From Aphrocallistes beatrix (taxonomy: Eukaryota; Porifera; Hexactinellida; Sceptrulophora; Aphrocallistidae): a stretch of DNA of 64,000 bases. Positions 1 through 64,000 of the stretch are shown one piece after another (within the stretch, counting starts at the first letter, position 1; each line of letters opens with the position of its first letter). The stretch lies in contig OY725488.1 in NCBI GenBank assembly GCA_963281255.1, positions 11,753,524 to 11,817,523 on the forward strand. Direction: 5' to 3'. The notes beneath the pieces are model-generated. The model was not told the origin of the DNA. It did not search any database and saw only the letters and a list, made by a program, of their open reading frames with translations. The translations under genes and the position numbers were made by a program.

Positions 1-165
1 TTAGGTTTAGTCCAAATCGAGTCAGGCTCACAGAAAATCCAGACTTTAAGTTGTGTATATTTCACTACAAACTGTTGTTTAGTAAGTGGCAATGCATAAT
101 CCCTAGCTATGAACCGATATGTGTGTAGTATATAGAATATAGTCGGGTTTAAGCCCATTAACATA

Positions 166-403
166 CCGTAAACTGGGGTGACTTTGGCCCTAAGAGGTGA
201 CTTTGTCCCACAATAGCAATTTTAATAAAATATGCTCCAACTTAGAAATACTGCAGCTTACCTTTGGATATACTCTTATTGAGAGTTTCATTCAACATAT
301 TAGCAGTGTGATTACATTGATTCATTAGTTTGAGTATTTTTTATTAAAATTGCTATTGTGAGACAAAGTCACCTCTTAGGGCCAAGGTCGCCCCAGTTTA
401 CGG
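166..403. mobile_element. MITE with long terminal inverted repeats
   Basis: The two ends are inverted copies of about 60 bp (CCGTAAACTGGGG... and ...CCCCAGTTTACGG) flanked by TA on both sides (164-165 and 404-405). There is no ORF inside. This fits a non-autonomous Tc1/mariner-type element. Confidence 0.75.
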
Positions 404-1041
404 TATCGGGTTCTGAAAGGTTGATCCGATTCCAACTCTGATCTGACCTACTGGTCTAAACCATAGATGGGACTGGATCAATTCATAAAGGTTATTATTT
501 ATTTAATCATAGATAATATCCAGGCTACAATATTGCGAATGTTACAGATCATCGAGGAGCAACTAAGACTATTTTAGGTTGGTCGTGTTCAATCTGGTTT
601 AGTGAGTGCCCGCACAGAATTGTTCAACCTAGTATAATACGAAAGTATAGGGCGCTTCCATCCTACTACGCAAAATTAAGCAATTGCTCATCCAGTGACC
701 AGACTCTAGTAGCGCCTATGCCCAGTGTAATAAACCTAGGGAAACAGAAATCCTATATAGACTGCACTGATAATGAACAAATCATTTTGGGCAGGAGGTT
801 GCAAATTGAAGGAGGTATGACACAATTGTATCTGAAAAGTTGTATGGCAAAATTATGATTTTGCCATACCTATATAACACAAATTCAGCGAAAAATTGAC
901 ACAGAAACGCCGTACCTAATGTACTGATTCCGTCGGGCCTGTTGTTCCTCCCTTGTCGCCCTCCCGGTGGATCAAGTACTACATACTATTTCATCAAACT
1001 AATCTAACAGTAAGTTTTTGACAAAGCAGGCAACAGATAAA
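404..1041. other. intergenic, no gene seen
   Basis: Unique-looking AT-rich sequence with no supported ORF or RNA gene. It holds one perfect small hairpin near 842-868 (arms TATGGCAAAAT / ATTTTGCCATA). It lies 3' of the sulfotransferase gene. Confidence 0.5.
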
Positions 1042-1943
1042 TCAAAGTTTCGATCTTGCTAAAAATGGAAATAGCTTTAAGAAGTCTTCACCCAATTCTG
1101 AAAGCATAATTGAATCGATCTTGTCCGATTGTTCTTTGGTAAGAATGGACTGCCAGGTGCCAACAGCTCCTCTAGGGAAAATGTTTCCCCTGCTTTCATG
1201 TAATTATGAGTAATCAAAGCGTTTCCCTTCATTGACTCGAAATTAGTCTCCCTTATTATCAGTTCATGGAGTTTGTCAGTTAGTTCGATACCCAGAAAAA
1301 TGGCAATTTCTTGTAATTTCGTACTGAAATTTCGTTTCAATTCTTCATAGGAAACTATAAAATAGTTTGGTTCATCTTTGTGCTTCATATAACCTCTAAA
1401 CTGCTTACAGAAATTGAAGCAATTTGATTCAATATAAATTTGAAAGAATTCCTCAAAGGTGCCTTGATAAGGAGCGAATTTTACTTTTGTGAAGTGTTGA
1501 TAAGCCGAAATCACTGTATCTTTAGGATTGCGATAGATGTAGAGATATTTGGATTTTGGATTTTGAGGCAAGTACTTCTGTGGGAAATGGCTTATGAATA
1601 TCCTGGGATCAGGATATTTCTCTACGGTGGACTTCAACACTTTTAGATTTTTGAAAGTTACTTTCCCTTTCGTGTATGGTGGGAAAGTTTCAACTTGAGG
1701 TAAATCAAACATGTATACATGATTATACATAAATGCTTTAGATATGCGTTCTTTGTGAATGAGTAAATAGACTATGTATGTAAGCCAGTGTGTGCCAGAC
1801 TTCGGAAAAGATGCTACGAACACATCTGTATCTCTTGCAATGAACGTTGTAGCTGCTTCTAACCATTCCTTTGTTGTAAACTTAATAAATAGATGTCCTT
1901 TTATCAATTTTACTGCATTTAGATCATTTTCTTCTTTATCCAT
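1042..1943 (-). CDS. cytosolic sulfotransferase-like protein, frameshifted near the C terminus
   Basis: Sulfotransferases of this family move sulfate from PAPS to small alcohols, phenols or amines. From the Met at 1943 (chosen because family similarity begins there; the open frame runs 34 codons further upstream without similarity), the 5'-phosphosulfate loop FPKSGTHWL is at residues 46-54, the probable catalytic His is in SHFP near residue 119, and the 3'-phosphate motif RNPKD is at 138-142. The first frame ends at 1077 with an unrelated tail. In another frame, the sequence after about 1176-1185 encodes the expected family ending (VGTWQ followed by a helix) down to a stop at 1042-1044. A single indel therefore separates the last 45 or so codons: either a recent pseudogene or an assembly error. 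No partner genes are adjacent. Assignment to the SULT family is secure; the substrate is unknown. Confidence 0.8.
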
Positions 1944-2169
1944 AGTTATAATCGCTAAAACGAGAAAAACAGATCTATAAACATGCAATGTATCCCTCTC
2001 GAGAGCAATTCTTAGCTCAAGACATACACATATGTAGATCAGCATCTAATAACTATTTGTACAGGAAATGCTCAGGTAGGGCAGAATATAGTCTATCCAT
2101 GACAAATTATTTAAATGCTTAGAAGTACAACGTTGTCTCGATTATTATTGGTGATTATTTAGTCAGTAA

Positions 2170-3113
2170 CAAGTGCCTTTTGACGAATTTTGAAAAATAT
2201 GCTAGAGACTAGCTTCCAACAGGGATTCCAGAACTTGAAAAAAGTTGCACGGATTCTTTCGCCAACCGTTTTTACTTGCTACTTATTTTTTGACCGGAAT
2301 TTAGTTGGTATAAGGAGTAGAAATTCACAATTTTCAAATTACAAAAATAGGCCCTAGACTGGCTTCTAACTGTTGACATAGAGTTTTTAGAGGTGTAGAT
2401 TTTGAATATTATATTTTCAGTCAATATGATGAATTAGTTTTTATAGTGTAGAGTTCGCATATCTTAGAAGTATTTTAGAATCTATATCAGTGGTTCCCAA
2501 CGGGGGCTCTACCGCCCCCCCAGGGGGCGTTTGCTTGCCTCAGGGGGGCGCTGGAGAGGAAGGGGCGTTGTGGGGAACGTTGAGAAGGGGGCACTGAATG
2601 ATAATTTATTGTCACATATGTAAATATCATTGTAACATTTTTGTGTTGCTCAATTACAAGCTGCCTACAAGAAAATTATTCATCAATCAGAATATATCCA
2701 ATGTATTATGTCTCAGTTTTGGATCAACAGTTACAGATGGCTTCTTAACAAGGAATTATAAAAAGGGATTATACTCTGACTTAATAAACAATGAAGTATG
2801 GGGGCCTTCTGAAAGTTTCAAGCACTTTAGGGGGCGTTACTTTTTCAGAAATAGACTAGATAATTTTTAAACAAAATTACATTTACAAGTGTCTAATAAC
2901 ATTTCTACCTGGTGTTATCAACATCAACACTAAAATGATGAGTCACTTCCAAACTATTATGTTATTATTAATCACCAATGACCAATTAAATTAATAGAGA
3001 ATTAAAAAACAATCAAGCGTTTCTTTGAAATCCCTAGACGCCACAGAGTAACTCTGCGGATACGCAGTGTCTGCAAGCCGCCTAAAGCAAGCGAGCGAAG
3101 CGCGCTTGTAAAT
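2170..3113 (-). repeat. repeat family B copy, interrupted by a hAT-like insert
   Basis: Inverted copy of the family whose units contain the words AACCGTTGGAAGCTAGT and CGAAATCTACACCCCT, ending in a GC-rich head (GCGAAGCGCGCTTGT) at about 3090-3113. The copy is split by different sequence from about 2488 to 2880. Confidence 0.55.
2488..2880. mobile_element. hAT-like element fragment
   Basis: It begins CAGTGGTTCCCAACGGGGGC, the terminal sequence style of hAT (Charlie-like) elements, followed by G/C runs, and it interrupts a family B repeat. The right terminal repeat is not recognisable and the inner ORF shows no transposase similarity, so the right boundary is approximate. Confidence 0.45.
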
Positions 3114-4205
3114 TGTTATAATTCACTGTGTGAAGATACTCATCTTAACTATTTGGATGTAAGCATTGAGATGCACAATGTCATTGTTAGGGTATTGTAT
3201 AGCAACCGGAGTAATTATTAATTTTTAGACTCTGTTGGAAGATTGATATACAGATGTGGAACAATTATTAAAACTCACGAAAATGTTTGGGTAAATGGTA
3301 GAGGAGGGAATTATTTTCTTAAAAACTTTATTCAAAGGGATAATGAAAAACCTTATCACCCTCTTTGGAGGTGCGATTATTCGAGGACAGGATACTATTC
3401 GAGTATTATGGTATTTGTATATCTGTTGTAAGTTAATGGTAAATACGCACTTATACACTGAGCTTATTCGAAAATGAATTTGTCTGAGACGACTTCAAAT
3501 AAAATACAATTTCTCACCCTAATCCTGAGTTCCGAAAAGTATAGTCTGTATATCTTGTATATTGATTCAAAGGAGCAGGTTTGAAATGCGAAAAACAAAT
3601 TGAAATGACTAACTGAGTATTTACTATTATATACCATAGCAATCATACCAAACTCTTAGGCCTAATACTAAACAGGTTTGTTATGTAGCCTAATACTAAA
3701 CAGGTTTGTTAATAGATTTTAAAACTCAAATTGTAACTCGAGAAACTTTAACTTTGTAAAAGCAAATCTATCCACACAACGATGGATTAGTTATTTTTCC
3801 TATCTTCTATTATAATTAATTTGTTTTTTAGTTGGCTGACTATAATAAGCCACTGGCGTTTTAATTTTAAGCGAATTTGATTCAATACGAATCCTATGTA
3901 AAGAATGAAATTGGTAGCCCCTTAGATCAGAATGTCTGAATCTAAACACAAACTGAAAGTGTTTGTTCGACTCGACAATTTATTGACACCTGAGATCGTA
4001 AAAAGTTTGATTAAAGCGATCGAAAATGAGCGAATTAATCGGAACGTACCCCACCAGATTCATACCGTTAAGAAATAAAAAACCCAAAAACGTTAAGAAA
4101 TTGGAACCATTTTAACCCAAGCGTATTTCATTATCATGATCTCATTATTTGATATAGCAATAAAACCTGCTTATTTGTAGTGAAATCTCATAAACAATCA
4201 GTATA
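3114..4205. other. intergenic with duplicated flank of the methyltransferase gene
   Basis: No gene supported. Bases from about 3495 to 3790 resemble 14100-14345, the 5' flank of the ICMT-like gene (shared words such as TTGATTCAAAGGAGCAG and AAGCAAATCTATC). Bases 3840-3900 resemble part of the pogo-like MITE at 16.7-16.86 kb. The rest is plain AT-rich sequence. Confidence 0.5.
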
Positions 4206-4400
4206 CAGTCGAACCTGCTTTATTCCACTTCTATATAGCGGTCATTTTCACATAACGGCTCCCTAAAAACATGTAAACAGTCCCGTTCGATTTCTTATAA
4301 TACTGACCTGTGTATAACGGGCCACCTGCTCAACGCAGCGACCCCCCTTTTCCGGTCCCTTGGGGACTCTAAAACTGTCAATAACTGCCCGTTTATTTTT
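4206..4400. mobile_element. partial pogo-like MITE
   Basis: It starts at a TA with CAGTCGAACCTGCTTTATT and contains degenerate TATAACGG words, as in the full element at 52062-52524. The right terminal repeat is missing. Confidence 0.5.
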
Positions 4401-4528
4401 AGAACGAGTACAAAGTGTTTATTACGATCCCTATTCCGAACGATGATCTAGTTTAATATACATCAGTGATATCCAAAGTATATTTATACTTGTGTAGATT
4501 GCCACTGCATCGTATCGTTTTCAATACA

Positions 4529-5021
4529 ACAAGCGCGCTTCGCTTGCTTGCGCTGCGCGGCTGGCGGACACTTTGTGTCCGCCGGAGGCTCCCTTCGGTC
4601 GCCTGGAATCACATTGGTTAATTATAAGGGAGATAACATCTCTAAATATGTCCATCTTAGTGTTAAAACCGATTTCACTCGAAAAATCACCAAATTTGTC
4701 AATTTTAAAATTTTTGATGCGTAATGATGACGTCATAACAAAGTGATGAGTCATCATTTTTTGATGAAAGTCGCATCATATGTGAGGTATGTTAGTATAC
4801 AGATTCTATTAAAATTTCAGCCTTCTATCTCCTATAATGGCTGAGTTATGCCCGAATAACTGTGTTGCTTAACTTTTAAAAATGTGACAATGACGTCATA
4901 ATTCCATGATGAGTCGACATTTTGCTCTGAACTCAGAACTTACTGGAGCCATAGCCAAAAGACTCCCACATGCCAAAAATCAGCCTTCTGCGCCCGGCAG
5001 TTTCTTCAATCAATTCGTTAC

Positions 5022-5068
<47 letters not shown>

Positions 5069-5092
5069 AATCGAGTTTTAATAGTAAGGATA
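4529..5092 (+). repeat. repeat family A copy
   Basis: It opens with the GC-rich head ACAAGCGCGCTTCGCTTGC, then a hairpin made by GGCGGACAC and GTGTCCGCC. The body includes ATGATGACGTCATA and the word TTTCTTCAATCAATTCGTTAC, followed by a (TA)n run, and it ends TCGAGTTTTAATAGTAAGG. The same order occurs at 12.15, 51.55 and 63.22 kb. It is non-coding; ORFs through the head are by-products. Confidence 0.75.
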
Positions 5093-5144
5093 ACTTATAT
5101 ACGTAGATCTCTCAATTATACTTAAGTAATATAGTGTATAACAA

Positions 5145-5583
5145 TAAAAAAGGTTATGTATACATTTTCATACCTTTATATACATATTTTAACACCATTT
5201 GACGAATTTCGAAAATATTTCTAGAGGCTAGCTTCCAATGGTTGACATGGGGTTTTTAGGGATGTAGATTTCGAATATCATATTCATACTTACCAAACCC
5301 TCTTGAAAATTCCCCTGGATTTAGGAGTGAAATCCCTGAATTTCAATGGCAAATCCCTGGATTTTAATATATTTATAATTTTGATGACTAAATTAGGTTG
5401 GTAAGTATGCATATTTTCAGATCGATATGATAAATTATTTGTTAACTTTTGTTTACAATATTTATATAAATTAAATAAATTCTAAAAATAGGCTAGATTG
5501 AGTAACTCCAAGCTCCCGCAGGGCGACTATGCGGACACAAAGTGTACGCAAACCTCGCAGCACAAGCAAGCGCAGCGCGCTTG
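5145..5583 (-). repeat. repeat family B copy, inverted
   Basis: Inverted family B sequence (CTAGCTTCCAATGGTTGACA, AGATTTCGAATATCAT), ending with the GC-rich head in reverse (CAAGCGCAGCGCGCTTGT). Confidence 0.6.
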
Positions 5584-5984
5584 TATGTATTAAGTAGCTA
5601 TGCAGTATATTGTAGTGGCATACAATGATTGCTATTGTGAGGGTGAAGTCATATATAGTGTATAGAAAAGGTGTAAAAAATTGTTTTCCATTTTTTGCAG
5701 AGTCCTGAAAATCCCGCTTAGATCTTAAAACTTAATCGTAGACTCATATTTTGACAACTACATGTCAATTTTATATCTCTACGACTTACCAATTCTTGAA
5801 TCAATTCGAACAAACAAACAAACAAACAAATATGGCAAAAGAACATCCTAGCATTTTAACATATAAGTTTATATGTTAAATTATTCAATTACTTATTTAT
5901 TAATTATTCACTATTCAAGAATTATTAGTGCAGCTCCTATAGGGAGATGCCCTTATGGCATGGACGGAGTATCTCGTCCGTCCG

Positions 5985-6042
5985 TCCGTATGTATGATTG
6001 TATGTATGTATGTATGTATGTATGTATGTATGTATGTATGTC
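5985..6042. repeat. TATG microsatellite
   Basis: A tandem run of TATG/TGTA tetranucleotides, preceded by three CCGT units. The ORF through it is an artefact of the repeat. Confidence 0.85.
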
Positions 6043-6762
6043 CGTACGCGCGCTACTGCGAAATCTAACAGTCCAAATTTTACCAAATGATGACGTCATA
6101 ACAAAGTGATGAGTCATCATTTTTTATGAAAGTCGCATCATATGTGAGGTATGTTAGTATACAGATTCTATTAAAATTTCAGCCTTCTATCTCCTATAAT
6201 TGCTGAGTTATGCTCGAATAACTGTTGCTTAACTTTTAAAAATGTGACAATGACGTCATAATTCCATGATGTGTCGACATTTTCGTCTGAGCTCAGAACT
6301 TACTGGACCCATAGCCAAAAGACTTCCACATGCCAAAAATCAGCTTTCTACGCCTGGCAGTTTCTTCAATCAATTCGTTACAGAGATATATATATATGCT
6401 ACGGAACATGTTGACATTTGGAAGATGTTAACATCTACCGCGGTAGATGTTAACATTTTATTTTCAATTTGTTTAATGTATTTATACGACTTCCGAAATA
6501 GTTTCAACTTCATTTTTTACCTGGTGTTTAATTAAAACTTTCATCGTAACTACCTCACACTTTTATAGGTTCCGAAAACCGCACCCCCACGCAAATGCCA
6601 TATTAATTAATCCAAGTCCTCTTCAGTTAATTATAAAAGCTAATTAGGGTACTAATCTATACTTTATTATTACAGTTGTGACATACAGTAGTATATATGT
6701 ATGTATGCTAAGACAGATAATGTAACGATGATCCAAGAATACTAAGGAATGTTATCAATTAA

Positions 6763-7450
6763 TTAAACGACTAAGATAAATGCGATAAAATTAATTTTAG
6801 CGATTTCGGGAAATTTAGATGGTTCTTCAACTTGAATCTTAGGACTTCTGATTCCATCATATGAGACAAGCTTTTCATTTATAAAGGTTTGGAGTGTGAA
6901 GTGGTTTCCATAGATGAGTGAATGACCAATATGCTTGAAAGTCGATATTGTATCTTCATGCTCCAAGGTAATGTATGGATCAATATCATTCACTTCCACT
7001 CGCAGGTGTCCTGCGTCTATGAATAACAATGGCGAAAGTTGAGGAAACATACTTCCCATTTTTGTTTTCAAGTTTTCATTTTTACATTGACATATCTTGC
7101 ACTTTTTAGGGATTAGTTTAGAGTCAATAGTGTGTTGAAAACTTGTGAGAAAATTTTTGAAATAGTTGATGCGTTCTTTCATTGTAAACACCCCTGAACA
7201 GTGTGAACACTTATATGTACGTTCATATTTTTGGACGATTAGTCCAGCCAGCATTAACGAAAATCTGAACAATTCTATATTCGGATCCAAAGAAATCGAA
7301 TGTGCCAGTCTCAAACTTGACTTGTAATTTTCTCGCTAGCCAGAAACGTAGCGAATCGAATTTCAATTTACGAATATCGGATATAATTTTCCTCAGGTCA
7401 TCTTGGATCGTTATTTGAAGCCAGATCAGTATTCTTTGTAATTCGTGAAG
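6763..7450 (-). pseudogene. USPL1-like (C98-type) cysteine peptidase domain, C-terminal part of the transposon protein
   Basis: The open part (6763-7314, 183 codons) has paired CxxC motifs (C36/C39 and C72/C75 of this stretch), a hydrophobic PLLFIDAG strand, a YGNHF His box (H138) and SYDG (D153). This is the order seen in USPL1-type and USP isopeptidases, which remove SUMO or ubiquitin. The upstream part continues in another frame from the in-frame stop at 7451-7453 to about 7300, where a 1-nt shift occurs. The putative nucleophile lies just before that stop, in LCDTCNVDN at the end of the preceding ORF. Family assignment is by pattern only. The stop and the frameshift make it non-functional as it stands. 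Confidence 0.5.
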
Positions 7451-8404
7451 TTAGAGACTAATTAGAGTTATGACATTATCAACATTACATGTGTCACACA
7501 AGTTGATGCCTTTGTAACAACCTCCCCAGCTTGCGCAATACTGCTCAATCTCAGCGAATGGAATGCTTAATCTCCCAGTATCCATTATCAAAGGTTCACT
7601 ATCAGAACTATCGGCATCTAATATGTTGTCATTAAATATTTCATCTTTTTTTACAAGTCCATTGATGAAATCTTCATTACCTGAAATATCAACAATTTCC
7701 TTGCTATCTTTACGTTGTATTTTTACTGAATTCATTGTACAAGTAGAACTCTCAATTTTATATTTACACTCTTCGTGTTGCTCACTAGGAGATCCTGGTG
7801 GTGAGATTGCATTATTACATTTACCTCTTATTTTGGAATGGCAGTTGCTGGAACATGTGACACCAGATCTTCTACATGAACAGTAATTTGTATTACATTT
7901 TCCCTTACACTGACAAGAAGTTCTTTTACATAAGGTAACTGATCTGGCAATGGTGTGCATTGTGCTTTCAGTTTTAGGAATATCACCAACTTGAAGAAAT
8001 GTAGAACCATTCCAAAGTTCAAATTCGCCTCTGGTATATTTTCGATTCAGGACACCTTCTTTTGTTCCAATTGTGTAATAGATTCCACTTATATCAGTGA
8101 TAACACCTAATAAGTGTTTATCTCCAAGTTTTCCCCTATCAACCTTGGGAATTGAGACCCTGACATTATCGCCAATGGTAACTGCTGGTAAATACTTTGC
8201 AGTATCAGAAAGCATCTTTTCTGCTTGCCTCTTTTGGCCCCTTTGAGCAAGTGTGCATATTTTGCTTTGGTTCAGTATTTTAGCGCAATATGGACTTACG
8301 CAAAAATGGTGTAATGTTACCAAATCTTGACTAAAACAATACTTATGCCAACGTTTGAACATGAAAAACAAGTCACGAATTCGCTTCCTACTGAAAAATT
8401 GCAT
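7451..8404 (-). pseudogene. integrase C-terminal extension with CXC (tesmin-type) zinc domain
   Basis: This is the middle part of the transposon protein. Near the start is a basic segment, then a chromodomain-like or SH3-like stretch with VDRGKLGDKHLLGVI and RKYTRGEFEL, then a cysteine cluster of the CXC type (LCKRTSCQCKGKCNTNYC and following CSCRRSGVTC). An acidic, serine-rich linker comes next, and last comes LCDTCNVDN, the probable nucleophile box of the peptidase domain. It overlaps the upstream integrase ORF in another frame (8317-8404), so a frameshift or an unrecognised small intron separates them. KRBA2-like integrase proteins of animals have this integrase + CXC arrangement. Confidence 0.6.
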
Positions 8405-9240
8405 ATTGAATAAGACATACCTTCAGATATTTGATCCATTGTAGCTCCCAATGTTGTAAGATCAAAATTCATCGTTACATCATAATGGTCCGAGCCATTA
8501 TCACTATCGATATTTTCAGAAAGAGATACTGATTCCATTTGGGAGGTATTTGGGATAAAAGGTGAACCAACATCCTCTACGCTGTATGTAATGTCTTCGT
8601 TATCGCTTAATAGTTCAGTTTCAAAACTTGGGAACTTTGAACTAAGATCTTCAACTGTATTGATTGAATGGTGAAGTGTAGAAGGAATATCAAAATCTCG
8701 AAGTCCTCGAGGTGGATCTCTACCATATAGAACCTTATATGGGCTGGTGCTCAGAATCGTAAGTAGTGTTGTGTTTTTCATATATGCTACTCTGTCCAAT
8801 TCCTTAGCCCAATGAGAATGGCCTCCTTTTTCCAACAAACTTTGAAGAATATTCTCAACACGACCATTTGTATTCTCAACAGAGCCTTGGGATTGTGGCT
8901 TTCTAGGTTTTCCATGTATTATTTTGGTTGATGGCCACAATGCATTTAGAGTTTCTAATAGAAGCCTATTATCAAACTCCTTGCCATTGTCACTCTGGAG
9001 TATGTTCGGTGCACCAAGTGAATAGAAGATTGTGACAAGATTGCTGGCAACTTCTTCCGCACATTTTTGTTTTAATGGTTTTAATACTACCCACTTAATG
9101 AAGTGATCCTGGTAATTTAAAATCCACTTAAATCCGATATCTGGCACAGTAAGCATATCGATAAGATCAACCTGTCCCCTTGAGCCAAAGCTTGTAGACA
9201 GAATTGGATTTGTTACTAAAGATTTGACTCTTTTTGGAAA
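8405..9240 (-). pseudogene. retroviral-type integrase core (rve), KRBA2-like
   Basis: The catalytic DDE triad is visible: Asp in QVDLIDM near 9165, Asp in ILQSDNGKEF, and Glu in QSQGSVENTNGR. NYQDHFIKWVVLKPLK is typical of KRBA2/Ginger integrases, the recombinases that cut and join transposon ends. The frame is open from about 9240 downward. The ATG at 9156 is internal, because the family sequence (SFGSRGQVDLID) starts before it, so the N-terminal part must have been in frame with the preceding piece before an indel near 9240. Confidence 0.75.
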
Positions 9241-9652
9241 TTCTTGCCTGATGGCTCGGGCTGTGCTCTAAGAATAGCCTCACTAACCCAACACTGATAT
9301 AGATACCTTGTTCCCTTAAATTATGGTGAATTGGTTTCCATCCTGCAAATCCTGTCTGTTCCCACGACCAATATAATTTATCGAACAGGTCTTCGAACGA
9401 AACAACTTGGAAGGACTTATCTTTATTGTAAGGATCTATATAGCGCAATTCCTTTACTTCCAAGACCTTAAGAACGCGAAAATGCTGAAGGGATCGATCA
9501 GCTCGGGGATACGTCCCGCTTGGATCGCAGAGTTGCTCGATTATCCCTTCTATCTCTTTATTATTCCAGATACGACACTTTGGCTCCTGTTTTTTAGCCA
9601 GTACTTCGTCTTCAAACTTTCGACGGTGGTAATTTAAACGAATATCAGACAT
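9167..9652 (-). pseudogene. N-terminal region of the transposon integrase
   Basis: Opens with MSDIRLNYHRRKFEDEVL and contains GIYISVGLVRLFLEHSP, which fits the helical, zinc-binding N-terminal part that precedes rve domains, although the usual H2C2 pattern is not complete here. Similarity is lost after about residue 125, where the integrase continues in another frame. The Met at 9652 is a plausible true start; it lies 373 bp inside the right TIR end. Confidence 0.55.
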
Positions 9653-10063
9653 ATGAACAAAAGTACGCGTAGGAAAATAAGATTTTTTATATGTACTTAT
9701 AATTTATTTGGCTCTTATAACAAACAGGGAAGATAGATCATCCATCTGCCCCATCTGTACCAGGACGAAAGCAGTAAAGAAAATAGGATCTATCATTATT
9801 TTTATAATTTTTTTAAATTTGATTCTCGATAGTTCGATTATTGCACCTGTTCCTCCCATCTGTATCAGGTAGTAAACATATTTAGAATGTAAACAGTTAC
9901 AAAATCGACATATCAAAGATGTTTATCATGTGAATGTGAAAGCATTAGGGAAGCCGTCTAAAAAACATTAAACAAATTGAAAATAAAATGTTAACGTCTT
10001 CCAAATGTCAACATGTTCCGTAGCATATATACACAAACAAACAATAATCGAGTTTTAATAGTA

Positions 10064-11009
10064 AGGATATATTCATATTTTAACACCTCCACTGCAAAGC
10101 TTTGTTTAAAGATATAAGCAAGATCTCAACGACTAATGTAGGGTATTTCACCACGTAGGATCCGATTTTCGCACTTTGAAAGTAATAATATGAATATTTT
10201 ATGAGTTTTTAACATATGTTTAAATACATATATTCACACCTTTCGAAAAAATCTTATTTTGAGTTAAAAGCGAATACTCAACGGCTAATATAGGATATTT
10301 TAATATGTAGATTCCAAATTTCACACTTAGAATGCCGTAGGATTAGTAATTCACGATGTAATCCGATATTTATATTACATGTTCCTTCGAGTCATTTCCT
10401 GGAGCTGTACTATCGGTCTGTCGACCGACATTTTCACATTAGATAAACTATTGAGTTGGATCTGGATTTATATCACACAATTTTAAAATTAATTTGATAC
10501 TATTCTTACAATAAATTGTGTATCGCGTGATCATATCCAAGACAAAACTTCCTAATTTACAGTTTGAAAGTACAAATTGTAGTACTGTATTTATTAGTAC
10601 TGTATAATGCATGCCAAAAATCAGCTTTCTGTGCCTAGCAGTTTCTTCAATCAATTCGTTATAGATATATATTAGGCTGGATAAAGAAATGTACAAATGG
10701 ACGGATCAACTTCTCCCTAAGGGAAAAGTTGCCTTTCCTCCTTTCGAGGATTATAAGAAATTTAGATCCGAAAAAAATTGATTTGACCTTTGCGATTTTA
10801 TAGTTTTGATGTGTCACTCCCGCAATTGACTTTAAATCGTCCGAATTGTCAAAATCCTTTGGCTAACCCCCTTTAAATATATTAATTGGTAATAGTAAGT
10901 TGCTAATTTGCTGTCGAATGGTATATAAAACTAATCTCTATCTCTTAGGATACTAAAGTTATACATATATTTTTTTCCGTTTTCTATCATACCTTTATTA
11001 TCACCCCCA
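10064..11009. other. intergenic, repeat fragments only
   Basis: AT-rich sequence with a fragment of family A at about 10607-10675 (CATGCCAAAAATCAGCTTTC) and family B-like words at 10.08-10.33 kb. No gene supported. Confidence 0.5.
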
Positions 11010-11481
11010 TCACCCCCCCTTTATTTCCCAAAATTTTAAAACGTACAACACAAGCTTTTTGATCAATTGTTGAATAGAGCAAGATTCAATAATTTCATAT
11101 TCAGTTAAATTAACATTAATCATCTTTTTTGACTCAAAAGCAGACATTTTTTCTCTCGAGGTTTGTGTTGAAAGAATAATCCATGTCTCGCCTCTTCCCC
11201 TGTAACTGAAGACGAAGCTTAGTAACCAGTTGAATAGTTCTTTCAACAGCTTGTGTATGGCATGGATATCCTGGAATTTCCACAGGAGTTCACACAATAT
11301 TAAGTAGTATTTCTTTTAAGAAGTGTTTTGTAAAAGGCGGTTCTGTGATAAGAGATGTCTCCCAATCAATCATATTCACGTATGTTTCAGCAGTGAACCT
11401 TAAAGAAGGAATTTTAAATGCTCGAATTTCTATCTGTTCAAATGATGAATTGTTGATATGCACATATGGGCCTCGAAACAT
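11010..11481 (-). pseudogene. transposon-derived protein fragment
   Basis: Two overlapping open pieces in different frames (11290-11481, then 11010-11297). The first contains MIDWETSLITEPPFT. The second contains IHAIHKLLKELFNW and SREKMSAFESKKM. These resemble consecutive blocks of an animal transposon protein family with an HTQAVER-type block, recalled by pattern and unnamed. The frame break between them and the absence of the rest of the protein indicate a decayed fragment. Confidence 0.4.
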
Positions 11482-11566
11482 GTTCTATACAATATCTTTA
11501 CTGCGAGAGTTCCCGAGTATGATCAAGAAGTAAATTGTGATGTTCTACAGAGAAATGCATATTTTT

Positions 11567-11751
11567 CAAGGTTGAGACCGATTGGACCGAATATCAGTAT
11601 TCATGAATACCTGAACCGAATACGAATACTGATAATATTCGGTTAGTTCAACCGAATACGAATACTGATACTCGGTTCCCAATCGAATATCAGCTATTTG
11701 CCAAATAGTATTTGGTCTAACCGAATATTGAACTATTCGGTTGCAACCTTG
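11567..11751. mobile_element. short hAT-type MITE
   Basis: Ends are CAAGGTTG and CAACCTTG, flanked on both sides by the perfect 8-bp duplication ATATTTTT. The interior is built from repeats of ACCGAATA and GAATACTGATA. There is no coding capacity. Confidence 0.8.
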
Positions 11752-12149
11752 ATATTTTTATGTGATAGTTTTGTGGGCATTTAGGAATATCTGTACTTCT
11801 TAAGATTTAATTCTGATAATTTGATGATCTTATAAATGATATACTTGTAATTCAAATTTTCTATATTCTCTGACTGTGTAAATGATGTACATTAAATCTA
11901 TTATGGTGAAATATGTGGTTATATATCATTTTAACAGAGCATCATGCAAAATATGAGCAAAATAGATCTACTCAACTTACGCCTCGCAGGTTGAGAGCCC
12001 TGTAATTGAAACCTTCGAGAATCGTAACTCTCACTGTTCAGATTAGTTAAGATTTACTGTAATTCATAAAGATTAATTGAAGAATAATTCACATGGAATC
12101 ATTCAAGTATTATCTAGGAAGAAAATTTATGAATATAATTATTATATAT

Positions 12150-12641
12150 ACAAGCGCGCTTCGCTTGCTTGCGCTGCGCGGCTGGCGGACACTTCGTGTC
12201 CGCCGGAGGCTCCCTTCGGTCGCCTGAGGTCACATTAGTTAATTATAAGGGAGAGAGCATCTCTAAATATGTCTGTCCTACTGTGCTAATCGATATCACT
12301 CGAAAAATCACCAAATTTGTCAATTTTAAAATTTTGATGAGTAATGATGACGTCATAGCAAAGTAATGTGTCATCATTTTTTGATGATAGTTGCATCATA
12401 TGTGAGACGTGTTAGGATACATATTCTATTAAAATTTCAGCCTTCTATCTCCTATAATGGCTGAGTTATGCCCGAATAACTGTGTTGCTTAACTTTTTAA
12501 AATGTGACAATGACGTCATAATTCCATGATGAGTGGACATTTTCGTCTGAGCTCAGAACTTACTGGAGCCATAGCCAAAAGACTCCCACATGCCAAAAAT
12601 CAGCTTTCTACGCCTGGCAGTTTCTTCAATCAATTCGTTAC

Positions 12642-12675
<34 letters not shown>

Positions 12676-12704
12676 TAATCGAGTTTTAATAGTAAGGATT
12701 ATAG
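12150..12704 (+). repeat. repeat family A copy, complete
   Basis: Same head, hairpin, body, TA run and GAGTTTTAATAGTAAGGAT end as the copy at 4.5 kb. The ORF through the head is an artefact. Confidence 0.75.
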
Positions 12705-13455
12705 ATAATATTCAAGATAAATCGGATTAATAATGTAATATTCCGAAAGAATTTTGAAGAATAATTCACTTCCAAGGAAAGATAATGAATTAATTATTCA
12801 ATTATTCATGGGTTATTCACTATTCAAGGGTTAATTAATTCATTAGTCAACTTGGATTCTTCCTACGTAAAAATTGTGTGATAGTATATCCAGTTCCAAC
12901 TCGACAGTTTAAAATTCAATTGATTTAATACTATTCTTCCAATAAATTGAGTAACGTGTGATCAGACCCATTCTCGTATGTACAAATTAAAAAATATTCA
13001 CAGTGCACATCTACACCTTAAAGAGATCATATATGTGAAATTTGGTGGACTTTAAGCTTTCGATAGCTCACGTACGGACATAATAAGGGCATCTCCCTAC
13101 TGTAGTACAAGAGCTGTACTAAAAAGTGGAAGAATAACATTATTCAACCATGATGGAACTCTTAGTATTCAAGTCCTGGAATATTAGTGAACTTGCAGGA
13201 ATCGACCATTAATTTATGTTAGTACGTACTTGTCTCGTTACTGTATTAATTCGCAATGTTTAAATAAACTTATTTAATGACTTTATTTATACAATAAAAG
13301 AAAAGTAAAATACAAGTACAAAGTTAGTGGAGAAGGAGTGTTTAGGGGAAAAGAATTAGAACACATACAAACACTCGCTCTATTTATCACTCATTACTGA
13401 AAAGCCTAGGAATGAAAACACAACACTAAAGTATAATGCGAGTTTTTGAGTATAT
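12705..13455. other. intergenic, 3' flank of the methyltransferase gene
   Basis: No gene seen. On the minus strand, downstream of the methyltransferase stop, AATAAA-type words occur near 13264-13290 and could serve polyadenylation. A short piece near 13075-13120 (GGGCATCTCCCTACTGTAG) recurs at 5.93 and 44.97 kb. Confidence 0.45.
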
Positions 13456-14058
13456 TTAAAATATGAAAGGTATCATCCTCCATCTCTGTGACCTGTACTC
13501 CTCAAATTCCTTTCCAAAACCTTCCAGCAATGCCCTTTCTTCCGTCTTGATCCTAATTATCAGAATTACAAAACAGAAACTTAATGGCACATAAAGTAAC
13601 ATAGAAGTATATAATATAACATTTCCTAGAAATACAAGAAAAAGTGCGGAGTAGCTTGGATGCATGAGATATGAGTAGAGCCCGTCTTTGATCAGCTTTT
13701 GCTCGTCACTCACTCCCACTTCATACGTGAAGAATTTCCCCAGTTCTTCTTTAGCTTTATTTCTGTAATATTTGCCTAAGACACATATTATTAGACCGAA
13801 AAATACTATTTCACCACTACTATTCATTATATTATCTTCCTCGCCACCCAAGAGCAATGCCCAAAACTTCAAGTAATTGAAGATGACGCAGAGAGTAAAT
13901 AATAGTAGAGATAAACGTGTAAACATGAATTCTATGGAATATTTCATCTTTTTCACTGACTCATCAAGACTGTGAGGACTTCTTATCTCAGATATGAGCA
14001 TTAGCAGAGAGATGGTTGAACTCAAGATACAATTGATTTGATATAAATCCATGTACAA
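13456..14058 (-). CDS. isoprenylcysteine carboxyl methyltransferase (ICMT)-like membrane protein
   Basis: The 200-residue product has three or four hydrophobic segments (about 10-25, 48-72, 84-96 and 136-170). It carries the family signature in its C-terminal half: GLYSYLMHPSYS at residues 126-137 and RIKTEERALLEGFG at 169-182, closing with EFEEYRSQRWRMIPF. In ICMT/PEMT-type enzymes these blocks form the SAM and lipid site, and ICMT methylates the C-terminal prenylcysteine of CAAX proteins in the ER membrane. It is shorter than animal ICMT (about 280 aa) and has HPSY rather than the full RHPSY, so it may be a divergent family member with another substrate. The Met at 14058 is the first in the frame. 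The gene is an intact single exon. Its 5' flank is partly duplicated at 3.5-3.8 kb. Confidence 0.75.
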   Translation of the reverse strand: MYMDLYQINCILSSTISLLMLISEIRSPHSLDESVKKMKYSIEFMFTRLSLLLFTLCVIFNYLKFWALLLGGEEDNIMNSSGEIVFFGLIICVLGKYYRNKAKEELGKFFTYEVGVSDEQKLIKDGLYSYLMHPSYSALFLVFLGNVILYTSMLLYVPLSFCFVILIIRIKTEERALLEGFGKEFEEYRSQRWRMIPFIF

Positions 14059-14409
14059 TTTGATAATTTGTGTTATTATTTTACCAAGATACTGACTTGT
14101 CCAAATTAAATACGATTTCTCACCCTAAGTCGCTACTTTGTATTTTGTATATTGTTTCAAAGGAGCAGATTTAAATACGAAAACAAATTGGATTGAATTA
14201 CTGAGCATTAAATATATTATATACTTTGGTAATCTTTCCAAACTCATGCAAGCCTAATATTAAGCAGCAGTGTTAATAGATATTATAACAAATTGTAACT
14301 TAAGAAACTGCTTTTACAAACTTAACTTTGAAAAAGCAAATCTATCTGCTCATTATTAATTAGTTAGTTAATTGATTTTGCCTTAGGGTATTTTCTATTG
14401 ATTGGATAT

Positions 14410-14937
14410 CAGGGTTGCCGTGGGAATGGAAGGCATACAGTACTAAAGAATCCCACAGAAACCCACAGGAAAACCCACAGAAACCCACAGGAAATCCCAC
14501 AGAAACTCACGAGAAATCCCATAGAAACTCACAGGAAATCCTACAAGGAAATCCCACAGAAACCCCCAGGGAATCCCACAGAAACCCACAGAGAATCCCA
14601 CAGAAACCCACAGGAAATCCCACAGAAACTCACGAGAAATCCCATAGAAACTCACAGGAAATCCTACAGAGTCCCACAGGAAATCCCACAGGAAATCCCA
14701 CAGAAACCCCCAGGGAATCCCACAGAAACCCACAGAGAATCCCACAGAAACCCACAGGAAATCCCACAGAAACTCACGAGAAATCCCATAGAAACTCACA
14801 GGAAATCCTACAGAGTCCCACAGGAAATCCCACAGGAAATCCCACAGAAACCCCCAGGGAATCCCACAGAAACCCACAGAGAATCCCACAGATTCCCACA
14901 TGTGGGTTTTCCCATAGAAATTCCCACGGCAAACCTG
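14410..14937. repeat. minisatellite inside a MITE-like element
   Basis: Bounded by CAGGGTTGCCGTGGGAATGG on the left and TTCCCACGGCAAACCTG on the right (imperfect inverted repeats). Inside are about twenty-odd variants of a roughly 20-21-bp unit such as AATCCCACAGAAACCCACAG, arranged in a higher-order block of about 143 bp (the marker ACTCACGAG recurs near 14505, 14628 and 14771). Long ORFs in three frames arise from the stop-free unit and are not genes. Confidence 0.85.
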
Positions 14938-15278
14938 TAGGATATACCTCACACTTTTAGCGTTTCCCCGTCAAAAATGACTCAACCGGAAATTAGTTAG
15001 TAAAACTCCTGTCCGATGTTCAAGGTAAATAGAGGACTTTACACGTCGCTTCGAAGACGCTTCAGTTGTTCGAGAGTTCACCTTGAGCAGGCTTCTCCGT
15101 CTCCTTTGGCTTTCCAGATGACTTCTTTCCAATATGAGGTTTACGATTACTGTCTCTGCAGGGAGGTGAAACACTGTGGAGTATGAGGGAAGGGTGGATA
15201 TGCATCTAACACAGACACCAATGCTAGGAACCCATCATTGAATATATTCACTGCTAGAGATGTACCTGCTTCAATTGA

Positions 15279-16080
15279 CTAGTTGCCGACGAATTTTATC
15301 TTATGTGTCTTATGCCAGATTATTGAATGGAGGAACTCATGACTATTCCGTGTCTTTTCCATAGAGAGTGGCGAACAGAGAGAAATGTTAGAAAATATAC
15401 CTCGAATACCTCCGACACACTTCAACCGATGGATCCTCTGCATTCTCCGCACATCGGCGTTGGTAATAGAAGCACGAATCGATCTTTGTGGAGCAGTTGG
15501 AATGTTTCTGAAACAGGTGATCCAGAAGGTTGAACAGGGCTGGTATAATTGCACAATACGTTCTATCTTCTCTATACTAATAGCACGACCAAGCTTCTTC
15601 TTGAGATAATTATCATATCGTTTGAGGTGCTTTTGAACGTGGCCCAGGCACTCTTCTTTGCGAATAAATTCAGAGCCATTGTACGGATCACTCTGTACTT
15701 GACGTTTAAACGAAGAAGAATCTCTGTCTCCTATAGAAGTCGAATAGATGAGTTGATGTTTTGAGATTGACCGGTCCATATTTCTAAGACCCAGAACCCT
15801 CCATTCCCTGACTGGTGCTCAAGAAATTTGCCGAACACTGAGATTGATATTTATCCCAGAATGCGGCATAGTCGTTCAGGCGATTTATCTCTCTTCGGGC
15901 CACGGGAGCAGCTCTTACAAACGTGGTTATAAAATCAGTAGTCGAGCAGTTTGCTGACACTGCATCTATAGCAGAAGAAATCCCTGGTTACTATAATACC
16001 CTCTTCTGTGCCAAGTTACTGGTTGTTCTGGAAACCCTGAGGTCGGAGTAGAACTGTGGGAAAATTCCTAAGGGAACACG
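15279..16080 (-). pseudogene. Mutator-like (MULE) transposase remnant
   Basis: The ORF at 15279-15779 contains STSIGDRDSSSFKR and KEECLGHVQKHLKR, the blocks around a catalytic Asp and the ECxxHVQKR motif of animal Mutator-like transposases. Further upstream (15780-16080), pieces in other frames (KSCSRGPKRDK, HQSGNGGFWVLEIW) match preceding blocks of the same family. Similarity stops after about residue 80 of the ORF. Several frameshifts make it a remnant. Confidence 0.6.
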
Positions 16081-16099
16081 GGTCTCAGTTTGATAACAT

Positions 16100-17150
16100 T
16101 TGGAGTATAATGTGAAGAATGTTATTATGCAGCTAGCTAAATTAATATATTGCGTATATTCTCAAATTCTAGTCATACTATTCATTTTTATTCACTTTTC
16201 TAAAATTTGATACTGAACATTGACTAAATAATACACTTACTCCAACAAGCAGAATCATTTGAGTTGAATAATTCGGTGAGTCATAATTTTTAGATAATAT
16301 TATAGTGCTAGTAAAGAAGATCAAGTGTACTGCATAATAATAAACAAGTTTCATCATTTGAATCTTAAAAAATATTAATAAAGATCAATAGGATTTAGCG
16401 TCAGATGACATAATATAAGGAACAAGTAGGTTCGAATACTCTCGAATTTTTCTTACAGGATATTAGGAATACAATTAATCCACTGTCAGAGGTAAATAGG
16501 ATAGTAGGGAATTGCACTTATTAGTACTATTTTAGTTGAATTATTGAATAGAAATAACACTGTTCAAATATTTCTCACCTAGTAGAGTATATTTATAATT
16601 TATGCTACTTGTTAAGATACCTAATTCCCTCCCAAGAAATGGACATGTCCTCAAATTATTTGTATGCAGTTTCACCAAAAATACAGTCAAAATCTCTTAT
16701 TATGAACTACTATTGGACCAAAAATGTGTTCATAATAGACTTCATATTAAGCGAACTTGATTCAATACAAATCATATGTGAGCAACAGGATTGCGACCAG
16801 AAAGTTAGTTCATAATAAACGAATGTTCATTTCAAGCGGGTTCGTAATAAGTGACTCTGACAGATTGTCTATAGGAACTAACTAACCCTGTTGGACCTGG
16901 TGGCACACTTTTAAAATCTATTCATTCGATATATTTTGTCAATCGAGGCTACTACCTGCGATAACTTGCAAGAAATCTAAACATTGTCAAGGTCCTGAGA
17001 TTTCAATTATGTAATTAAAATAAGTTCAGTTTATCAATTACTAGTTCTACTGGATTTGTACTATACATTTGTTTTCTTAAGAATATTTATATTATCTAGA
17101 AGTAGTTTTGATTAATTTAAGGAAATATAATGGACTTCAAATGTATCAAA
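16100..17150. other. intergenic with one pogo-like MITE
   Basis: No gene supported. A pogo-like MITE lies at about 16684-16862 (CAGTCAAAATCTCTTATTAT ... TTCGTAATAAGTGACTCTG). From about 17020 to 17145 the sequence matches the 3' flank of RBR5 (36.60-36.76 kb), part of a segmental duplication. Confidence 0.5.
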
Positions 17151-17152
17151 AG

Positions 17153-17509
17153 CAAGGCTGGATTCGGTTAACCGGCTAACCACCGTCAATCACGGTTAAA
17201 GGTTAAGAAAATTTTGGATCGGTTACCGTTCTGCTTTATTTTCTAAATATTTGGACTAATTTCATTGTTTTTCGATGAAGATTCATGAATATTACTTAAA
17301 GTTTTGATATTACAATATTATTACAATTTTTCCAACCAAATAGTATATTTCGAGACCACTGAAGATTGTAAATTTTTCAATATCAGGTTAAACATTAGTC
17401 GACAAATCCATAATTATACTAATTAATATTGACATCGGTTAACCGGTTAACCGCCCTGGAGGAAACCAAAATAACTGACCCCGAATATCGGTTAACCAAC
17501 CCCAGCCCT
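17153..17509. mobile_element. hAT-type MITE in the RBR1 3' flank
   Basis: Left end CAAGGCTGG...GGTTAACC, right end GGTTAACCAACCCCAGCCCTG, flanked by TCAAAAG on both sides. The paralogous flank of RBR5 near 36.75 kb lacks it, giving an empty site. No transposase. Confidence 0.7.
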
Positions 17510-17793
17510 GTCAAAAGTATAAATAATGTAACTAGCCACAATGACAAACACGCAAAGAGTGAAAGATTACTTTACAAATTTTTACATAAAATAGTTGAAA
17601 AGTTTAATAATAAATCACAGATAATAGTAACAGTAGTCAACTAAGGATAAAAAATGATAAAAATAAACAGTAATTAGGAAATATACGTTACACAATGCAT
17701 ACAAGGCATGCTTCTATCGAATCATCAATCTATGAATTACAATACATAATAGTTCACAAATGTTCTTATCTAGGTAGCAAGTCTTTATTGAAG

Positions 17794-18642
17794 TTACTTT
17801 AGTTCTGTCTGGATAGGAGCAGGACTGCATCTAATTCCAGTAGTCACATCCCAGCTAATGCTTTTGCAAGATTTCTTAACTGTCTTATCTGATAGACAAA
17901 TAAAGCAAAATATGTGTTTACAAGTAGAAGAAGAACATGTAAAAGTATTGCAACCACCCGAGTATTCTAACATTGTTTGACATCGAGGACAAGCTCTCAT
18001 TGTTGGAATAGTCACTTTTTTGCCATTACGATCTTGAAATTCCATTTTTGGAGAGTTTATAAGCTTTTCGATTAACTCTTTATTTGTACAATTTTCACAC
18101 ACTTTATTATCTGAAGCATTTTTCCATTCACGTTTACAGGACCAGCAAAACATGAAACATTTCCCACGCTTCTTAGGACAGACAGCGCATTGGACTTGTG
18201 GATTATGTATATTAGTCCTCTGACAAAGCGTTCGACACTGAGGGCATTCCTGGGTATCCTGACTCTCATAGAAATTCGTAGTTATAGCAGCGATGAGAAA
18301 TTCTTCTTCTTCTAGAGTTGGCAGACCAAATTTGATAATATCCTCCCGCTTTATAGGTTTATCGCATTCATTACAGCCAATCTGGTACTTCCTGTTACTT
18401 AACTGTTCCCACGTCCAGTCTAGAAGATCATCTGGACATATGTAATGGCCACATTCCATCCTTAAACCATTATCTTCAAAGCATGTGTTACACTGACCTC
18501 TTGGATGGAATAATACAGTCCTTGTCTGATCTCTTGTTTCACTGAAATTTTTTCCATGAATTCTTGCAGCACAAAATTCTACCTCAAAGTTTGAATTTTG
18601 TATTGGTTCATTTTTTTTGAAAAGGGATCGCCAAAAAGCCAT
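17794..18642 (-). CDS. RBR (RING-IBR-RING) E3 ligase paralog 1
   Basis: RBR ligases accept ubiquitin or a Ubl from an E2 onto a RING2 cysteine and pass it to substrate. This 282-aa single-exon protein has RING1 ligands C51, C54, C64, H66, C69, C90 and C93, with Asp72 where a Cys is usual. The IBR region is C133, C136, C152, C155, the FCWSC pair C166/C169, and C182/C185. RING2 is C218, C221, the catalytic-type C231 in GGCNTFTC, then C236, C241, C246 and C249. It ends APIQTELK, a tail shared by all paralogs. No membrane segment or extra domain is seen, so it is likely soluble and much shorter than most animal RBRs (Parkin 465, ARIH1 557 aa). Met at 18642 opens the MAFWRSLFKK N terminus shared in style with paralog 5. 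Its 5' neighbour is Ubl1, 2.1 kb away. Confidence 0.88.
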   Translation of the reverse strand: MAFWRSLFKKNEPIQNSNFEVEFCAARIHGKNFSETRDQTRTVLFHPRGQCNTCFEDNGLRMECGHYICPDDLLDWTWEQLSNRKYQIGCNECDKPIKREDIIKFGLPTLEEEEFLIAAITTNFYESQDTQECPQCRTLCQRTNIHNPQVQCAVCPKKRGKCFMFCWSCKREWKNASDNKVCENCTNKELIEKLINSPKMEFQDRNGKKVTIPTMRACPRCQTMLEYSGGCNTFTCSSSTCKHIFCFICLSDKTVKKSCKSISWDVTTGIRCSPAPIQTELK

Positions 18643-19654
18643 TTGATTTTGCTATTACTTTTATTATCTAAAGAAGCAATATCAATACATATTATTCACA
18701 CTAAAATTAATACTTTATTTACATGTTGCAAAATTAAGTATAGGTAGAGATATACTTGTGTATTTGACGAGAATAACGAGATGCAAAGGTTGACTTAATC
18801 TAAAGAGTTTTTTAGGAATAGAAAAATGGTTGATTCCGATTGAATCAACCAATGGCTGCCTAGGTTTAAATTTTAAACTGTATTAAAGTGCTAAAATTTT
18901 TTTAGTGCTGCTCCTAGTATAAGAGATGTTTCTTACGTCAGGATTGGTATGCTAAGTAGGGGTGAACATATATATATCCATCTACTCGCTCCTGGAAATT
19001 CTACTGGACCTAATTGAACCAAATGACACCAAATGTATAAATAAAGACCATACATTATTTCTATCGAGGTCGAGATTTGAACCTGGGCCCAAATTTGACT
19101 TTTTCTCAAAATATGTCAAAATGTATTAGCCAATCAGAATCCAGGATTTTGCATTACACTTGGCTTTAATTTATTGACTAACAGAGATGATACCTAACTC
19201 AATGAACATATAAGTTCGGAATCACTCTCTAGCCTATTTTAAGAATTATTCATATTTTCATATCTTGACTCTAAATGTGACAAATTTGCCTACAAATGAA
19301 ATTTCAGAATTTTAATTTAAAAATATAATTTAAATTTCTTATATATTAAAATGCATTGTTTTTTGTGCAAATCGATATAAGAACTGGGAGGTGCTAGAAA
19401 TGTGAAATTTGGCACACAGGTAAATAATAATCAGTTTAGAAGGAAAAATAGAAGGAAAAAAGATCTAAACGATAGCTTCTCACCTTGATGAGATAAGTAG
19501 CAAAATGTGCTGACCCATCAAATTCGATTATTTTATAATGCAAATAACACACTCTAATTATTGTTACGAACCAAAATTACTGCTACAGTTCTCATCTCAT
19601 TAATATACCGGCGTAGACAAATACAATTCTGCATAGAAAACAAGAAAAACGACA
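18643..19654. other. intergenic between RBR1 and a family A repeat
   Basis: AT-rich and no ORF supported. Bases near 18905-19000 carry a fragment shared with 44.88-45.01 kb (CGCTCCTGGAAATT and similar words). It forms the 5' flank of RBR1. Confidence 0.45.
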
Positions 19655-19985
19655 TGTTGTTTTATGCATAACTCAGCCATTATAGTAGATAGAAGGCTCA
19701 AATTTTAATAGAATCTGTATACTAACATGCCTCACATATGGTGCAACTATCACCAAAATGATGACTCATCAATCTGTTATGACGTCATCATTACGCATCA
19801 AAATTTTAAAAATTGACAAATTTGGTGATTTTTCGAGTGATATCGATTCTAACACTAAGATAGACATATTTAGAGATGCTATCTCCCTTATAATTAATCA
19901 ATGTGACCCCAGGTGACCGAAGGGAGCCTCCGACGGACACACTGTCCGCCAGCCGCGCAGCGCAAGCAAGCGAAGCGCGCTTGTA
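19655..19985 (-). repeat. repeat family A copy, inverted, partial
   Basis: Reverse of the family A first half. It ends with the head in reverse (GCAAGCAAGCGAAGCGCGCTTGT region) at 19985. The ORF here is an artefact. Confidence 0.7.
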
Positions 19986-20049
19986 CAAAATAAATAGCTA
20001 CCACAACTTATGTTTGATATCTTAAATGTATTATAATGTATGGCAATAA

Positions 20050-20495
20050 AAAATATTATGTGCATATTTTCACACCTTTATATACATATTTTCACACCTT
20101 TATATACATATTTCCACACCATTTGATGAATTTTGAAAATAATGCTAGAAACTTGCTTTCAACGGTTGGCATGGGATTTTCAGGGGTGCAGATTTAGGAT
20201 ATCATGTTTTCGAGTAAATTTGAAAATTGATTTATTTACCTTTGTTTACAATAGATACATAAAGTAAACAAATCTCAAAATATGCTATAAACTAGCTTAC
20301 AACGGTTGATATGGGGTTTTCAGAGGCGTAGATTTCGAATATCATATTTTGGAGTAAATTTGATCAGTTTGTTTACTTTTGTTTAGAATAGATACATAAA
20401 GTAAAATAATCTAAAAATATGCTAGAGACAAACTTTCAACAGTAGACCTGAGGCTTTTTGTTAGCCGCGCAACATAAGTGTGCTCTTGTTATTTA
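20050..20495 (-). repeat. repeat family B copy, inverted, about 3 units
   Basis: Tandem units with ACTAGCTTACAACGGTTGA and CATAAAGTAAACAAATCTC in inverse orientation, ending in a degraded GC-rich head near 20463-20490. Confidence 0.65.
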
Positions 20496-20729
20496 TTAAA
20501 ATCATTAGGGATCATTTTTCTATCCAAAATTACTACACTGTGAATGATTTGGGTGATAGTGGGATAAATTGTATCATATTCATGTTTTATTGTACCATAA
20601 TTTAAGTCTTATGATTTTCCGAATGATTATAGATTTTATTACAGTACAAAAAGAAGTATTTTACATACTTATAAAAGTCATTTTGTTAAAAAAGTATATA
20701 GAAACGAGGAAATGTGGATATAGAATACT

Positions 20730-21071
20730 CTATGATGAATAACCGCCGTGAATCCTAGTCACTAGTACGATTGTTGATCCGCCCTTGATTCCATAATCCT
20801 GAAAGGTCATCGTATTACCAGCACAAATATCTTCTAGTTGCTTGTCTGCATAAAGTAGACGTTGATGCTCTATACTGACCCCCATTCTATCTCTAATTAG
20901 TTCTCTCAGTTCTGAAACTTTGTATCTCTAGAGTTATAAACGATGTGAATATGCATAATTGACATAATTTCGAAAAATATTATAAAATATACAACATACT
21001 TTAAATATTGAAGATTGAATTTGAAAAGTTACGGTTTTTGACTCAAATCCTGAAACATAGATATTCTCCAT
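20730..21071 (-). CDS. ubiquitin-like modifier 1 (two exons)
   Basis: Exon 1 is 21000-21071 (24 codons, MENIYVSGFESKTVTF...), then a 72-nt intron with donor GTATGT and acceptor TAG, then exon 2 at 20730-20927 (65 codons and stop). The 89-aa product aligns through the whole beta-grasp fold of ubiquitin: IYVSGFESKTVTFQI for strands 1-2, helix VSELRELIRDRMGV, EHQRLLYADKQLED for the strand and Lys48 region, DYGIKGGSTIVLV, and the C terminus TRIHGG at residues 81-86 followed by YSS. Arg82 matches ubiquitin Arg72, and the Lys in ADKQLED matches Lys48. The Lys63 position is Gly. There are about five extra residues between LED and DYG. The GG plus three-residue tail suggests processing by a Ubl protease before conjugation. 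It lies 5' of RBR1. Splicing is inferred from consensus sites and identical structure in two paralogs. Confidence 0.88.
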
Positions 21072-21361
21072 ATTTCTTCGTTGATATGTTCACAGTTTTT
21101 GAAAATTATGAGAGAGCTAAATATCTAAAGTAGAAAGATTATATCCCTATTGAAATTTCTAATTATAGAAAAAGTGACAAAGACGTCATTCCATGATGGG
21201 TTGACATTTTCGTTTGAGCTCAGAACTTTGTGGCAGTAACCAGCCATTTTGTGGAATGTATTCTACTATCACACACACTGTCCTAGAACTGATAATAATC
21301 TAGAGGGATTCCATAGAAATTGTCGCTCGCACTAAATTTCTAGCGACAGTCCAGCAACCTA

Positions 21362-21495
21362 CAGTAGAACCTCGTTAATACGAATGCGGATAATACAAAA
21401 CTCAGGATAATAAGGAACTATCCGTGGAGAAGAGAACACTCCAAATACCACGAACAAATTTCGACTGTCCCCTGGTATTCGTACTAAACTTGTGT
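21362..21495. mobile_element. pogo-like MITE, right end decayed
   Basis: Starts at a TA with CAGTAGAACCTCGTTAATAC. It is nearly identical to the complete element at 23976-24116, but the right terminal repeat is lost. Confidence 0.65.
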
Positions 21496-21534
21496 TATTA
21501 TATATCAGTAATTTTGATACTACTTCCTGTATAC

Positions 21535-21835
21535 ACCAACCAGACAAGACATTTCAACACTTGATTCTTTCCCATACAAATAATACATACTAAATCGGAT
21601 TTTTTCATGAAGGGCAGTACGTTCAAATTCAGAGAGATTCTAAAATCTGATTTCAGATTCGAAATCTACACATTCGAACCATTGACTAATTTGAATGCGT
21701 ATTATTCGAATCTGGAATCCGATTAGCTGTATCCCATACCGTTTAGAAGTAACCCTTTTCACGAATAGACCCATTTTAGTATTATTTGTATGGGAAATAA
21801 TCAAGTGTTGAAATACTTCTGTTCGGTGCAATTAG
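21535..21835. mobile_element. Tc1-like MITE
   Basis: Inverted ends of about 55 bp containing ATTTCAACACTTGATT and TTTCCCATACAAATAATAC. There is no ORF of note inside. Related ends occur at 40.73-41.18 and 43.95 kb. Confidence 0.65.
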
Positions 21836-22046
21836 AATATTACAATTGCTTGGAATCCAAAAAATTTCAGACAAAATAATCCCACTTCACATGGATGAGA
21901 TGGGATGAGACAACCTCTGATGATCGTAGTATAACAATGGATTGTGGTCATTTCAAAGGTCCAGAGTACATTCTAGACTGGGAAAAGTGAAGAAACATGA
22001 AAATTGAATCTAGCTGTAATGACTACGAAGCGTACTGGAACATGTG

Positions 22047-22292
22047 ATTATATCGTAGATAACATCTCTAAATACGTCTGTCTCACTGTTATAATCAATA
22101 TCATGATGATTGTATCATATGTGAGATAAATTAATTAATATACACATTCTATTAAAATTTCAGCCTTCTATGATAGCAACTAAAATGGAGTTATAGTCAA
22201 AAACTGAAATTTCTAATTATAGAAGAGGTGACAATGACGTCATTCCATGATGAGTCGACATTTTCGTCTGAGCTCGAGTTTTAATAGTCAGG
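22047..22292 (+). repeat. repeat family A fragment
   Basis: Internally deleted family A: AACATCTCTAAATACGTCTG, AAATTTCAGCCTTCTAT, TGACGTCATTCCATGATGAG, and directly the end GAGTTTTAATAGTCAGGATA. It shares the AAATTTCTAATTATAGA word with the flank of Ubl1. Confidence 0.6.
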
Positions 22293-22875
22293 ATATTTGT
22301 AAGACGTACTAGTATTTTTTTGAACATTCAAATATTAATAAAATACGTGAAAATATCAAAGTCTAGAAAAAGTGCTTATGTACTACTCAGAGGATAATAT
22401 CTAACAAAACCTAGTACGTATATAAATGTGAATATTAAAATTTTTGTAAGTTGTTGAGGGTGGGGGCTGCTAGAAATGTGAAATTTGTTATGCAGGTAAA
22501 TAATAATGAGTCTACAAGGGAGTTCGAAGATCTAAGCGAAATCTTCGCACCTCGCAGAGTTTGTTGACAAATTGTGTAGAATGTTTAAGAAGAAATTTCA
22601 ATGCAAAATTGGGTCCGAACAATTATACTTAAACAGTACTTACTAACCGAATTAAAAGAAAAGATTGTTATTGAAAATTTAAAAAATCATAACACAGACT
22701 TTTGGAATGCGATTGACACGATTTATTTCGTATAAACATTAAAAACAGTTATAAATATTTCATGATAAATTATTTATAGAACATAGAACAAATCGATGCA
22801 AGGGTGAGGGGTCGTTTGAAAAACCTTACGCTCCTGTTCAAAAATACCCATGAGAACATTATGAAGCTAACATAC

Positions 22876-22944
22876 GCTCATTTGAATTTGAATTGCGAAG
22901 GTGTTAGTATTTCCTTCGAGTCCTGAAATATTCATATTCTCCAT
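22876..22944 (-). pseudogene. orphan first exon of a ubiquitin-like modifier (Ubl2 relic)
   Basis: The 23 codons starting MENMNISGLEGNTNTFAIQ match exon 1 of the intact Ubl genes and end at the same donor, GTATGT. No exon 2 is found within the next several hundred bases on the minus strand, so the C-terminal half with Gly-Gly is missing. A gene relic. Confidence 0.75.
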
Positions 22945-23428
22945 CAGTCTATTTTATCATCACTAACTGTTACAATTTATGAAATGGTATAGCTAAATGA
23001 TAGAGAAAGATTATATTTCTATATATGTATGTAACAATTATACTATCTGGGGTATAATTCTATGTAGGCACACAGTTACTATAACTTAAAGTTCATGATG
23101 ATATATTATGCAACTTTAAAATGCAAGATGAAATGTGATATATATAACGATAAGATTAATAGTGATCTTTAAATGGACTGAATGCTCCGTATTTTACTTA
23201 CTGAAAGCATTGTTTGCTTAGTCCAGTTGAACTTGTGACAAGAAAATCTCAAATCATATATCCTAGTCATGTGTGAACTAAACAACTTCGGGGACATTTC
23301 AGTCAGATGGCTAAGAGCAAAAATTCAGAATTATAGCAGTTTGTTAGTGATTCAATGATCTAGTTTGGGATTCTATGGAGTAAAACCATAGAAAATATTG
23401 TATTGTAGAATGATCTAGAATATTGTAT

Positions 23429-23625
23429 ACAAGCGCGCTTCTCTTGCTTGCGCTGCGCTGCTGGCAGACACTTTGTGTCCACCGGAAGTGTCCACTGGAA
23501 GCGCCCTTCGGGCGCCTGGGGTCACATTGATTAATTATAAGGGAGATTACATCTTTAAATATGTCTGTCTTACTGCAAAAATCGTTATCATCTAAAAATC
23601 ATCAGATTCGTCAATCTAAAATTTT
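23429..23625 (+). repeat. repeat family A head fragment with variant hairpin
   Basis: Head ACAAGCGCGCTTCTCTTGC and a hairpin AGCGCCCTTCGGGCGCCT. The stem bases differ from other copies in a paired way. Truncated after about 200 bp. Confidence 0.65.
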
Positions 23626-23975
23626 TTTTCACTTCACAGTGCATTAATAGAAAAGGTTAAGGGAAAGCAATTTGTAAAGATGCTGTTGTAATGAATCGAG
23701 CTATTCGCAAAACGGCAGCCCTAGCATTTATACCTGCAATTCTAGTTCTTCTTGGCTAGGAAATCGTTAAATCATTGCCACTTTCATCTTTACAAAAGTG
23801 GATTTATTAAATACTTTGAATACTTTAGAGTTGGTTGGTAAGGCAGTTTCCACCCATTTTGTGGAATGTATTCTGCTATCACACACACTGTCCTAGAGTT
23901 AGCTAATAATAATCTATAGGGATTCCATGGAAATTGTCCCTCGGACTAATTTTCTAGTGACAGTCCAACAACCTA

Positions 23976-24116
23976 CAGTAGAACCTCTCGTTAATACGAA
24001 TGCGGATAATACAAAACTCAGGATAATAAGGAATTATCCGTGGAGAAGAGAACACTCCAAATAGCACGAACAAATTTCGACTGTCCCCTGGTATTCGTAC
24101 TAACTAGGTTCTACTG
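23976..24116. mobile_element. pogo-like MITE, complete
   Basis: Ends CAGTAGAACCT and AGGTTCTACTG, with TA on each side (23974-23975, 24117-24118). 141 bp. The flanking 120 bp and the element are duplicated at 21.24-21.49 kb. Confidence 0.8.
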
Positions 24117-24758
24117 TATTTTAAATTTTTATCTTTTTATAAATACAGTTTTGTAGGCTTAATGGAAGAATCAATTGACGGAGAATAATAAGAGGTGATA
24201 CAGATGATATGTTGGTGGATCAATGGTTTTAATTTCCAGGACAAAGACATTGGAAAGTTCCTGCGAGAGGACAGTGATGTCAGAGTGGAGTGGTAGAGGT
24301 TGCTATTGATGTAGATCAAGCAGGGAATTCGCTTTGCGAAATAGGGATCGCTGGTTGTGATCAACCTGAGTAATCCAATCAGAGTAGAATTTGCTACGCT
24401 CCAAGTTCATTGGGTTTGTCGAAACATTCCGCTTCTGCTTAAAATCAGCAGATAACTTTTGCTCACAACATGCTTAGTTATTTTGATTGCCTTAGTGAAC
24501 CAGAGGATGCGACGATGGGATCATTAAGATGATTTTGGTTCGAGAAGATGCATAGCAGTCGTAAAGGGTAAATGATTTCACCCCAAAAATAAACTGTCAG
24601 AAATTACATCAATCCAAAACTTTTTTTGTAATTCTTCTATTTCACATCATAATCTTTATTATCACAATTACGATATCAATAATTTCTAACAGAGAAAATA
24701 ATTAATTACAAACAACAAATAATTATTTAATATTTATAATAGAATAAGTGGAAAACTG

Positions 24759-25365
24759 TTACTCGTCGTCTATTACAACTTCACTGCTAAAACTGTCCGA
24801 AGTAAAATATGACTGATAGCGGCAGTTAATTAGGTCTGTAACAGGCTGAAAATGTTCATCAAAATTAGTTAGGTACATCGCTTGGTTAGATCTGTGCTTT
24901 TCATAAAAATGGTAGCGATACCATCTTATTTCGTTGTATGTTTTCTTCGAATCACAATGGAAGTTCGCAACAAACAGGTCTATCCCTAACATCATGGATA
25001 CTGCCATTATTTCGATGTCGGTTGCCCAAATATGATCACTACCCATTTGTGACTGTAAAAGATAGTGCTTTGATGATAGATTGCTAAGTTTTAATTCAAG
25101 GTAGCGTGTAATGTAGCTAGCTCCTTGAACTCCAATAAATCTATAAACCTCCCCGCGAATTTTCTCGTGGTGATTCTCTGAACCCGTTAGTGCGGCTAAG
25201 ATAGCTCTGAAAAAGCAGTTACCATCGCGTTCTATGGGATAATGTTCAAGGAAATGAAACCTCCTAGCGGTCTTTCAACGTAATAATCTGCCTGAGGTAG
25301 TTTTTTCTCGAATGGAAGTTGTAACAGATTGCACTTTGATATTTTCCATTCTCTAGATATGAAGA
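24759..25365 (-). pseudogene. OTU-type cysteine protease, one frameshift
   Basis: OTU proteases cleave ubiquitin or Ubl bonds. Reading down from about 25365, the sequence gives REWKISKCNLLQLPFEKK, a 1-nt frame change near 25265, then IERDGNCFFRAILAALTGSE with the OTU signature D-G-N-C (nucleophile Cys). Next come a helical stretch, WATDIEIMAVSMMLGIDLFV, and QAMYLTNFDEHFQPV with the expected catalytic His, ending at a stop at 24759. The ATG at 25046 lies between nucleophile and His and is not the true start. The N-terminal exon or start is not identified. This OTU subfamily (LxLPF block before DGNC) is common in invertebrate genomes and sometimes rides on transposons. Integrase fragments lie 1.1-2 kb upstream on the same strand, so it may be transposon cargo rather than a partner of the Ubls. 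Confidence 0.65.
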
Positions 25366-25506
25366 ATAATTAGGAATGTCTTGATTTTTTAATTGATGAA
25401 ATGTATAAGGGAGCGATTTGAGATCTTGTTGAGTTCTTGAGACAATCAGCTGATCTTCTAGATATTCTATTACCTATATTTACGTACATATTAATTTTAT
25501 CAATTT

Positions 25507-25827
25507 TTAAAAAGAATAAATAAACCCAAATTTACTCACGGTTGCATAGAGGATCTGATAAACATAGTCAAATGGTTTTGTATGAGGAAGTTGAGAAGTT
25601 GCTTTCTCTGAGTACAAGTAAAATAATATAGGGTGTATATACATCATATATCTTTCTTTATATGCCTGATAATTTCCTCCTAAAGGTAAAATATTATACG
25701 ATACATACTTCGAAACAAAGAACAAAAACATAGAATAAACCAAAAATACCTTTAAACATAACAAAGAGCGCATTATTGCTCTGGCTGGTATACCATAAGT
25801 ATAGGTTATCAAACACTTCGTATCCAC
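25507..25827 (-). CDS. possible exon, unrecognised
   Basis: An open stretch of 106 codons on the same strand, upstream of the OTU sequence. Its end (LYSEKATSQLPHTKPFDYVY... then a GTGAGT donor at the ATVSK position) looks like an exon that could splice to sequence starting near 25473, and its middle (VFLVYSMFLFFVSKY) is AT-rich and may be intron. I recognise no family. It could be an upstream exon of the OTU gene or chance. Confidence 0.25.
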   Translation of the reverse strand: MDTKCLITYTYGIPARAIMRSLLCLKVFLVYSMFLFFVSKYVSYNILPLGGNYQAYKERYMMYIHPILFYLYSEKATSQLPHTKPFDYVYQILYATVSKFGFIYSF

Positions 25828-26467
25828 CTAAATATAGTACACTTTTGTAAGAATCAGCAGTGTCTCTCCCTATACACTAAACTTAGACTTAGTTAGACTT
25901 AGTCAAACTAAGTTTTGGTTTTGATATTGTGAATGTTGATCATTAAAATTCTTGTTTGTGATTACTAGTATAATTTATCACAGCATATCTGCACAAATTC
26001 TAAATGTATATAAAGACCTTGACGTGTTTGTCTCTACTCGTTTGAAGAATTGATGCTTGACTCCCTAGTTTAACATAGTTTAACATAAATTTAATTATTT
26101 AAACAAGTAGACCCTCGCTACTTGAACTGTCCTGTAGATCATTCAAACGTTACATAATTATGATAATATTATCGCTAAAATGGCCTCAAACATACCCTAC
26201 CCACTTCAGTCACACCATGTCACAAAATAGATACCCCTCCTTCAACATTACATAATGCTAAAACCATTTCATTGAATATATCCGATATGATTTATACATT
26301 TTACAAGTAGCAAGGAATATTCAACATTTTCCCTCCGATACTGCGTTACGTTGCGCAACCACTAAGCACCCTTACCCACTAACAATTTTGCAGCTTATTA
26401 AGCAGCGGAACTAGAATAGTCCGCAGTATATTTATTAATAGTACACAAGATAATAATGAATTAATTC

Positions 26468-26810
26468 TCAATTTCGTAATATAACACGAACCTTGCTTGT
26501 AAATTCTTTGCCTTGGTCATGCTGAATAATTATTGGAACGCCGTAGATCAGATAAATTTCAGAGAGTGCGTTGATAACTGATTTCGTTGTTTTGGACTGT
26601 AACGCTCTTGCAGCAACGAACTTGGTTAGGTAGCATACAACCACTAACACATGTCTGTATCCTTCTGGAATAGCTGGCAAATCAGTTATTAAATCCATAC
26701 CGATATGATGCCAAGGAGACTTTGGTGGTGCTATTGGTTGCAATTTTCGCTGAGGTTGTGGCAAAAGAGGAGTCTCATTTGGCACTTGTGACAACTTTTA
26801 CACTATAAGC
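26468..26810 (-). pseudogene. integrase core fragment
   Basis: Contains the inter-domain block PPKSPWHHIGMDLITDLP and the first two acidic residues of an rve core (D in MDLI; D in IQHDQGKEF). It stops at 26468 before the catalytic Glu. The zinc-binding SCHKC block just upstream is in another frame. A truncated GIN1/Ty3-like integrase. Confidence 0.6.
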
Positions 26811-27076
26811 AAAATTTAATCCTCACGGATCAGTTTTCGGTATCAGAGCTAACTTCTGAAGTTTTAAAACGATTTGCAAATTTTTACTGCAGATTCATAT
26901 CTCATAGTTATGCAAAATTCGAATAAAAACAGGAAAGTTGAAGGGAGAATTTTTTATTCCCAAATTGGGACCAAATTTTGTAAACCTTCCCTTAATTAGA
27001 TAACTTCACATGTTTAACGTATTTATATTTGTTAAATTAATTGGTAATGATGATGATTATGATATAATACACTAAC

Positions 27077-27226
27077 CTTATAAAGAAGATTGTCTCCGCC
27101 TAATTGAAATGATGAACCAAATGTTTTAAAATTAGCTCTTGCAAATTTTGTAGTTGACAGTAGACGAGAAGGTATGGTCTTTGTTGTTAAATAATTAACA
27201 AGTTCTCTATATTCTGAATCGTCCAT
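27077..27226 (-). pseudogene. integrase N-terminal exon fragment
   Basis: 50 codons beginning MDDSEYRELVNYLTTK and ending DNLLYK at a GTTAGT donor. The pattern of a short helix, then a basic FKTFG stretch, then LLYK precedes the H2C2 zinc domain of gypsy/Ginger integrases. It probably belonged with the core fragment at 26.47-26.81 kb. Confidence 0.4.
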
Positions 27227-27289
27227 ATTATCAAGATAGATTATTATTATTATTAACAAATACAATAACTTGGGGTAAATATTTGACAT

Positions 27290-28108
27290 TAAATACTAGG
27301 AGTGTGGTGTTAAAAGATAATCAAATCTCGACTAGGGATGGAAGTTTTTTATTACTGCTAAGATTAGGGTAGTAAAAATCTCACGGTAGTAGAAATCTCA
27401 TGCAACAGCACTATTAGTAAGATTATAGTCATGAGAGTTGTAGTACATCGAAAAAATGTAATGCAATGAAGTACTTTGCTGTTCTTGATTGTGTAGACTA
27501 GAAACCAGGTGAAAATTTCTTTGGGACACATTTACTACAATTTCAGCAGGAAAATAATGACTTAATGATGCACTCATACAATAATAATGATATTTTATAT
27601 GTTGTGATCATTTAAGTATAGAAATCGACATACAAAAACTTATAACTCTCATATGTGCCAACCATTTCATTTTTTGCTGGATATCCTGCTTTTTTTACTT
27701 TTCTATGAGCTAATTTTCACGATGTCCGTTGCACCCACTAAATTCAACATCGTGTCCTGATTGTATCATGGCTTAATTTAGCATGTCTGAACCCTAAAAA
27801 AATAACATTTTTAATGCACTTAACATTTGAATAGGATCTGAGCCGATTTAACATGTCTTATTGGGAGCAATTTTGAAATATATAGTGTATATAGTATATA
27901 TATATGGCATTTCCTCACTTAAGTACTTGTCAACAAGGTGATTATATTTTGATGTATGTATTAAACATATTGTAGATATTAAATGAATGTAAAATAATAA
28001 ACACTATATTAATATCTAAATATTAATATCTAAATTATTAGTGTAATTTCCAAATTCCATTCCAGTATTCTATTCTAACTTAACCATTAAATATCCTTCC
28101 TGATTCAT
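27290..28108. other. intergenic, 3' flank of RBR2
   Basis: AT-rich with no supported ORF. Includes a short TA-rich stretch near 27885-27905. Nothing else identified. Confidence 0.4.
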
Positions 28109-28930
28109 TTACTTCCTCAGTTTAGTTTGGATAGGAGCAGCTGTACATGTTATTTCTGTATAGTTTCTCCCTCGACACACGAGACTGCCTTCTCTAGTCT
28201 TGGCTAGGCAAATGAAGCAAAATTTATTTCCACATCTATTGCAAGTCATTTCATTACAACCACCTTCATGCTGAATAACTGTAAAACACTCTGGACAAGC
28301 TCTTTTTTTAGGTACAAATACCACTTTACCGTTTTTGTCCTTAAAATCCATCTGAGGACTTTTTCGAAGTTCGTCAATTGTTTCCCTGAAACACTCCAAA
28401 TTACCACATTCTTTATAGTTACCTGCATTCTTCCACTCCCTCAGGCAATACCAGCAAAATTCGTATTGTTTTCCTTGTTTCTTCGTACAATTAGCACATA
28501 TCACCTGAGGCTGCTCTGAATTAACTCTTTTGCAATAGCTCTGACAACCGGGACACAACTGGATATCTTGACTCTCATAGAAGTTAATTGATATGGCAGC
28601 TTCAAGAAATTGTTTTTCTTCATCACTTGGAAGACCAAATTTAATGATATCAGCAAATTCGATAATGGATGTGCAGCTAAAACAGCTGATCTGGTGTTTT
28701 AAATGTGTAATCTGTCCCCAAGCATAGACCAGCAGATCATCAGGACAGATAAAATGACCACATGGCAACCTAAGGCCGCTATCATCATAGCAAACACAAC
28801 ATTCTCCTTGAGGGTGAACAAATGATACTGTCCTCGTCTCGTCTCTTTTTTTGAAATGCTCTGGCCCCTTTCGAGCGTCCCAGATGTTGACATGATAAGT
28901 TTCAAACGCACTTTTGCTAGCACCTGACAT
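28109..28930 (-). CDS. RBR (RING-IBR-RING) E3 ligase paralog 2, most divergent
   Basis: 273 aa, single exon. RING1: C44, C47, C57, H59, C62, Asp65 in place of Cys, C83, C86. IBR: C126, C129, C145, C148, the FCWYC pair C159/C162, and C175/C180. RING2: C212, C215, catalytic-type C225 in HEGGCNEMTC, C230, C233, C238, C241. It is closest to canonical RBR RING2 wording (GGCNEMTC) and differs from the other paralogs throughout, for example IISFADI replaced by IIEFADI-type wording, yet keeps the shared frame RDETRTVSF at the N terminus and the APIQTKLRK tail. Its divergence parallels that of the neighbouring Ubl3 exon 1.2 kb upstream, which may mark an older cassette. Met at 28930 is the first in frame. 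Confidence 0.87.
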   Translation of the reverse strand: MSGASKSAFETYHVNIWDARKGPEHFKKRDETRTVSFVHPQGECCVCYDDSGLRLPCGHFICPDDLLVYAWGQITHLKHQISCFSCTSIIEFADIIKFGLPSDEEKQFLEAAISINFYESQDIQLCPGCQSYCKRVNSEQPQVICANCTKKQGKQYEFCWYCLREWKNAGNYKECGNLECFRETIDELRKSPQMDFKDKNGKVVFVPKKRACPECFTVIQHEGGCNEMTCNRCGNKFCFICLAKTREGSLVCRGRNYTEITCTAAPIQTKLRK

Positions 28931-30161
28931 TCCTAATCTGACAAGATATCTAATAATAAACTACGCAGGAAGACAATCATTTATAAATAAATATCCAATC
29001 TTACAATAGAGGGTGAGTATCATTTTCTGGTTTATTTATTGAAGATCTTGATCTTGTTCTGCGCCAAGTGGAAATTTATCATGATGATATTTTGTAAATC
29101 TCTTATGGTAAGATATACAGTACTATCTACTAGATTAGGTGATAATACCAGAGCATTTCGGAGTGTTCTCCAAAGCTCCTGGTAGCGCTACTAATTTGAG
29201 GAGCGGAAGCCGGAGCTCTCCTATTTTGGGGAGCACACTCATTTTAATAAAGTTTGTTCTTACAATTCCCATGAAATCTATGAGATTTTCTCAATTTCCT
29301 ACGGAAATTAATTTAGGACAAATTTACTTTAGAATGTGAGCTTAAAAAAAGGAATTTATTAGTAAAATTCAAACTTTATTTTTATGCTCTAAATACAACC
29401 TATTCAATTTTTAGCCATAGATAAGTTAATGTATGAAACCCGATTGAATTGAGAATGCACGATGAATTAACAACTAGAGCGCCTAATTAAGTGATTAATT
29501 CCAATTCTTGTATACTTTTTTTCAGTGAAAGTCACATAATTTCCTAAATAAGTACTACAATGTATGTCAGGGGTTACAAAGAGGAAAGAGCACCAACGTG
29601 AGAATAACAAAAAAATGTCAGACAGACCGATACCGCAGCTCCATTAAGTGACTCGTTGGGCAAAGTGAATATTGAAGAAGTGGGAATTTAATAGTAGGTA
29701 AAAGCTAATTTACTAGAATTAACCCAACAATAAGTAATGAATATTAGATCAGAAGAATTAGAGCTTGTGATTAATTTAAATGATTTACTCGATAACATTT
29801 AGGTTTGCCAAGTTGACCCTCCAGGGTATCTGGAGGCCTGCGCTCATAATACCGACCTTTTTTATATCTTAAGCCCGCAGACGACTCAATGGACACGTGT
29901 TCTCTAGCTGTGCTATGCAAGTGCGCGAAACACTTGCGTAGTACGGCTAAAGAACATACTTTTCAATTATAATTAACTTCAGCTGTAATATTAAACCCAG
30001 AAGTTAATTGTTCTGCGCGATTTGTCGTGTTCTAAGTTTTTCATTAACACAAGCATGAAATAGAAATATTATGAAGTTATATGCATACTATATGTAGAGA
30101 GTTGTGAGATAGAACTTAAAGTTAAATAGAACTTATCCAAATTGTAGCATTATATTTGACG
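28931..30161. other. intergenic between Ubl3 and RBR2
   Basis: No gene supported. A short piece near 29160-29230 (GGAGTGTTCTCCAAAGCTCC, GGAGCTCTCCTATTTTGG) is self-complementary. No known repeat family was recognised otherwise. Confidence 0.4.
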
Positions 30162-30353
30162 TTACTGCCCACCACGCACTCTGGCCGCCATTACTATTGT
30201 GGAGTTATTAGTTATTCCATAGTCACATAGCTTCATTACTTGACTTTGTTTTTCATCTTCCAGATTTTTGCCTCGAAAAGATAAAACTTGATCATCTACC
30301 TCAACACCAGTCCTTGAATGTATATCTGCCTTTAACCGTTGAACTGTGTAGTC
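30162..30353 (-). CDS. divergent ubiquitin-like modifier 3, C-terminal exon
   Basis: 63 codons and stop, opening after a splice acceptor (TTTTAG) as DYTVQRLKADIHSRTG and continuing VEVDDQVLSFRGKNLEDEK, DYGITNNSTIVMAARVRGGQ. It matches ubiquitin from the helix to the end: the Lys of GKNLED equals Lys48, and RVRGG corresponds to the RLRGG end, with a single Gln tail. The sequence differs strongly from Ubl1, 4 and 5. No convincing first exon is visible in the next few hundred bases; MITE insertions at 30.59-31.2 kb may have displaced it. A small candidate (MSEYLFTESL, near 30410-30440, donor GTATAT) would lack strands 1-2. It may be a live gene with an unrecognised exon 1, or a relic. Confidence 0.7.
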   Translation of the reverse strand, partial: DYTVQRLKADIHSRTGVEVDDQVLSFRGKNLEDEKQSQVMKLCDYGITNNSTIVMAARVRGGQ

Positions 30354-30769
30354 CTAAAATAAATAGTTGGAATGATGTGTATAATTCTTCCAAAATAAGA
30401 ATCATATACTAGTGATTCAGTAAATAAATATTCAGACATTATCCAGTCAGGATATACGTATATATTTATTTACTAATTTAATAATTATTTACTAATTTAT
30501 AAATTATTTGATGAGATGGGCGTGTCATCGGCGTAATTTGTATATCTAGAACCTCCAAATTTGATGTATCTGTCCAAATTGTGAGACAAATTTTATTCTT
30601 TGTCTCTGAACCCCAGTTGGTTCATTTGCCCCCTACGAAACATCTTGGCTACGCCCATGATCTGAGCATATAGAAGTAAAAATTTATCTGGGGATGCTAA
30701 CCCCACACACCTCCAAATAAAGTCGCTCGCTATGCTCATGTTTTGTTTAAAATGGGCAGTACCTATAAG

Positions 30770-30860
30770 CAGGGGCGCCGACACTTTTCGAAATTTATGG
30801 GCAAATTTGTAGTTCTTGGGGGCTCGAGCCCCCCCAGCTCCCCCGGGTTCGGCGCCTATG
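30770..30860. mobile_element. short hAT-type MITE
   Basis: Ends CAGGGGCGCCGA and TCGGCGCCTATG, flanked by CCTATAAG and CCTATAAT (8-bp duplication with one mismatch). 91 bp. Confidence 0.65.
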
Positions 30861-30891
30861 CCTATAATGACATCTCGTTTATAGGGTTGCC

Positions 30892-31207
30892 AACTCGACT
30901 CAGTTGTATTCCGGGAGGATGATTTCGGGGGTAGATAGTTCGTGACAGCTACATATTTGAAATGTGAACAAATTAGGCAAGCCTAAGGCTAATAGTCCAT
31001 ATATATATAACAACCAATGCTCTAAAAAAGAAAGGCCTACTTCTCCTCCCCTAGCATCCCTCACAATTGTTAAGAATCAGAGTCAAGGTCAGTAATCCCA
31101 TGGATTTAATATTAACATATTAACATTTTGGATTAAAAAATCTCCCGGATTTGATTAGCGGATTTCCGGGAGACTGAGCCTGATTCCGGGAGTCTCCCGG
31201 CCAATCT
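30892..31207. mobile_element. hAT-like MITE
   Basis: Inverted ends AGGGTTGCCAAC and GTTGGCAACCCT. Inner motifs TTCCGGGAG and CTCCCGG recur. No coding capacity. Confidence 0.6.
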
Positions 31208-31209
31208 GG

Positions 31210-32128
31210 GAGGGTTGGCAACCCTAGGTTGCAGTCAATGTAATTTTTTTAATAAAGAGAAAATAAGATTTATTAAAATATTACATTTAGGGAAAGATTT
31301 CCATTTTGAGAAATTATACAATATTGATACGAGTTTATTTATTAAAACTAACCTTGATTTCACTATTAGATATGGCTATTGTCCTAGTCTTTCCTTCAAA
31401 TCCTTCAACAAAAATATTGTTCATTATTTATCAAATTAGAATTTTTATTTTGATTGAATATATTTATTGTGAATACTGAAATATATAATTCTCTACTATT
31501 GTACTTAAGTAACACTGATTAGGATTCTTCTCATGGATTCTAGAATGTTCTTAGGTAACCAAAAACAACTACGTAGTTTGTAGCTCCTTAATAGAGCTTC
31601 AGCGTGTTTAGTACTGTTTCAACGGATTTTGACCACCTACGGATTCTGACCACATATCATACAAATATGCATTATGGTTAATGGACGATGGATATTTCAT
31701 TACCTACGGATTCTGACCCCAGCAATTACTATTGAATATAATACTAACAAATCGCTCTATAGTGAATTTGTACATAGGGAGTGATAATTTAATATGCATA
31801 ACTAACATAAACTTTCTATTCTCCTGCTGTTATTCTCACATTTTTGTGAAAATTATCCCAATTTAGCAAGTACCTGTACTAAGAAATTTGTTTTCTATAT
31901 TTTACCTAGCCTAATAAAATACGTATTTCATAATAGTCAATTGTCAGTTCTTCCCCCAACTGATTCCGTTCTAAAGTAAATTTTCACAAAATGGTAGAAA
32001 AGGAATATAATAATTACAGTTAAGAATAATAGTATTTAACTCAAGAATCAAAAGGATAAAATACAATACAGCACCGTTTCTTATATAGTCACATATGTTC
32101 TTATCCATGTAACAAGTCTCTACTGAAA
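31210..32128. other. intergenic, 3' flank of the RBR3 relic
   Basis: No gene supported. Bases from about 31970 to 32128 match the 3' flank of RBR5 (36.81-36.94 kb), showing that RBR3 and RBR5 were duplicated with their flanks. Confidence 0.5.
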
Positions 32129-32955
32129 TTACTTTAGCTTGGTCTGGATAGGAGCAGGACTGCATCTAATCCCAGTTTCATTCCAGCTAATGCTTTTACA
32201 GGATTTACTAGCTGAGAGGCAAATAAAGCAAAAGATGTGCTTGCAGATGGAAGAAGAACATGTGAAAGTATTGCAACCGCCGGTATGTTCTAACATTGTT
32301 TGACATCGAGGACAAGCTCTCATTGTTGGAATAGTTACTTTTTTGCCAATAGAATCTCGAAATTCCATTTTCGGAGAGTTTATCAGCTTTTCTATTAGCT
32401 CTGTCTTGCAATTTGCATTTCCACACACTTGTTTATCTGAAGCAATTTTTCCATTCACGCATACAGTACCAGCAAAACATAAAAAATCTTCCAGCCTTCT
32501 TAGGACAGACAGTACAATGGACTTGTGGATTATCTGTCCTAGTCCTCTGACAGAGAGTTCGACACTGAGGACATTCTTGTATATCTTGACTCTCATAGAA
32601 GTTAGTTGTTATAGCAGTAATGAAAAATTGCTTTTTGTCTAAGAGTTGGTAGGCCAAGTTTAATAATACAAATATCATCCTGATTTATAGGTTCTTCGCA
32701 CTCATTACAGTCAATCTCATGCTTCATGTTACTTAACTGTTCCCATGTCCAAGTTAGAAGACAATCTGGACATATGTAATGATCACATGCCATCCTTAAA
32801 CCGCTATCATCGAAGCATGTGTTACATTGCCCTCTTGGATGGAATAATACAGTCCTTGTCTGATCTCTTGTTTCTCTGAAATATTCTCCACGACTTCTTG
32901 CAGCACAAAATTTCTACTCTAATGTTTGAAAATGGATTTGATTCACATTTAGTTA
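32129..32955 (-). pseudogene. RBR E3 ligase paralog 3, broken
   Basis: The full RBR order is present but in pieces. The initiator ATG is lost (TCK replaces MAE before SNPFSNI). Indels occur near 32914, near 32670-32690, near 32636 and near 32448 (an extra base within WKNASD). Cys order is retained: RING1 with CPDC (the canonical Cys, not Asp), IBR CPQCRTLC and FCWYC, and RING2 HTGGCNTFTC, ending APIQTKLK. It is closest to paralog 5, with shared 3' flank. At least four separate breaks make it a real pseudogene rather than a sequencing error. Confidence 0.85.
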
Positions 32956-33739
32956 TCAATAGTTTATATCATAAAAATTATTTTTTAAAATAATTGGGCC
33001 ATCTAATTTAAACTTAATAATATCAATAAATAGTATTAGTATTAAAAATGATAACTTATTTTACATATTGAAAATTACAACACAAGTTTTGGTAGTAATA
33101 AGAATAATGAGCTACAATAGTTGACGTAATCCAAGGAGTTTAAAGGAATTAGGAAGATGGTTAATTCAGATTGAACCAACTAATGGCTAAGTGGTAGTAA
33201 ATTACGGAATAAACAATACTGCCTATAACTAGAATGCTTCATTGGAGCCAATCTACATTATTTGATATGTAGAATTCAATGGAGGAACCAGCTTTAATCT
33301 AAAATTGCTCAAAACTGAAGCAAAAATTATGTACAAAAGCAGGATGATAAACCAGTAGCATAAAATTGTGTGCAGCAACCACTATAACTAAATGATGACA
33401 ACAAGCCAAAATACCAATCGAAAGCTAACCCTTTAAATAATATAATAGAGGAATCGAAAATAAACTACATTCATGACCATTTGAAAAAATATAGATATGG
33501 GATTGGAAATTATTGAAAGATCCAAGTAGGTGTAAATTCGAGTGTCAATATTTGTAAGGACATTTTCTAATTTAGATTTAAACATAGCCTACTCTATTTA
33601 AGACCAGGTATCAACCCCATTATACACGTATACTAGAAATCAAAATACTATAAGTCAATGTTTGTATAAATGTAGTAATATAGCATATTAAGTTCATCTA
33701 GGCAAAAATGTCATTTTACCCTAATACTCCCTGGCGACA
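32956..33739. other. intergenic between RBR4 and RBR3 relic
   Basis: AT-rich, no ORF or recognised repeat. The part next to RBR3 resembles the 5' flank of RBR1 (18.66-18.85 kb: AAAATTA...GATGGTTAATTC-type words). Confidence 0.4.
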
Positions 33740-34567
33740 CTACCTTAGCTTGGTCTGAATGGGAGCTGGGCTGCATTTGATACCGGTTTGATTGTAGCTT
33801 ACGCTTCCGCATTTAAGACTGCCATCAATTACCCTTGAAAGACATATGAAGCAAAATTGTTTTCTGCAACTACCACATGTAAATCTGTTGCAACCGCCAG
33901 AATGTTCTAGGAGGGTATGGCACTCTGGACAAGCTCGCCTTGTTGGGATGTTCACCTTTTTTCCGTTACGATCTTTAAATTCTTTTTTTGGTGAGTTAAT
34001 CAGTTTATCGATGTCTTCTTTCTTACAATTCTCATTTCCACACACTTTATTATTGGAAGGGTTATTCCATTTACGTTGACAGTACCAGCAAAACATGAAT
34101 AAATTCAATCCTATAGTAGGACAGACAGTGCAAGGAACTTGCGGATTGTCTGTCCTAGGCCTCTGACAGAGAGTTCGACACTGAGGGCATTCTTGAATAC
34201 CCTCGCTTTCGCAGAAGTTAGTGGTTATCGCAGTGATTAGAAATTGTTCTTCTTCTAGAGTCGGTACCCCAAACTTTATGACGTCATCCTGCTTTATTGG
34301 TTTATTGCATTCATTACAGCCAATCTCAAACTTCATGTTACTTAGCTGTTCCCATGCCCAAGTTAGAAGATCATCTGGACAGATGAAGTGACCACATCCC
34401 ATTAGCAAACCGCTTTCATCAAAACAAGTAGTACATTGACCTTTTGGGTGAGGAAATGATACCGTTCTCTCTTGATCTCTTTTAAAAGAGAAATATCGTC
34501 CACGACTTCTGGCTTCACAAAATTCGATTCCAGCACTTGAAAATGGATTTGATTCACATTCTGCCAT
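33740..34567 (-). CDS. RBR (RING-IBR-RING) E3 ligase paralog 4
   Basis: 275 aa, single exon. RING1: C45, C48, C58, H60, C63, Asp66 replacing Cys, C84, C87. IBR: C127, C130, C146, C149, FCWYC pair C160/C163, and C176/C181. RING2: C213, C216, catalytic-type C226 in HSGGCNRFTC, C231, C234, C239, C242. Tail APIQTKLR. The N terminus MAECESNPFS starts at the first Met. In the IBR, TIGLNL replaces the KKRG/KKAG of the others, a small local divergence. No Ubl lies directly 5'; the next upstream is Ubl4 at 36.2 kb, with a family B repeat array in between. Confidence 0.88.
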   Translation of the reverse strand: MAECESNPFSSAGIEFCEARSRGRYFSFKRDQERTVSFPHPKGQCTTCFDESGLLMGCGHFICPDDLLTWAWEQLSNMKFEIGCNECNKPIKQDDVIKFGVPTLEEEQFLITAITTNFCESEGIQECPQCRTLCQRPRTDNPQVPCTVCPTIGLNLFMFCWYCQRKWNNPSNNKVCGNENCKKEDIDKLINSPKKEFKDRNGKKVNIPTRRACPECHTLLEHSGGCNRFTCGSCRKQFCFICLSRVIDGSLKCGSVSYNQTGIKCSPAPIQTKLR

Positions 34568-34810
34568 TTAAATACTGCTAGTGCTTTTATTTCCAAAGAA
34601 TAATAATTACATACTAGTAGGGTAGTATACGCATTACAAGTAATAGCTCATGTTATTTTTTTAGATGTGAAAATTTCGCTTGGATCTTAGAGCTTAATCA
34701 TAGTTATATCATTTGACACAAACATGCCAATTTAAAAGTTATCTCTACGACTTCCCAATTCTTCAATCAATTCGGACAAACACAAAAAAATCCTCGCGTT
34801 TTAATATATA

Positions 34811-35752
34811 CACAAGCACGCTTCGCTTGCTTGCGCTGCGCGGCTTTCGGACACTGCGTGTCCGCAGAGTCGCCCTGCAGGCGCCTGGAGTCACTCAATC
34901 AAAAATATTTTGGATATTTTTTCCTTTAAATAGATATTGTAAACAAAGGTCGACGAATAATTTCTCATATGGATCCGAAAATCTAATATTCAAAATCTAC
35001 AGCACTACAAACCCCATGTCAACCGTTGGAAGCTAGTTTCTAGCATATTTTTGAGATTTGTTTACTTTATGTATCTATTGTAAACAAAAGTAAATAAATA
35101 ATTTATCACATCGATCTGAAAATATGATATTCAAAATCTACACTCCTAAAAACCCCATGTCAACCGTTGGAAGCTTGTTTCTAGCCTATTTTTGTAATTT
35201 GTTTACTTTATGTATCTATTGTGAACAAAAGTAAACAATTAATTTATCATATCGATCTGAAAATATAATATTCGAAATCTACACCCCAGGAAACCCCATG
35301 TCACCCGTTGGGAGCTAGTCTCTAGCATTATTTTCAAAATTAATCAAATGGTGTGAAAATATGTATATAAAGGTGTGAAAATATGCAGATAATCTTTTTT
35401 ATAGCCATACACTATAATACATTTTAGATATCAAACATAAGTTGTGGCTTTGAAGTATTAATAACAATGACGATCTATTTATTGTAGTGTCGTACTTGTA
35501 CAATGATTTCTATTGTAATAGTGTAGTCATTTATTTTGTATAGAAAAGGTGCGAAAAATTGTTTTCCATTTTTTTTGCAGAGGTGTGAAAATTTCGCTTA
35601 GATCTTAGAACTTAATCTTAGATTCATCATTTGGCACCTACATGCCAATTTTCGTATCTCTACGACTTACCAATTCTTCAATCAATTCGGACAAACAAAC
35701 AAACAAACAAAAAAAAATCCTGGAGTTTTAATATGTAAGATATAAGATAATA
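34811..35752 (+). repeat. repeat family B copy with tandem units of about 142 bp
   Basis: The GC-rich head ACAAGCACGCTTCGCTTGCT with hairpin GGACACTGCGTGTCC is followed by three tandem units (markers CCCCATGTCAACCGTTGG near 35010 and 35153, CCCCATGTCACCCGTTGG near 35294). A unique body follows, ending AATCAATTCGGACAAACAAA and a TTTTAATATGTAAG tail. Confidence 0.75.
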
Positions 35753-36030
35753 TCTTTAACGAATTGATTGAAGAAATTGCCAGGCACAGTAAGCTGATAT
35801 TTGGCATGTGGGAATCTTTTGGCTATGGCTCCACTAAGTTCTGAACTCAGACGAAATCATGGAATTATGACATTATTGTCACCTTTTTATAATTATAAAT
35901 TTCAGTTTTTCGACTATAACTCAGCTAATTTAGGTGATAAAAGGCTGAAATTTTAATAGAATATCTATATTAATATATCTCAAATATGATGCAACTCATC
36001 ACTCCGTTATGACGTCATCATTACGCATCA
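35753..36030 (-). repeat. repeat family A fragment, inverted
   Basis: Reverse orientation of TTTCTTCAATCAATTCGTTA, AGCCATAGCCAAAAGATTCC and ATGATGACGTCATA blocks. It lies just 3' of Ubl4. Confidence 0.65.
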
Positions 36031-36189
36031 AAAAACCTTCTACTATATATCCATAAAAGGCATCAACATAATTAAATTTCAATGGTATATATTTTATTAT
36101 TGTACAAAATAGGTCTTTTTTGATATTTAGAAAGGTTAAATTGTTAAAAAGTATTTGGAAACAAGAAAAATGTTCGTTTAAATATAGAA

Positions 36190-36528
36190 TTATGATGAAA
36201 GATAACCACCTTGAAGCCTAGTCACTAGCACAATAGTTGCTCCACCCTTGATTCCATAATCCTGAAATGTCATAGTTTTACCAGCATGAGTATCTTCTAG
36301 TTCTTTAGTTCCATAGAGTATACGTTGGTGCTCTATACTGACCCCCATTCTATCTTTAATTAGTGCTCTCAGGTCTGAAACTTTGTATGTCTAAAGTTAT
36401 GAATTATGTTAATGTGCATAATTTCGTTTAAAATATTAATTATAAAATATACATACGTTCATTTTTGAAGATTGAATTGGGAAAGTTCTTGTTTTCCCTT
36501 CGAGTCCTGAAATGTAGATATTTTCCAT
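36190..36528 (-). CDS. ubiquitin-like modifier 4 (two exons)
   Basis: Exon 1 at 36457-36528 (24 codons, MENIYISGLEGKTRTFPIQ...), 66-nt intron (GTATGT...TAG), exon 2 at 36190-36390 (66 codons and stop). The 90-aa product is ubiquitin-like along its length: KVSDLRALIKDRMGV helix, EHQRILYGTKELED (Lys48 equivalent kept), DYGIKGGATIVLV, and TRLQGG at residues 81-86 followed by the tail YLSS. Arg82 corresponds to ubiquitin Arg72, a position read by the ubiquitin E1 in known systems; the next-but-one position, ubiquitin Arg74, is Gln. It is closest to Ubl5 and shares the five-residue insertion after LED. In transcription order it follows RBR5 and precedes RBR4. Confidence 0.9.
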
Positions 36529-36944
36529 TATTCTTTCACTATAGCTGACAAAATTATGATTGAGCTAAATATCTAAGGAAGAAAAATAAACAAAAGTATT
36601 TAATCAAAAATAAGTTTAGTTGATCAATTACAAGCTGTTCGCATTGATTTCTACTATCTACTTGTTTTTAGAATAATTAACTTATATATTTTCTCGAGGT
36701 AATTTTGAAAGTGAATTCCAAAAAATATACTAGACTTTAAATGTATTCTTTTCAAATCTTGTAACTAACCAAAGTTCACAAACACGCAAAGGGGGCTAGA
36801 TTACTTTACAAATTTTCACAAAATGATAGAAAAGGAATATAATAATTACAGTTAAGAATAATAGTGTTCACCTCAAGAATCAAAAAGATAAAATGCAATA
36901 CAGCACCGTTCTTATCCATGTAACAAGTCTCTATTGAAATTACT

Positions 36945-37802
36945 TTAGCTCGTTTGGATAGGAGCAGGACTGCATCTAATCCCAGTTTCATTCCAGCTAA
37001 TGCTTTTACAGGATTTACTAGCTGAGAGGCAAATAAAGCAAAAGATGTGCTTGCAGCTGGAAGAAGAACATGTGAAAGTATTGCAACCGTCAGAATGTTC
37101 TAACATTGTTTGACATCGAGGACAAGCTCTTATTGTTGGAATATCGAATGTTCTACCTTGACGATCTGTAAATTTTTTTTTCGGAGACTTTACCAGCTTT
37201 TCAATTAACTCTTTCTTGCAGTTAGCATTTCCACAAACTTGATAATCTGAAGCATTTTTCCATTCACGCATACAGTACCAGCAAAACATGAAAAATTTTC
37301 CAGCCTTCTTAGGACAGACAGTGCAATGGACTTGTGGAGTATCTGTCCTAGTCCTCTGACAGAGAGTTCGACACTGAGGGCATTCTTGTATATTCTGACT
37401 CTCATAGAAATTTGTGGTTATAGCAGTGATAATAAATTGCTTTTCTTCTAGAGTTGGTAAACCAAATTTTATGATGTCATCTTGCTTTATGGGTTTTCCG
37501 CACTCATTACAGCCAATCTCATGCTTCATGTTACTTAACTGTTCCCATGTCCAAGTTAGAAGACAATCTGGACATATGTAATGACCACATGCCATCCTTA
37601 AACCGCTATCATCGAAGCATGTGTTGCATTGACCTTTTGGATGGAATAATACAGTCCTTGTCTGATCTCTTGATTTTCCGAAGTATTCTCCACGACCTCT
37701 GGCAGCGCAATATTCTATTCCAATTTTTGAGAATGGATTTGATTCACTTTCAGTCATCAATGATTTCGATTCCAATTTTTTTAAAAATGACCATCCAGCC
37801 AT
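36945..37802 (-). CDS. RBR (RING-IBR-RING) E3 ligase paralog 5
   Basis: 285 aa, single exon. RING1: C59, C62, C72, H74, C77, C80 (canonical Cys here), C98, C101. IBR: C141, C144, C160, C163, FCWYC pair C174/C177, and C190/C195. RING2: C227, C230, catalytic-type C240 in HSDGCNTFTC (Asp replaces the first Gly), C245, C250, C255, C258. The end is APIQTS: relative to the other copies one base is missing just before the stop, which cuts off KLK. The 15-residue N-terminal extension MAGWSFLKKLESKSL precedes MTESESNPFS; an alternative start at that second Met would match paralogs 4 and 6. Ubl5 lies 1.7 kb upstream. Confidence 0.88.
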   Translation of the reverse strand: MAGWSFLKKLESKSLMTESESNPFSKIGIEYCAARGRGEYFGKSRDQTRTVLFHPKGQCNTCFDDSGLRMACGHYICPDCLLTWTWEQLSNMKHEIGCNECGKPIKQDDIIKFGLPTLEEKQFIITAITTNFYESQNIQECPQCRTLCQRTRTDTPQVHCTVCPKKAGKFFMFCWYCMREWKNASDYQVCGNANCKKELIEKLVKSPKKKFTDRQGRTFDIPTIRACPRCQTMLEHSDGCNTFTCSSSSCKHIFCFICLSASKSCKSISWNETGIRCSPAPIQTS

Positions 37803-38116
37803 TTAATTTTGCTAGTACTTTTTTCTTAAGAAGATAATATCAATGCATAATATTCACATTAATAACTTACAAGCGCGCTTTGCATATTTCCGTAAAGTGC
37901 GCTTGTGTTGTGTTTTTAATAATAATGGTTTTATATCGTACTTATACCACATAAATATTAGATAAAATCATTACATATCAGAATTTTAGAATGATTCATG
38001 TTTGTCAACTTTTGGAAGTTAGTCTCTAGCATATTTCAGGATTTGTTTACTTTATGTATCTATTGTAAACAAAAGTAAACAAACAATTTATCATATAGAT
38101 TCGAAAATACTATATT
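37803..38116. other. intergenic with degraded repeat heads
   Basis: 5' flank of RBR5, including a truncated GC-rich head near 37869-37910 (CAAGCGCGCTTTGC ... GTGCGCTTGTG) and the beginning of family B wording. No gene. Confidence 0.5.
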
Positions 38117-38660
38117 ACAAGCGCGCTTCGCTTGCTAGCGCTGCGCGACTTGCAGACACTGCGTATCCGCAGAGTCGCCCTGCGGGCGCCTGAAGTTACT
38201 CAATCTAACCTATTTTGGGATTTTTTTAATTTTATATAAATATTGTAAACAAAGGTTAACGAATAATTTCTCATATGGATCCGAAGATATAATATTCAAA
38301 ATCTACAGCACTAAAAACCCTATGTCAACAGTTGGAAGCTAGCCTCTAGCCTATTTTTGTCATTTGTTTACTTTATGTATCTATTGTAAACAAAATAAAC
38401 AAATAATTTAGCATATAGATCTGAAAATATGATATTCGAAATCTACACCACTAAAACCCCATGTCAACCGTTGAAAGCAAGTTTCTAGCATATTTTTGAC
38501 ATTTGTTAACTTTATGTATCTAATGTAAACAAAAGTAAACAAATAATTTATTTTATAGATCTTAAAATATGATATTCGAAATCTACACCCCTGAAAACCC
38601 CATGTTGCCCGTTGGAAGCTAGTCTCTAGCATATTTTTCAACATTCATCAAATGGTGTGA
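38117..38660 (+). repeat. repeat family B copy with tandem units
   Basis: Head CAAGCGCGCTTCGCTTGC, hairpin GACACTGCGTATCC, then three units of about 140 bp carrying TGTCAACCGTTGAAAGCAAG-type words, ending in TCAAATGGTGTGAATATATA. Confidence 0.7.
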
Positions 38661-39499
38661 ATATATACTATACCCGGACAAAAGTATTCGACCACCACAA
38701 AAACTTCCATACAAATAGTATTAAATTAGGTCTATTAAAAAAGGAACATGTCCTTAAACAGTAGAAAATCCACTATTTTTTATTTCAAATTCGTAATCTA
38801 CACATTCTAATTACTCATAATTGAGAGTTTCAACTCAATCACTTATCCTTATGTAGAAAATTATCAACCTATGCCACTTTGTGTCACTAAACGCCATCAT
38901 ATACTCGTATAATGGCTGTGACTTGGGACAAGTAGCATCAAGTTTCAAATGTTGTTATTTATTAACTTGGGAGTTAGTAATTATGCTGAGGCTATCAATT
39001 ATAAGTAATTAGAATGTGTAGTTTACGAATTTGAAATAAAAAATAGAGTAGTGCTCAATTGAAAGTACGGGTATTTCTGACTTGTGGAATTTGGCTTGAA
39101 TTAACGGCTGCTTTTGTGCCCTAAATCTTGAGTAACGAGTAAGACGAGGTATTTGTATTATTGTGATTGTGCTTCATTGTAATCAACTTGTTAGATATAG
39201 TTTTGTAGCAATGCATACTATAACACATTCTGTGGCAGTGAATTAAAGTGTCTCTTTGTTTATATTTCACTTTTAGATATTATGATTTTCCGAAAGATTC
39301 CGCTCAGGAAATTAGGTATCTATATTTTTTCGAAATCATTCCGTTCTGTTACTGAAATAAGTTAAGTCTTATTATTAATTGAATTTAAATAGAATAGATT
39401 TATTATTATACACAAAGGGTATTTTACATACTTAGAGAGGTCATATTGTTAAAATATACCCAAAAACAAAGGACATGTTCATTTAAAAAATAGATTACT
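38661..39499. other. intergenic, Tc1-like MITE remnants
   Basis: Begins with a Tc1-like end (CCGGACAAAAGTATTCGACC), and the reversed word TAATTAGAATGTGTAG appears near 39003, suggesting a decayed palindromic MITE of about 400 bp. No gene. Confidence 0.4.
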
Positions 39500-39844
39500 C
39501 TATGATGGAGGATAACCACCTGGAAGCCTGGTTACTAGTACGATTGTTGCTCCACCTGTGATTCCATAATCCTGAAATGTCATTGTATTACCAGCATGAG
39601 TATCTTCTAGTTCTTTGGTTCCATAGAGTAGACGTTGATGCTCTATACTGACCCCCATTCTATCTTTAATTAGTGCTCTCAGTTCTGAAACTTTATATCT
39701 CTAAAATTATAAATGATGTCAATAAGCATAATTTTACATAAAATGTCATAAAATATCATAAAATATACATACGTTCATTTTTGATGATTGAATTGGAAAT
39801 GTTTTAGTTTTCCCTTCTAGTCCTGAAATGTAGATATTTTCCAT
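39500..39844 (-). CDS. ubiquitin-like modifier 5 (two exons)
   Basis: Exon 1 at 39773-39844 (24 codons, MENIYISGLEGKTKTFPIQ...), 72-nt intron (GTATGT...TAG), exon 2 at 39500-39700 (66 codons and stop). The 90-aa product has the helix KVSELRALIKDRMGV, EHQRLLYGTKELED, DYGITGGATIVLV and the C terminus TRLPGG (residues 81-86) plus the tail YPPS. Pro in place of ubiquitin Arg74 just before Gly-Gly is unusual and might alter E1 or protease handling. Nearly identical to Ubl4 otherwise. It lies 5' of RBR5. The shared exon boundaries in Ubl1, 4 and 5 support the gene model. Confidence 0.9.
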
Positions 39845-39929
39845 TATCCTTTGTTATTATATCCACTAAAAGTGACCAAATTGTGGGAGCTAAATATCTA
39901 AGGTCGAAAAAGATTATATCTCATGTATC

Positions 39930-40725
39930 TAGAAATTATACAAGATGTAGTATATATATATATAATTCTATATAGTATAGCCACTGTGCACAGAAGTGTA
40001 TAGTGATATATGATGTAATCTCCACCTATCCAAGATGATATATGACATAATGATAAGGTTAAAACTCCCAAATGGTTTGAATGCTCCATATTTATCATTT
40101 CATTTGCTGAAAGCATCGTTTGCTTAGCGATCTAGGTTTATTACACATAAATCTCAAGTCATATAACTTCGTCATCTGTTGAACGCTGCATACAACTTCG
40201 GAGACACATCAATTATATATCTATGAGCAAAAACCTTTTAATTGTAATAGTTTGATAGTTTTGAAATTACTCTTACTTATCGCTGTGCTTTTTAGGAATT
40301 ACACATTGGGAAGTATGCATGTATTTGAGATTCATGGGAGTATCGGGGATACACAGGTACAGGGCATAGTTTTCGATTAACATCCAATATTATGTGCAAA
40401 CTGTTAAAATGGGCATTATCAAACTCCAATAATTGCACAATTTCTTTTTCATAGAGTTCAAATTGATAAGTCTTTGTTATATGCAGCGTTGAACATATGA
40501 CGACGTTATATGACTTAAGATTTCTGTGTAGTAAACCTAGATCGCTAAGCAAACAATGCTTTCAGCAAATAAAATGAAAAAAATGGAGCATTCAAACCAT
40601 TTGGGAGTTTTTAACCTTATCATTATGTCATATATCATCTTGGATAAGTGGAGATTACATCATATACCACTATATACTTCAGTATACAGTGACTATACTA
40701 TATAGAATTATACTATATACACCAC
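39930..40725. repeat. long palindromic repeat P, copy 1
   Basis: Left arm about 39940-40205 and right arm about 40480-40725 are inverted copies (marker TCCCAAATGGTTTGAATGCTC and its reverse AGCATTCAAACCATTTGGG), with a 275-bp spacer. ORFs inside are by-products. Confidence 0.7.
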
Positions 40726-40727
40726 TC

Positions 40728-41178
40728 GGACAGGAACTATTTGAGCACGTCATTCATTCCCATACAAATAGTTTTAAAATTGATATTTTCAGGAATGGTC
40801 ATACATTATAAGTTATCACTAATATACCGCAAGTCTTATTCAAATTCGAAATCTAAAATTGGAATTAGTCATAGTTGAAGAATTCTAATAAAATGCTCAA
40901 CCCAAAGTATAAAATGATCACCTTTTCCACCAGAGGTAATTCATCACCATCATGTATTATGGAAAATGTGGCACTGATTATCACGTTAGGAATGAATATT
41001 TGTTCAGAAAAGCTTTACTGTGACTACTTCGAATCTGTATATTTTTGAATCTAGAATACAATTAATTGTCTCTCATACCGTTTAACTTAAACGGTTTAAG
41101 GTATTTCTCTTCTTAATAAATTTAGTACAATTTGTATATGAAATAACGAGCTCAAATTCTTATGTCCTTTTGTTGTAT
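40728..41178. mobile_element. Tc1-like MITE
   Basis: Inverted ends GGACAGGAACTATTTGAGC and GAGCTCAAATTCTTATGTCC, with CATACAAATAGTTTT inside the left arm. No ORF. Confidence 0.55.
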
Positions 41179-41186
41179 ATACTTTA

Positions 41187-42462
41187 CAGGGTGGCCGAAT
41201 AAAATTGAGACAAATTTACTTGCTTTAAAAGTCAACCTTGGATCAATCTAAAATAACATTAGCTACTAAAATTCTCTTTTTGCATAGCAATATTGTATTA
41301 TCATTGCTCGTTCGAAAATGAAAGAATTAGACAAGAAGAAAAGTTATTCAATCATTTTTTAATTATGGACAAACTGTTTCTCAAATATGGAGACATGTAA
41401 AGTACGTAGATATTTCACGAGCTACAGTCTACAGAGTTGTCAAACGGCTCCAAAATGGTGGAAATAGCTCCAGAAAAACGGGGTCAGGAGTTAAATTCTT
41501 AGAGACCACTCGTATTGCGAAGAGAAAGATAACTGATCGTCTCCGGCGGAATCCCGCCCAGTCAGTCCAAAACCGCGAGGGAGATCGGAATACCGAAATC
41601 AACGGCCCAATACATTGTCAGAAGAGACTTAAAACTAAGGGCAAAGAAGAAAGAAACAAAACAGGCCCTCGTAAGCCCCCAAAAGGTCAAGAGAGCTACA
41701 AGGTCGAGAGCTTTACGTCGATCTTTGGAAGGCGATTTGCACAGGCGAGTGCTGTTCAGTGATGAAAAATTAAAAATTTCTTTTAATGGATCAACCCATT
41801 AATCGGCAAAACGATCGAGTTTACGTCAAGGAAGGGATTAAGAAGTCTCTTAATGAGAAAACAGTAGTTAAAAAGAGCAAATTCAGTCGGAAACTGATGG
41901 TTTGGGCAGAGGTAGCTCATAACTTGAAAACCGATCTTGTTTTCTTCCGACAAGGGGAAACTTTGGATGCAGATCGGTACCAAAGTGCGATTTTGGCTCC
42001 CATCGTTGTTCCCCTTTGTCAACAGCACGATCTTGTTTTCCAACAAGACTCCGCACCATGCCACACAGCTAAGAGAAACGCAGAATTTTTGAGATCCGAA
42101 AATATCAATTTTTGGACAAAAGAAGATTGGCCCCCAAACTCACCCGATCTCAATCCTCTCGATTACGGAATTTGGGGTATGCTGCAGCAGGAGGTATATC
42201 GCGTACCCCTAAAAGTTTGCAAGATCTAGAAAGAAAAATTAGGAAAGCTTGGGAGTAAATGGATCAGTCCAAGGTTAATCGATGTATTGATATATTTAAG
42301 AGCCGACTACGACAGTGTGAAGATGCCAAAGGCGGATATTTCGAATGAAAATAGCTTCTAACATCATATTAGACCAGTTAATACTATGTAACTTGAATAG
42401 ACTGAATTATCGAATTTTATACACATTTTTCATTTTTGTCTCAATTTTTCTCGGCCACCCTG
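41187..42462 (+). mobile_element. mariner-family transposon, inactive
   Basis: TIRs CAGGGTGGCCGAATAAAATT and its near-reverse AATTTTTCTCGGCCACCCTG, flanked by TA (41185-41186, 42463-42464). 1276 bp, the usual mariner size. It carries a broken transposase gene. Confidence 0.88.
41330..42344 (+). pseudogene. mariner/Tc1-type transposase, frameshifted
   Basis: Near the start, a helix-turn-helix block (ISRATVYRVVKRLQNGG) is readable. The first catalytic Asp lies in VLFSDEKL near 41755. The open part at 41786-42229 contains QQDSAPCHTAK (second Asp) and WPPNSPDLNPLDYGIWG (third acidic residue), an RNase H-like transposase core. Frame changes before 41786 and the early stop after YRVPLKVCKI mean it cannot make the protein. 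Confidence 0.8.
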
Positions 42463-42669
42463 TATATTGTGTAATTTGTAGACACAGGATGGAAAACAGT
42501 TTAAGATACAAAAACATCCAGATGAACGTTTCCTTTCTAAAATATTTGAACATCAGAAACATCGTAATTAGCATAGATATCATACGATAAAATCCAAAAT
42601 TGTGCAGGATACGTCGGTAAGAAAGACGTCAAGAGGTAAGGAATAACCATATTTGCCTGTTAGGTGATT

Positions 42670-43945
42670 ACCTTTTAGTATAGCCACTATACTGAAGTAT
42701 ATAGTAGTGGGATATGATGTAATCTCCACTTATCCAAGATGATATATGACATAATGATAAGGTTAAAAACTCCCAAATGGTTTGAATGCTCCATATTTAT
42801 CATTTTATTTGCTGAAAGCATTGTTTGCTAATCGATCTAGGTTTATTACACAGAAATTTCAAGTCATATAACTTCGTCATCTGTTGAACGCTGCATACAA
42901 CTTCGGAGACATATTAATTGTATATCTATGAACAAAAACTTTTGTAAAAGTTTGATAGTTTTGAAATTACTCCTTATTTAAATAAAGAAAATTCAAATTT
43001 CCAGTAAAAAAATGCTCTTTAACAGTTTGTATATAATATTCTATGTTAATAGAATATCACATATCCCCGGGCCTGCGAATCTCCGATACTCGATACTAGT
43101 GTGTGATGTGTAATTCCTACTTGGTGCAGCGCTAAGTAAGAATATTTCAAATACTCAAATCATTCCAACTTGGTTGGGTGAAGTTTTAAAATTTCAAAAA
43201 TGGACAAATTTGCAATAATAACATTCCACAAATACTACTATATGTGAAGTCAAAATACATACTCATCACTCATCATATCGGGGACGCAGTATTTGTGGAA
43301 TGTTATTATTGCAGCTCATATATGGAGATCCCACCTGCTCAATATTTTAATTCCTCAAGGAATTTGTCACAATATTTTGTTGTTTTGGAATATATGAAAA
43401 ATATACATAGTGCAGATATTCCGAACCAAGTAGGAGTTTAAGGTGGCGCAACCAAGTTAAACCAAGTTGAATAATTCGAGTTTTAAAAATATTCCTACTT
43501 ATCGCTGTGCTTATTAAGAATTACACATTGGGAAGTATGCATGTATTTGAAATTCACGGGAGTATCGGGGATACACAGGTACATGGCATAGTTTTCGATT
43601 AACATCCAATATTATGTGCAAACTGTTAAATGGGCATTATCAAACTCCAATAATTGCACAATTTTTTTCCATAGAGATCAAATTGATAAGTCTCTGGAGT
43701 TATATGCAGCGTTGAACATATGACGAAGTTATATGACTTAAGATTTATGTGTAATAAACCTAGATCGCTAAGCAAACAATGCTTTCAACAAATAAAATTT
43801 TTAAAAATGGAGCATTCAAACCATTTGGGAGTTTTTAACTTTATCATTATATCATATATCATCTTGGATAAGTGGAGATTACATCATATACCACTATATA
43901 CTTCTGTGTACAGTGGCTATACTATATAGAATTATACTATATACA
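42670..43945. repeat. long palindromic repeat P, copy 2
   Basis: Arms about 42670-42965 and 43690-43945 match those of copy 1. The spacer holds an inner palindrome at about 43213-43313 (AATAACATTCCACAAATACT and its reverse). Confidence 0.7.
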
Positions 43946-45275
43946 CCATCGGACAGAACTATTTGAGCACGTCATTCTTTCCCATACAAATAGTTTTAAA
44001 ATGGATATTTTCAAGAAGGGTCATACATTATAAGGGTCATACATTATAACCATATTTGCCTGTTAGATTACTTTTTTTGAGTAGCACAAGGCAGGAATTC
44101 TAATGATAGTGAAAGTCGGTTTACTTAACTCTTTATCAGGGAGTGAGCTGCTACTCAGTAGACTACCTGACCTTAGTCAAAAATTAAAAAAACCCTCGTC
44201 ATTGAAAGAATTCGATCGAGATAGCAGGTCATTTAAACGAAAATGCTCAAAAGGAATGTTATATTGAATTTTCAAAGGGAAAGTAGAATTTCAATAGATT
44301 CTGAAGTGTTGTATATATACTGCGGACAACATTTTCGTTTTGGATAGCTAACGCAGCAATGGTAGATTCACGATTTATCTGGCTCTACTCTCCATTAAAG
44401 ACCATTATACCTGCTAACTGGTATACTCGTATTTTGAACTTTGTATAGTAATTTCTAATATTGTATTATAGTTGAAATTGAGCCCACTTTTCAGAACCCG
44501 ACAATACAAAACTAGAATCTATATCAGAATCTGAACCCGATCCGAACTCGAATCTGGACCTGTTTGGGACCCCAGACCAGACTATCTCATATATAAAAAA
44601 TGTTCGAATTGATCGAAGAATTGGTAAGTCATAGAGATTTGAAGATTTTCACGCATTCACGCCAAAAAAATGGAAAAAAAATCACACCTTTTTATACAAT
44701 ATATATAGTTTCGCTGTCGCAATAGAAATAATTGTGCGACACTAAATAAACTGTCATTGTTATTAATTATTCAAAGCCACAACTTTATAGATATTCTAAC
44801 TTTATTATGCTATATAACAATAAAAAAAGGTTATGTGTATATTTTCACACCTTTATATATATATATATATAAATCTCTACTATATAAGGAATACATATTA
44901 TCGTCCAAATTTGGCGCATTTTGGTCAATACAATTTCCAGGAGCGAGCTGACGGACATCGCACGCCGATCATGACATAAGGCATCTCCAATGCTAGGAGC
45001 TGCACTAAAATTCAAATAAGTATTATTGAATGAAACAATTAATCATAGAAAACATACGATCTAATTGCATGTACTAAGTTTAGTTTGAAAGAGAACAGGA
45101 GTGAGGTTTGAGAACATGGGATCAATAATACAATAACTGGCAACTATTAATAGACAACACAAATGTGCAGTTCTCTATAACTAGTGACAATATTTAACAT
45201 TATAGTAATATTATAAACATATGAGATGCAATACTTATTTAGGAACACAGCGTCTAATAGTCTGTACTACAATAG
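43946..45275. other. intergenic with repeat fragments, 3' flank of RBR6
   Basis: Contains a Tc1-like MITE end (43948-44050), an inverted family B fragment (44595-44870) and a short element piece (44880-45010) shared with 18.9 kb. No gene. Confidence 0.5.
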
Positions 45276-46097
45276 CTACCTAAGTTTCGTCTGAATAGGA
45301 GCAGGAGTACAAACAATTCCAGTATACTCTAGACTTGAGCTCTTGCAGACGAGACTTCCACCACTTGCGCAAGTCAGACATATGAAGCAAAACTTTTGAT
45401 TACAGAAAGAACATGCAAATTGATTACATAGCTCTTTATGTTCGAGGAGTGTGTGACATTTGGGACAAGCTCTAATTGAAGGAATTCTGATTCTCTTACC
45501 ACGAAGATCTCCAATCTCTTTAAAAGGTGAGTTTACCAACTTGTCAATTATTTCTCTCTTGCAACCCACATTCCCACATATTTGATAGTTTGAAGGGTTA
45601 TTCCATTCACGCATACAGTACCAGCAGAACATGTAGGGATTCCCTCGCTTCTTAGGACAGACAGTGCAATGGACTTGTGGATTATCTGTCTTAGTCCTCT
45701 GACAGAGAGTTCGACACTGAGGACATTCCTGAATATCCTGACTCTCACAGAGATTAGTGCTTATGGCTGTAAGGAGAAATTGCTTTTCTTCTAGGGTTGG
45801 AAGACCAAATTTTATGATATCATCCTGCTTAAGAATGTAACTGCATTGGGCACAGGTAATTTCATATTTCATATTACTTAACTGTTCCCATGCCCAGTCT
45901 AGAATGTCGTCTGGACATATATAATGACCACATTGCATTTTCAAGCCACTTTTATCACCACAAATAGTACAGTCCCCTGTTGGATATAGGAATGAAACTG
46001 TTCTTGTTTGATCTCTCCTTCCTTCAAACAAATCTCCACAAGCACGCGAACTGCTGTATTCGACCTTTCTGGCGAAAAAAGGGTCATATTCTGCCAT
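45276..46097 (-). CDS. RBR (RING-IBR-RING) E3 ligase paralog 6
   Basis: 273 aa, single exon. RING1: C43, C46, C56, H58, C61, Asp64 replacing Cys, C82, C85. IBR: C125, C128, C144, C147, FCWYC pair C158/C161, and C174/C179. RING2: C211, C214, catalytic-type C224 in HKELCNQFAC (the usual GG before the Cys is EL), C229, C232, C237, C240. Tail APIQTKLR. N terminus MAEYDPFFAR from the first Met. The Ubl6 relic lies only 464 bp upstream on the same strand, the tightest Ubl-RBR spacing in the window and probably the ancestral arrangement before transposon insertions. Confidence 0.88.
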   Translation of the reverse strand: MAEYDPFFARKVEYSSSRACGDLFEGRRDQTRTVSFLYPTGDCTICGDKSGLKMQCGHYICPDDILDWAWEQLSNMKYEITCAQCSYILKQDDIIKFGLPTLEEKQFLLTAISTNLCESQDIQECPQCRTLCQRTKTDNPQVHCTVCPKKRGNPYMFCWYCMREWNNPSNYQICGNVGCKREIIDKLVNSPFKEIGDLRGKRIRIPSIRACPKCHTLLEHKELCNQFACSFCNQKFCFICLTCASGGSLVCKSSSLEYTGIVCTPAPIQTKLR

Positions 46098-46560
46098 AAG
46101 TTATTAATAAATTGCTAACACATATATAGTATACAATTTTCTTTAAATTTTTTTACTACAATTGTTTAAGTATCGTAGTATATACTGATAGTAGTATTAA
46201 AAATTATTAGGATATCTGGGAAATTGTGGAAACAACTATAGTGGAGTTTGCTTATTAGCAACCCCCATATTAGCAACCAATTTTAACCCAGTGTAGATTT
46301 TGTATTAATTCTGCTCCCTTTTAGCAATTTCGAGTATTAGCAACCTTTCGTCCGCACTTAGTTGCTGATAAGCGAATAAGTTTGAAATATGATAATGCAT
46401 ATAACAAAAAATGTTATTCGACAGACTGATAGTGCAACTCCATTAAGTGATTTGACTTGTAGGGTATTTGCATAATATATACATCCTTAATTGTGAAAAT
46501 TATAAAAAATGTTAATGTTCATAATTTGTCTAAAATGTTATGAAATATACAAGTACATAC

Positions 46561-46629
46561 GTTCATTTTTGATTGAACTGGAAAGGTTTTAGTTTTCCGC
46601 TCGAATCCTGAAATATAGATATTTTCCAT
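46561..46629 (-). pseudogene. orphan first exon of a ubiquitin-like modifier (Ubl6 relic)
   Basis: 23 codons, MENIYISGFERKTKTFPVQ and following SKMN, ending at the standard GTATGT donor. Intron-like sequence continues for about 70 nt as in Ubl5, but similarity ends where the exon 2 acceptor should be. The C-terminal half is therefore deleted. Confidence 0.78.
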
Positions 46630-46729
46630 ATTTCTTTGTTATTATGTCTACTGAAAGTGACTTTACAAAATTATGACAGCTAAATATCTAAGGTAGGAAA
46701 GTATATCTCTGTGTATCTAGAAATTACAT

Positions 46730-47872
46730 AATATGTAGTTTATATATATATATAATCCTATATACAAGTAGTATAGCTAATGTACACAGAAGTATATAGT
46801 GGTATATGATGTAATCTCCACTTATCCAAATGATGTATGACATAATGATAAGGTTAAAAACTTCTAAATGGTTTGAATGCTCCATTTCTTTTTAAAATTT
46901 GCTGAAAGCATTGTTTGCTCAGCGGTCCAGGTTTATTAACGCAGAAATCTCAAGTCATATAACTTCATCATGTGTTAAATGCTGCATACAACTTGGGACA
47001 CGTACCAGATAGAATTCGATGAGCAAAAACATGTGCAATTATTGCAGATTTAAAATTTGGATATTACTCCTTATTTAAATAAAAAATTCCTTATAATAAT
47101 GCTAGGAATCTATACTTTTTCAGACAAAAATATGCATATTTTAGCAGTTTGCCTAGAATATTTCGATGTTAGTAAAATATATTTGCTACCGCACCCTGCG
47201 TATCCACGATGCTCTTAGTAATCTCCAAAATGAATTGAAAATATATACATACTTCCTAATGTGTAATTCCTACTTGGCAGGGTTGCCATGGGAACGGAAT
47301 TTCAATTCCCATTCCTACAGGATTTCTGTAGGAATTCCCACAGAAACCCACAGGTAATCCCACAAAATCCCACAGATGCTCACATAACCCCACAGATTCC
47401 CATATGTGGTAATAGTTATCTTTAATGGATTGAATATTTTTCTTGCTGAAAGCATTGATTGCTAAGTCCAGTTGAACTTTTGGCACTGAAATATCAAGTC
47501 ATACATCCTAAGTCATGTGTTAACTGAACTTTGGGAATTAGTCTCAAGGTTTTATAGTTCGAGGACTGGAAGATATACACAGTGTAGATATGTATCCCGA
47601 ACCAAATGATTTAGGACCACGAGGAGTATCGGGGGATATTATATTACGCAAGACAAGGGATCAAATGTATTTAACTAATATATAAAAATTATATACAAAC
47701 TCTTAAAATGGGCTTATTATTGTCCAAAAAAGTTGGATTCAAAGCAATGTGTGTGTCTTATTTAAATTAGAGTAGTACTATCAAAATTCTATAATTACGC
47801 AAGTTTTGCTCGTAGAGATCTAACTGATACGTCTTCGAAGTTGTATGCAACGTTCAAGAGATGACGAAGTTT
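46730..47872. repeat. palindromic repeat P, copy 3, left part, split by the LINE
   Basis: The left arm (46740-47050) matches copies 1 and 2. The right arm is cut at about 47872 (ATGACGAAGTT) and resumes past the LINE near 51195-51550 (TATGTCATCTTGA ... GGGATTACATCATATATCACT). A degenerate CCCACAG-type MITE piece sits at 47277-47410. Confidence 0.6.
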
Positions 47873-50800
47873 CTCTTCTTCCTACTCCATCACAACCACC
47901 AACCATTCCTCACTATAGGCCTACACCTCTCCTCCCCCGAGTGAGCGCAGCGAGCGAGGGGGAGACAGGTGCTCCGCACCTGAGCCACTTTCCTCTTTCT
48001 ATTCCTTCTCTACTTCCTCCTCATTCTTATTCTCATCTTTATCCTTCCCTCTTGCCTAACACCATGCGTATTTCTTCGGCTCGAAATCCATCCAATCTTA
48101 TTACTATCAAGCCGATTAAATCTTCCCCGCGTGGTCATCCTCATCTTATATCTTTCCATCTTCTCAATGCTAGGAATCTTAGGACTAAATCCTCTCGTTT
48201 TCTTGACTATGTATCTGACCACCATCCTGACGTTGTTGCCGTTACTGAGACCTGGTTCACGTCAAGGGATGCGGCGGTGAGAGCTGAATGCACTCCACCC
48301 GGTTACCAACTCCTTGATCGTGCTAGGTCAGCACATCGTCAGGGTGGAGGCACTGCACTTCTCTGTCGTGATTCCTTCACGCTGAAGTGCAATGCATCTG
48401 GAGAAGTATCATCTTTTGAGTTCTCGGATTGGACTATCTCTTCTTCTGAAATCTCCTTTCGTATTATCCTAATTTATCGGCCTCCCTACTCAAGGAATCA
48501 TCCTATTTCTATTTCTACCTTCCTTGATCAGTTTTCTTCTCTCCTCGAACCCATCCTCTTATGCAAGGAGCCCCTAATAATAACTGGAGACTTCAATATC
48601 CATGTTGACATCCCGTCTGAGTCTTTACAGTTCTCCGAGCTCCTGCGTTCTCTATCTTTGATCCAGCATGTGAATCAGCCAACTCATGAGAAGGGTCACA
48701 TTCTCGATCTAATAATATCCCGTTCTGCGGACAACATCATCCTCTCTGATCCCTCTCCTGTCCATCTATTCTCTGACCATTTCTCAATCTCTTGTAGTCT
48801 CTCGCTTTCCAAACCTTCTCTTTCCTCTCAGGAGGTTACCTATCGTTCCAAATCCATCAACCTCCCAATCTTTCTTGCTGATCTCGCTTCCTCTGATCTA
48901 TGTGCTAGCCCACCTGATCATCTTGACGAACTTATTGTATCATATAACACCACCCTATCTTCTATCTATGATCAACATGCTCCTCCGCGATCCAAAACCA
49001 TAGTCACCCGTCCCCGTGTCCCTTGGTTCACCAGTAGCATCAAGCAGGCCAAGCGAGCGAGAAGGAAAGCTGAACGGAAGTGGCGCCAGTCTAATGACTC
49101 TGACCATTTGGCTGAATTCAAGCATCAGAGGAATCTTGTGACTGACCTGATGAACAGGGAACGTCGCAGTTTCTATTCTGATTGGATCAGTCAGTCCTGT
49201 CATGACCAGCGCTCACTCTTCCGTAAGGCTAACACACTTCTCGGCTTACGCCAGCAACAGGTCCTACCACCTCATGCTGATAAGGCTGCTCTTTCTCAGG
49301 AACTCGCCAACTTCTTTGTTCTTAAGGTAGATAACATCCGTTCCACCATTGACTCAAGTGCATCGTCGTCTTCCGTTACCCCCTCAGATAATTCAAACAT
49401 CGAATTCCAACATACTTTCCACCAATTCAAAGAATTATCTGAGGAAGAAATTGTTTCCCTTGTTTCCTCTGCTCCTAATAAATCTTGCATCCTCGATCCT
49501 ATCCCAGCATCCTTGGTCAAATCATCTCTACCCATCCTAGCGCCCATCCTTACGAAAATTGTAAATGGTTCCCTCTCCACTGGTCATTTTCCTTCTCCCT
49601 GGAAGCGCGCCATCATCTTGCCCAAACTTAAAAGACCAAATCTTGATCCCATCTTCTCTAACTATCGTCCACTTAGCAATCTTTCTTTCATTTCTAAGAT
49701 CACTGAGAGGGCCGCTTCCATCCAGGTCGTGAATCATCTTACATTACATCATCTCTTCCCCGGGACGCAGTCTGCCTATCGTAAACACCACAGTACGGAA
49801 ACTGCGCTCCTGAAGGTCACAAACGACATCCTCCTCAGCATGAATCGCCAACATGTATCTCTTCTGGTTCTTCTTGATCTTAGCTCAGCCTTCGACACCG
49901 TCGACCATACCATCTTACTCAACCGTCTCCAGTCTCATTTCGGCATTTGCGGCTCTTCTCTGTCTTGGTTTGAATCTTACCTCTCTGGTCGGACTCAATT
50001 CGTCTCGATTAAGGGTTCTAATTCCTCCAATATCCCGGTCCAACACGGAGTTCCTCAGGGTTCTTGTCTTGGTCCGCTTCTCTTTAGCCTCTATACTAGT
50101 CCTCTATTCGACCTCATTAGGTCCCACCTCCCCGACATGCACTGCTATGCCGACGATACTCAGGTCTATCTTTCTTTTAAACCCGGTTCCATCTCTTCTG
50201 AAGAATCTGCTTTCTCCGCCATCCAATCTTGCATCTCCGCGATCCGTTCTTGGCTCCTCACCAACAAGTTGCTTATCAATGACACCAAGACTGAGTTCCT
50301 TATAATAGGGACTCGTCAACAACTATCTAAAGTTCAAACTGATAACATCTCTGTTGGTGAGTCGAGAATCTCTTCTTCCAAAGAAGTACGGAATCTTGGA
50401 ACTTGGCTCGACAATACCCTCTCAATGTCTACTCAGGTCAGCAAAGTTGCCTCCTCCTGCTTCTACTACATCTATAACATCCGGCGTATTAGAAAGTATC
50501 TCTCTAGGGAAGTCTGTGAAACTCTCGTTAATTCTCTTATCACATCTCGTCTTGATTATTGTAACAGTCTCTTGTATGGTTGCCCCTCATCCCTCTTAGC
50601 TCGACTCCAGCGAGTCCAGAACAGTGCAGCCAGGCTTATCTACAATGTCTCTCGTACCTTTTCGTCATCTCCTCTTCTTATTAACCTCCACTGGTTGCCT
50701 GTTAAACATCGTATCCTCTTCAAAATCCTCCTCATAACTTACAAAGCCATCCATTCTCTTGCTCCGGACTATATCATCCAGCTCATACAGGTTAAGTCGT

Positions 50801-51200
50801 CCAATCGTACTCTACGATCATCCAACGCCATCCTCCTTGAACATCCTACTATCAAATCTTCCAAAACTCTGGGTGATCGTGCATTCACTTTAGCTGCGCC
50901 TGTTGAGTGGAATCTTCTTCCTCCGAGCATTCGGAATGCCCCCTCACTTCTTCTCTTCAAAAAACTCTTGAAAACTCATCTTTTCCGTATCGCGCACGAC
51001 ACATCCACTTAAATTAATTTCAATGCATATACGTACATACCTTACAAGCATACATACACATACATACGCATACATACACATACATACATACATACATGCT
51101 TAACACACACCTACTTTTATTGAATTGTACAGCGCACTTGAACATATTAATATGGAATCTGCGCTATATAAATGTATATTATTATTATTATTATATGTCA
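47873..51200 (+). mobile_element. non-LTR retrotransposon, CR1/L2-type, nearly full length
   Basis: Inserted in repeat P. One long ORF with endonuclease and reverse transcriptase, then a short 3' UTR. It ends with GCGCTATATAAATGTA and a (TTA/ATT)n run near 51175-51196, the microsatellite tail of L2/CR1-group elements. No poly(A). Confidence 0.85.
48064..51012 (+). CDS. LINE ORF2: AP-type endonuclease and reverse transcriptase
   Basis: Intact reading frame of 982 codons from the ATG at 48064. The frame is open back to an ATG at 47845, but the first ten codons of that version come from the flanking repeat P, so it is not the element's own start. Endonuclease blocks are AVTETWF near 48240, TGDFNIH near 48585 and SDHFSIS near 48774. 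Reverse transcriptase blocks are LDLSSAFDTVDH near 49875, GVPQGSCLGPLLFSLY near 50050 and the active site YADDTQVYL near 50144. The C-terminal part with RLDYCNSLLYG and LHWLPVKHRI is the conserved tail of CR1/L2-like elements. There are no frameshifts or stops, so it may be recently active. Codon use is richer in C than the neighbouring genes. Confidence 0.92.
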   Translation: MRISSARNPSNLITIKPIKSSPRGHPHLISFHLLNARNLRTKSSRFLDYVSDHHPDVVAVTETWFTSRDAAVRAECTPPGYQLLDRARSAHRQGGGTALLCRDSFTLKCNASGEVSSFEFSDWTISSSEISFRIILIYRPPYSRNHPISISTFLDQFSSLLEPILLCKEPLIITGDFNIHVDIPSESLQFSELLRSLSLIQHVNQPTHEKGHILDLIISRSADNIILSDPSPVHLFSDHFSISCSLSLSKPSLSSQEVTYRSKSINLPIFLADLASSDLCASPPDHLDELIVSYNTTLSSIYDQHAPPRSKTIVTRPRVPWFTSSIKQAKRARRKAERKWRQSNDSDHLAEFKHQRNLVTDLMNRERRSFYSDWISQSCHDQRSLFRKANTLLGLRQQQVLPPHADKAALSQELANFFVLKVDNIRSTIDSSASSSSVTPSDNSNIEFQHTFHQFKELSEEEIVSLVSSAPNKSCILDPIPASLVKSSLPILAPILTKIVNGSLSTGHFPSPWKRAIILPKLKRPNLDPIFSNYRPLSNLSFISKITERAASIQVVNHLTLHHLFPGTQSAYRKHHSTETALLKVTNDILLSMNRQHVSLLVLLDLSSAFDTVDHTILLNRLQSHFGICGSSLSWFESYLSGRTQFVSIKGSNSSNIPVQHGVPQGSCLGPLLFSLYTSPLFDLIRSHLPDMHCYADDTQVYLSFKPGSISSEESAFSAIQSCISAIRSWLLTNKLLINDTKTEFLIIGTRQQLSKVQTDNISVGESRISSSKEVRNLGTWLDNTLSMSTQVSKVASSCFYYIYNIRRIRKYLSREVCETLVNSLITSRLDYCNSLLYGCPSSLLARLQRVQNSAARLIYNVSRTFSSSPLLINLHWLPVKHRILFKILLITYKAIHSLAPDYIIQLIQVKSSNRTLRSSNAILLEHPTIKSSKTLGDRAFTLAAPVEWNLLPPSIRNAPSLLLFKKLLKTHLFRIAHDTST

Positions 51201-51208
51201 TCTTGATA

Positions 51209-51517
51209 CAGTGGAACCTCCATAATCCAACATTCAATGGGAGACGAAAAAAATGTCGGATTAGCAAATTGTCGGATTATGGAGGTAAAATAACCTCCAC
51301 AATCCGACAATATTTGACAGACGAATAATTTGTCTGATCAAAGAGGTAAAATAACCCCTCCATAATCCGACATTTTTTGATAGACGAATAATTTGTCGGA
51401 TTATGGAGGTAAAATAACCTCCATAATCCGACATAGAAAAACGATCCGTGAACAGAAATAATGTCGGTTTAGAGGAATGTCGGATTACAGAGGTGTCGGA
51501 TTACGGAGGTTCCACTG
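51209..51517. mobile_element. pogo-like MITE with internal tandem words
   Basis: Ends CAGTGGAACCTCCATAATCC and GGAGGTTCCACTG, with TA on both sides. The interior repeats TAATCCGACA and its complement TGTCGGATTA several times. Confidence 0.8.
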
Positions 51518-51548
51518 TAGTCGGGATTACATCATATATCACTATATT

Positions 51549-52061
51549 ACAAGCGCGCTTCGCTTGCTTGCGCTGCGCGGCTGGCGGACATTTTGTGTCC
51601 GCGGAGGCGCCCTTTTGGCGCCTGTGGTCACTATTGATTAATTATATGGGAGATAACAACTCTAAATACGTCTGTCCTACTGTTCTAATCGATATCGCGC
51701 GAAAAATCATCAAATTATCAATTTTTAAAAATTTTATGAGATGACGTCATAACAAAGTGATGAGTGATCATTTTTTGATGATAGTTGCATCAATGTGAAG
51801 TATATTAAAATACAGATTTTATTAAAATTTCAGCCTTCTATCTCCTATAATGGCTGAGTTATGCTCGAATAACTGTATTGCTTAACTTTTAAAAATGTTT
51901 CAATGACGTCATAATTCCATGATGAGTCGACATTTTGCTCTGAGCTCAGAACTTACTGGAGCCATAGCCAAAAGACTCTCACATGCCAAAAAATAACTTT
52001 CTGTGCCCGGCAGTTTCTTCAATCAAATCGTTACATATATATATATATATATATATATATA
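51549..52061 (+). repeat. repeat family A copy, 3' end replaced by a MITE
   Basis: Head, hairpin and body as in other copies. The TA run at 52034-52061 is followed by a pogo-like MITE instead of the usual ending. Confidence 0.75.
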
Positions 52062-52524
52062 CAGTCGAACCTGCTATAACGGCCACTCTATATAACGGTC
52101 ACCTGTCTATAGCGATCACCAATGAACAGTCCCGTCCGAAATTCCATATTATTGAACCTGTGTATAGCGGTCACCTGCTCAACGCGGCCAGCGGCCACCC
52201 GTTTGTAGTCCCTGACTGACCCTAAAACTGTGTATAACGGCCATCAACTGTGTATAACGGCCACTACCTATCTATAACGGCCATCACCTTTTTCACTTTT
52301 TTAAGTGTTTATTACATGACCTGTTACGAACGATAAACAAATGTCATGTAATTACTTCAAGTAATAGATTTCTAAATGCTTGATATTTATTGCACTATTT
52401 AGATACCTTTTGGGAATTAAAACAATTACCTGTATATAACGGTCACCTGTGTATAACGGCCACCTGTGTATAACGGCCAATTTTGTCCAGTCCCTTGGGT
52501 GGCCGTTATATACAGGTTCCACTG
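52062..52524. mobile_element. pogo-like MITE with TATAACGG repeats
   Basis: Ends CAGTCGAACCTGCTATAACG and TATATACAGGTTCCACTG, flanked by TA. The interior repeats TATAACGGCCAC in both orientations. Confidence 0.8.
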
Positions 52525-52721
52525 TATTTGTTTATTAGCAACTCCATCTTAACAAAATTCCTCTATTATCAACCAATTTTCAAGTGCTAAGGTGCTAATA
52601 TATAAAATTTTTCATGCCCCACTTGGACAAAGGTATTTGAGCACGTCATTCTTTCTCATAGAAATGGTGCTAAAATGGATATCAAGAGGGTCGTCACTAT
52701 AAGTTATCTCTAAGAAATATC

Positions 52722-53998
52722 ACAAGTCATAGCCTACTATATATAAGGCCTAAGAGTAACTTAACCAGGGATGCGGTAGAAGGTGGTTGAAGAAATACAT
52801 GAGCTGCCTTAAATCATTAACAAAGCACAATAGAGCTTAGGAATTAGGAATGTATTACTAGCTTATATAAATATGGTGTAAAAGTACTCATTTCCGTTGT
52901 TAAAATTTGGATTAGTCATCAAATGATTGCGCAACAGGTTATATTTGAGTCAAATTTAGTGATTTTCTGAGGTCGTTTAAGGGCACTTCTAAGTGTTTAT
53001 ACTATAATTTTTTTTGCATTGAACTGAGATGTGAATGAGTTAATACGAAAAATTTTGAATTTTTTCATAGAATGTTCTTACATTCCAGTGTTGCTATGGA
53101 AACGTGTTTTGGTCAGTTGAAATTATATCTTGAAAACAGCGATAGGTAGACATTCAAATGTAATCCCATTTGATAGCAAATAGACTACTTCCTATTAAGC
53201 TATAATACAATTTCTATGTCTAAATTAAATGGTTTACGAGATATTCGACAAATTACCAAATGTGACCAATATTATAATTGTCTAATAACTCGTAAATTAT
53301 TGAATTTAGACATAGAAATTGTATTACAGTTGAACTCGGCTAGTACGTACCCCTCTGGGAAGTGGAAAAAGTACGTACTATCCGTAAGTACGTACTAGCC
53401 GAGTTGATATTACATAGGAATCTATATAATAAATGAATTTTGATTCAGAGAAATGAGTACGTACTAAGCCGAAGTACGTCTTATCCCGAGTATGTACTAA
53501 CCGAGTTCTACTGTATAGCTTAATAAGAAGTAGTTTATTCGCTATCAAATGGAATTACATTTGAATGTGTAGCTGTTGCAGTTTTCAAGATACAACCCCA
53601 ACTGACCAAAACACGTTTCCATAGCAACACTGGAATGTAGCAACATTCCATGAAAAATTCCAAATTTTTCGTATTAACTCATTCACATCTCAGTTCAATG
53701 CGAAAAATTTTATAATAAAAACACTTAGAAGTGCCCATAAACGGCCTCTGAAAATCACCAAATTTGTCACAAATATACCCTATTGCGCAACTATATGGTG
53801 ACTAATCAAAATTTTAACAACGGATATGGGTATATTGACAACATATTTATATATGCTGGTAATACATTCCTAAGCTCTATTGTGCTTTGTTAATTATTTA
53901 AGGCTGCTCATGTATTTCTTCAACCATCTTCTACCGCATCCCTAGTGCCAAATTCGCAAGTTACTCTGAGGTCTTATTATAGTAGGCTATGCACAAGT
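52722..53998. repeat. 1.3-kb near-perfect palindrome (foldback element)
   Basis: Left arm 52722 to about 53260 is the reverse complement of about 53260-53998, leaving out the MITE at 53327-53513. Matching words include CCAGTGTTGCTATGGAAACG near 53091 and its reverse near 53616, and GGGATGCGGTAGAAG near 52768 and its reverse near 53930. The arms are roughly 480-540 bp with scattered mismatches. No ORF. Confidence 0.85.
53327..53513. mobile_element. pogo-like MITE inside the palindrome
   Basis: Ends CAGTTGAACTCGGCTAGTAC and GTACTAACCGAGTTCTACTG, TA on both sides. The interior repeats GTACGTACTA. Confidence 0.8.
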
Positions 53999-55103
53999 CT
54001 TAGTCGCCTTAAGGTACCCAAAGAATACATTAATATTGAACGCAATATGGATACTTTATACTATTTACTTACAAATCCTAACACCTAGCTTTAAACGTAG
54101 ATTAAATCCATTTAAAGGTAACTCTAAATGTATAATGTATAAAGAGAGTATTAGAGGAGCGCGCTCCTTTCGAAATGTTAGTCTTCTTTAAATTATTTTG
54201 TAGAAGTAATACTGTTTACTTGCTCGGAGATATTTGATGCTTACATTATTAACAGTCGAGTAGTCTAATTCCAATGAACATACCACTAAAATATTGGCAA
54301 GTCAGGATTACGTTTTAAGAACTGGCAAGTAGTTTTGAGTACACATTCTTCTATGACTTCTCCATTTTCTAATTTGAATTGTGAATACGTTTATCTATAA
54401 AATTCTCAGTGAAAACAATGCAAAGGACTCAACCTGAGAGCGTTCGGAATATGACTATCCCTTTTTAATCTCGTTACTTTATCTATAAAAGGAAAAGACT
54501 ATAGTCGATTCTATCTTGAGATCACATTCATCTCAAAAATGTGGGAGACAGAAAAATTGAATGACAATACGTATATGCGCTAACACCTAGTTATTTTTAA
54601 TATATGTATATATTAGTCAAACTATAAATTAATTTAGGAAAGAGGGCCCGTACACATGCCAGTCCTGGCCCCGTGTTTTGCTCTCTCCGGCCCTGCATAG
54701 TGTCAAGTTTGCCCACCGGACCTGTGATCCTATGTCCTCAGATCTCTGAAGCTTGAGGGCCATGTACCAGATCTCTGGGCATAGGATCATTTGTCTAAAT
54801 GACTCCTCGCTTTAGTGCCACATGTTCAGGTGACCTCTGACCTACAAGCGCAGGCAATTATCCCATCTGAGTATCGTAGTAAGATATACTTAGATATTAA
54901 TATTGACTATACACAGGGCATGCCTAATTTCCGGACGGGACGGGACGGGTTAAGATGCCTAATTTCCGAGACGGGCAGAAAATGTACCTAATTTCCGGGA
55001 TGGGATGCCGTCCCGTCCCGGAAATTAGGCATGCAATCTATACACATACTTTTCTCCGAATTTCTTTTGAAAAACTTAGATTAATACATGTTTTCTAAAA
55101 AGA
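53999..55103. other. intergenic, 5' flank of E2-1
   Basis: No gene. A locally GC-richer block at 54645-54850 (GGCCCGTACACATGCC ... TCTCCGGCCCTGCATAG) is unlike its surroundings and unassigned. A short palindromic repeat lies at 54918-55035 (GCATGCCTAATTTCCGG and its reverse, with GGGACGGGACG inside), also found at 59.86-60.08 kb. Confidence 0.5.
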
Positions 55104-56498
55104 ATGAGTGATGAGGACAGAATAAACAGTTATAATCTGCGCAGAGCTACAAAACGATTGAACAGAGAATTCACTCTCATTTCTAAAGACCCAATTCCTG
55201 GAATAGACCTACGCGCTAATGAAGAGAACATCCTAGAATGGCATTTCGTTATACACGGGAAAGAAGATACTCCTTATTATGGTGGAATGTATCACGGAAA
55301 ACTCATATTTCCTTCAAACTTCCCTTTCACTCCTCCAAAGATTATATTCCTAACTCCAAACGGTAGATTCAAGACGAATGAACGTATCTGTTTCAGTTTG
55401 AGTGACTTCAATACTGAAGAATGGAAACCAGCCTATTCAATAACTGATGTGTTACAGGAAGTTAGAGACTTTATGCACGATAGTACTGAGACTATAGGTA
55501 GCATTGAGACGAGTGAAAGTGCGAAGAGACAACTCGCTAAGAATAGTTCCACTTTTAATGGTCAAAATGTCATTTTCTGTCACTTATTTCCTCAATTGTG
55601 TAGAAGAAAATGTTTGATCTCAAAGAATAATTCAAATGAGTCTAGTAAGAACTCTGTAATCTCTCCATTCATAACTAAGAACACGTTACCTGGTGAAATC
55701 ACTCTACTACCTAAAACTCTAGCTTCACTATCTATCGGGGAATCCTTAACACCAAGAGAAACATTTCCTTTGTCTGAAGAAATCACTATTTCCTCCCGAG
55801 AAGAGTACTCAGCAATGCATGGAATCGAAAACTTTAGAGAAATAGCTCCATTGTCAAATGAAGCCATCCAAAGACACCGAACTATTTCTCCTCCTCCTCC
55901 TCATACCACTCCTTCAGTTGCTATGCCAATCCTTGACGTCATAAAGTATCCTGGAGCACAGCCTTCCTCAAGAGAAGTAAGACCTTTACAGAGTGTCTAT
56001 CAGAGTCCCTACACTGAATCTCTTTTATTTTCCAAGCCTCAAAATCTTGAGACTAATTCCCAGAGGACAGAATATATTCAGCTGATGGAGGAACCAGCAG
56101 ATTATTATTTTGGTGAACATAGAAACCTACCTTCTCCACCAATCAGATATCGAGGAGTTACAGATTCACAGAAAACCCCCTCTTCTTTGTCCACAAGAAT
56201 AATTCCTCAACAAAATCCCTTTCCGGAGAGGGAAATATCTCCATTGTCCAGTGAAACCATCCAAAGACAGAGAAACATTCCTCCTCCTCCGCACACCACT
56301 CCTTCAGTCGCTATGCCAATACTTGACGTCATTAGATATCCTGGAGCACAGCCTTCCTCAAAAGAAGTAAGGCCTTCACAGAATGTATATCAGAGTCCCT
56401 ACGCTTATTATCCCGCAAATCATAGTCCTCAAATTTCTTATACTAATTCCCAGAGGGCAGAAAGTAGAAATCCACCTTACCCACCAACCAAATGGTAG
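55104..56498 (+). CDS. UBE2J/Ubc6-like E2 conjugating enzyme 1
   Basis: E2s carry ubiquitin or a Ubl as a Cys thioester. Residues 1 to about 165 form a UBC domain of the J class: ILEWHFVIHGKEDTPYYGG (43-61), HGKLIFPSNFPFTPPKI, then TPNGRF (84-89) in place of the usual HPN, and the nucleophile Cys96 in NERICFSLSDF. The GSIETS block typical of the UBE2J group follows. The rest is a Ser/Pro-rich linker with two tandem copies (about 243-368 and 369-464) of a unit containing PPPHTTPSVAMPILDVI and YPGAQPSS. UBE2J proteins sit on the ER membrane through a C-terminal anchor and work in protein quality control. Here the frame stops at a TAG (56496-56498) inside the second linker repeat, before an anchor-encoding exon. 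Met at 55104 gives the full N-terminal helix. Neighbour: E2-2, 1.1 kb downstream, same strand. Confidence 0.88.
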   Translation: MSDEDRINSYNLRRATKRLNREFTLISKDPIPGIDLRANEENILEWHFVIHGKEDTPYYGGMYHGKLIFPSNFPFTPPKIIFLTPNGRFKTNERICFSLSDFNTEEWKPAYSITDVLQEVRDFMHDSTETIGSIETSESAKRQLAKNSSTFNGQNVIFCHLFPQLCRRKCLISKNNSNESSKNSVISPFITKNTLPGEITLLPKTLASLSIGESLTPRETFPLSEEITISSREEYSAMHGIENFREIAPLSNEAIQRHRTISPPPPHTTPSVAMPILDVIKYPGAQPSSREVRPLQSVYQSPYTESLLFSKPQNLETNSQRTEYIQLMEEPADYYFGEHRNLPSPPIRYRGVTDSQKTPSSLSTRIIPQQNPFPEREISPLSSETIQRQRNIPPPPHTTPSVAMPILDVIRYPGAQPSSKEVRPSQNVYQSPYAYYPANHSPQISYTNSQRAESRNPPYPPTKW

Positions 56499-56767
56499 CC
56501 AAGGAATTTCAAATTGACAGAAAAATTTTCCTCTTTTCACAAAGAAATATTTCCTCGAAAAACTCCCTCTGCACACGATGTGTTTTCTCCAGATATTGAA
56601 CAATCTTCATATAGCAAAATACCACCGCGGTAGGTAGAGATATTTTATCTACAATACCATATAAGGAAATATTTCATCCTTAATTTTTAGGAAGCACAAT
56701 GAAGGTTCATATTGCTTCCTTTTTTACTACCTTCCTTGCACTCTTCTTAGGCCTATTGGCACACTAG
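56499..56767 (+). other. in-frame continuation and membrane-anchor exon beyond the E2-1 stop
   Basis: After the TAG the same frame stays open to a donor at 56630 (GTAGGT), with repeat-like coding text (FSSFHKEIFPRKTPS matching SSLSTRIIPQQNPF of the first linker unit). A 65-nt intron (56630-56694) leads to an exon at 56695-56767 encoding KVHIASFFTTFLALFLGLLA and then His and stop, a tail-anchor-like hydrophobic helix. The phase is consistent across the junction. Either the TAG is a recent nonsense change or assembly error, or it separates a soluble form from the anchored form. Confidence 0.65.
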
Positions 56768-57181
56768 ATCTGATTTCTCATTTTTATCCATCTCTTTTTC
56801 AATATATATTAATACATTTTAATATTTTTATGTTTGATTCTATTTGTGCAGTTCTGGCGAATAGTACGTATTTATATTCGGTAATTTCAGTTAGTTTCCA
56901 TACATTGATTGATTTGGGTTTTGTAAAGTCATTGTTTGTCATTCGAGTACATCAAGTTGCTTGAGTTTTTGGAGAATCTATTCTTTCTCATTTTCATTTT
57001 GTCCATTTCTAGAGATATTTTGTTGAACCTTTTTGATAAAAAATGTTCACTAGTTTATCATTCGTACCCACAATGGTTTTGATTAGGGTATTATACAGCC
57101 CACCAGAGATACACTCCTAGTCTCAAACCCAGAAATTTTATGTTTAAATATATAAATGACATTATAACATAGGGTGAATTT
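56768..57181. other. intergenic between the two E2 genes
   Basis: AT-rich. AATATATATTAATACATTTTAA-like 3' UTR sequence and no ORF supported. Confidence 0.4.
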
Positions 57182-57376
57182 CATGGTTGCCGTGGGAATG
57201 GGAATCTGTGGGAATTCCCATGGGAAAACCCACAGATTCCCATATGGGATGAGTAAGAATTTAAGGCTATGGGAATTCCCACATGGGGGAATCTGTGGGA
57301 TTATGTGAGCATTTGTGGGATTTCCTGTGAGTTTCTGTGGCAATGGGAATTAAAATTCCATTCCCACGGCAACCCT
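57182..57376. mobile_element. CCCACAG-type palindromic MITE
   Basis: Ends GGTTGCCGTGGGAATGGGAA and CCATTCCCACGGCAACC. The inside carries GGGAATCTGTGGG words. Same family as the elements at 14.41, 59.73 and 63.91 kb. Confidence 0.75.
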
Positions 57377-57626
57377 GGTAAATTTTGTAATATTCTAAAT
57401 TTTCACACTCCTAAACACTTTCGAGCTTAAAACCATATGCATAAAGGGGCGTCTCTTAACCTGTCAACAATATTCGTATTGCCTAAGTAAGTTGAATACA
57501 TTTAGGGAAGAATTGCACTTTATTATTTGCTCTGTATTTGATTTAACTTGAGTTATTATAAGTAATATTATTACTAATGAATTCGATAAATGGGAGCAGT
57601 GATTTATAGAAAGTAAAATCCCTAAT

Positions 57627-58700
57627 ATGCATTGTGCCAGAAGGAAACTGAATAAGGAAGCAGACGCTGTTGCTAAACATCCAATTCCTGGCATAAACAT
57701 AAGTGCCAATGTAGACGACACCCTAGAATGGCATTTCGTTATACACGGGAAAGAGGATACTCCTTACTATGGTGGAATGTATCACGGAAAACTCATATTT
57801 CCTTCAAACTTTCCTTTCAATCCTCCTAGTATAATATTCCTGACACCAAATGGTAGATTCAAGACGAATGAACGCATATGTTTCAGTATAAGTGATTTCC
57901 ATCCCGAGCAATGGAAACCCTCTTACTCACTAGTGGATTTACTTTATGGAGTTAGAGAGTTTATGCATGAGAATACTGAGACTACTGGAAGCATTGAGAC
58001 GAGTGTCAGTAAGAAAAGACACCTCGCTAAGAGCAGTCATACCTATAATTGTAAAGATGTTAACTTCTATCATAGATTCCCTCGACTATGTGACGATGTT
58101 TCTGAAAAATCAGATGATCCCGCTTTTCCCCCTGAGAGAATATTTTCCCCTCGAAAAATTACCCGATCACTTAGACAATTAAATCGATCTCGTCAACTAT
58201 CAGGAACAAAGTACACTCAACTCCATAGAAAAAATCTTCCACCGCTACCGAGAAAATTAACTCCATTACTTAGAGAAGAAAATTCGCATCCAATGCGAAC
58301 TACAGCCAAAGAAATTATTCTTACACCTAGGGAGATAGCATGCTTACAAGAAGGAATAATTCCGGTACCTCGGCGAATTACCACAAAGATGGATGACTCT
58401 TGGTTAATCAGAAAAGTGTCTACGCGATTCGCTGACATTTCGACTGTTCCAGGATCAAATTCATCTCTAAGGGAATTTGATTCTCCTAGGAAAGCAGCAA
58501 ACTGTTCTCATATTCAGATATCTCGTTACAGTGAAATCTACACTCAAGAGAGAGAAAATGAGATTCCTTTAGCTTACAAAATATCCCTCAAAGAGAATAT
58601 TAATTTCTCTTATCGTCCCAGTCTAATTTGTTGCATTGTCGCTACTCTATATCTTCCTGAGCTTGCTACTGCCAACCTGTTCCCTCATTTTTTTAAATGA
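57627..58700 (+). CDS. UBE2J/Ubc6-like E2 conjugating enzyme 2
   Basis: 357 aa. The UBC domain (residues 1 to about 150) shares long identical stretches with E2-1: LEWHFVIHGKEDTPYYGG (33-50), MYHGKLIFPSNFPF, TPNGRFKTNERICFS with nucleophile Cys85, then DFHPEQWKPSYSL and GSIETS. The N terminus MHCARRKLNKE begins later than in E2-1, but the first helix is kept and an upstream in-frame TGA at 57600 rules out a longer exon here; an unseen upstream exon remains possible. The linker (150-330) is basic, with repeated PR/TPRE-type words and no copy of the PPPHTTPS unit. The end, SLICCIVATLYLPELA followed by TANLFPHFFK, is hydrophobic and may be a weak membrane anchor, as expected for the UBE2J family. 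Linker divergence against a conserved core suggests an older duplication with selection on the core. Confidence 0.88.
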   Translation: MHCARRKLNKEADAVAKHPIPGINISANVDDTLEWHFVIHGKEDTPYYGGMYHGKLIFPSNFPFNPPSIIFLTPNGRFKTNERICFSISDFHPEQWKPSYSLVDLLYGVREFMHENTETTGSIETSVSKKRHLAKSSHTYNCKDVNFYHRFPRLCDDVSEKSDDPAFPPERIFSPRKITRSLRQLNRSRQLSGTKYTQLHRKNLPPLPRKLTPLLREENSHPMRTTAKEIILTPREIACLQEGIIPVPRRITTKMDDSWLIRKVSTRFADISTVPGSNSSLREFDSPRKAANCSHIQISRYSEIYTQERENEIPLAYKISLKENINFSYRPSLICCIVATLYLPELATANLFPHFFK

Positions 58701-59579
58701 TAAAAGTTGTAAATAACAATGACAAACAGTTGTTTATGAATTCGGTGTTCATTACATTATTTTATATGCAATATATAATTGTAACGAAAGGGTAGATACT
58801 ATCTAAACCGAATTCTTGCGTTAATTTCAACAGCCGCTGTCCTATTTACTTTATATTCTCAATAATTCCAGAGCGATTATTGATTTATTCATCTACTGTT
58901 AAAAAATAATATTTTAGATAAAAGAGAAATTTCAATGGCTGTATCAATTTAATATGTTGAAGGAGACAATCATTTACTAAACATTATTTTATGGCAGGGC
59001 CGTAGCCACCGGTACGGTTGGTCATGTTTCAATTGGATCACTTTTGACCAATTTAATTAACTGATAATTATAGGACCATTTTGTACGATCGGACTGGTTT
59101 TAACTTAACCACTATTTACTCCCAACCGGAACACTTCACCCCTGGCGCCTACGGCCTTATAAGGGCATAGTATCGAAAAATAACTTCCTCTTTGGGGGGG
59201 GGGATTTTTTAGTATTGGCATTACATAATGATCATACATGCCAAACGTTCCGTTTTTGGTGGGCGTCATGGTTTTCTTCCATTGAGCAACCTTTCACGAG
59301 TTTGGGACTGAACTTTCTCCATCGTGCCCCGATTTTTTGGAGTGTATTATACTTTTGTGTTGGGTCCCGCCATGTCCTGCGAAATTCAACGCTGCGTCCC
59401 GCTTTTATTATGGCTCAAATTGGCATGTTAAATGAGGCTCTGACCCTAAACAAAACCTTATTCTCATGGATTGATTACAAGATGAATTTATTTTGCAGAG
59501 TTTGAATAAGGAGGAATTACCCCACGGCAAGCAAATTAATGTTATGTCTGACTCTGTCCAGTAATAAATTGATTTCTAC
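58701..59579. other. intergenic with a hAT-like MITE
   Basis: No gene supported. An element at about 58996-59175 has ends GCAGGGCCGTAGCCAC and GGCGCCTACGGCCTTAT. The ORF at 59215-59505 shows no family features. Confidence 0.45.
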
Positions 59580-59731
59580 TAGGGCTGAAATGAATATACC
59601 GAATATTCGGATATTCGTTCGGAATCATCCTAACGAATATTCGTTTGGTTAAATGGGAAATATTGAATTAATTGTGACAGTGTAGAGTTCTTCAGTCGAA
59701 AAAACAACAACATTTTTTTGCACTTATTGCA

Positions 59732-60228
59732 GGGTTGCCGTGGGAATGGAATTTCAATACCCATCCCCATCCCATTCCCACAGGATTTCTGTGGGAATAC
59801 CCACAAAAACCCACAGGAAACCTCACAAAAAACCCACAGAAACCCACAAGAAAACGGGCTTGCCTAATTTCCGGGACGGGACGGGACCGTCCCGGAAAAT
59901 CTAGATACCTAATTTCCGGAACGGGACGGCATCCCGTCACGGGAATTAGGTATCTTCACCCGTCCCGTCCCGGAAATTAGGCATCTTAACCCGTCCCGTC
60001 CCGGAAATTAGGTACCTTTTCTGTCCCGTCCCGGAGATTAGGCATTTTGACTCGTCCCGCCCGGAAATTAGGCATGCCGCATGCCCCCAAGAAAACCCCC
60101 TGGAAAACCCACAAAACACACAGAACCCACATGTGGGAATACCCATAGGCTTAAAGTCATTCCCATTCCCATCCCATATGGGAATACCCATGGGAAAACC
60201 CACAGATTCCCATTCCCACGGCAACCCT
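59732..60228. mobile_element. CCCACAG-type MITE nested in the hAT MITE
   Basis: Ends CAGGGTTGCCGTGGGAATGG and CCATTCCCACGGCAACCCTG. It is itself interrupted at about 59863-60080 by the CCTAATTTCCGGGACGGG repeat. Confidence 0.8.
59863..60080. repeat. GGGACGGG palindromic repeat, innermost insertion
   Basis: Alternating ATTTCCGGGACGGGACGG and its complement, bounded by GCCTAATTTCCGG and CCGGAAATTAGGC. The same element stands alone at 54918-55035. Confidence 0.75.
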
Positions 60229-60378
60229 GAGTCTTATTGTGAAGATGGATTTTACTTGGGGGATAATTTTAACCTTAAAAATTCTTAAAAATGTAGTTCA
60301 GGATTGTTTGCATTGAAAAAATGCTTACGTCATCTAAACGAACGAATATTCGAATATCCGTTTCAGCCTAATTTCTAC

Positions 60379-61537
60379 ACACTATCATTGAGAAAAGTAT
60401 TATCGACTAGTCTAGACTCTTACTAAAGCCATAATAAATTCCTTGGCAGTCTAAAGTTCTATTAAAACCTGCACTTGGCTCAGTGAAACTTCTGAATTTT
60501 CTTTGTTTTTTTATTGTTATTTTCGCATACTCACGAAAAAACACGTTTAGCGTTAACAGACCAGTTCCATCAATTGCATCTAACTTCACGAGCAATCTGT
60601 ATTCATTTAGGAACATATCAACTTTCTCTCGAATGCGAACTTTAAATGTTCCGACATCATTATTCCTGTAGTGTCTGCTTGAAGTCTTCATTAATTGTAT
60701 TTTGTAATTTGTTTTATTTTTATTGTTTGTTATTTTTAAATATTTGTATCATTTTTATAGCATTTAGAGTTTGAACAGGAAATTACAGTTTTCATTGAAC
60801 AAATTCTTAATAATATTAAATAATTTTATAAACTCGTTAGGAAATTTTGCCTTTTCTTAATTTGATTGTGAAGACTATTAAATCATCAAATTTGTACAAG
60901 TAATATTGCTACATAGTGTTTTAACTGTTTATTCCAACCTGATTTACTAGAATTTGTTTTATGATATTGGAATCATCACATGTTGATTATAGCGTATGAA
61001 AAATTCCAGAATCGAATTGGTAGGCATAAGTCTGTCCTGATTGCTTCTTAATATTATTAAGATTCCCTACAAGTAATAACTAGAAAGAACCTTTCACTAT
61101 GCAAAGTCCAGAGAATTCCCTATTATGCACAATAATATTACTTGTATCCTCTTTCTAAATGCCAGTAAAGTATTAGACACAGTATGTGAATATATTTACA
61201 GCCGAGAAGGTTAAGCACCTTAAATTGCATTTAATTTCCTGAATAAATTCACATCAGTCATCAGTACGAGAAGATAGAGACATACTTTACCTTCAAGATT
61301 TGAAAGATAAACTAACCTTAAAACGGAAGAGAACTGTCGAATAGAACTTCTCCTCATCGATTACATGAATTACCGTTGAAATTTATTTAATATAAATTAT
61401 TTCTATTAATTCTTGAATTGGTCGACTTAGACAATGAACCTGAACTAAAATGGATTGAAAGATTATTGTGGTTTACAATCCAATGAAAATATGGTTGAAT
61501 GGCGATTAATGCTAGAATGTAGTTAATTGTTGGAATA
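60379..61537. other. intergenic
   Basis: AT-rich sequence with no recognised repeat and one modest ORF (separate entry). Nothing else seen. Confidence 0.4.
60407..60691 (-). CDS. small ORF, unrecognised
   Basis: 94 codons beginning MKTSSRHYRNNDVGTFKVRI, in an otherwise repeat-free stretch. The composition is protein-like (mixed charged and hydrophobic, EYRLLVKLDAIDGTGLLTL), but I recognise no family, and no splice partner is evident. It could be an exon of a small gene or chance. Confidence 0.25.
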   Translation of the reverse strand: MKTSSRHYRNNDVGTFKVRIREKVDMFLNEYRLLVKLDAIDGTGLLTLNVFFREYAKITIKKQRKFRSFTEPSAGFNRTLDCQGIYYGFSKSLD

Positions 61538-63136
61538 CAGTGGAAGCCGCTTAATCGGAACAGCTGGGGAGTCAGCCTTTTGTCCCGATTAACCGACTTA
61601 TGATAATAATCTACATCCGCGTACTGTGTCATTACCCTGAATAAGATGACATACCAGATACAAATGTATCCCTGCTACATACAAAAACGTATCCTACTTA
61701 AGTATAAAAGAAATTTAACTACATAGAAGTTAGAACTGCATGAACTAAGAAGCTAATTCTTAGACAAGAAAGAATATTTATATACAACCATTAATTTGAA
61801 TCAATTCTTTTGTTTTAGTACGTACAAGCATGCTTCGCTTGCTTACGGACACTGCGTGTCCGCAGAGTCGCCCTGCATGCGCCTGGAGTTACTTAATCAA
61901 ACATATATTCCATGTCAACCGTTGGAAGCTAGTCTCTGGCCTATTTTTGTAATTTGTTTACTTTATGTATATATTGTAAACAAAAGTAAACAAATAATTC
62001 ATCATATCGATCTGAAAATATGATATTCGAAATCTACACTCCTAAAAACCCCATGTCAACCGTTGGAAGCTATTCTCTAGCATATTTTTGTAATTTGTTT
62101 ACTTTATGTATCTAGTATTGTAAACAAAAGTAAACAAATAATTTATCATATCGATCTGAAAATATGATATTCGAAATCTACACCACTAAAAACCCCATGA
62201 CAACCGTTGAAAGCAAGTTTCTTGCCTATTTTTGTAATTTGTTTACTTTATGTATCTATTGTAAACAAAAGTAAACAAATAATTCATCATATCGATCTGA
62301 AAATATGATATTCGAAATCTACACCCCTAAAAATCCCATGTCAACCGTTGGAAGCTAGTTTCTAGCATATTTTTGAGATTTGTTTACTTTATGTATCTAT
62401 TGTAAACAAAAGTAAACAAATTGATCATCAAATTTACTCGAAAATATTATATTCGAAATCTACACCCCTGAAAACCCCAAGTCACCCGTTGAAAGCTAGT
62501 CTCTAACATTATTTTCAAAATTCATCAAATGGTGTGAAAATATGTATATAAAGGTGTGAAAATATGCAGATAATCTTTTTTATTGCCATACACTATAATA
62601 CATTTAAGATATCAAACATAAGTTGTGGCTTTGAAGTATTAATAACAATGACGATCTATTTATTGTAATGTCGTACTTGTACAATGATTTCTATTGTGAT
62701 AGTGTAGTCATTTATTTTGTATAGAAAAGGTGCGAAAATTTGTTTTCCATTTTTTTTGCAGAGATGTAAAAATTTCGCTTAGATCTTAGAACTTAATCGT
62801 AGTCATACCATTTGACACCTACATGTCAATTTTCACACCTCTATGACTTCCCAATTCTTCAATCAATTCGGACAAACACACCCACAAACAAAAAAATCCT
62901 AGCATTTTAATATATAAGATATGACGATCAGATAATGACAGCAAGCTCCTACTTCGCTTAATCGGGACAATAATTCCCGATTAAGCGGAGGAGAATAAAG
63001 TTTTTCTTCGCTTAATCGGGAATTATTGTCCCGATTAGCCGATCAATTTAGAATGTAACAAATCCGTTCCCTTTCAACTTGTCCCGATTAAGCGGATTTC
63101 CCGATTATCCGTCTCCCGATTAAGCGGCTTCCACTG
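61538..63136. mobile_element. pogo-like element split by a family B repeat
   Basis: Ends CAGTGGAAGCCGCTTAATCG and CGATTAAGCGGCTTCCACTG, flanked by TA. The interior near the right end repeats CGCTTAATCGGGA in both orientations. A family B repeat occupies 61823-62930. No transposase found. Confidence 0.75.
61823..62930 (+). repeat. repeat family B copy, five tandem units of about 142 bp
   Basis: GC-rich head (ACAAGCATGCTTCGCTTGC, hairpin GGACACTGCGTGTCC), units marked by CCGTTGGAAGCTA near 61920, 62060, 62203, 62346 and 62487, then the body and the tail AAATCCTAGCATTTTAATAT. Confidence 0.8.
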
Positions 63137-63218
63137 TACCTTCTTTAGTTGAGCTTTGCATTTTTGCCAATTTTCCAATACTATTTAGGTATATTGTTAA
63201 GGTATATTTTACATACAT

Positions 63219-63772
63219 ACAAGCGCGCTTCGCTTGCTTGCGCTGCGCGGCTGGCGGACACTTTGTGTCCGCCGGAGGCTCCCTTCGGTCGCCTGGAGGT
63301 GACATCGGTTAATTAAACGGGATATATCATCTCTAAATATGTCCATCTTAGTTTTAAAATCGATATCACTCGAAAAAACACCAAATTTGTCAATTTTTAA
63401 AATTTTTGATGAGTAATGATGACGTCATAGCAAAGTGATGAGTCATCATTTTTTGATGATAGTTGCATCATATGTGAGACGTGTTAGTATACAGATTCTA
63501 CTAAAATTTCAGCCTTCTATCTCCTATAATGGCTGAGTTATGCCCGAATAACTGTGTTGCTTAACTTTTAAAAATGTGACAATGACGTCATAATTCCATG
63601 ATGAGTCGACATTTTTCTCTGAGCTCAGAACTTACTGGAGCCATAGCCAAAAGACTCCCACATGCCAAAAATTAGCTTTCTACGCCCGGCAGTTTCTTCA
63701 ATCAATTCGTTACAGATATATATATATATATATGTACAAACAAACAATAATCGAGTTTTAATAGTAAGGATG
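63219..63772 (+). repeat. repeat family A copy, complete
   Basis: Head ACAAGCGCGCTTCGCTTGC to tail CGAGTTTTAATAGTAAGGAT with all internal blocks. Best-preserved copy along with that at 12.15 kb. Confidence 0.8.
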
Positions 63773-63906
63773 ATATGATGTCATGCATATATGATAGTAC
63801 TAAAATATACGACTGAATTACATATTTGAATATAATGAATAGAACAACGTGAATTATTACAAAACCAGATTCAGAATTAATAGACCAACCATGAATAATT
63901 AATTCA

Positions 63907-64000
63907 GGGTTGCCGTGGGAATGGGAATCTGTGGGAATTCCCATCGGAAAACCCACAGATTCCCATATGGGATGGGGATGACTTTAAGGCTATGGGAATT
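63907..64000. mobile_element. CCCACAG-type MITE, cut by the window end
   Basis: Starts CAGGGTTGCCGTGGGAATGG and continues with GGGAATCTGTGGGAATTCCC and the CCCATATGGG centre. The right end lies outside. Confidence 0.75.

Follow-up and report, generated by a model that had tools for sequence, protein, structure and literature searches.

A genomic island of ubiquitin-like modifier, UBE2J2-like E2 and RBR ligase genes in the sponge Aphrocallistes beatrix

Gene content and order of the island

The window analysed here is a stretch of 64,000 nucleotides, in which genes or relics of ubiquitin-like modifiers (Ubls) alternate on the minus strand with genes or relics of RBR-type E3 ligases. Intact ligase open reading frames (ORFs) were found at 17794..18642 (RBR1, clade A), 28109..28930 (RBR2, clade B), 33740..34567 (RBR4, 275 aa, which was used for the structure model and as the homology query), 36945..37802 (RBR5, 285 aa) and 45276..46097 (RBR6), and frameshifted pieces of an RBR3 relic at 32132..32968. 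The intact Ubl genes, all on the same minus strand and with two exons each, are Ubl1 at 20730..21071 (exons 21071-21000 and 20927-20733 around a 72-bp phase-0 intron, ending in ..RIHGG-YSS), the clade-B gene Ubl3 at 30162..31424 (999-bp phase-0 intron, ..RVRGG-Q), Ubl4 at 36190..36528 (66-bp intron, ..RLQGG-YLSS) and Ubl5 at 39500..39844 (72-bp intron, ..RLPGG-YPPS). The other two are minus-strand relics, an exon-1 remnant of Ubl2 at about 22870..22953 and Ubl6, represented by exon 1 only, at about 46522..46638.

A preliminary description of this DNA had proposed the Ubl-then-RBR alternation on the minus strand, and the ORFs, relics and gene order bore it out, as did the duplicated 3' flanks that it listed for RBR1, RBR3 and RBR5 (duplicate D14 for RBR3/RBR5 and D15 for RBR1/RBR3). 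Its tightest pair, given as 464 bp apart, corresponds to Ubl6-RBR6 with 463 bp from the donor-like site of the relic to the RBR6 ATG, but the Ubl in this pair is an exon-1 relic only. The window's four intact units have 1.2-2.1 kb between Ubl and RBR; overall, distances range from 0.5 to 4.0 kb, which is loose spacing for an operon.

Two type I UBE2J2-like E2 genes were found on the plus strand of the window. The first (55104..56498) has a long tail past the UBC domain and keeps the catalytic Cys, with Asn replacing the His at C+7, and the second (57627..58700) has the GRF motif and keeps both the catalytic Cys and the C+7 His. These genes had already been noted as two E2 genes near the cassettes; they are not a lone pair but part of a far bigger E2 array, in which we mapped 26 ORFs or fragments. 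The window itself lies within an island of ~0.6 Mb in a 100.5-Mb genome; the first observation is real and extends beyond its original size. Genome-wide, 37 of 38 RBR-family matches fell at C1:11.40-11.99 Mb and 29 of 31 UBE2J2-like matches at E≤1e-28 fell within C1:11.667-11.949 Mb; two strong UBE2J2-like matches were found outside the island (C16:4038845 and C1:5443226).

In the mapped parts of the island, 15 of the 16 Ubl genes or relics are succeeded on their own strand by an RBR-ligase gene or relic as the nearest mapped gene. When the family labels were shuffled 20,000 times, Ubl-to-RBR successions numbered 4.6 on average and 11 at most (p≤5e-5, a value that overstates the case because tandem copies are non-independent). 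The order is present in both deep clades, A and B, and several units consist of Ubl, RBR and E2 in order: by the map coordinates, R0, R7, R8, R9 and R10 each have a same-strand E2 as the nearest mapped gene 3'. In the sequence read, some RBRs came without their own Ubl, namely R7b, R10b, R12b and R13a as well as the copies lying at 11.40-11.56 Mb. The island is also rich in relics and transposon pieces.

Conserved residues and history of the gene families

All five intact RBRs of the window matched IBR-type Pfam models (E≤0.001) and no other Pfam domain, and for RBR5 and RBR6, whose scores were under the curated cut-offs, the family was confirmed by profile and fold searches. The RING1-IBR-RING2 zinc ligands and fold were recognized in sequence and structure model, and all 37 Foldseek matches in the PDB at E≤0.001 were RBR ligases. 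For the catalytic site, 37 rows were scored and 5 repeats left out, giving 32 distinct RBRs, among which the RING2 catalytic Cys was kept in 28, including all paired intact ones; Ser takes its place in four RBRs, which are copies at 11.40-11.56 Mb. The usual His two residues after this Cys was found in 1 of the 28 distinct Cys-bearing RBRs (R7) and was missing in 27. Its absence is compatible with RBR membership because, according to an excerpt of PMC9834252, the residue is not fully conserved across the family and HOIL-1 likewise lacks it.

Each island Ubl consists of one Ubl domain, 86-93 aa long, and its gene is split by a conserved phase-0 intron; two of its loops exceed those of ubiquitin by 4 and 5 residues in the alignment. 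Ubl5 matched the Pfam ubiquitin family (PF00240, E 1.5e-9) with 38% identity to ubiquitin. Judged by sequence, the island Ubls combine a ubiquitin-family domain with a C-terminal Gly-Gly and a short tail: Gly-Gly followed by 0-6 residues forms the C-terminus of all 14 intact RBR-linked Ubls, and in an alignment of 13 Ubls with ubiquitin, neither Gly varies, nor does the Arg that matches ubiquitin residue 72. The Arg42 equivalent is mostly kept and is missing in Ubl3 of the window. Ubls do exist elsewhere in the genome. Four that were read, on C12 and C16 and away from RBRs, all lack a Gly-Gly end, while five on C20 carry Gly-Gly in front of a fused domain; further Ubls lie on C12 and C15. This contrast sets related genes side by side, and the C12 and C16 Ubls might splice to further exons.

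The Pfam model UQ_con was found in all seven E2 ORFs scanned. Among 30 matched E2 pieces, the GRF motif, which stands instead of HPN and whose meaning we took from a portion of PMC11649903, was present in 26; the active site was readable in 25, with Cys in 23 and both Cys and the His at +7 in 21. By their residues, most island E2s retain the J2 active site, the type used for serine modification. Some of the ORFs contain two UBC domains or reach great lengths (up to 1708 codons). In seven, a strongly hydrophobic stretch with a mean hydropathy of at least 2.3, a candidate C-terminal tail anchor, lies at most 14 residues from the stop; others may splice to further exons.

We then compared the histories of the two partners. 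One deep split into clades A and B is common to the Ubl and RBR trees, and distances correlate strongly over the whole set (n=14, Mantel r 0.77, p 1.5e-4). Inside clade A, however, co-divergence is weak (r 0.35, p 0.06), and inside clade B (n=5) it is absent. Purifying selection is evident in the clade-A copies of Ubl and RBR alike, with dN/dS of 0.13-0.39 for eight Ubls and 0.12-0.33 for seven RBRs, where many dS values were near or above 1. The preliminary view of a lineage-specific array of modifiers and ligases with E2 genes therefore held, as seen in the single locus, fixed order, clade-A selection and common deep split. Two finer claims found no support: the pairing of one modifier with one ligase is not borne out by the within-clade results, and the copying of each unit as one segment is at odds with Ubl12 and Ubl14, which differ by a dS of 0.16 against 1.69 for their partner RBRs, and with a tree test that rejected an RBR12+RBR14 clade. 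Strict co-duplication of Ubl and RBR was accordingly ruled out for some recent copies, and neither one-to-one pairing nor simple unit-by-unit copying is supported. The link between the two families nevertheless looks old, because the trees divide alike at their deepest point and a gene model of Oopsacas minuta (P0010, 399 aa) joins Ubl and RBR Pfam domains in one protein, which lacks the Gly-Gly.

A putative conjugation pathway and its alternatives

We consider it probable, from the genes and their conserved residues, that the locus is a lineage-specific Ubl-E2-E3 conjugation island, charged by the housekeeping E1 and possibly directed at hydroxyl groups. The Ubl would be made as a short precursor, the 0-6 residue tail of which would be trimmed by a protease to expose the Gly-Gly. 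Charging by the housekeeping ubiquitin E1 is suggested by the retained Arg72 and mostly retained Arg42 equivalents and by the lack of an E1-type gene on contig C1, where none of the 24 ThiF places lies, a count that also rules out an extra E1 in the island. The island UBE2J2-like E2s would then take over the charged Ubl and hand it to the RBR ligases, whose catalytic Cys would transfer it to substrates. Hydroxyl acceptors (Ser/Thr or a sugar) are plausible because the E2s have a J2-type active site and the RBRs have lost their usual His. The pathway may have a role in defence or stress. A more far-reaching version, in which animal Ubl-E2-E3 cassettes would form two ancient subsystems (A and B) with immune-locus-like amplification and a private modifier would be ester-bonded to Ser/Thr or sugars by J2-type E2s and His-less RBRs, is speculative and in our view rather doubtful.

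No dedicated protease was found. The OTU gene at 24759-25274 was rejected as the system's own protease, as it belongs to a dispersed repeat family (349 candidate places, of which 150 were scored, all matching) with close copies of 80-95% identity on C1, C8, C9 and C18, a dispersal that suggests that the family is probably transposon-borne.

Two other readings are unlikely, to a similar degree. The first is an allosteric pair, in which the Ubl would remain unconjugated and bind the RBR in trans as a switch while the ligase uses ordinary ubiquitin. Ubiquitin, phospho-ubiquitin or NEDD8 switch on known RBRs, such activation by ubiquitin or Ubls is given as a common RBR trait in a passage of PMC9834252, and both the position of the Ubl 5' of the RBR, which matches the domain order of Parkin, and the single Ubl-RBR protein without Gly-Gly in O. 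minuta would fit. A non-covalent Ubl, however, needs no Gly-Gly, which is kept in all of the linked intact Ubls and missing from all four read on C12 and C16, and the neighbouring E2 array would be superfluous.

The second is linkage without common function, where Ubl, RBR and E2 genes, each serving the ordinary ubiquitin system, would have been co-amplified in a birth-and-death array of a repeat-rich region. That modifier, E2 and E3 are functionally consecutive families, two of the three being found almost nowhere else, that their order and strand are fixed, and that a Ubl-RBR model exists in another genus all argue against it, even though the many relics and transposon pieces, the recent histories of Ubl and RBR, which disagree, and their weak or absent within-clade co-divergence speak for it.

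A third reading, in which a single gene would contain the Ubl and the RBR as exons and encode a fusion protein as in P0010, is highly improbable. In its favour, 9 of 11 clade-A copies have an AG-ending motif, TAG before CA, at 7-17 nt 5' of the RBR ATG. Against it, all 14 intact Ubls end at a stop codon of their own that follows the Gly-Gly, the intact mapped RBRs start at their own ATG, the stretch from motif to ATG varies in length and frame (7, 9, 10, 12 and 17 nt), and TAA directly precedes the ATG in R4, R5, R8 and R13a. The joint of P0010 falls immediately ahead of the place where Gly-Gly is expected, and a GGT codon there could mimic a splice donor.

Comparison with known systems

Animal genomes normally have their Ubl, E2 and E3 genes dispersed, so the cassette arrangement in the sponge is unusual. 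With scattered genes, matches between modifiers and enzymes must be worked out case by case; the layout of the island suggests, in many natural variants, which modifier, E2 and E3 are partners, offering a tractable system for how modifier specificity evolves. Should the chemistry proposed above hold, the island would encode a dedicated hydroxyl-directed modifier pathway, and should it be an immune locus, it would parallel the bacterial Ubl defence operons and vertebrate ISG15. We found no earlier report of such an array among papers searched by title and start of abstract, and the genome papers on O. minuta and A. vastus do not use the word 'ubiquitin' in their main texts.

The island RBRs share RING1-IBR-RING2, the zinc ligands and the RING2 catalytic Cys with ARIH1/ARIH2, HOIL-1, HOIP and Parkin, but are bare RBRs of ~275 aa present as about twenty copies and relics in one array beside Ubl and E2 genes. 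Likewise, the E2s have the GRF motif, catalytic Cys and C+7 His of the tail-anchored UBE2J2/Ubc6 enzymes and differ in the 26 ORFs or fragments mapped in one place next to RBR and Ubl genes. The Ubls belong to the family of ubiquitin, NEDD8 and ISG15, with the Arg72-Gly75-Gly76 equivalents and a short tail, but are multi-copy, have the conserved phase-0 intron and are linked to a presumed ligase; ISG15 has two tandem Ubl domains where the island Ubls have one. Parkin, a single polypeptide of Ubl and RBR with RING0, has the same Ubl-then-RBR order, whereas the island encodes the two as separate genes with separate stops and starts, the window RBRs match only IBR-type Pfam models and none for RING0, and the Ubl retains Gly-Gly.

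Side-by-side modifier and conjugation enzyme genes are described for bacterial BilABCD and archaeal Ubl-E1-E2-RING clusters in part of PMC11354881. The sponge island shares this layout, but it is located in an animal genome with introns, uses an RBR E3, consists of many cassettes instead of one operon and, by the ThiF count on C1, has no dedicated E1 in the cluster as Bil operons do. A dedicated JAB-type deubiquitinase is a further mark of Bil operons.

Protein searches gave 20 matches for the RBR query, 9 of which were genes of the same genome and 11 came from elsewhere, including 2 from O. minuta, the only named source among them and a pointer to a probable glass sponge. The Ubl query returned only two matches, fragments of 51-52 aa that both came from a 1.74-Mb contig, a scarcity to be read in light of the length window and word rule that bounded this search. 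For the E2, O. minuta appeared at least once, among the 120 matches listed out of 215 (P0055, 49% identity), and P0031-P0034 formed a separate group when set against the window's type I E2s and canonical UBE2J2s.

Extent and gene order of the island

The A. beatrix genome comprises 100.5 Mb in 28 contigs, and a search of all of it with RBR5, an RBR-type E3 ligase of the window, gave 38 matches, some of them pieces of one gene, of which 37 lay at C1:11.40-11.99 Mb (C1, contig OY725488.1) and a single weak one on contig C2. The corresponding search for E2 genes returned 31 matches at E ≤ 1e-28, of which 29 were within C1:11.667-11.949 Mb and the others at C16:4038845 and C1:5443226. As C1 has 12,531,196 bases, this island ends about 0.5 Mb short of the contig end. 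We covered C1:11753524-11965000 in full together with shorter pieces at 11.40, 11.505, 11.56, 11.668, 11.965, 11.968 and 11.98 Mb. The resulting map, in which RBRs from the pieces at 11.40, 11.505 and 11.56 Mb are not included, contains 16 ubiquitin-like modifier genes (Ubls; 14 intact and 2 relics), 23 RBRs including relics and 26 E2 ORFs including fragments.

For 15 of the 16 Ubls, the next downstream mapped gene was a same-strand RBR, and the exception, a relic, precedes a second Ubl, which in turn precedes an RBR. When the family labels were shuffled in 20,000 rounds, such successions averaged 4.6 and numbered at most 11, a comparison whose p-value is indicative only because the gene copies are related. 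The Ubl-to-RBR gap in intact pairs was 0.5-4.0 kb. The tandem array of Ubl and RBR cassettes reported in the preliminary description is real and unusual, and it is larger than was described. Ubl, E2 and E3 genes of animals are generally scattered. A UBE2J2-like E2 was the next same-strand gene downstream of R0, R7, R8, R9 and R10, RBRs mapped beyond the window, with gaps of 0.5-2.1 kb in map coordinates, and an E2 fragment follows R10b. R0, R7, R9 and R10 belong to clade B, one of two deep RBR groups, and neither R8 nor its E2 is intact. One unit also holds, between Ubl9 and RBR9, a gene absent from the island map (L023:3522-4394), which encodes a TRAF-type zinc finger and matches MATH in part.

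In the window (C1:11753524-11817523), RBR genes are found on the minus strand, five of them intact with a single ORF and a sixth present as a frameshifted relic. The same strand has four Ubl genes that are intact and two relics of an exon 1, and two UBE2J2-like E2 genes are on the plus strand at 55104-58700. IBR-type Pfam models matched all five intact RBRs (E ≤ 0.001), RBR5 and RBR6 under curated cut-offs, and Ubl5 was assigned by Pfam to the ubiquitin family (E 1.5e-9). The Ubl genes have two exons, with a phase-0 intron with GT..AG ends after 24-28 codons in the 13 linked intact genes for which both exons were found; for Ubl0, exon 2 alone was found. In 9 of 11 clade-A RBR copies, which are related, a TAGCA motif stands shortly 5' of the ATG (AG to ATG 7-17 nt). 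Judged from sequence, this motif would be compatible with a splice acceptor used in trans or in cis, and polycistronic Ubl-RBR transcripts would then be possible.

Of the readings of the system as a whole, a dedicated Ubl-E2-E3 cascade has the strongest support. Our literature search found no prior report of a Ubl/RBR/E2 array. The word 'ubiquitin' does not occur in the main text of the genome papers on Oopsacas minuta and A. vastus; the A. vastus paper describes tandem AIG1-domain expansions and discusses immunity.

Active-site and C-terminal residues

The RING2 domain was scored in 37 rows, 5 of which repeat this genome's own genes, leaving 32 distinct sequences; R10b, a short copy that misfits the RING2 pattern, was outside the scoring. 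The catalytic Cys was present in 28 and replaced by Ser in the other four, which are the copies scored at C1:11.40-11.56 Mb (L035, L036 and L038). Two of these ORFs are still long and open, and no Ubl was found near them in the stretches read at 11.40-11.56 Mb. They are possible pseudo-ligases, and the Cys-to-Ser change may be one event because the four copies are related. Only 1 of the 28 Cys-bearing RBRs (R7) has a His two residues past the catalytic position, and 2 of the 4 copies with Ser have it too. In this, the island RBRs resemble HOIL-1, an oxyester-making RBR with Trp where the usual RBR has His at Cys+2, which relies on another His at its C-terminus (PMC9834252); no counterpart of that C-terminal His was identified in the island RBRs.

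Among 30 matched E2 pieces, 26 have a GRF motif in place of HPN, one being cut directly past it; of the other 25, 23 have the catalytic Cys and 21 both Cys and a His at +7. Most island E2s thereby resemble Ubc6/UBE2J2, in which the His at +7 activates the substrate serine (PMC11649903). Mostly His-less RBRs, as in HOIL-1, and a J2-type E2 site make hydroxyl (ester) chemistry a reasoned guess, by analogy, rather than a finding. At C1:11.88-11.95 Mb (L020-L021 and L023-L027), UBE2J2-like ORFs either extend, through very long Ser/Asn-rich tails, to as many as 1708 codons or contain two UBC domains, one of them with its active site lost.

The equivalents of Arg72, on which the logic of E1 charging turns, Gly75 and Gly76 are invariant across 13 Ubls and ubiquitin; Ubl3 is without the Arg42 equivalent. 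All 14 intact linked Ubls end as precursors in Gly-Gly plus 0-6 residues. The comparison with Ubls outside the island covered four on C12 and C16 and five on C20, from a larger set with further matches on C12 and C15. The Gly-Gly end was absent in all four read on C12 and C16 (exon 1 seen for three; further exons are possible), and in five C20 Ubls Gly-Gly is followed by a fused domain. These five are tandem ORFs (L032, C20:483001-491900) in which a Ubl with internal Gly-Gly is fused to a domain containing Cys; Pfam scans of three of them named the Ubl part alone. The dN/dS was 0.13-0.39 for eight clade-A Ubls and 0.12-0.33 for seven clade-A RBRs.

Divergence and copying of the units

The RBR tree separated clade B (R0, R2, R7, R7b, R9, R10 and the matched protein P0018) from the rest with support of 100/100, and the Ubl tree set apart Ubl0, 3, 7, 9 and 10 (92/90, not starred), so that the two trees have a deep split in common with the same units on each side. 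P0010, an O. minuta gene model running from Ubl into RBR, fell on the clade-A side in both, which dates the Ubl-RBR link to before the lineages of A. beatrix and O. minuta diverged, provided that the model reflects adjacency. The longest contig listed for P0013 (clade-A side) and for P0018 is in each case 295,295 bases, which hints that both clades are clustered in another assembly too.

Co-diversification of Ubls and RBRs, a check proposed in the preliminary description, was evident in this shared split and in a Mantel test of 14 pairs (r 0.77, p 1.5e-4), in which Ubl0 was represented by exon 2 only, unit 8 was joined across its break and O. minuta contributed one pair; leaving out O. minuta and unit 8 raised r to 0.82 (p 1e-4). 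Within clades, however, it was weak in clade A (r 0.35, p 0.06; r 0.56, p 0.01 without unit 8) and not significant in clade B (n=5, r -0.26), and the signal is therefore mainly the deep split. The E2s, in a quick tree with a long-branch warning that included those of sufficient length (not those behind R0 and R8), formed two types: type I comprises the E2s of the window and of 11.86-11.90 Mb, and type II those that follow R7, R9 and R10 together with a run at 11.91-11.94 Mb.

The view that units were copied as segments fits some duplicated flanks and units 1 and 5, where dS agreed (Ubls 0.41, RBRs 0.51), but not all units. The dS of Ubl12/Ubl14 was 0.16 versus 1.69 for the partner RBRs, and that of Ubl4/Ubl5 was 0.29 versus 1.03 for RBR4/RBR5. 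Between units 12 and 14, a block of 96% identity spans Ubl exon 2 and ends near the exon limits. A grouping of RBR12 with RBR14, picked after the Ubl distances were seen, was rejected (AU p 2e-57); the reverse topology, in which Ubl12 was joined to Ubl15 to match the RBR tree, was not rejected (p 0.09). This pattern is most simply read as gene conversion of some Ubls or their copying apart from the RBRs, a reading that points to a few modifiers shared by many ligases more than to private pairs and leaves one-to-one partner specificity doubtful among recent copies.

Other sequences in the window

A sulfotransferase gene (1080-2045) and an ICMT/PEMT-like methyltransferase gene (13459-14124) are ordinary genes adjoining this part of the island. 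A minisatellite-like stretch at 14368-14970 is open in three frames, and stretches resembling it by eye occur near 47.3, 57.1, 59.7 and 63.7 kb. Repeats with 141-bp spacing lie near RBR4 and RBR5 (34867-35362 and 38173-38666), close to small GCTAG..CTAGC palindromes. A DDE transposase gene remnant (41331-42229; Pfam DDE_3, mariner-like by eye) was also found, and a LINE-type ORF with endonuclease and reverse transcriptase, open for 1062 codons, separates the RBR array from the E2 pair (47824-51012). The OTU-protease ORF at 24759-25274 belongs to a dispersed high-copy family with seven close copies, itself included, and 349 candidate places in the genome, of which 150 were scored and all 150 matched; it is probably carried by a transposon.
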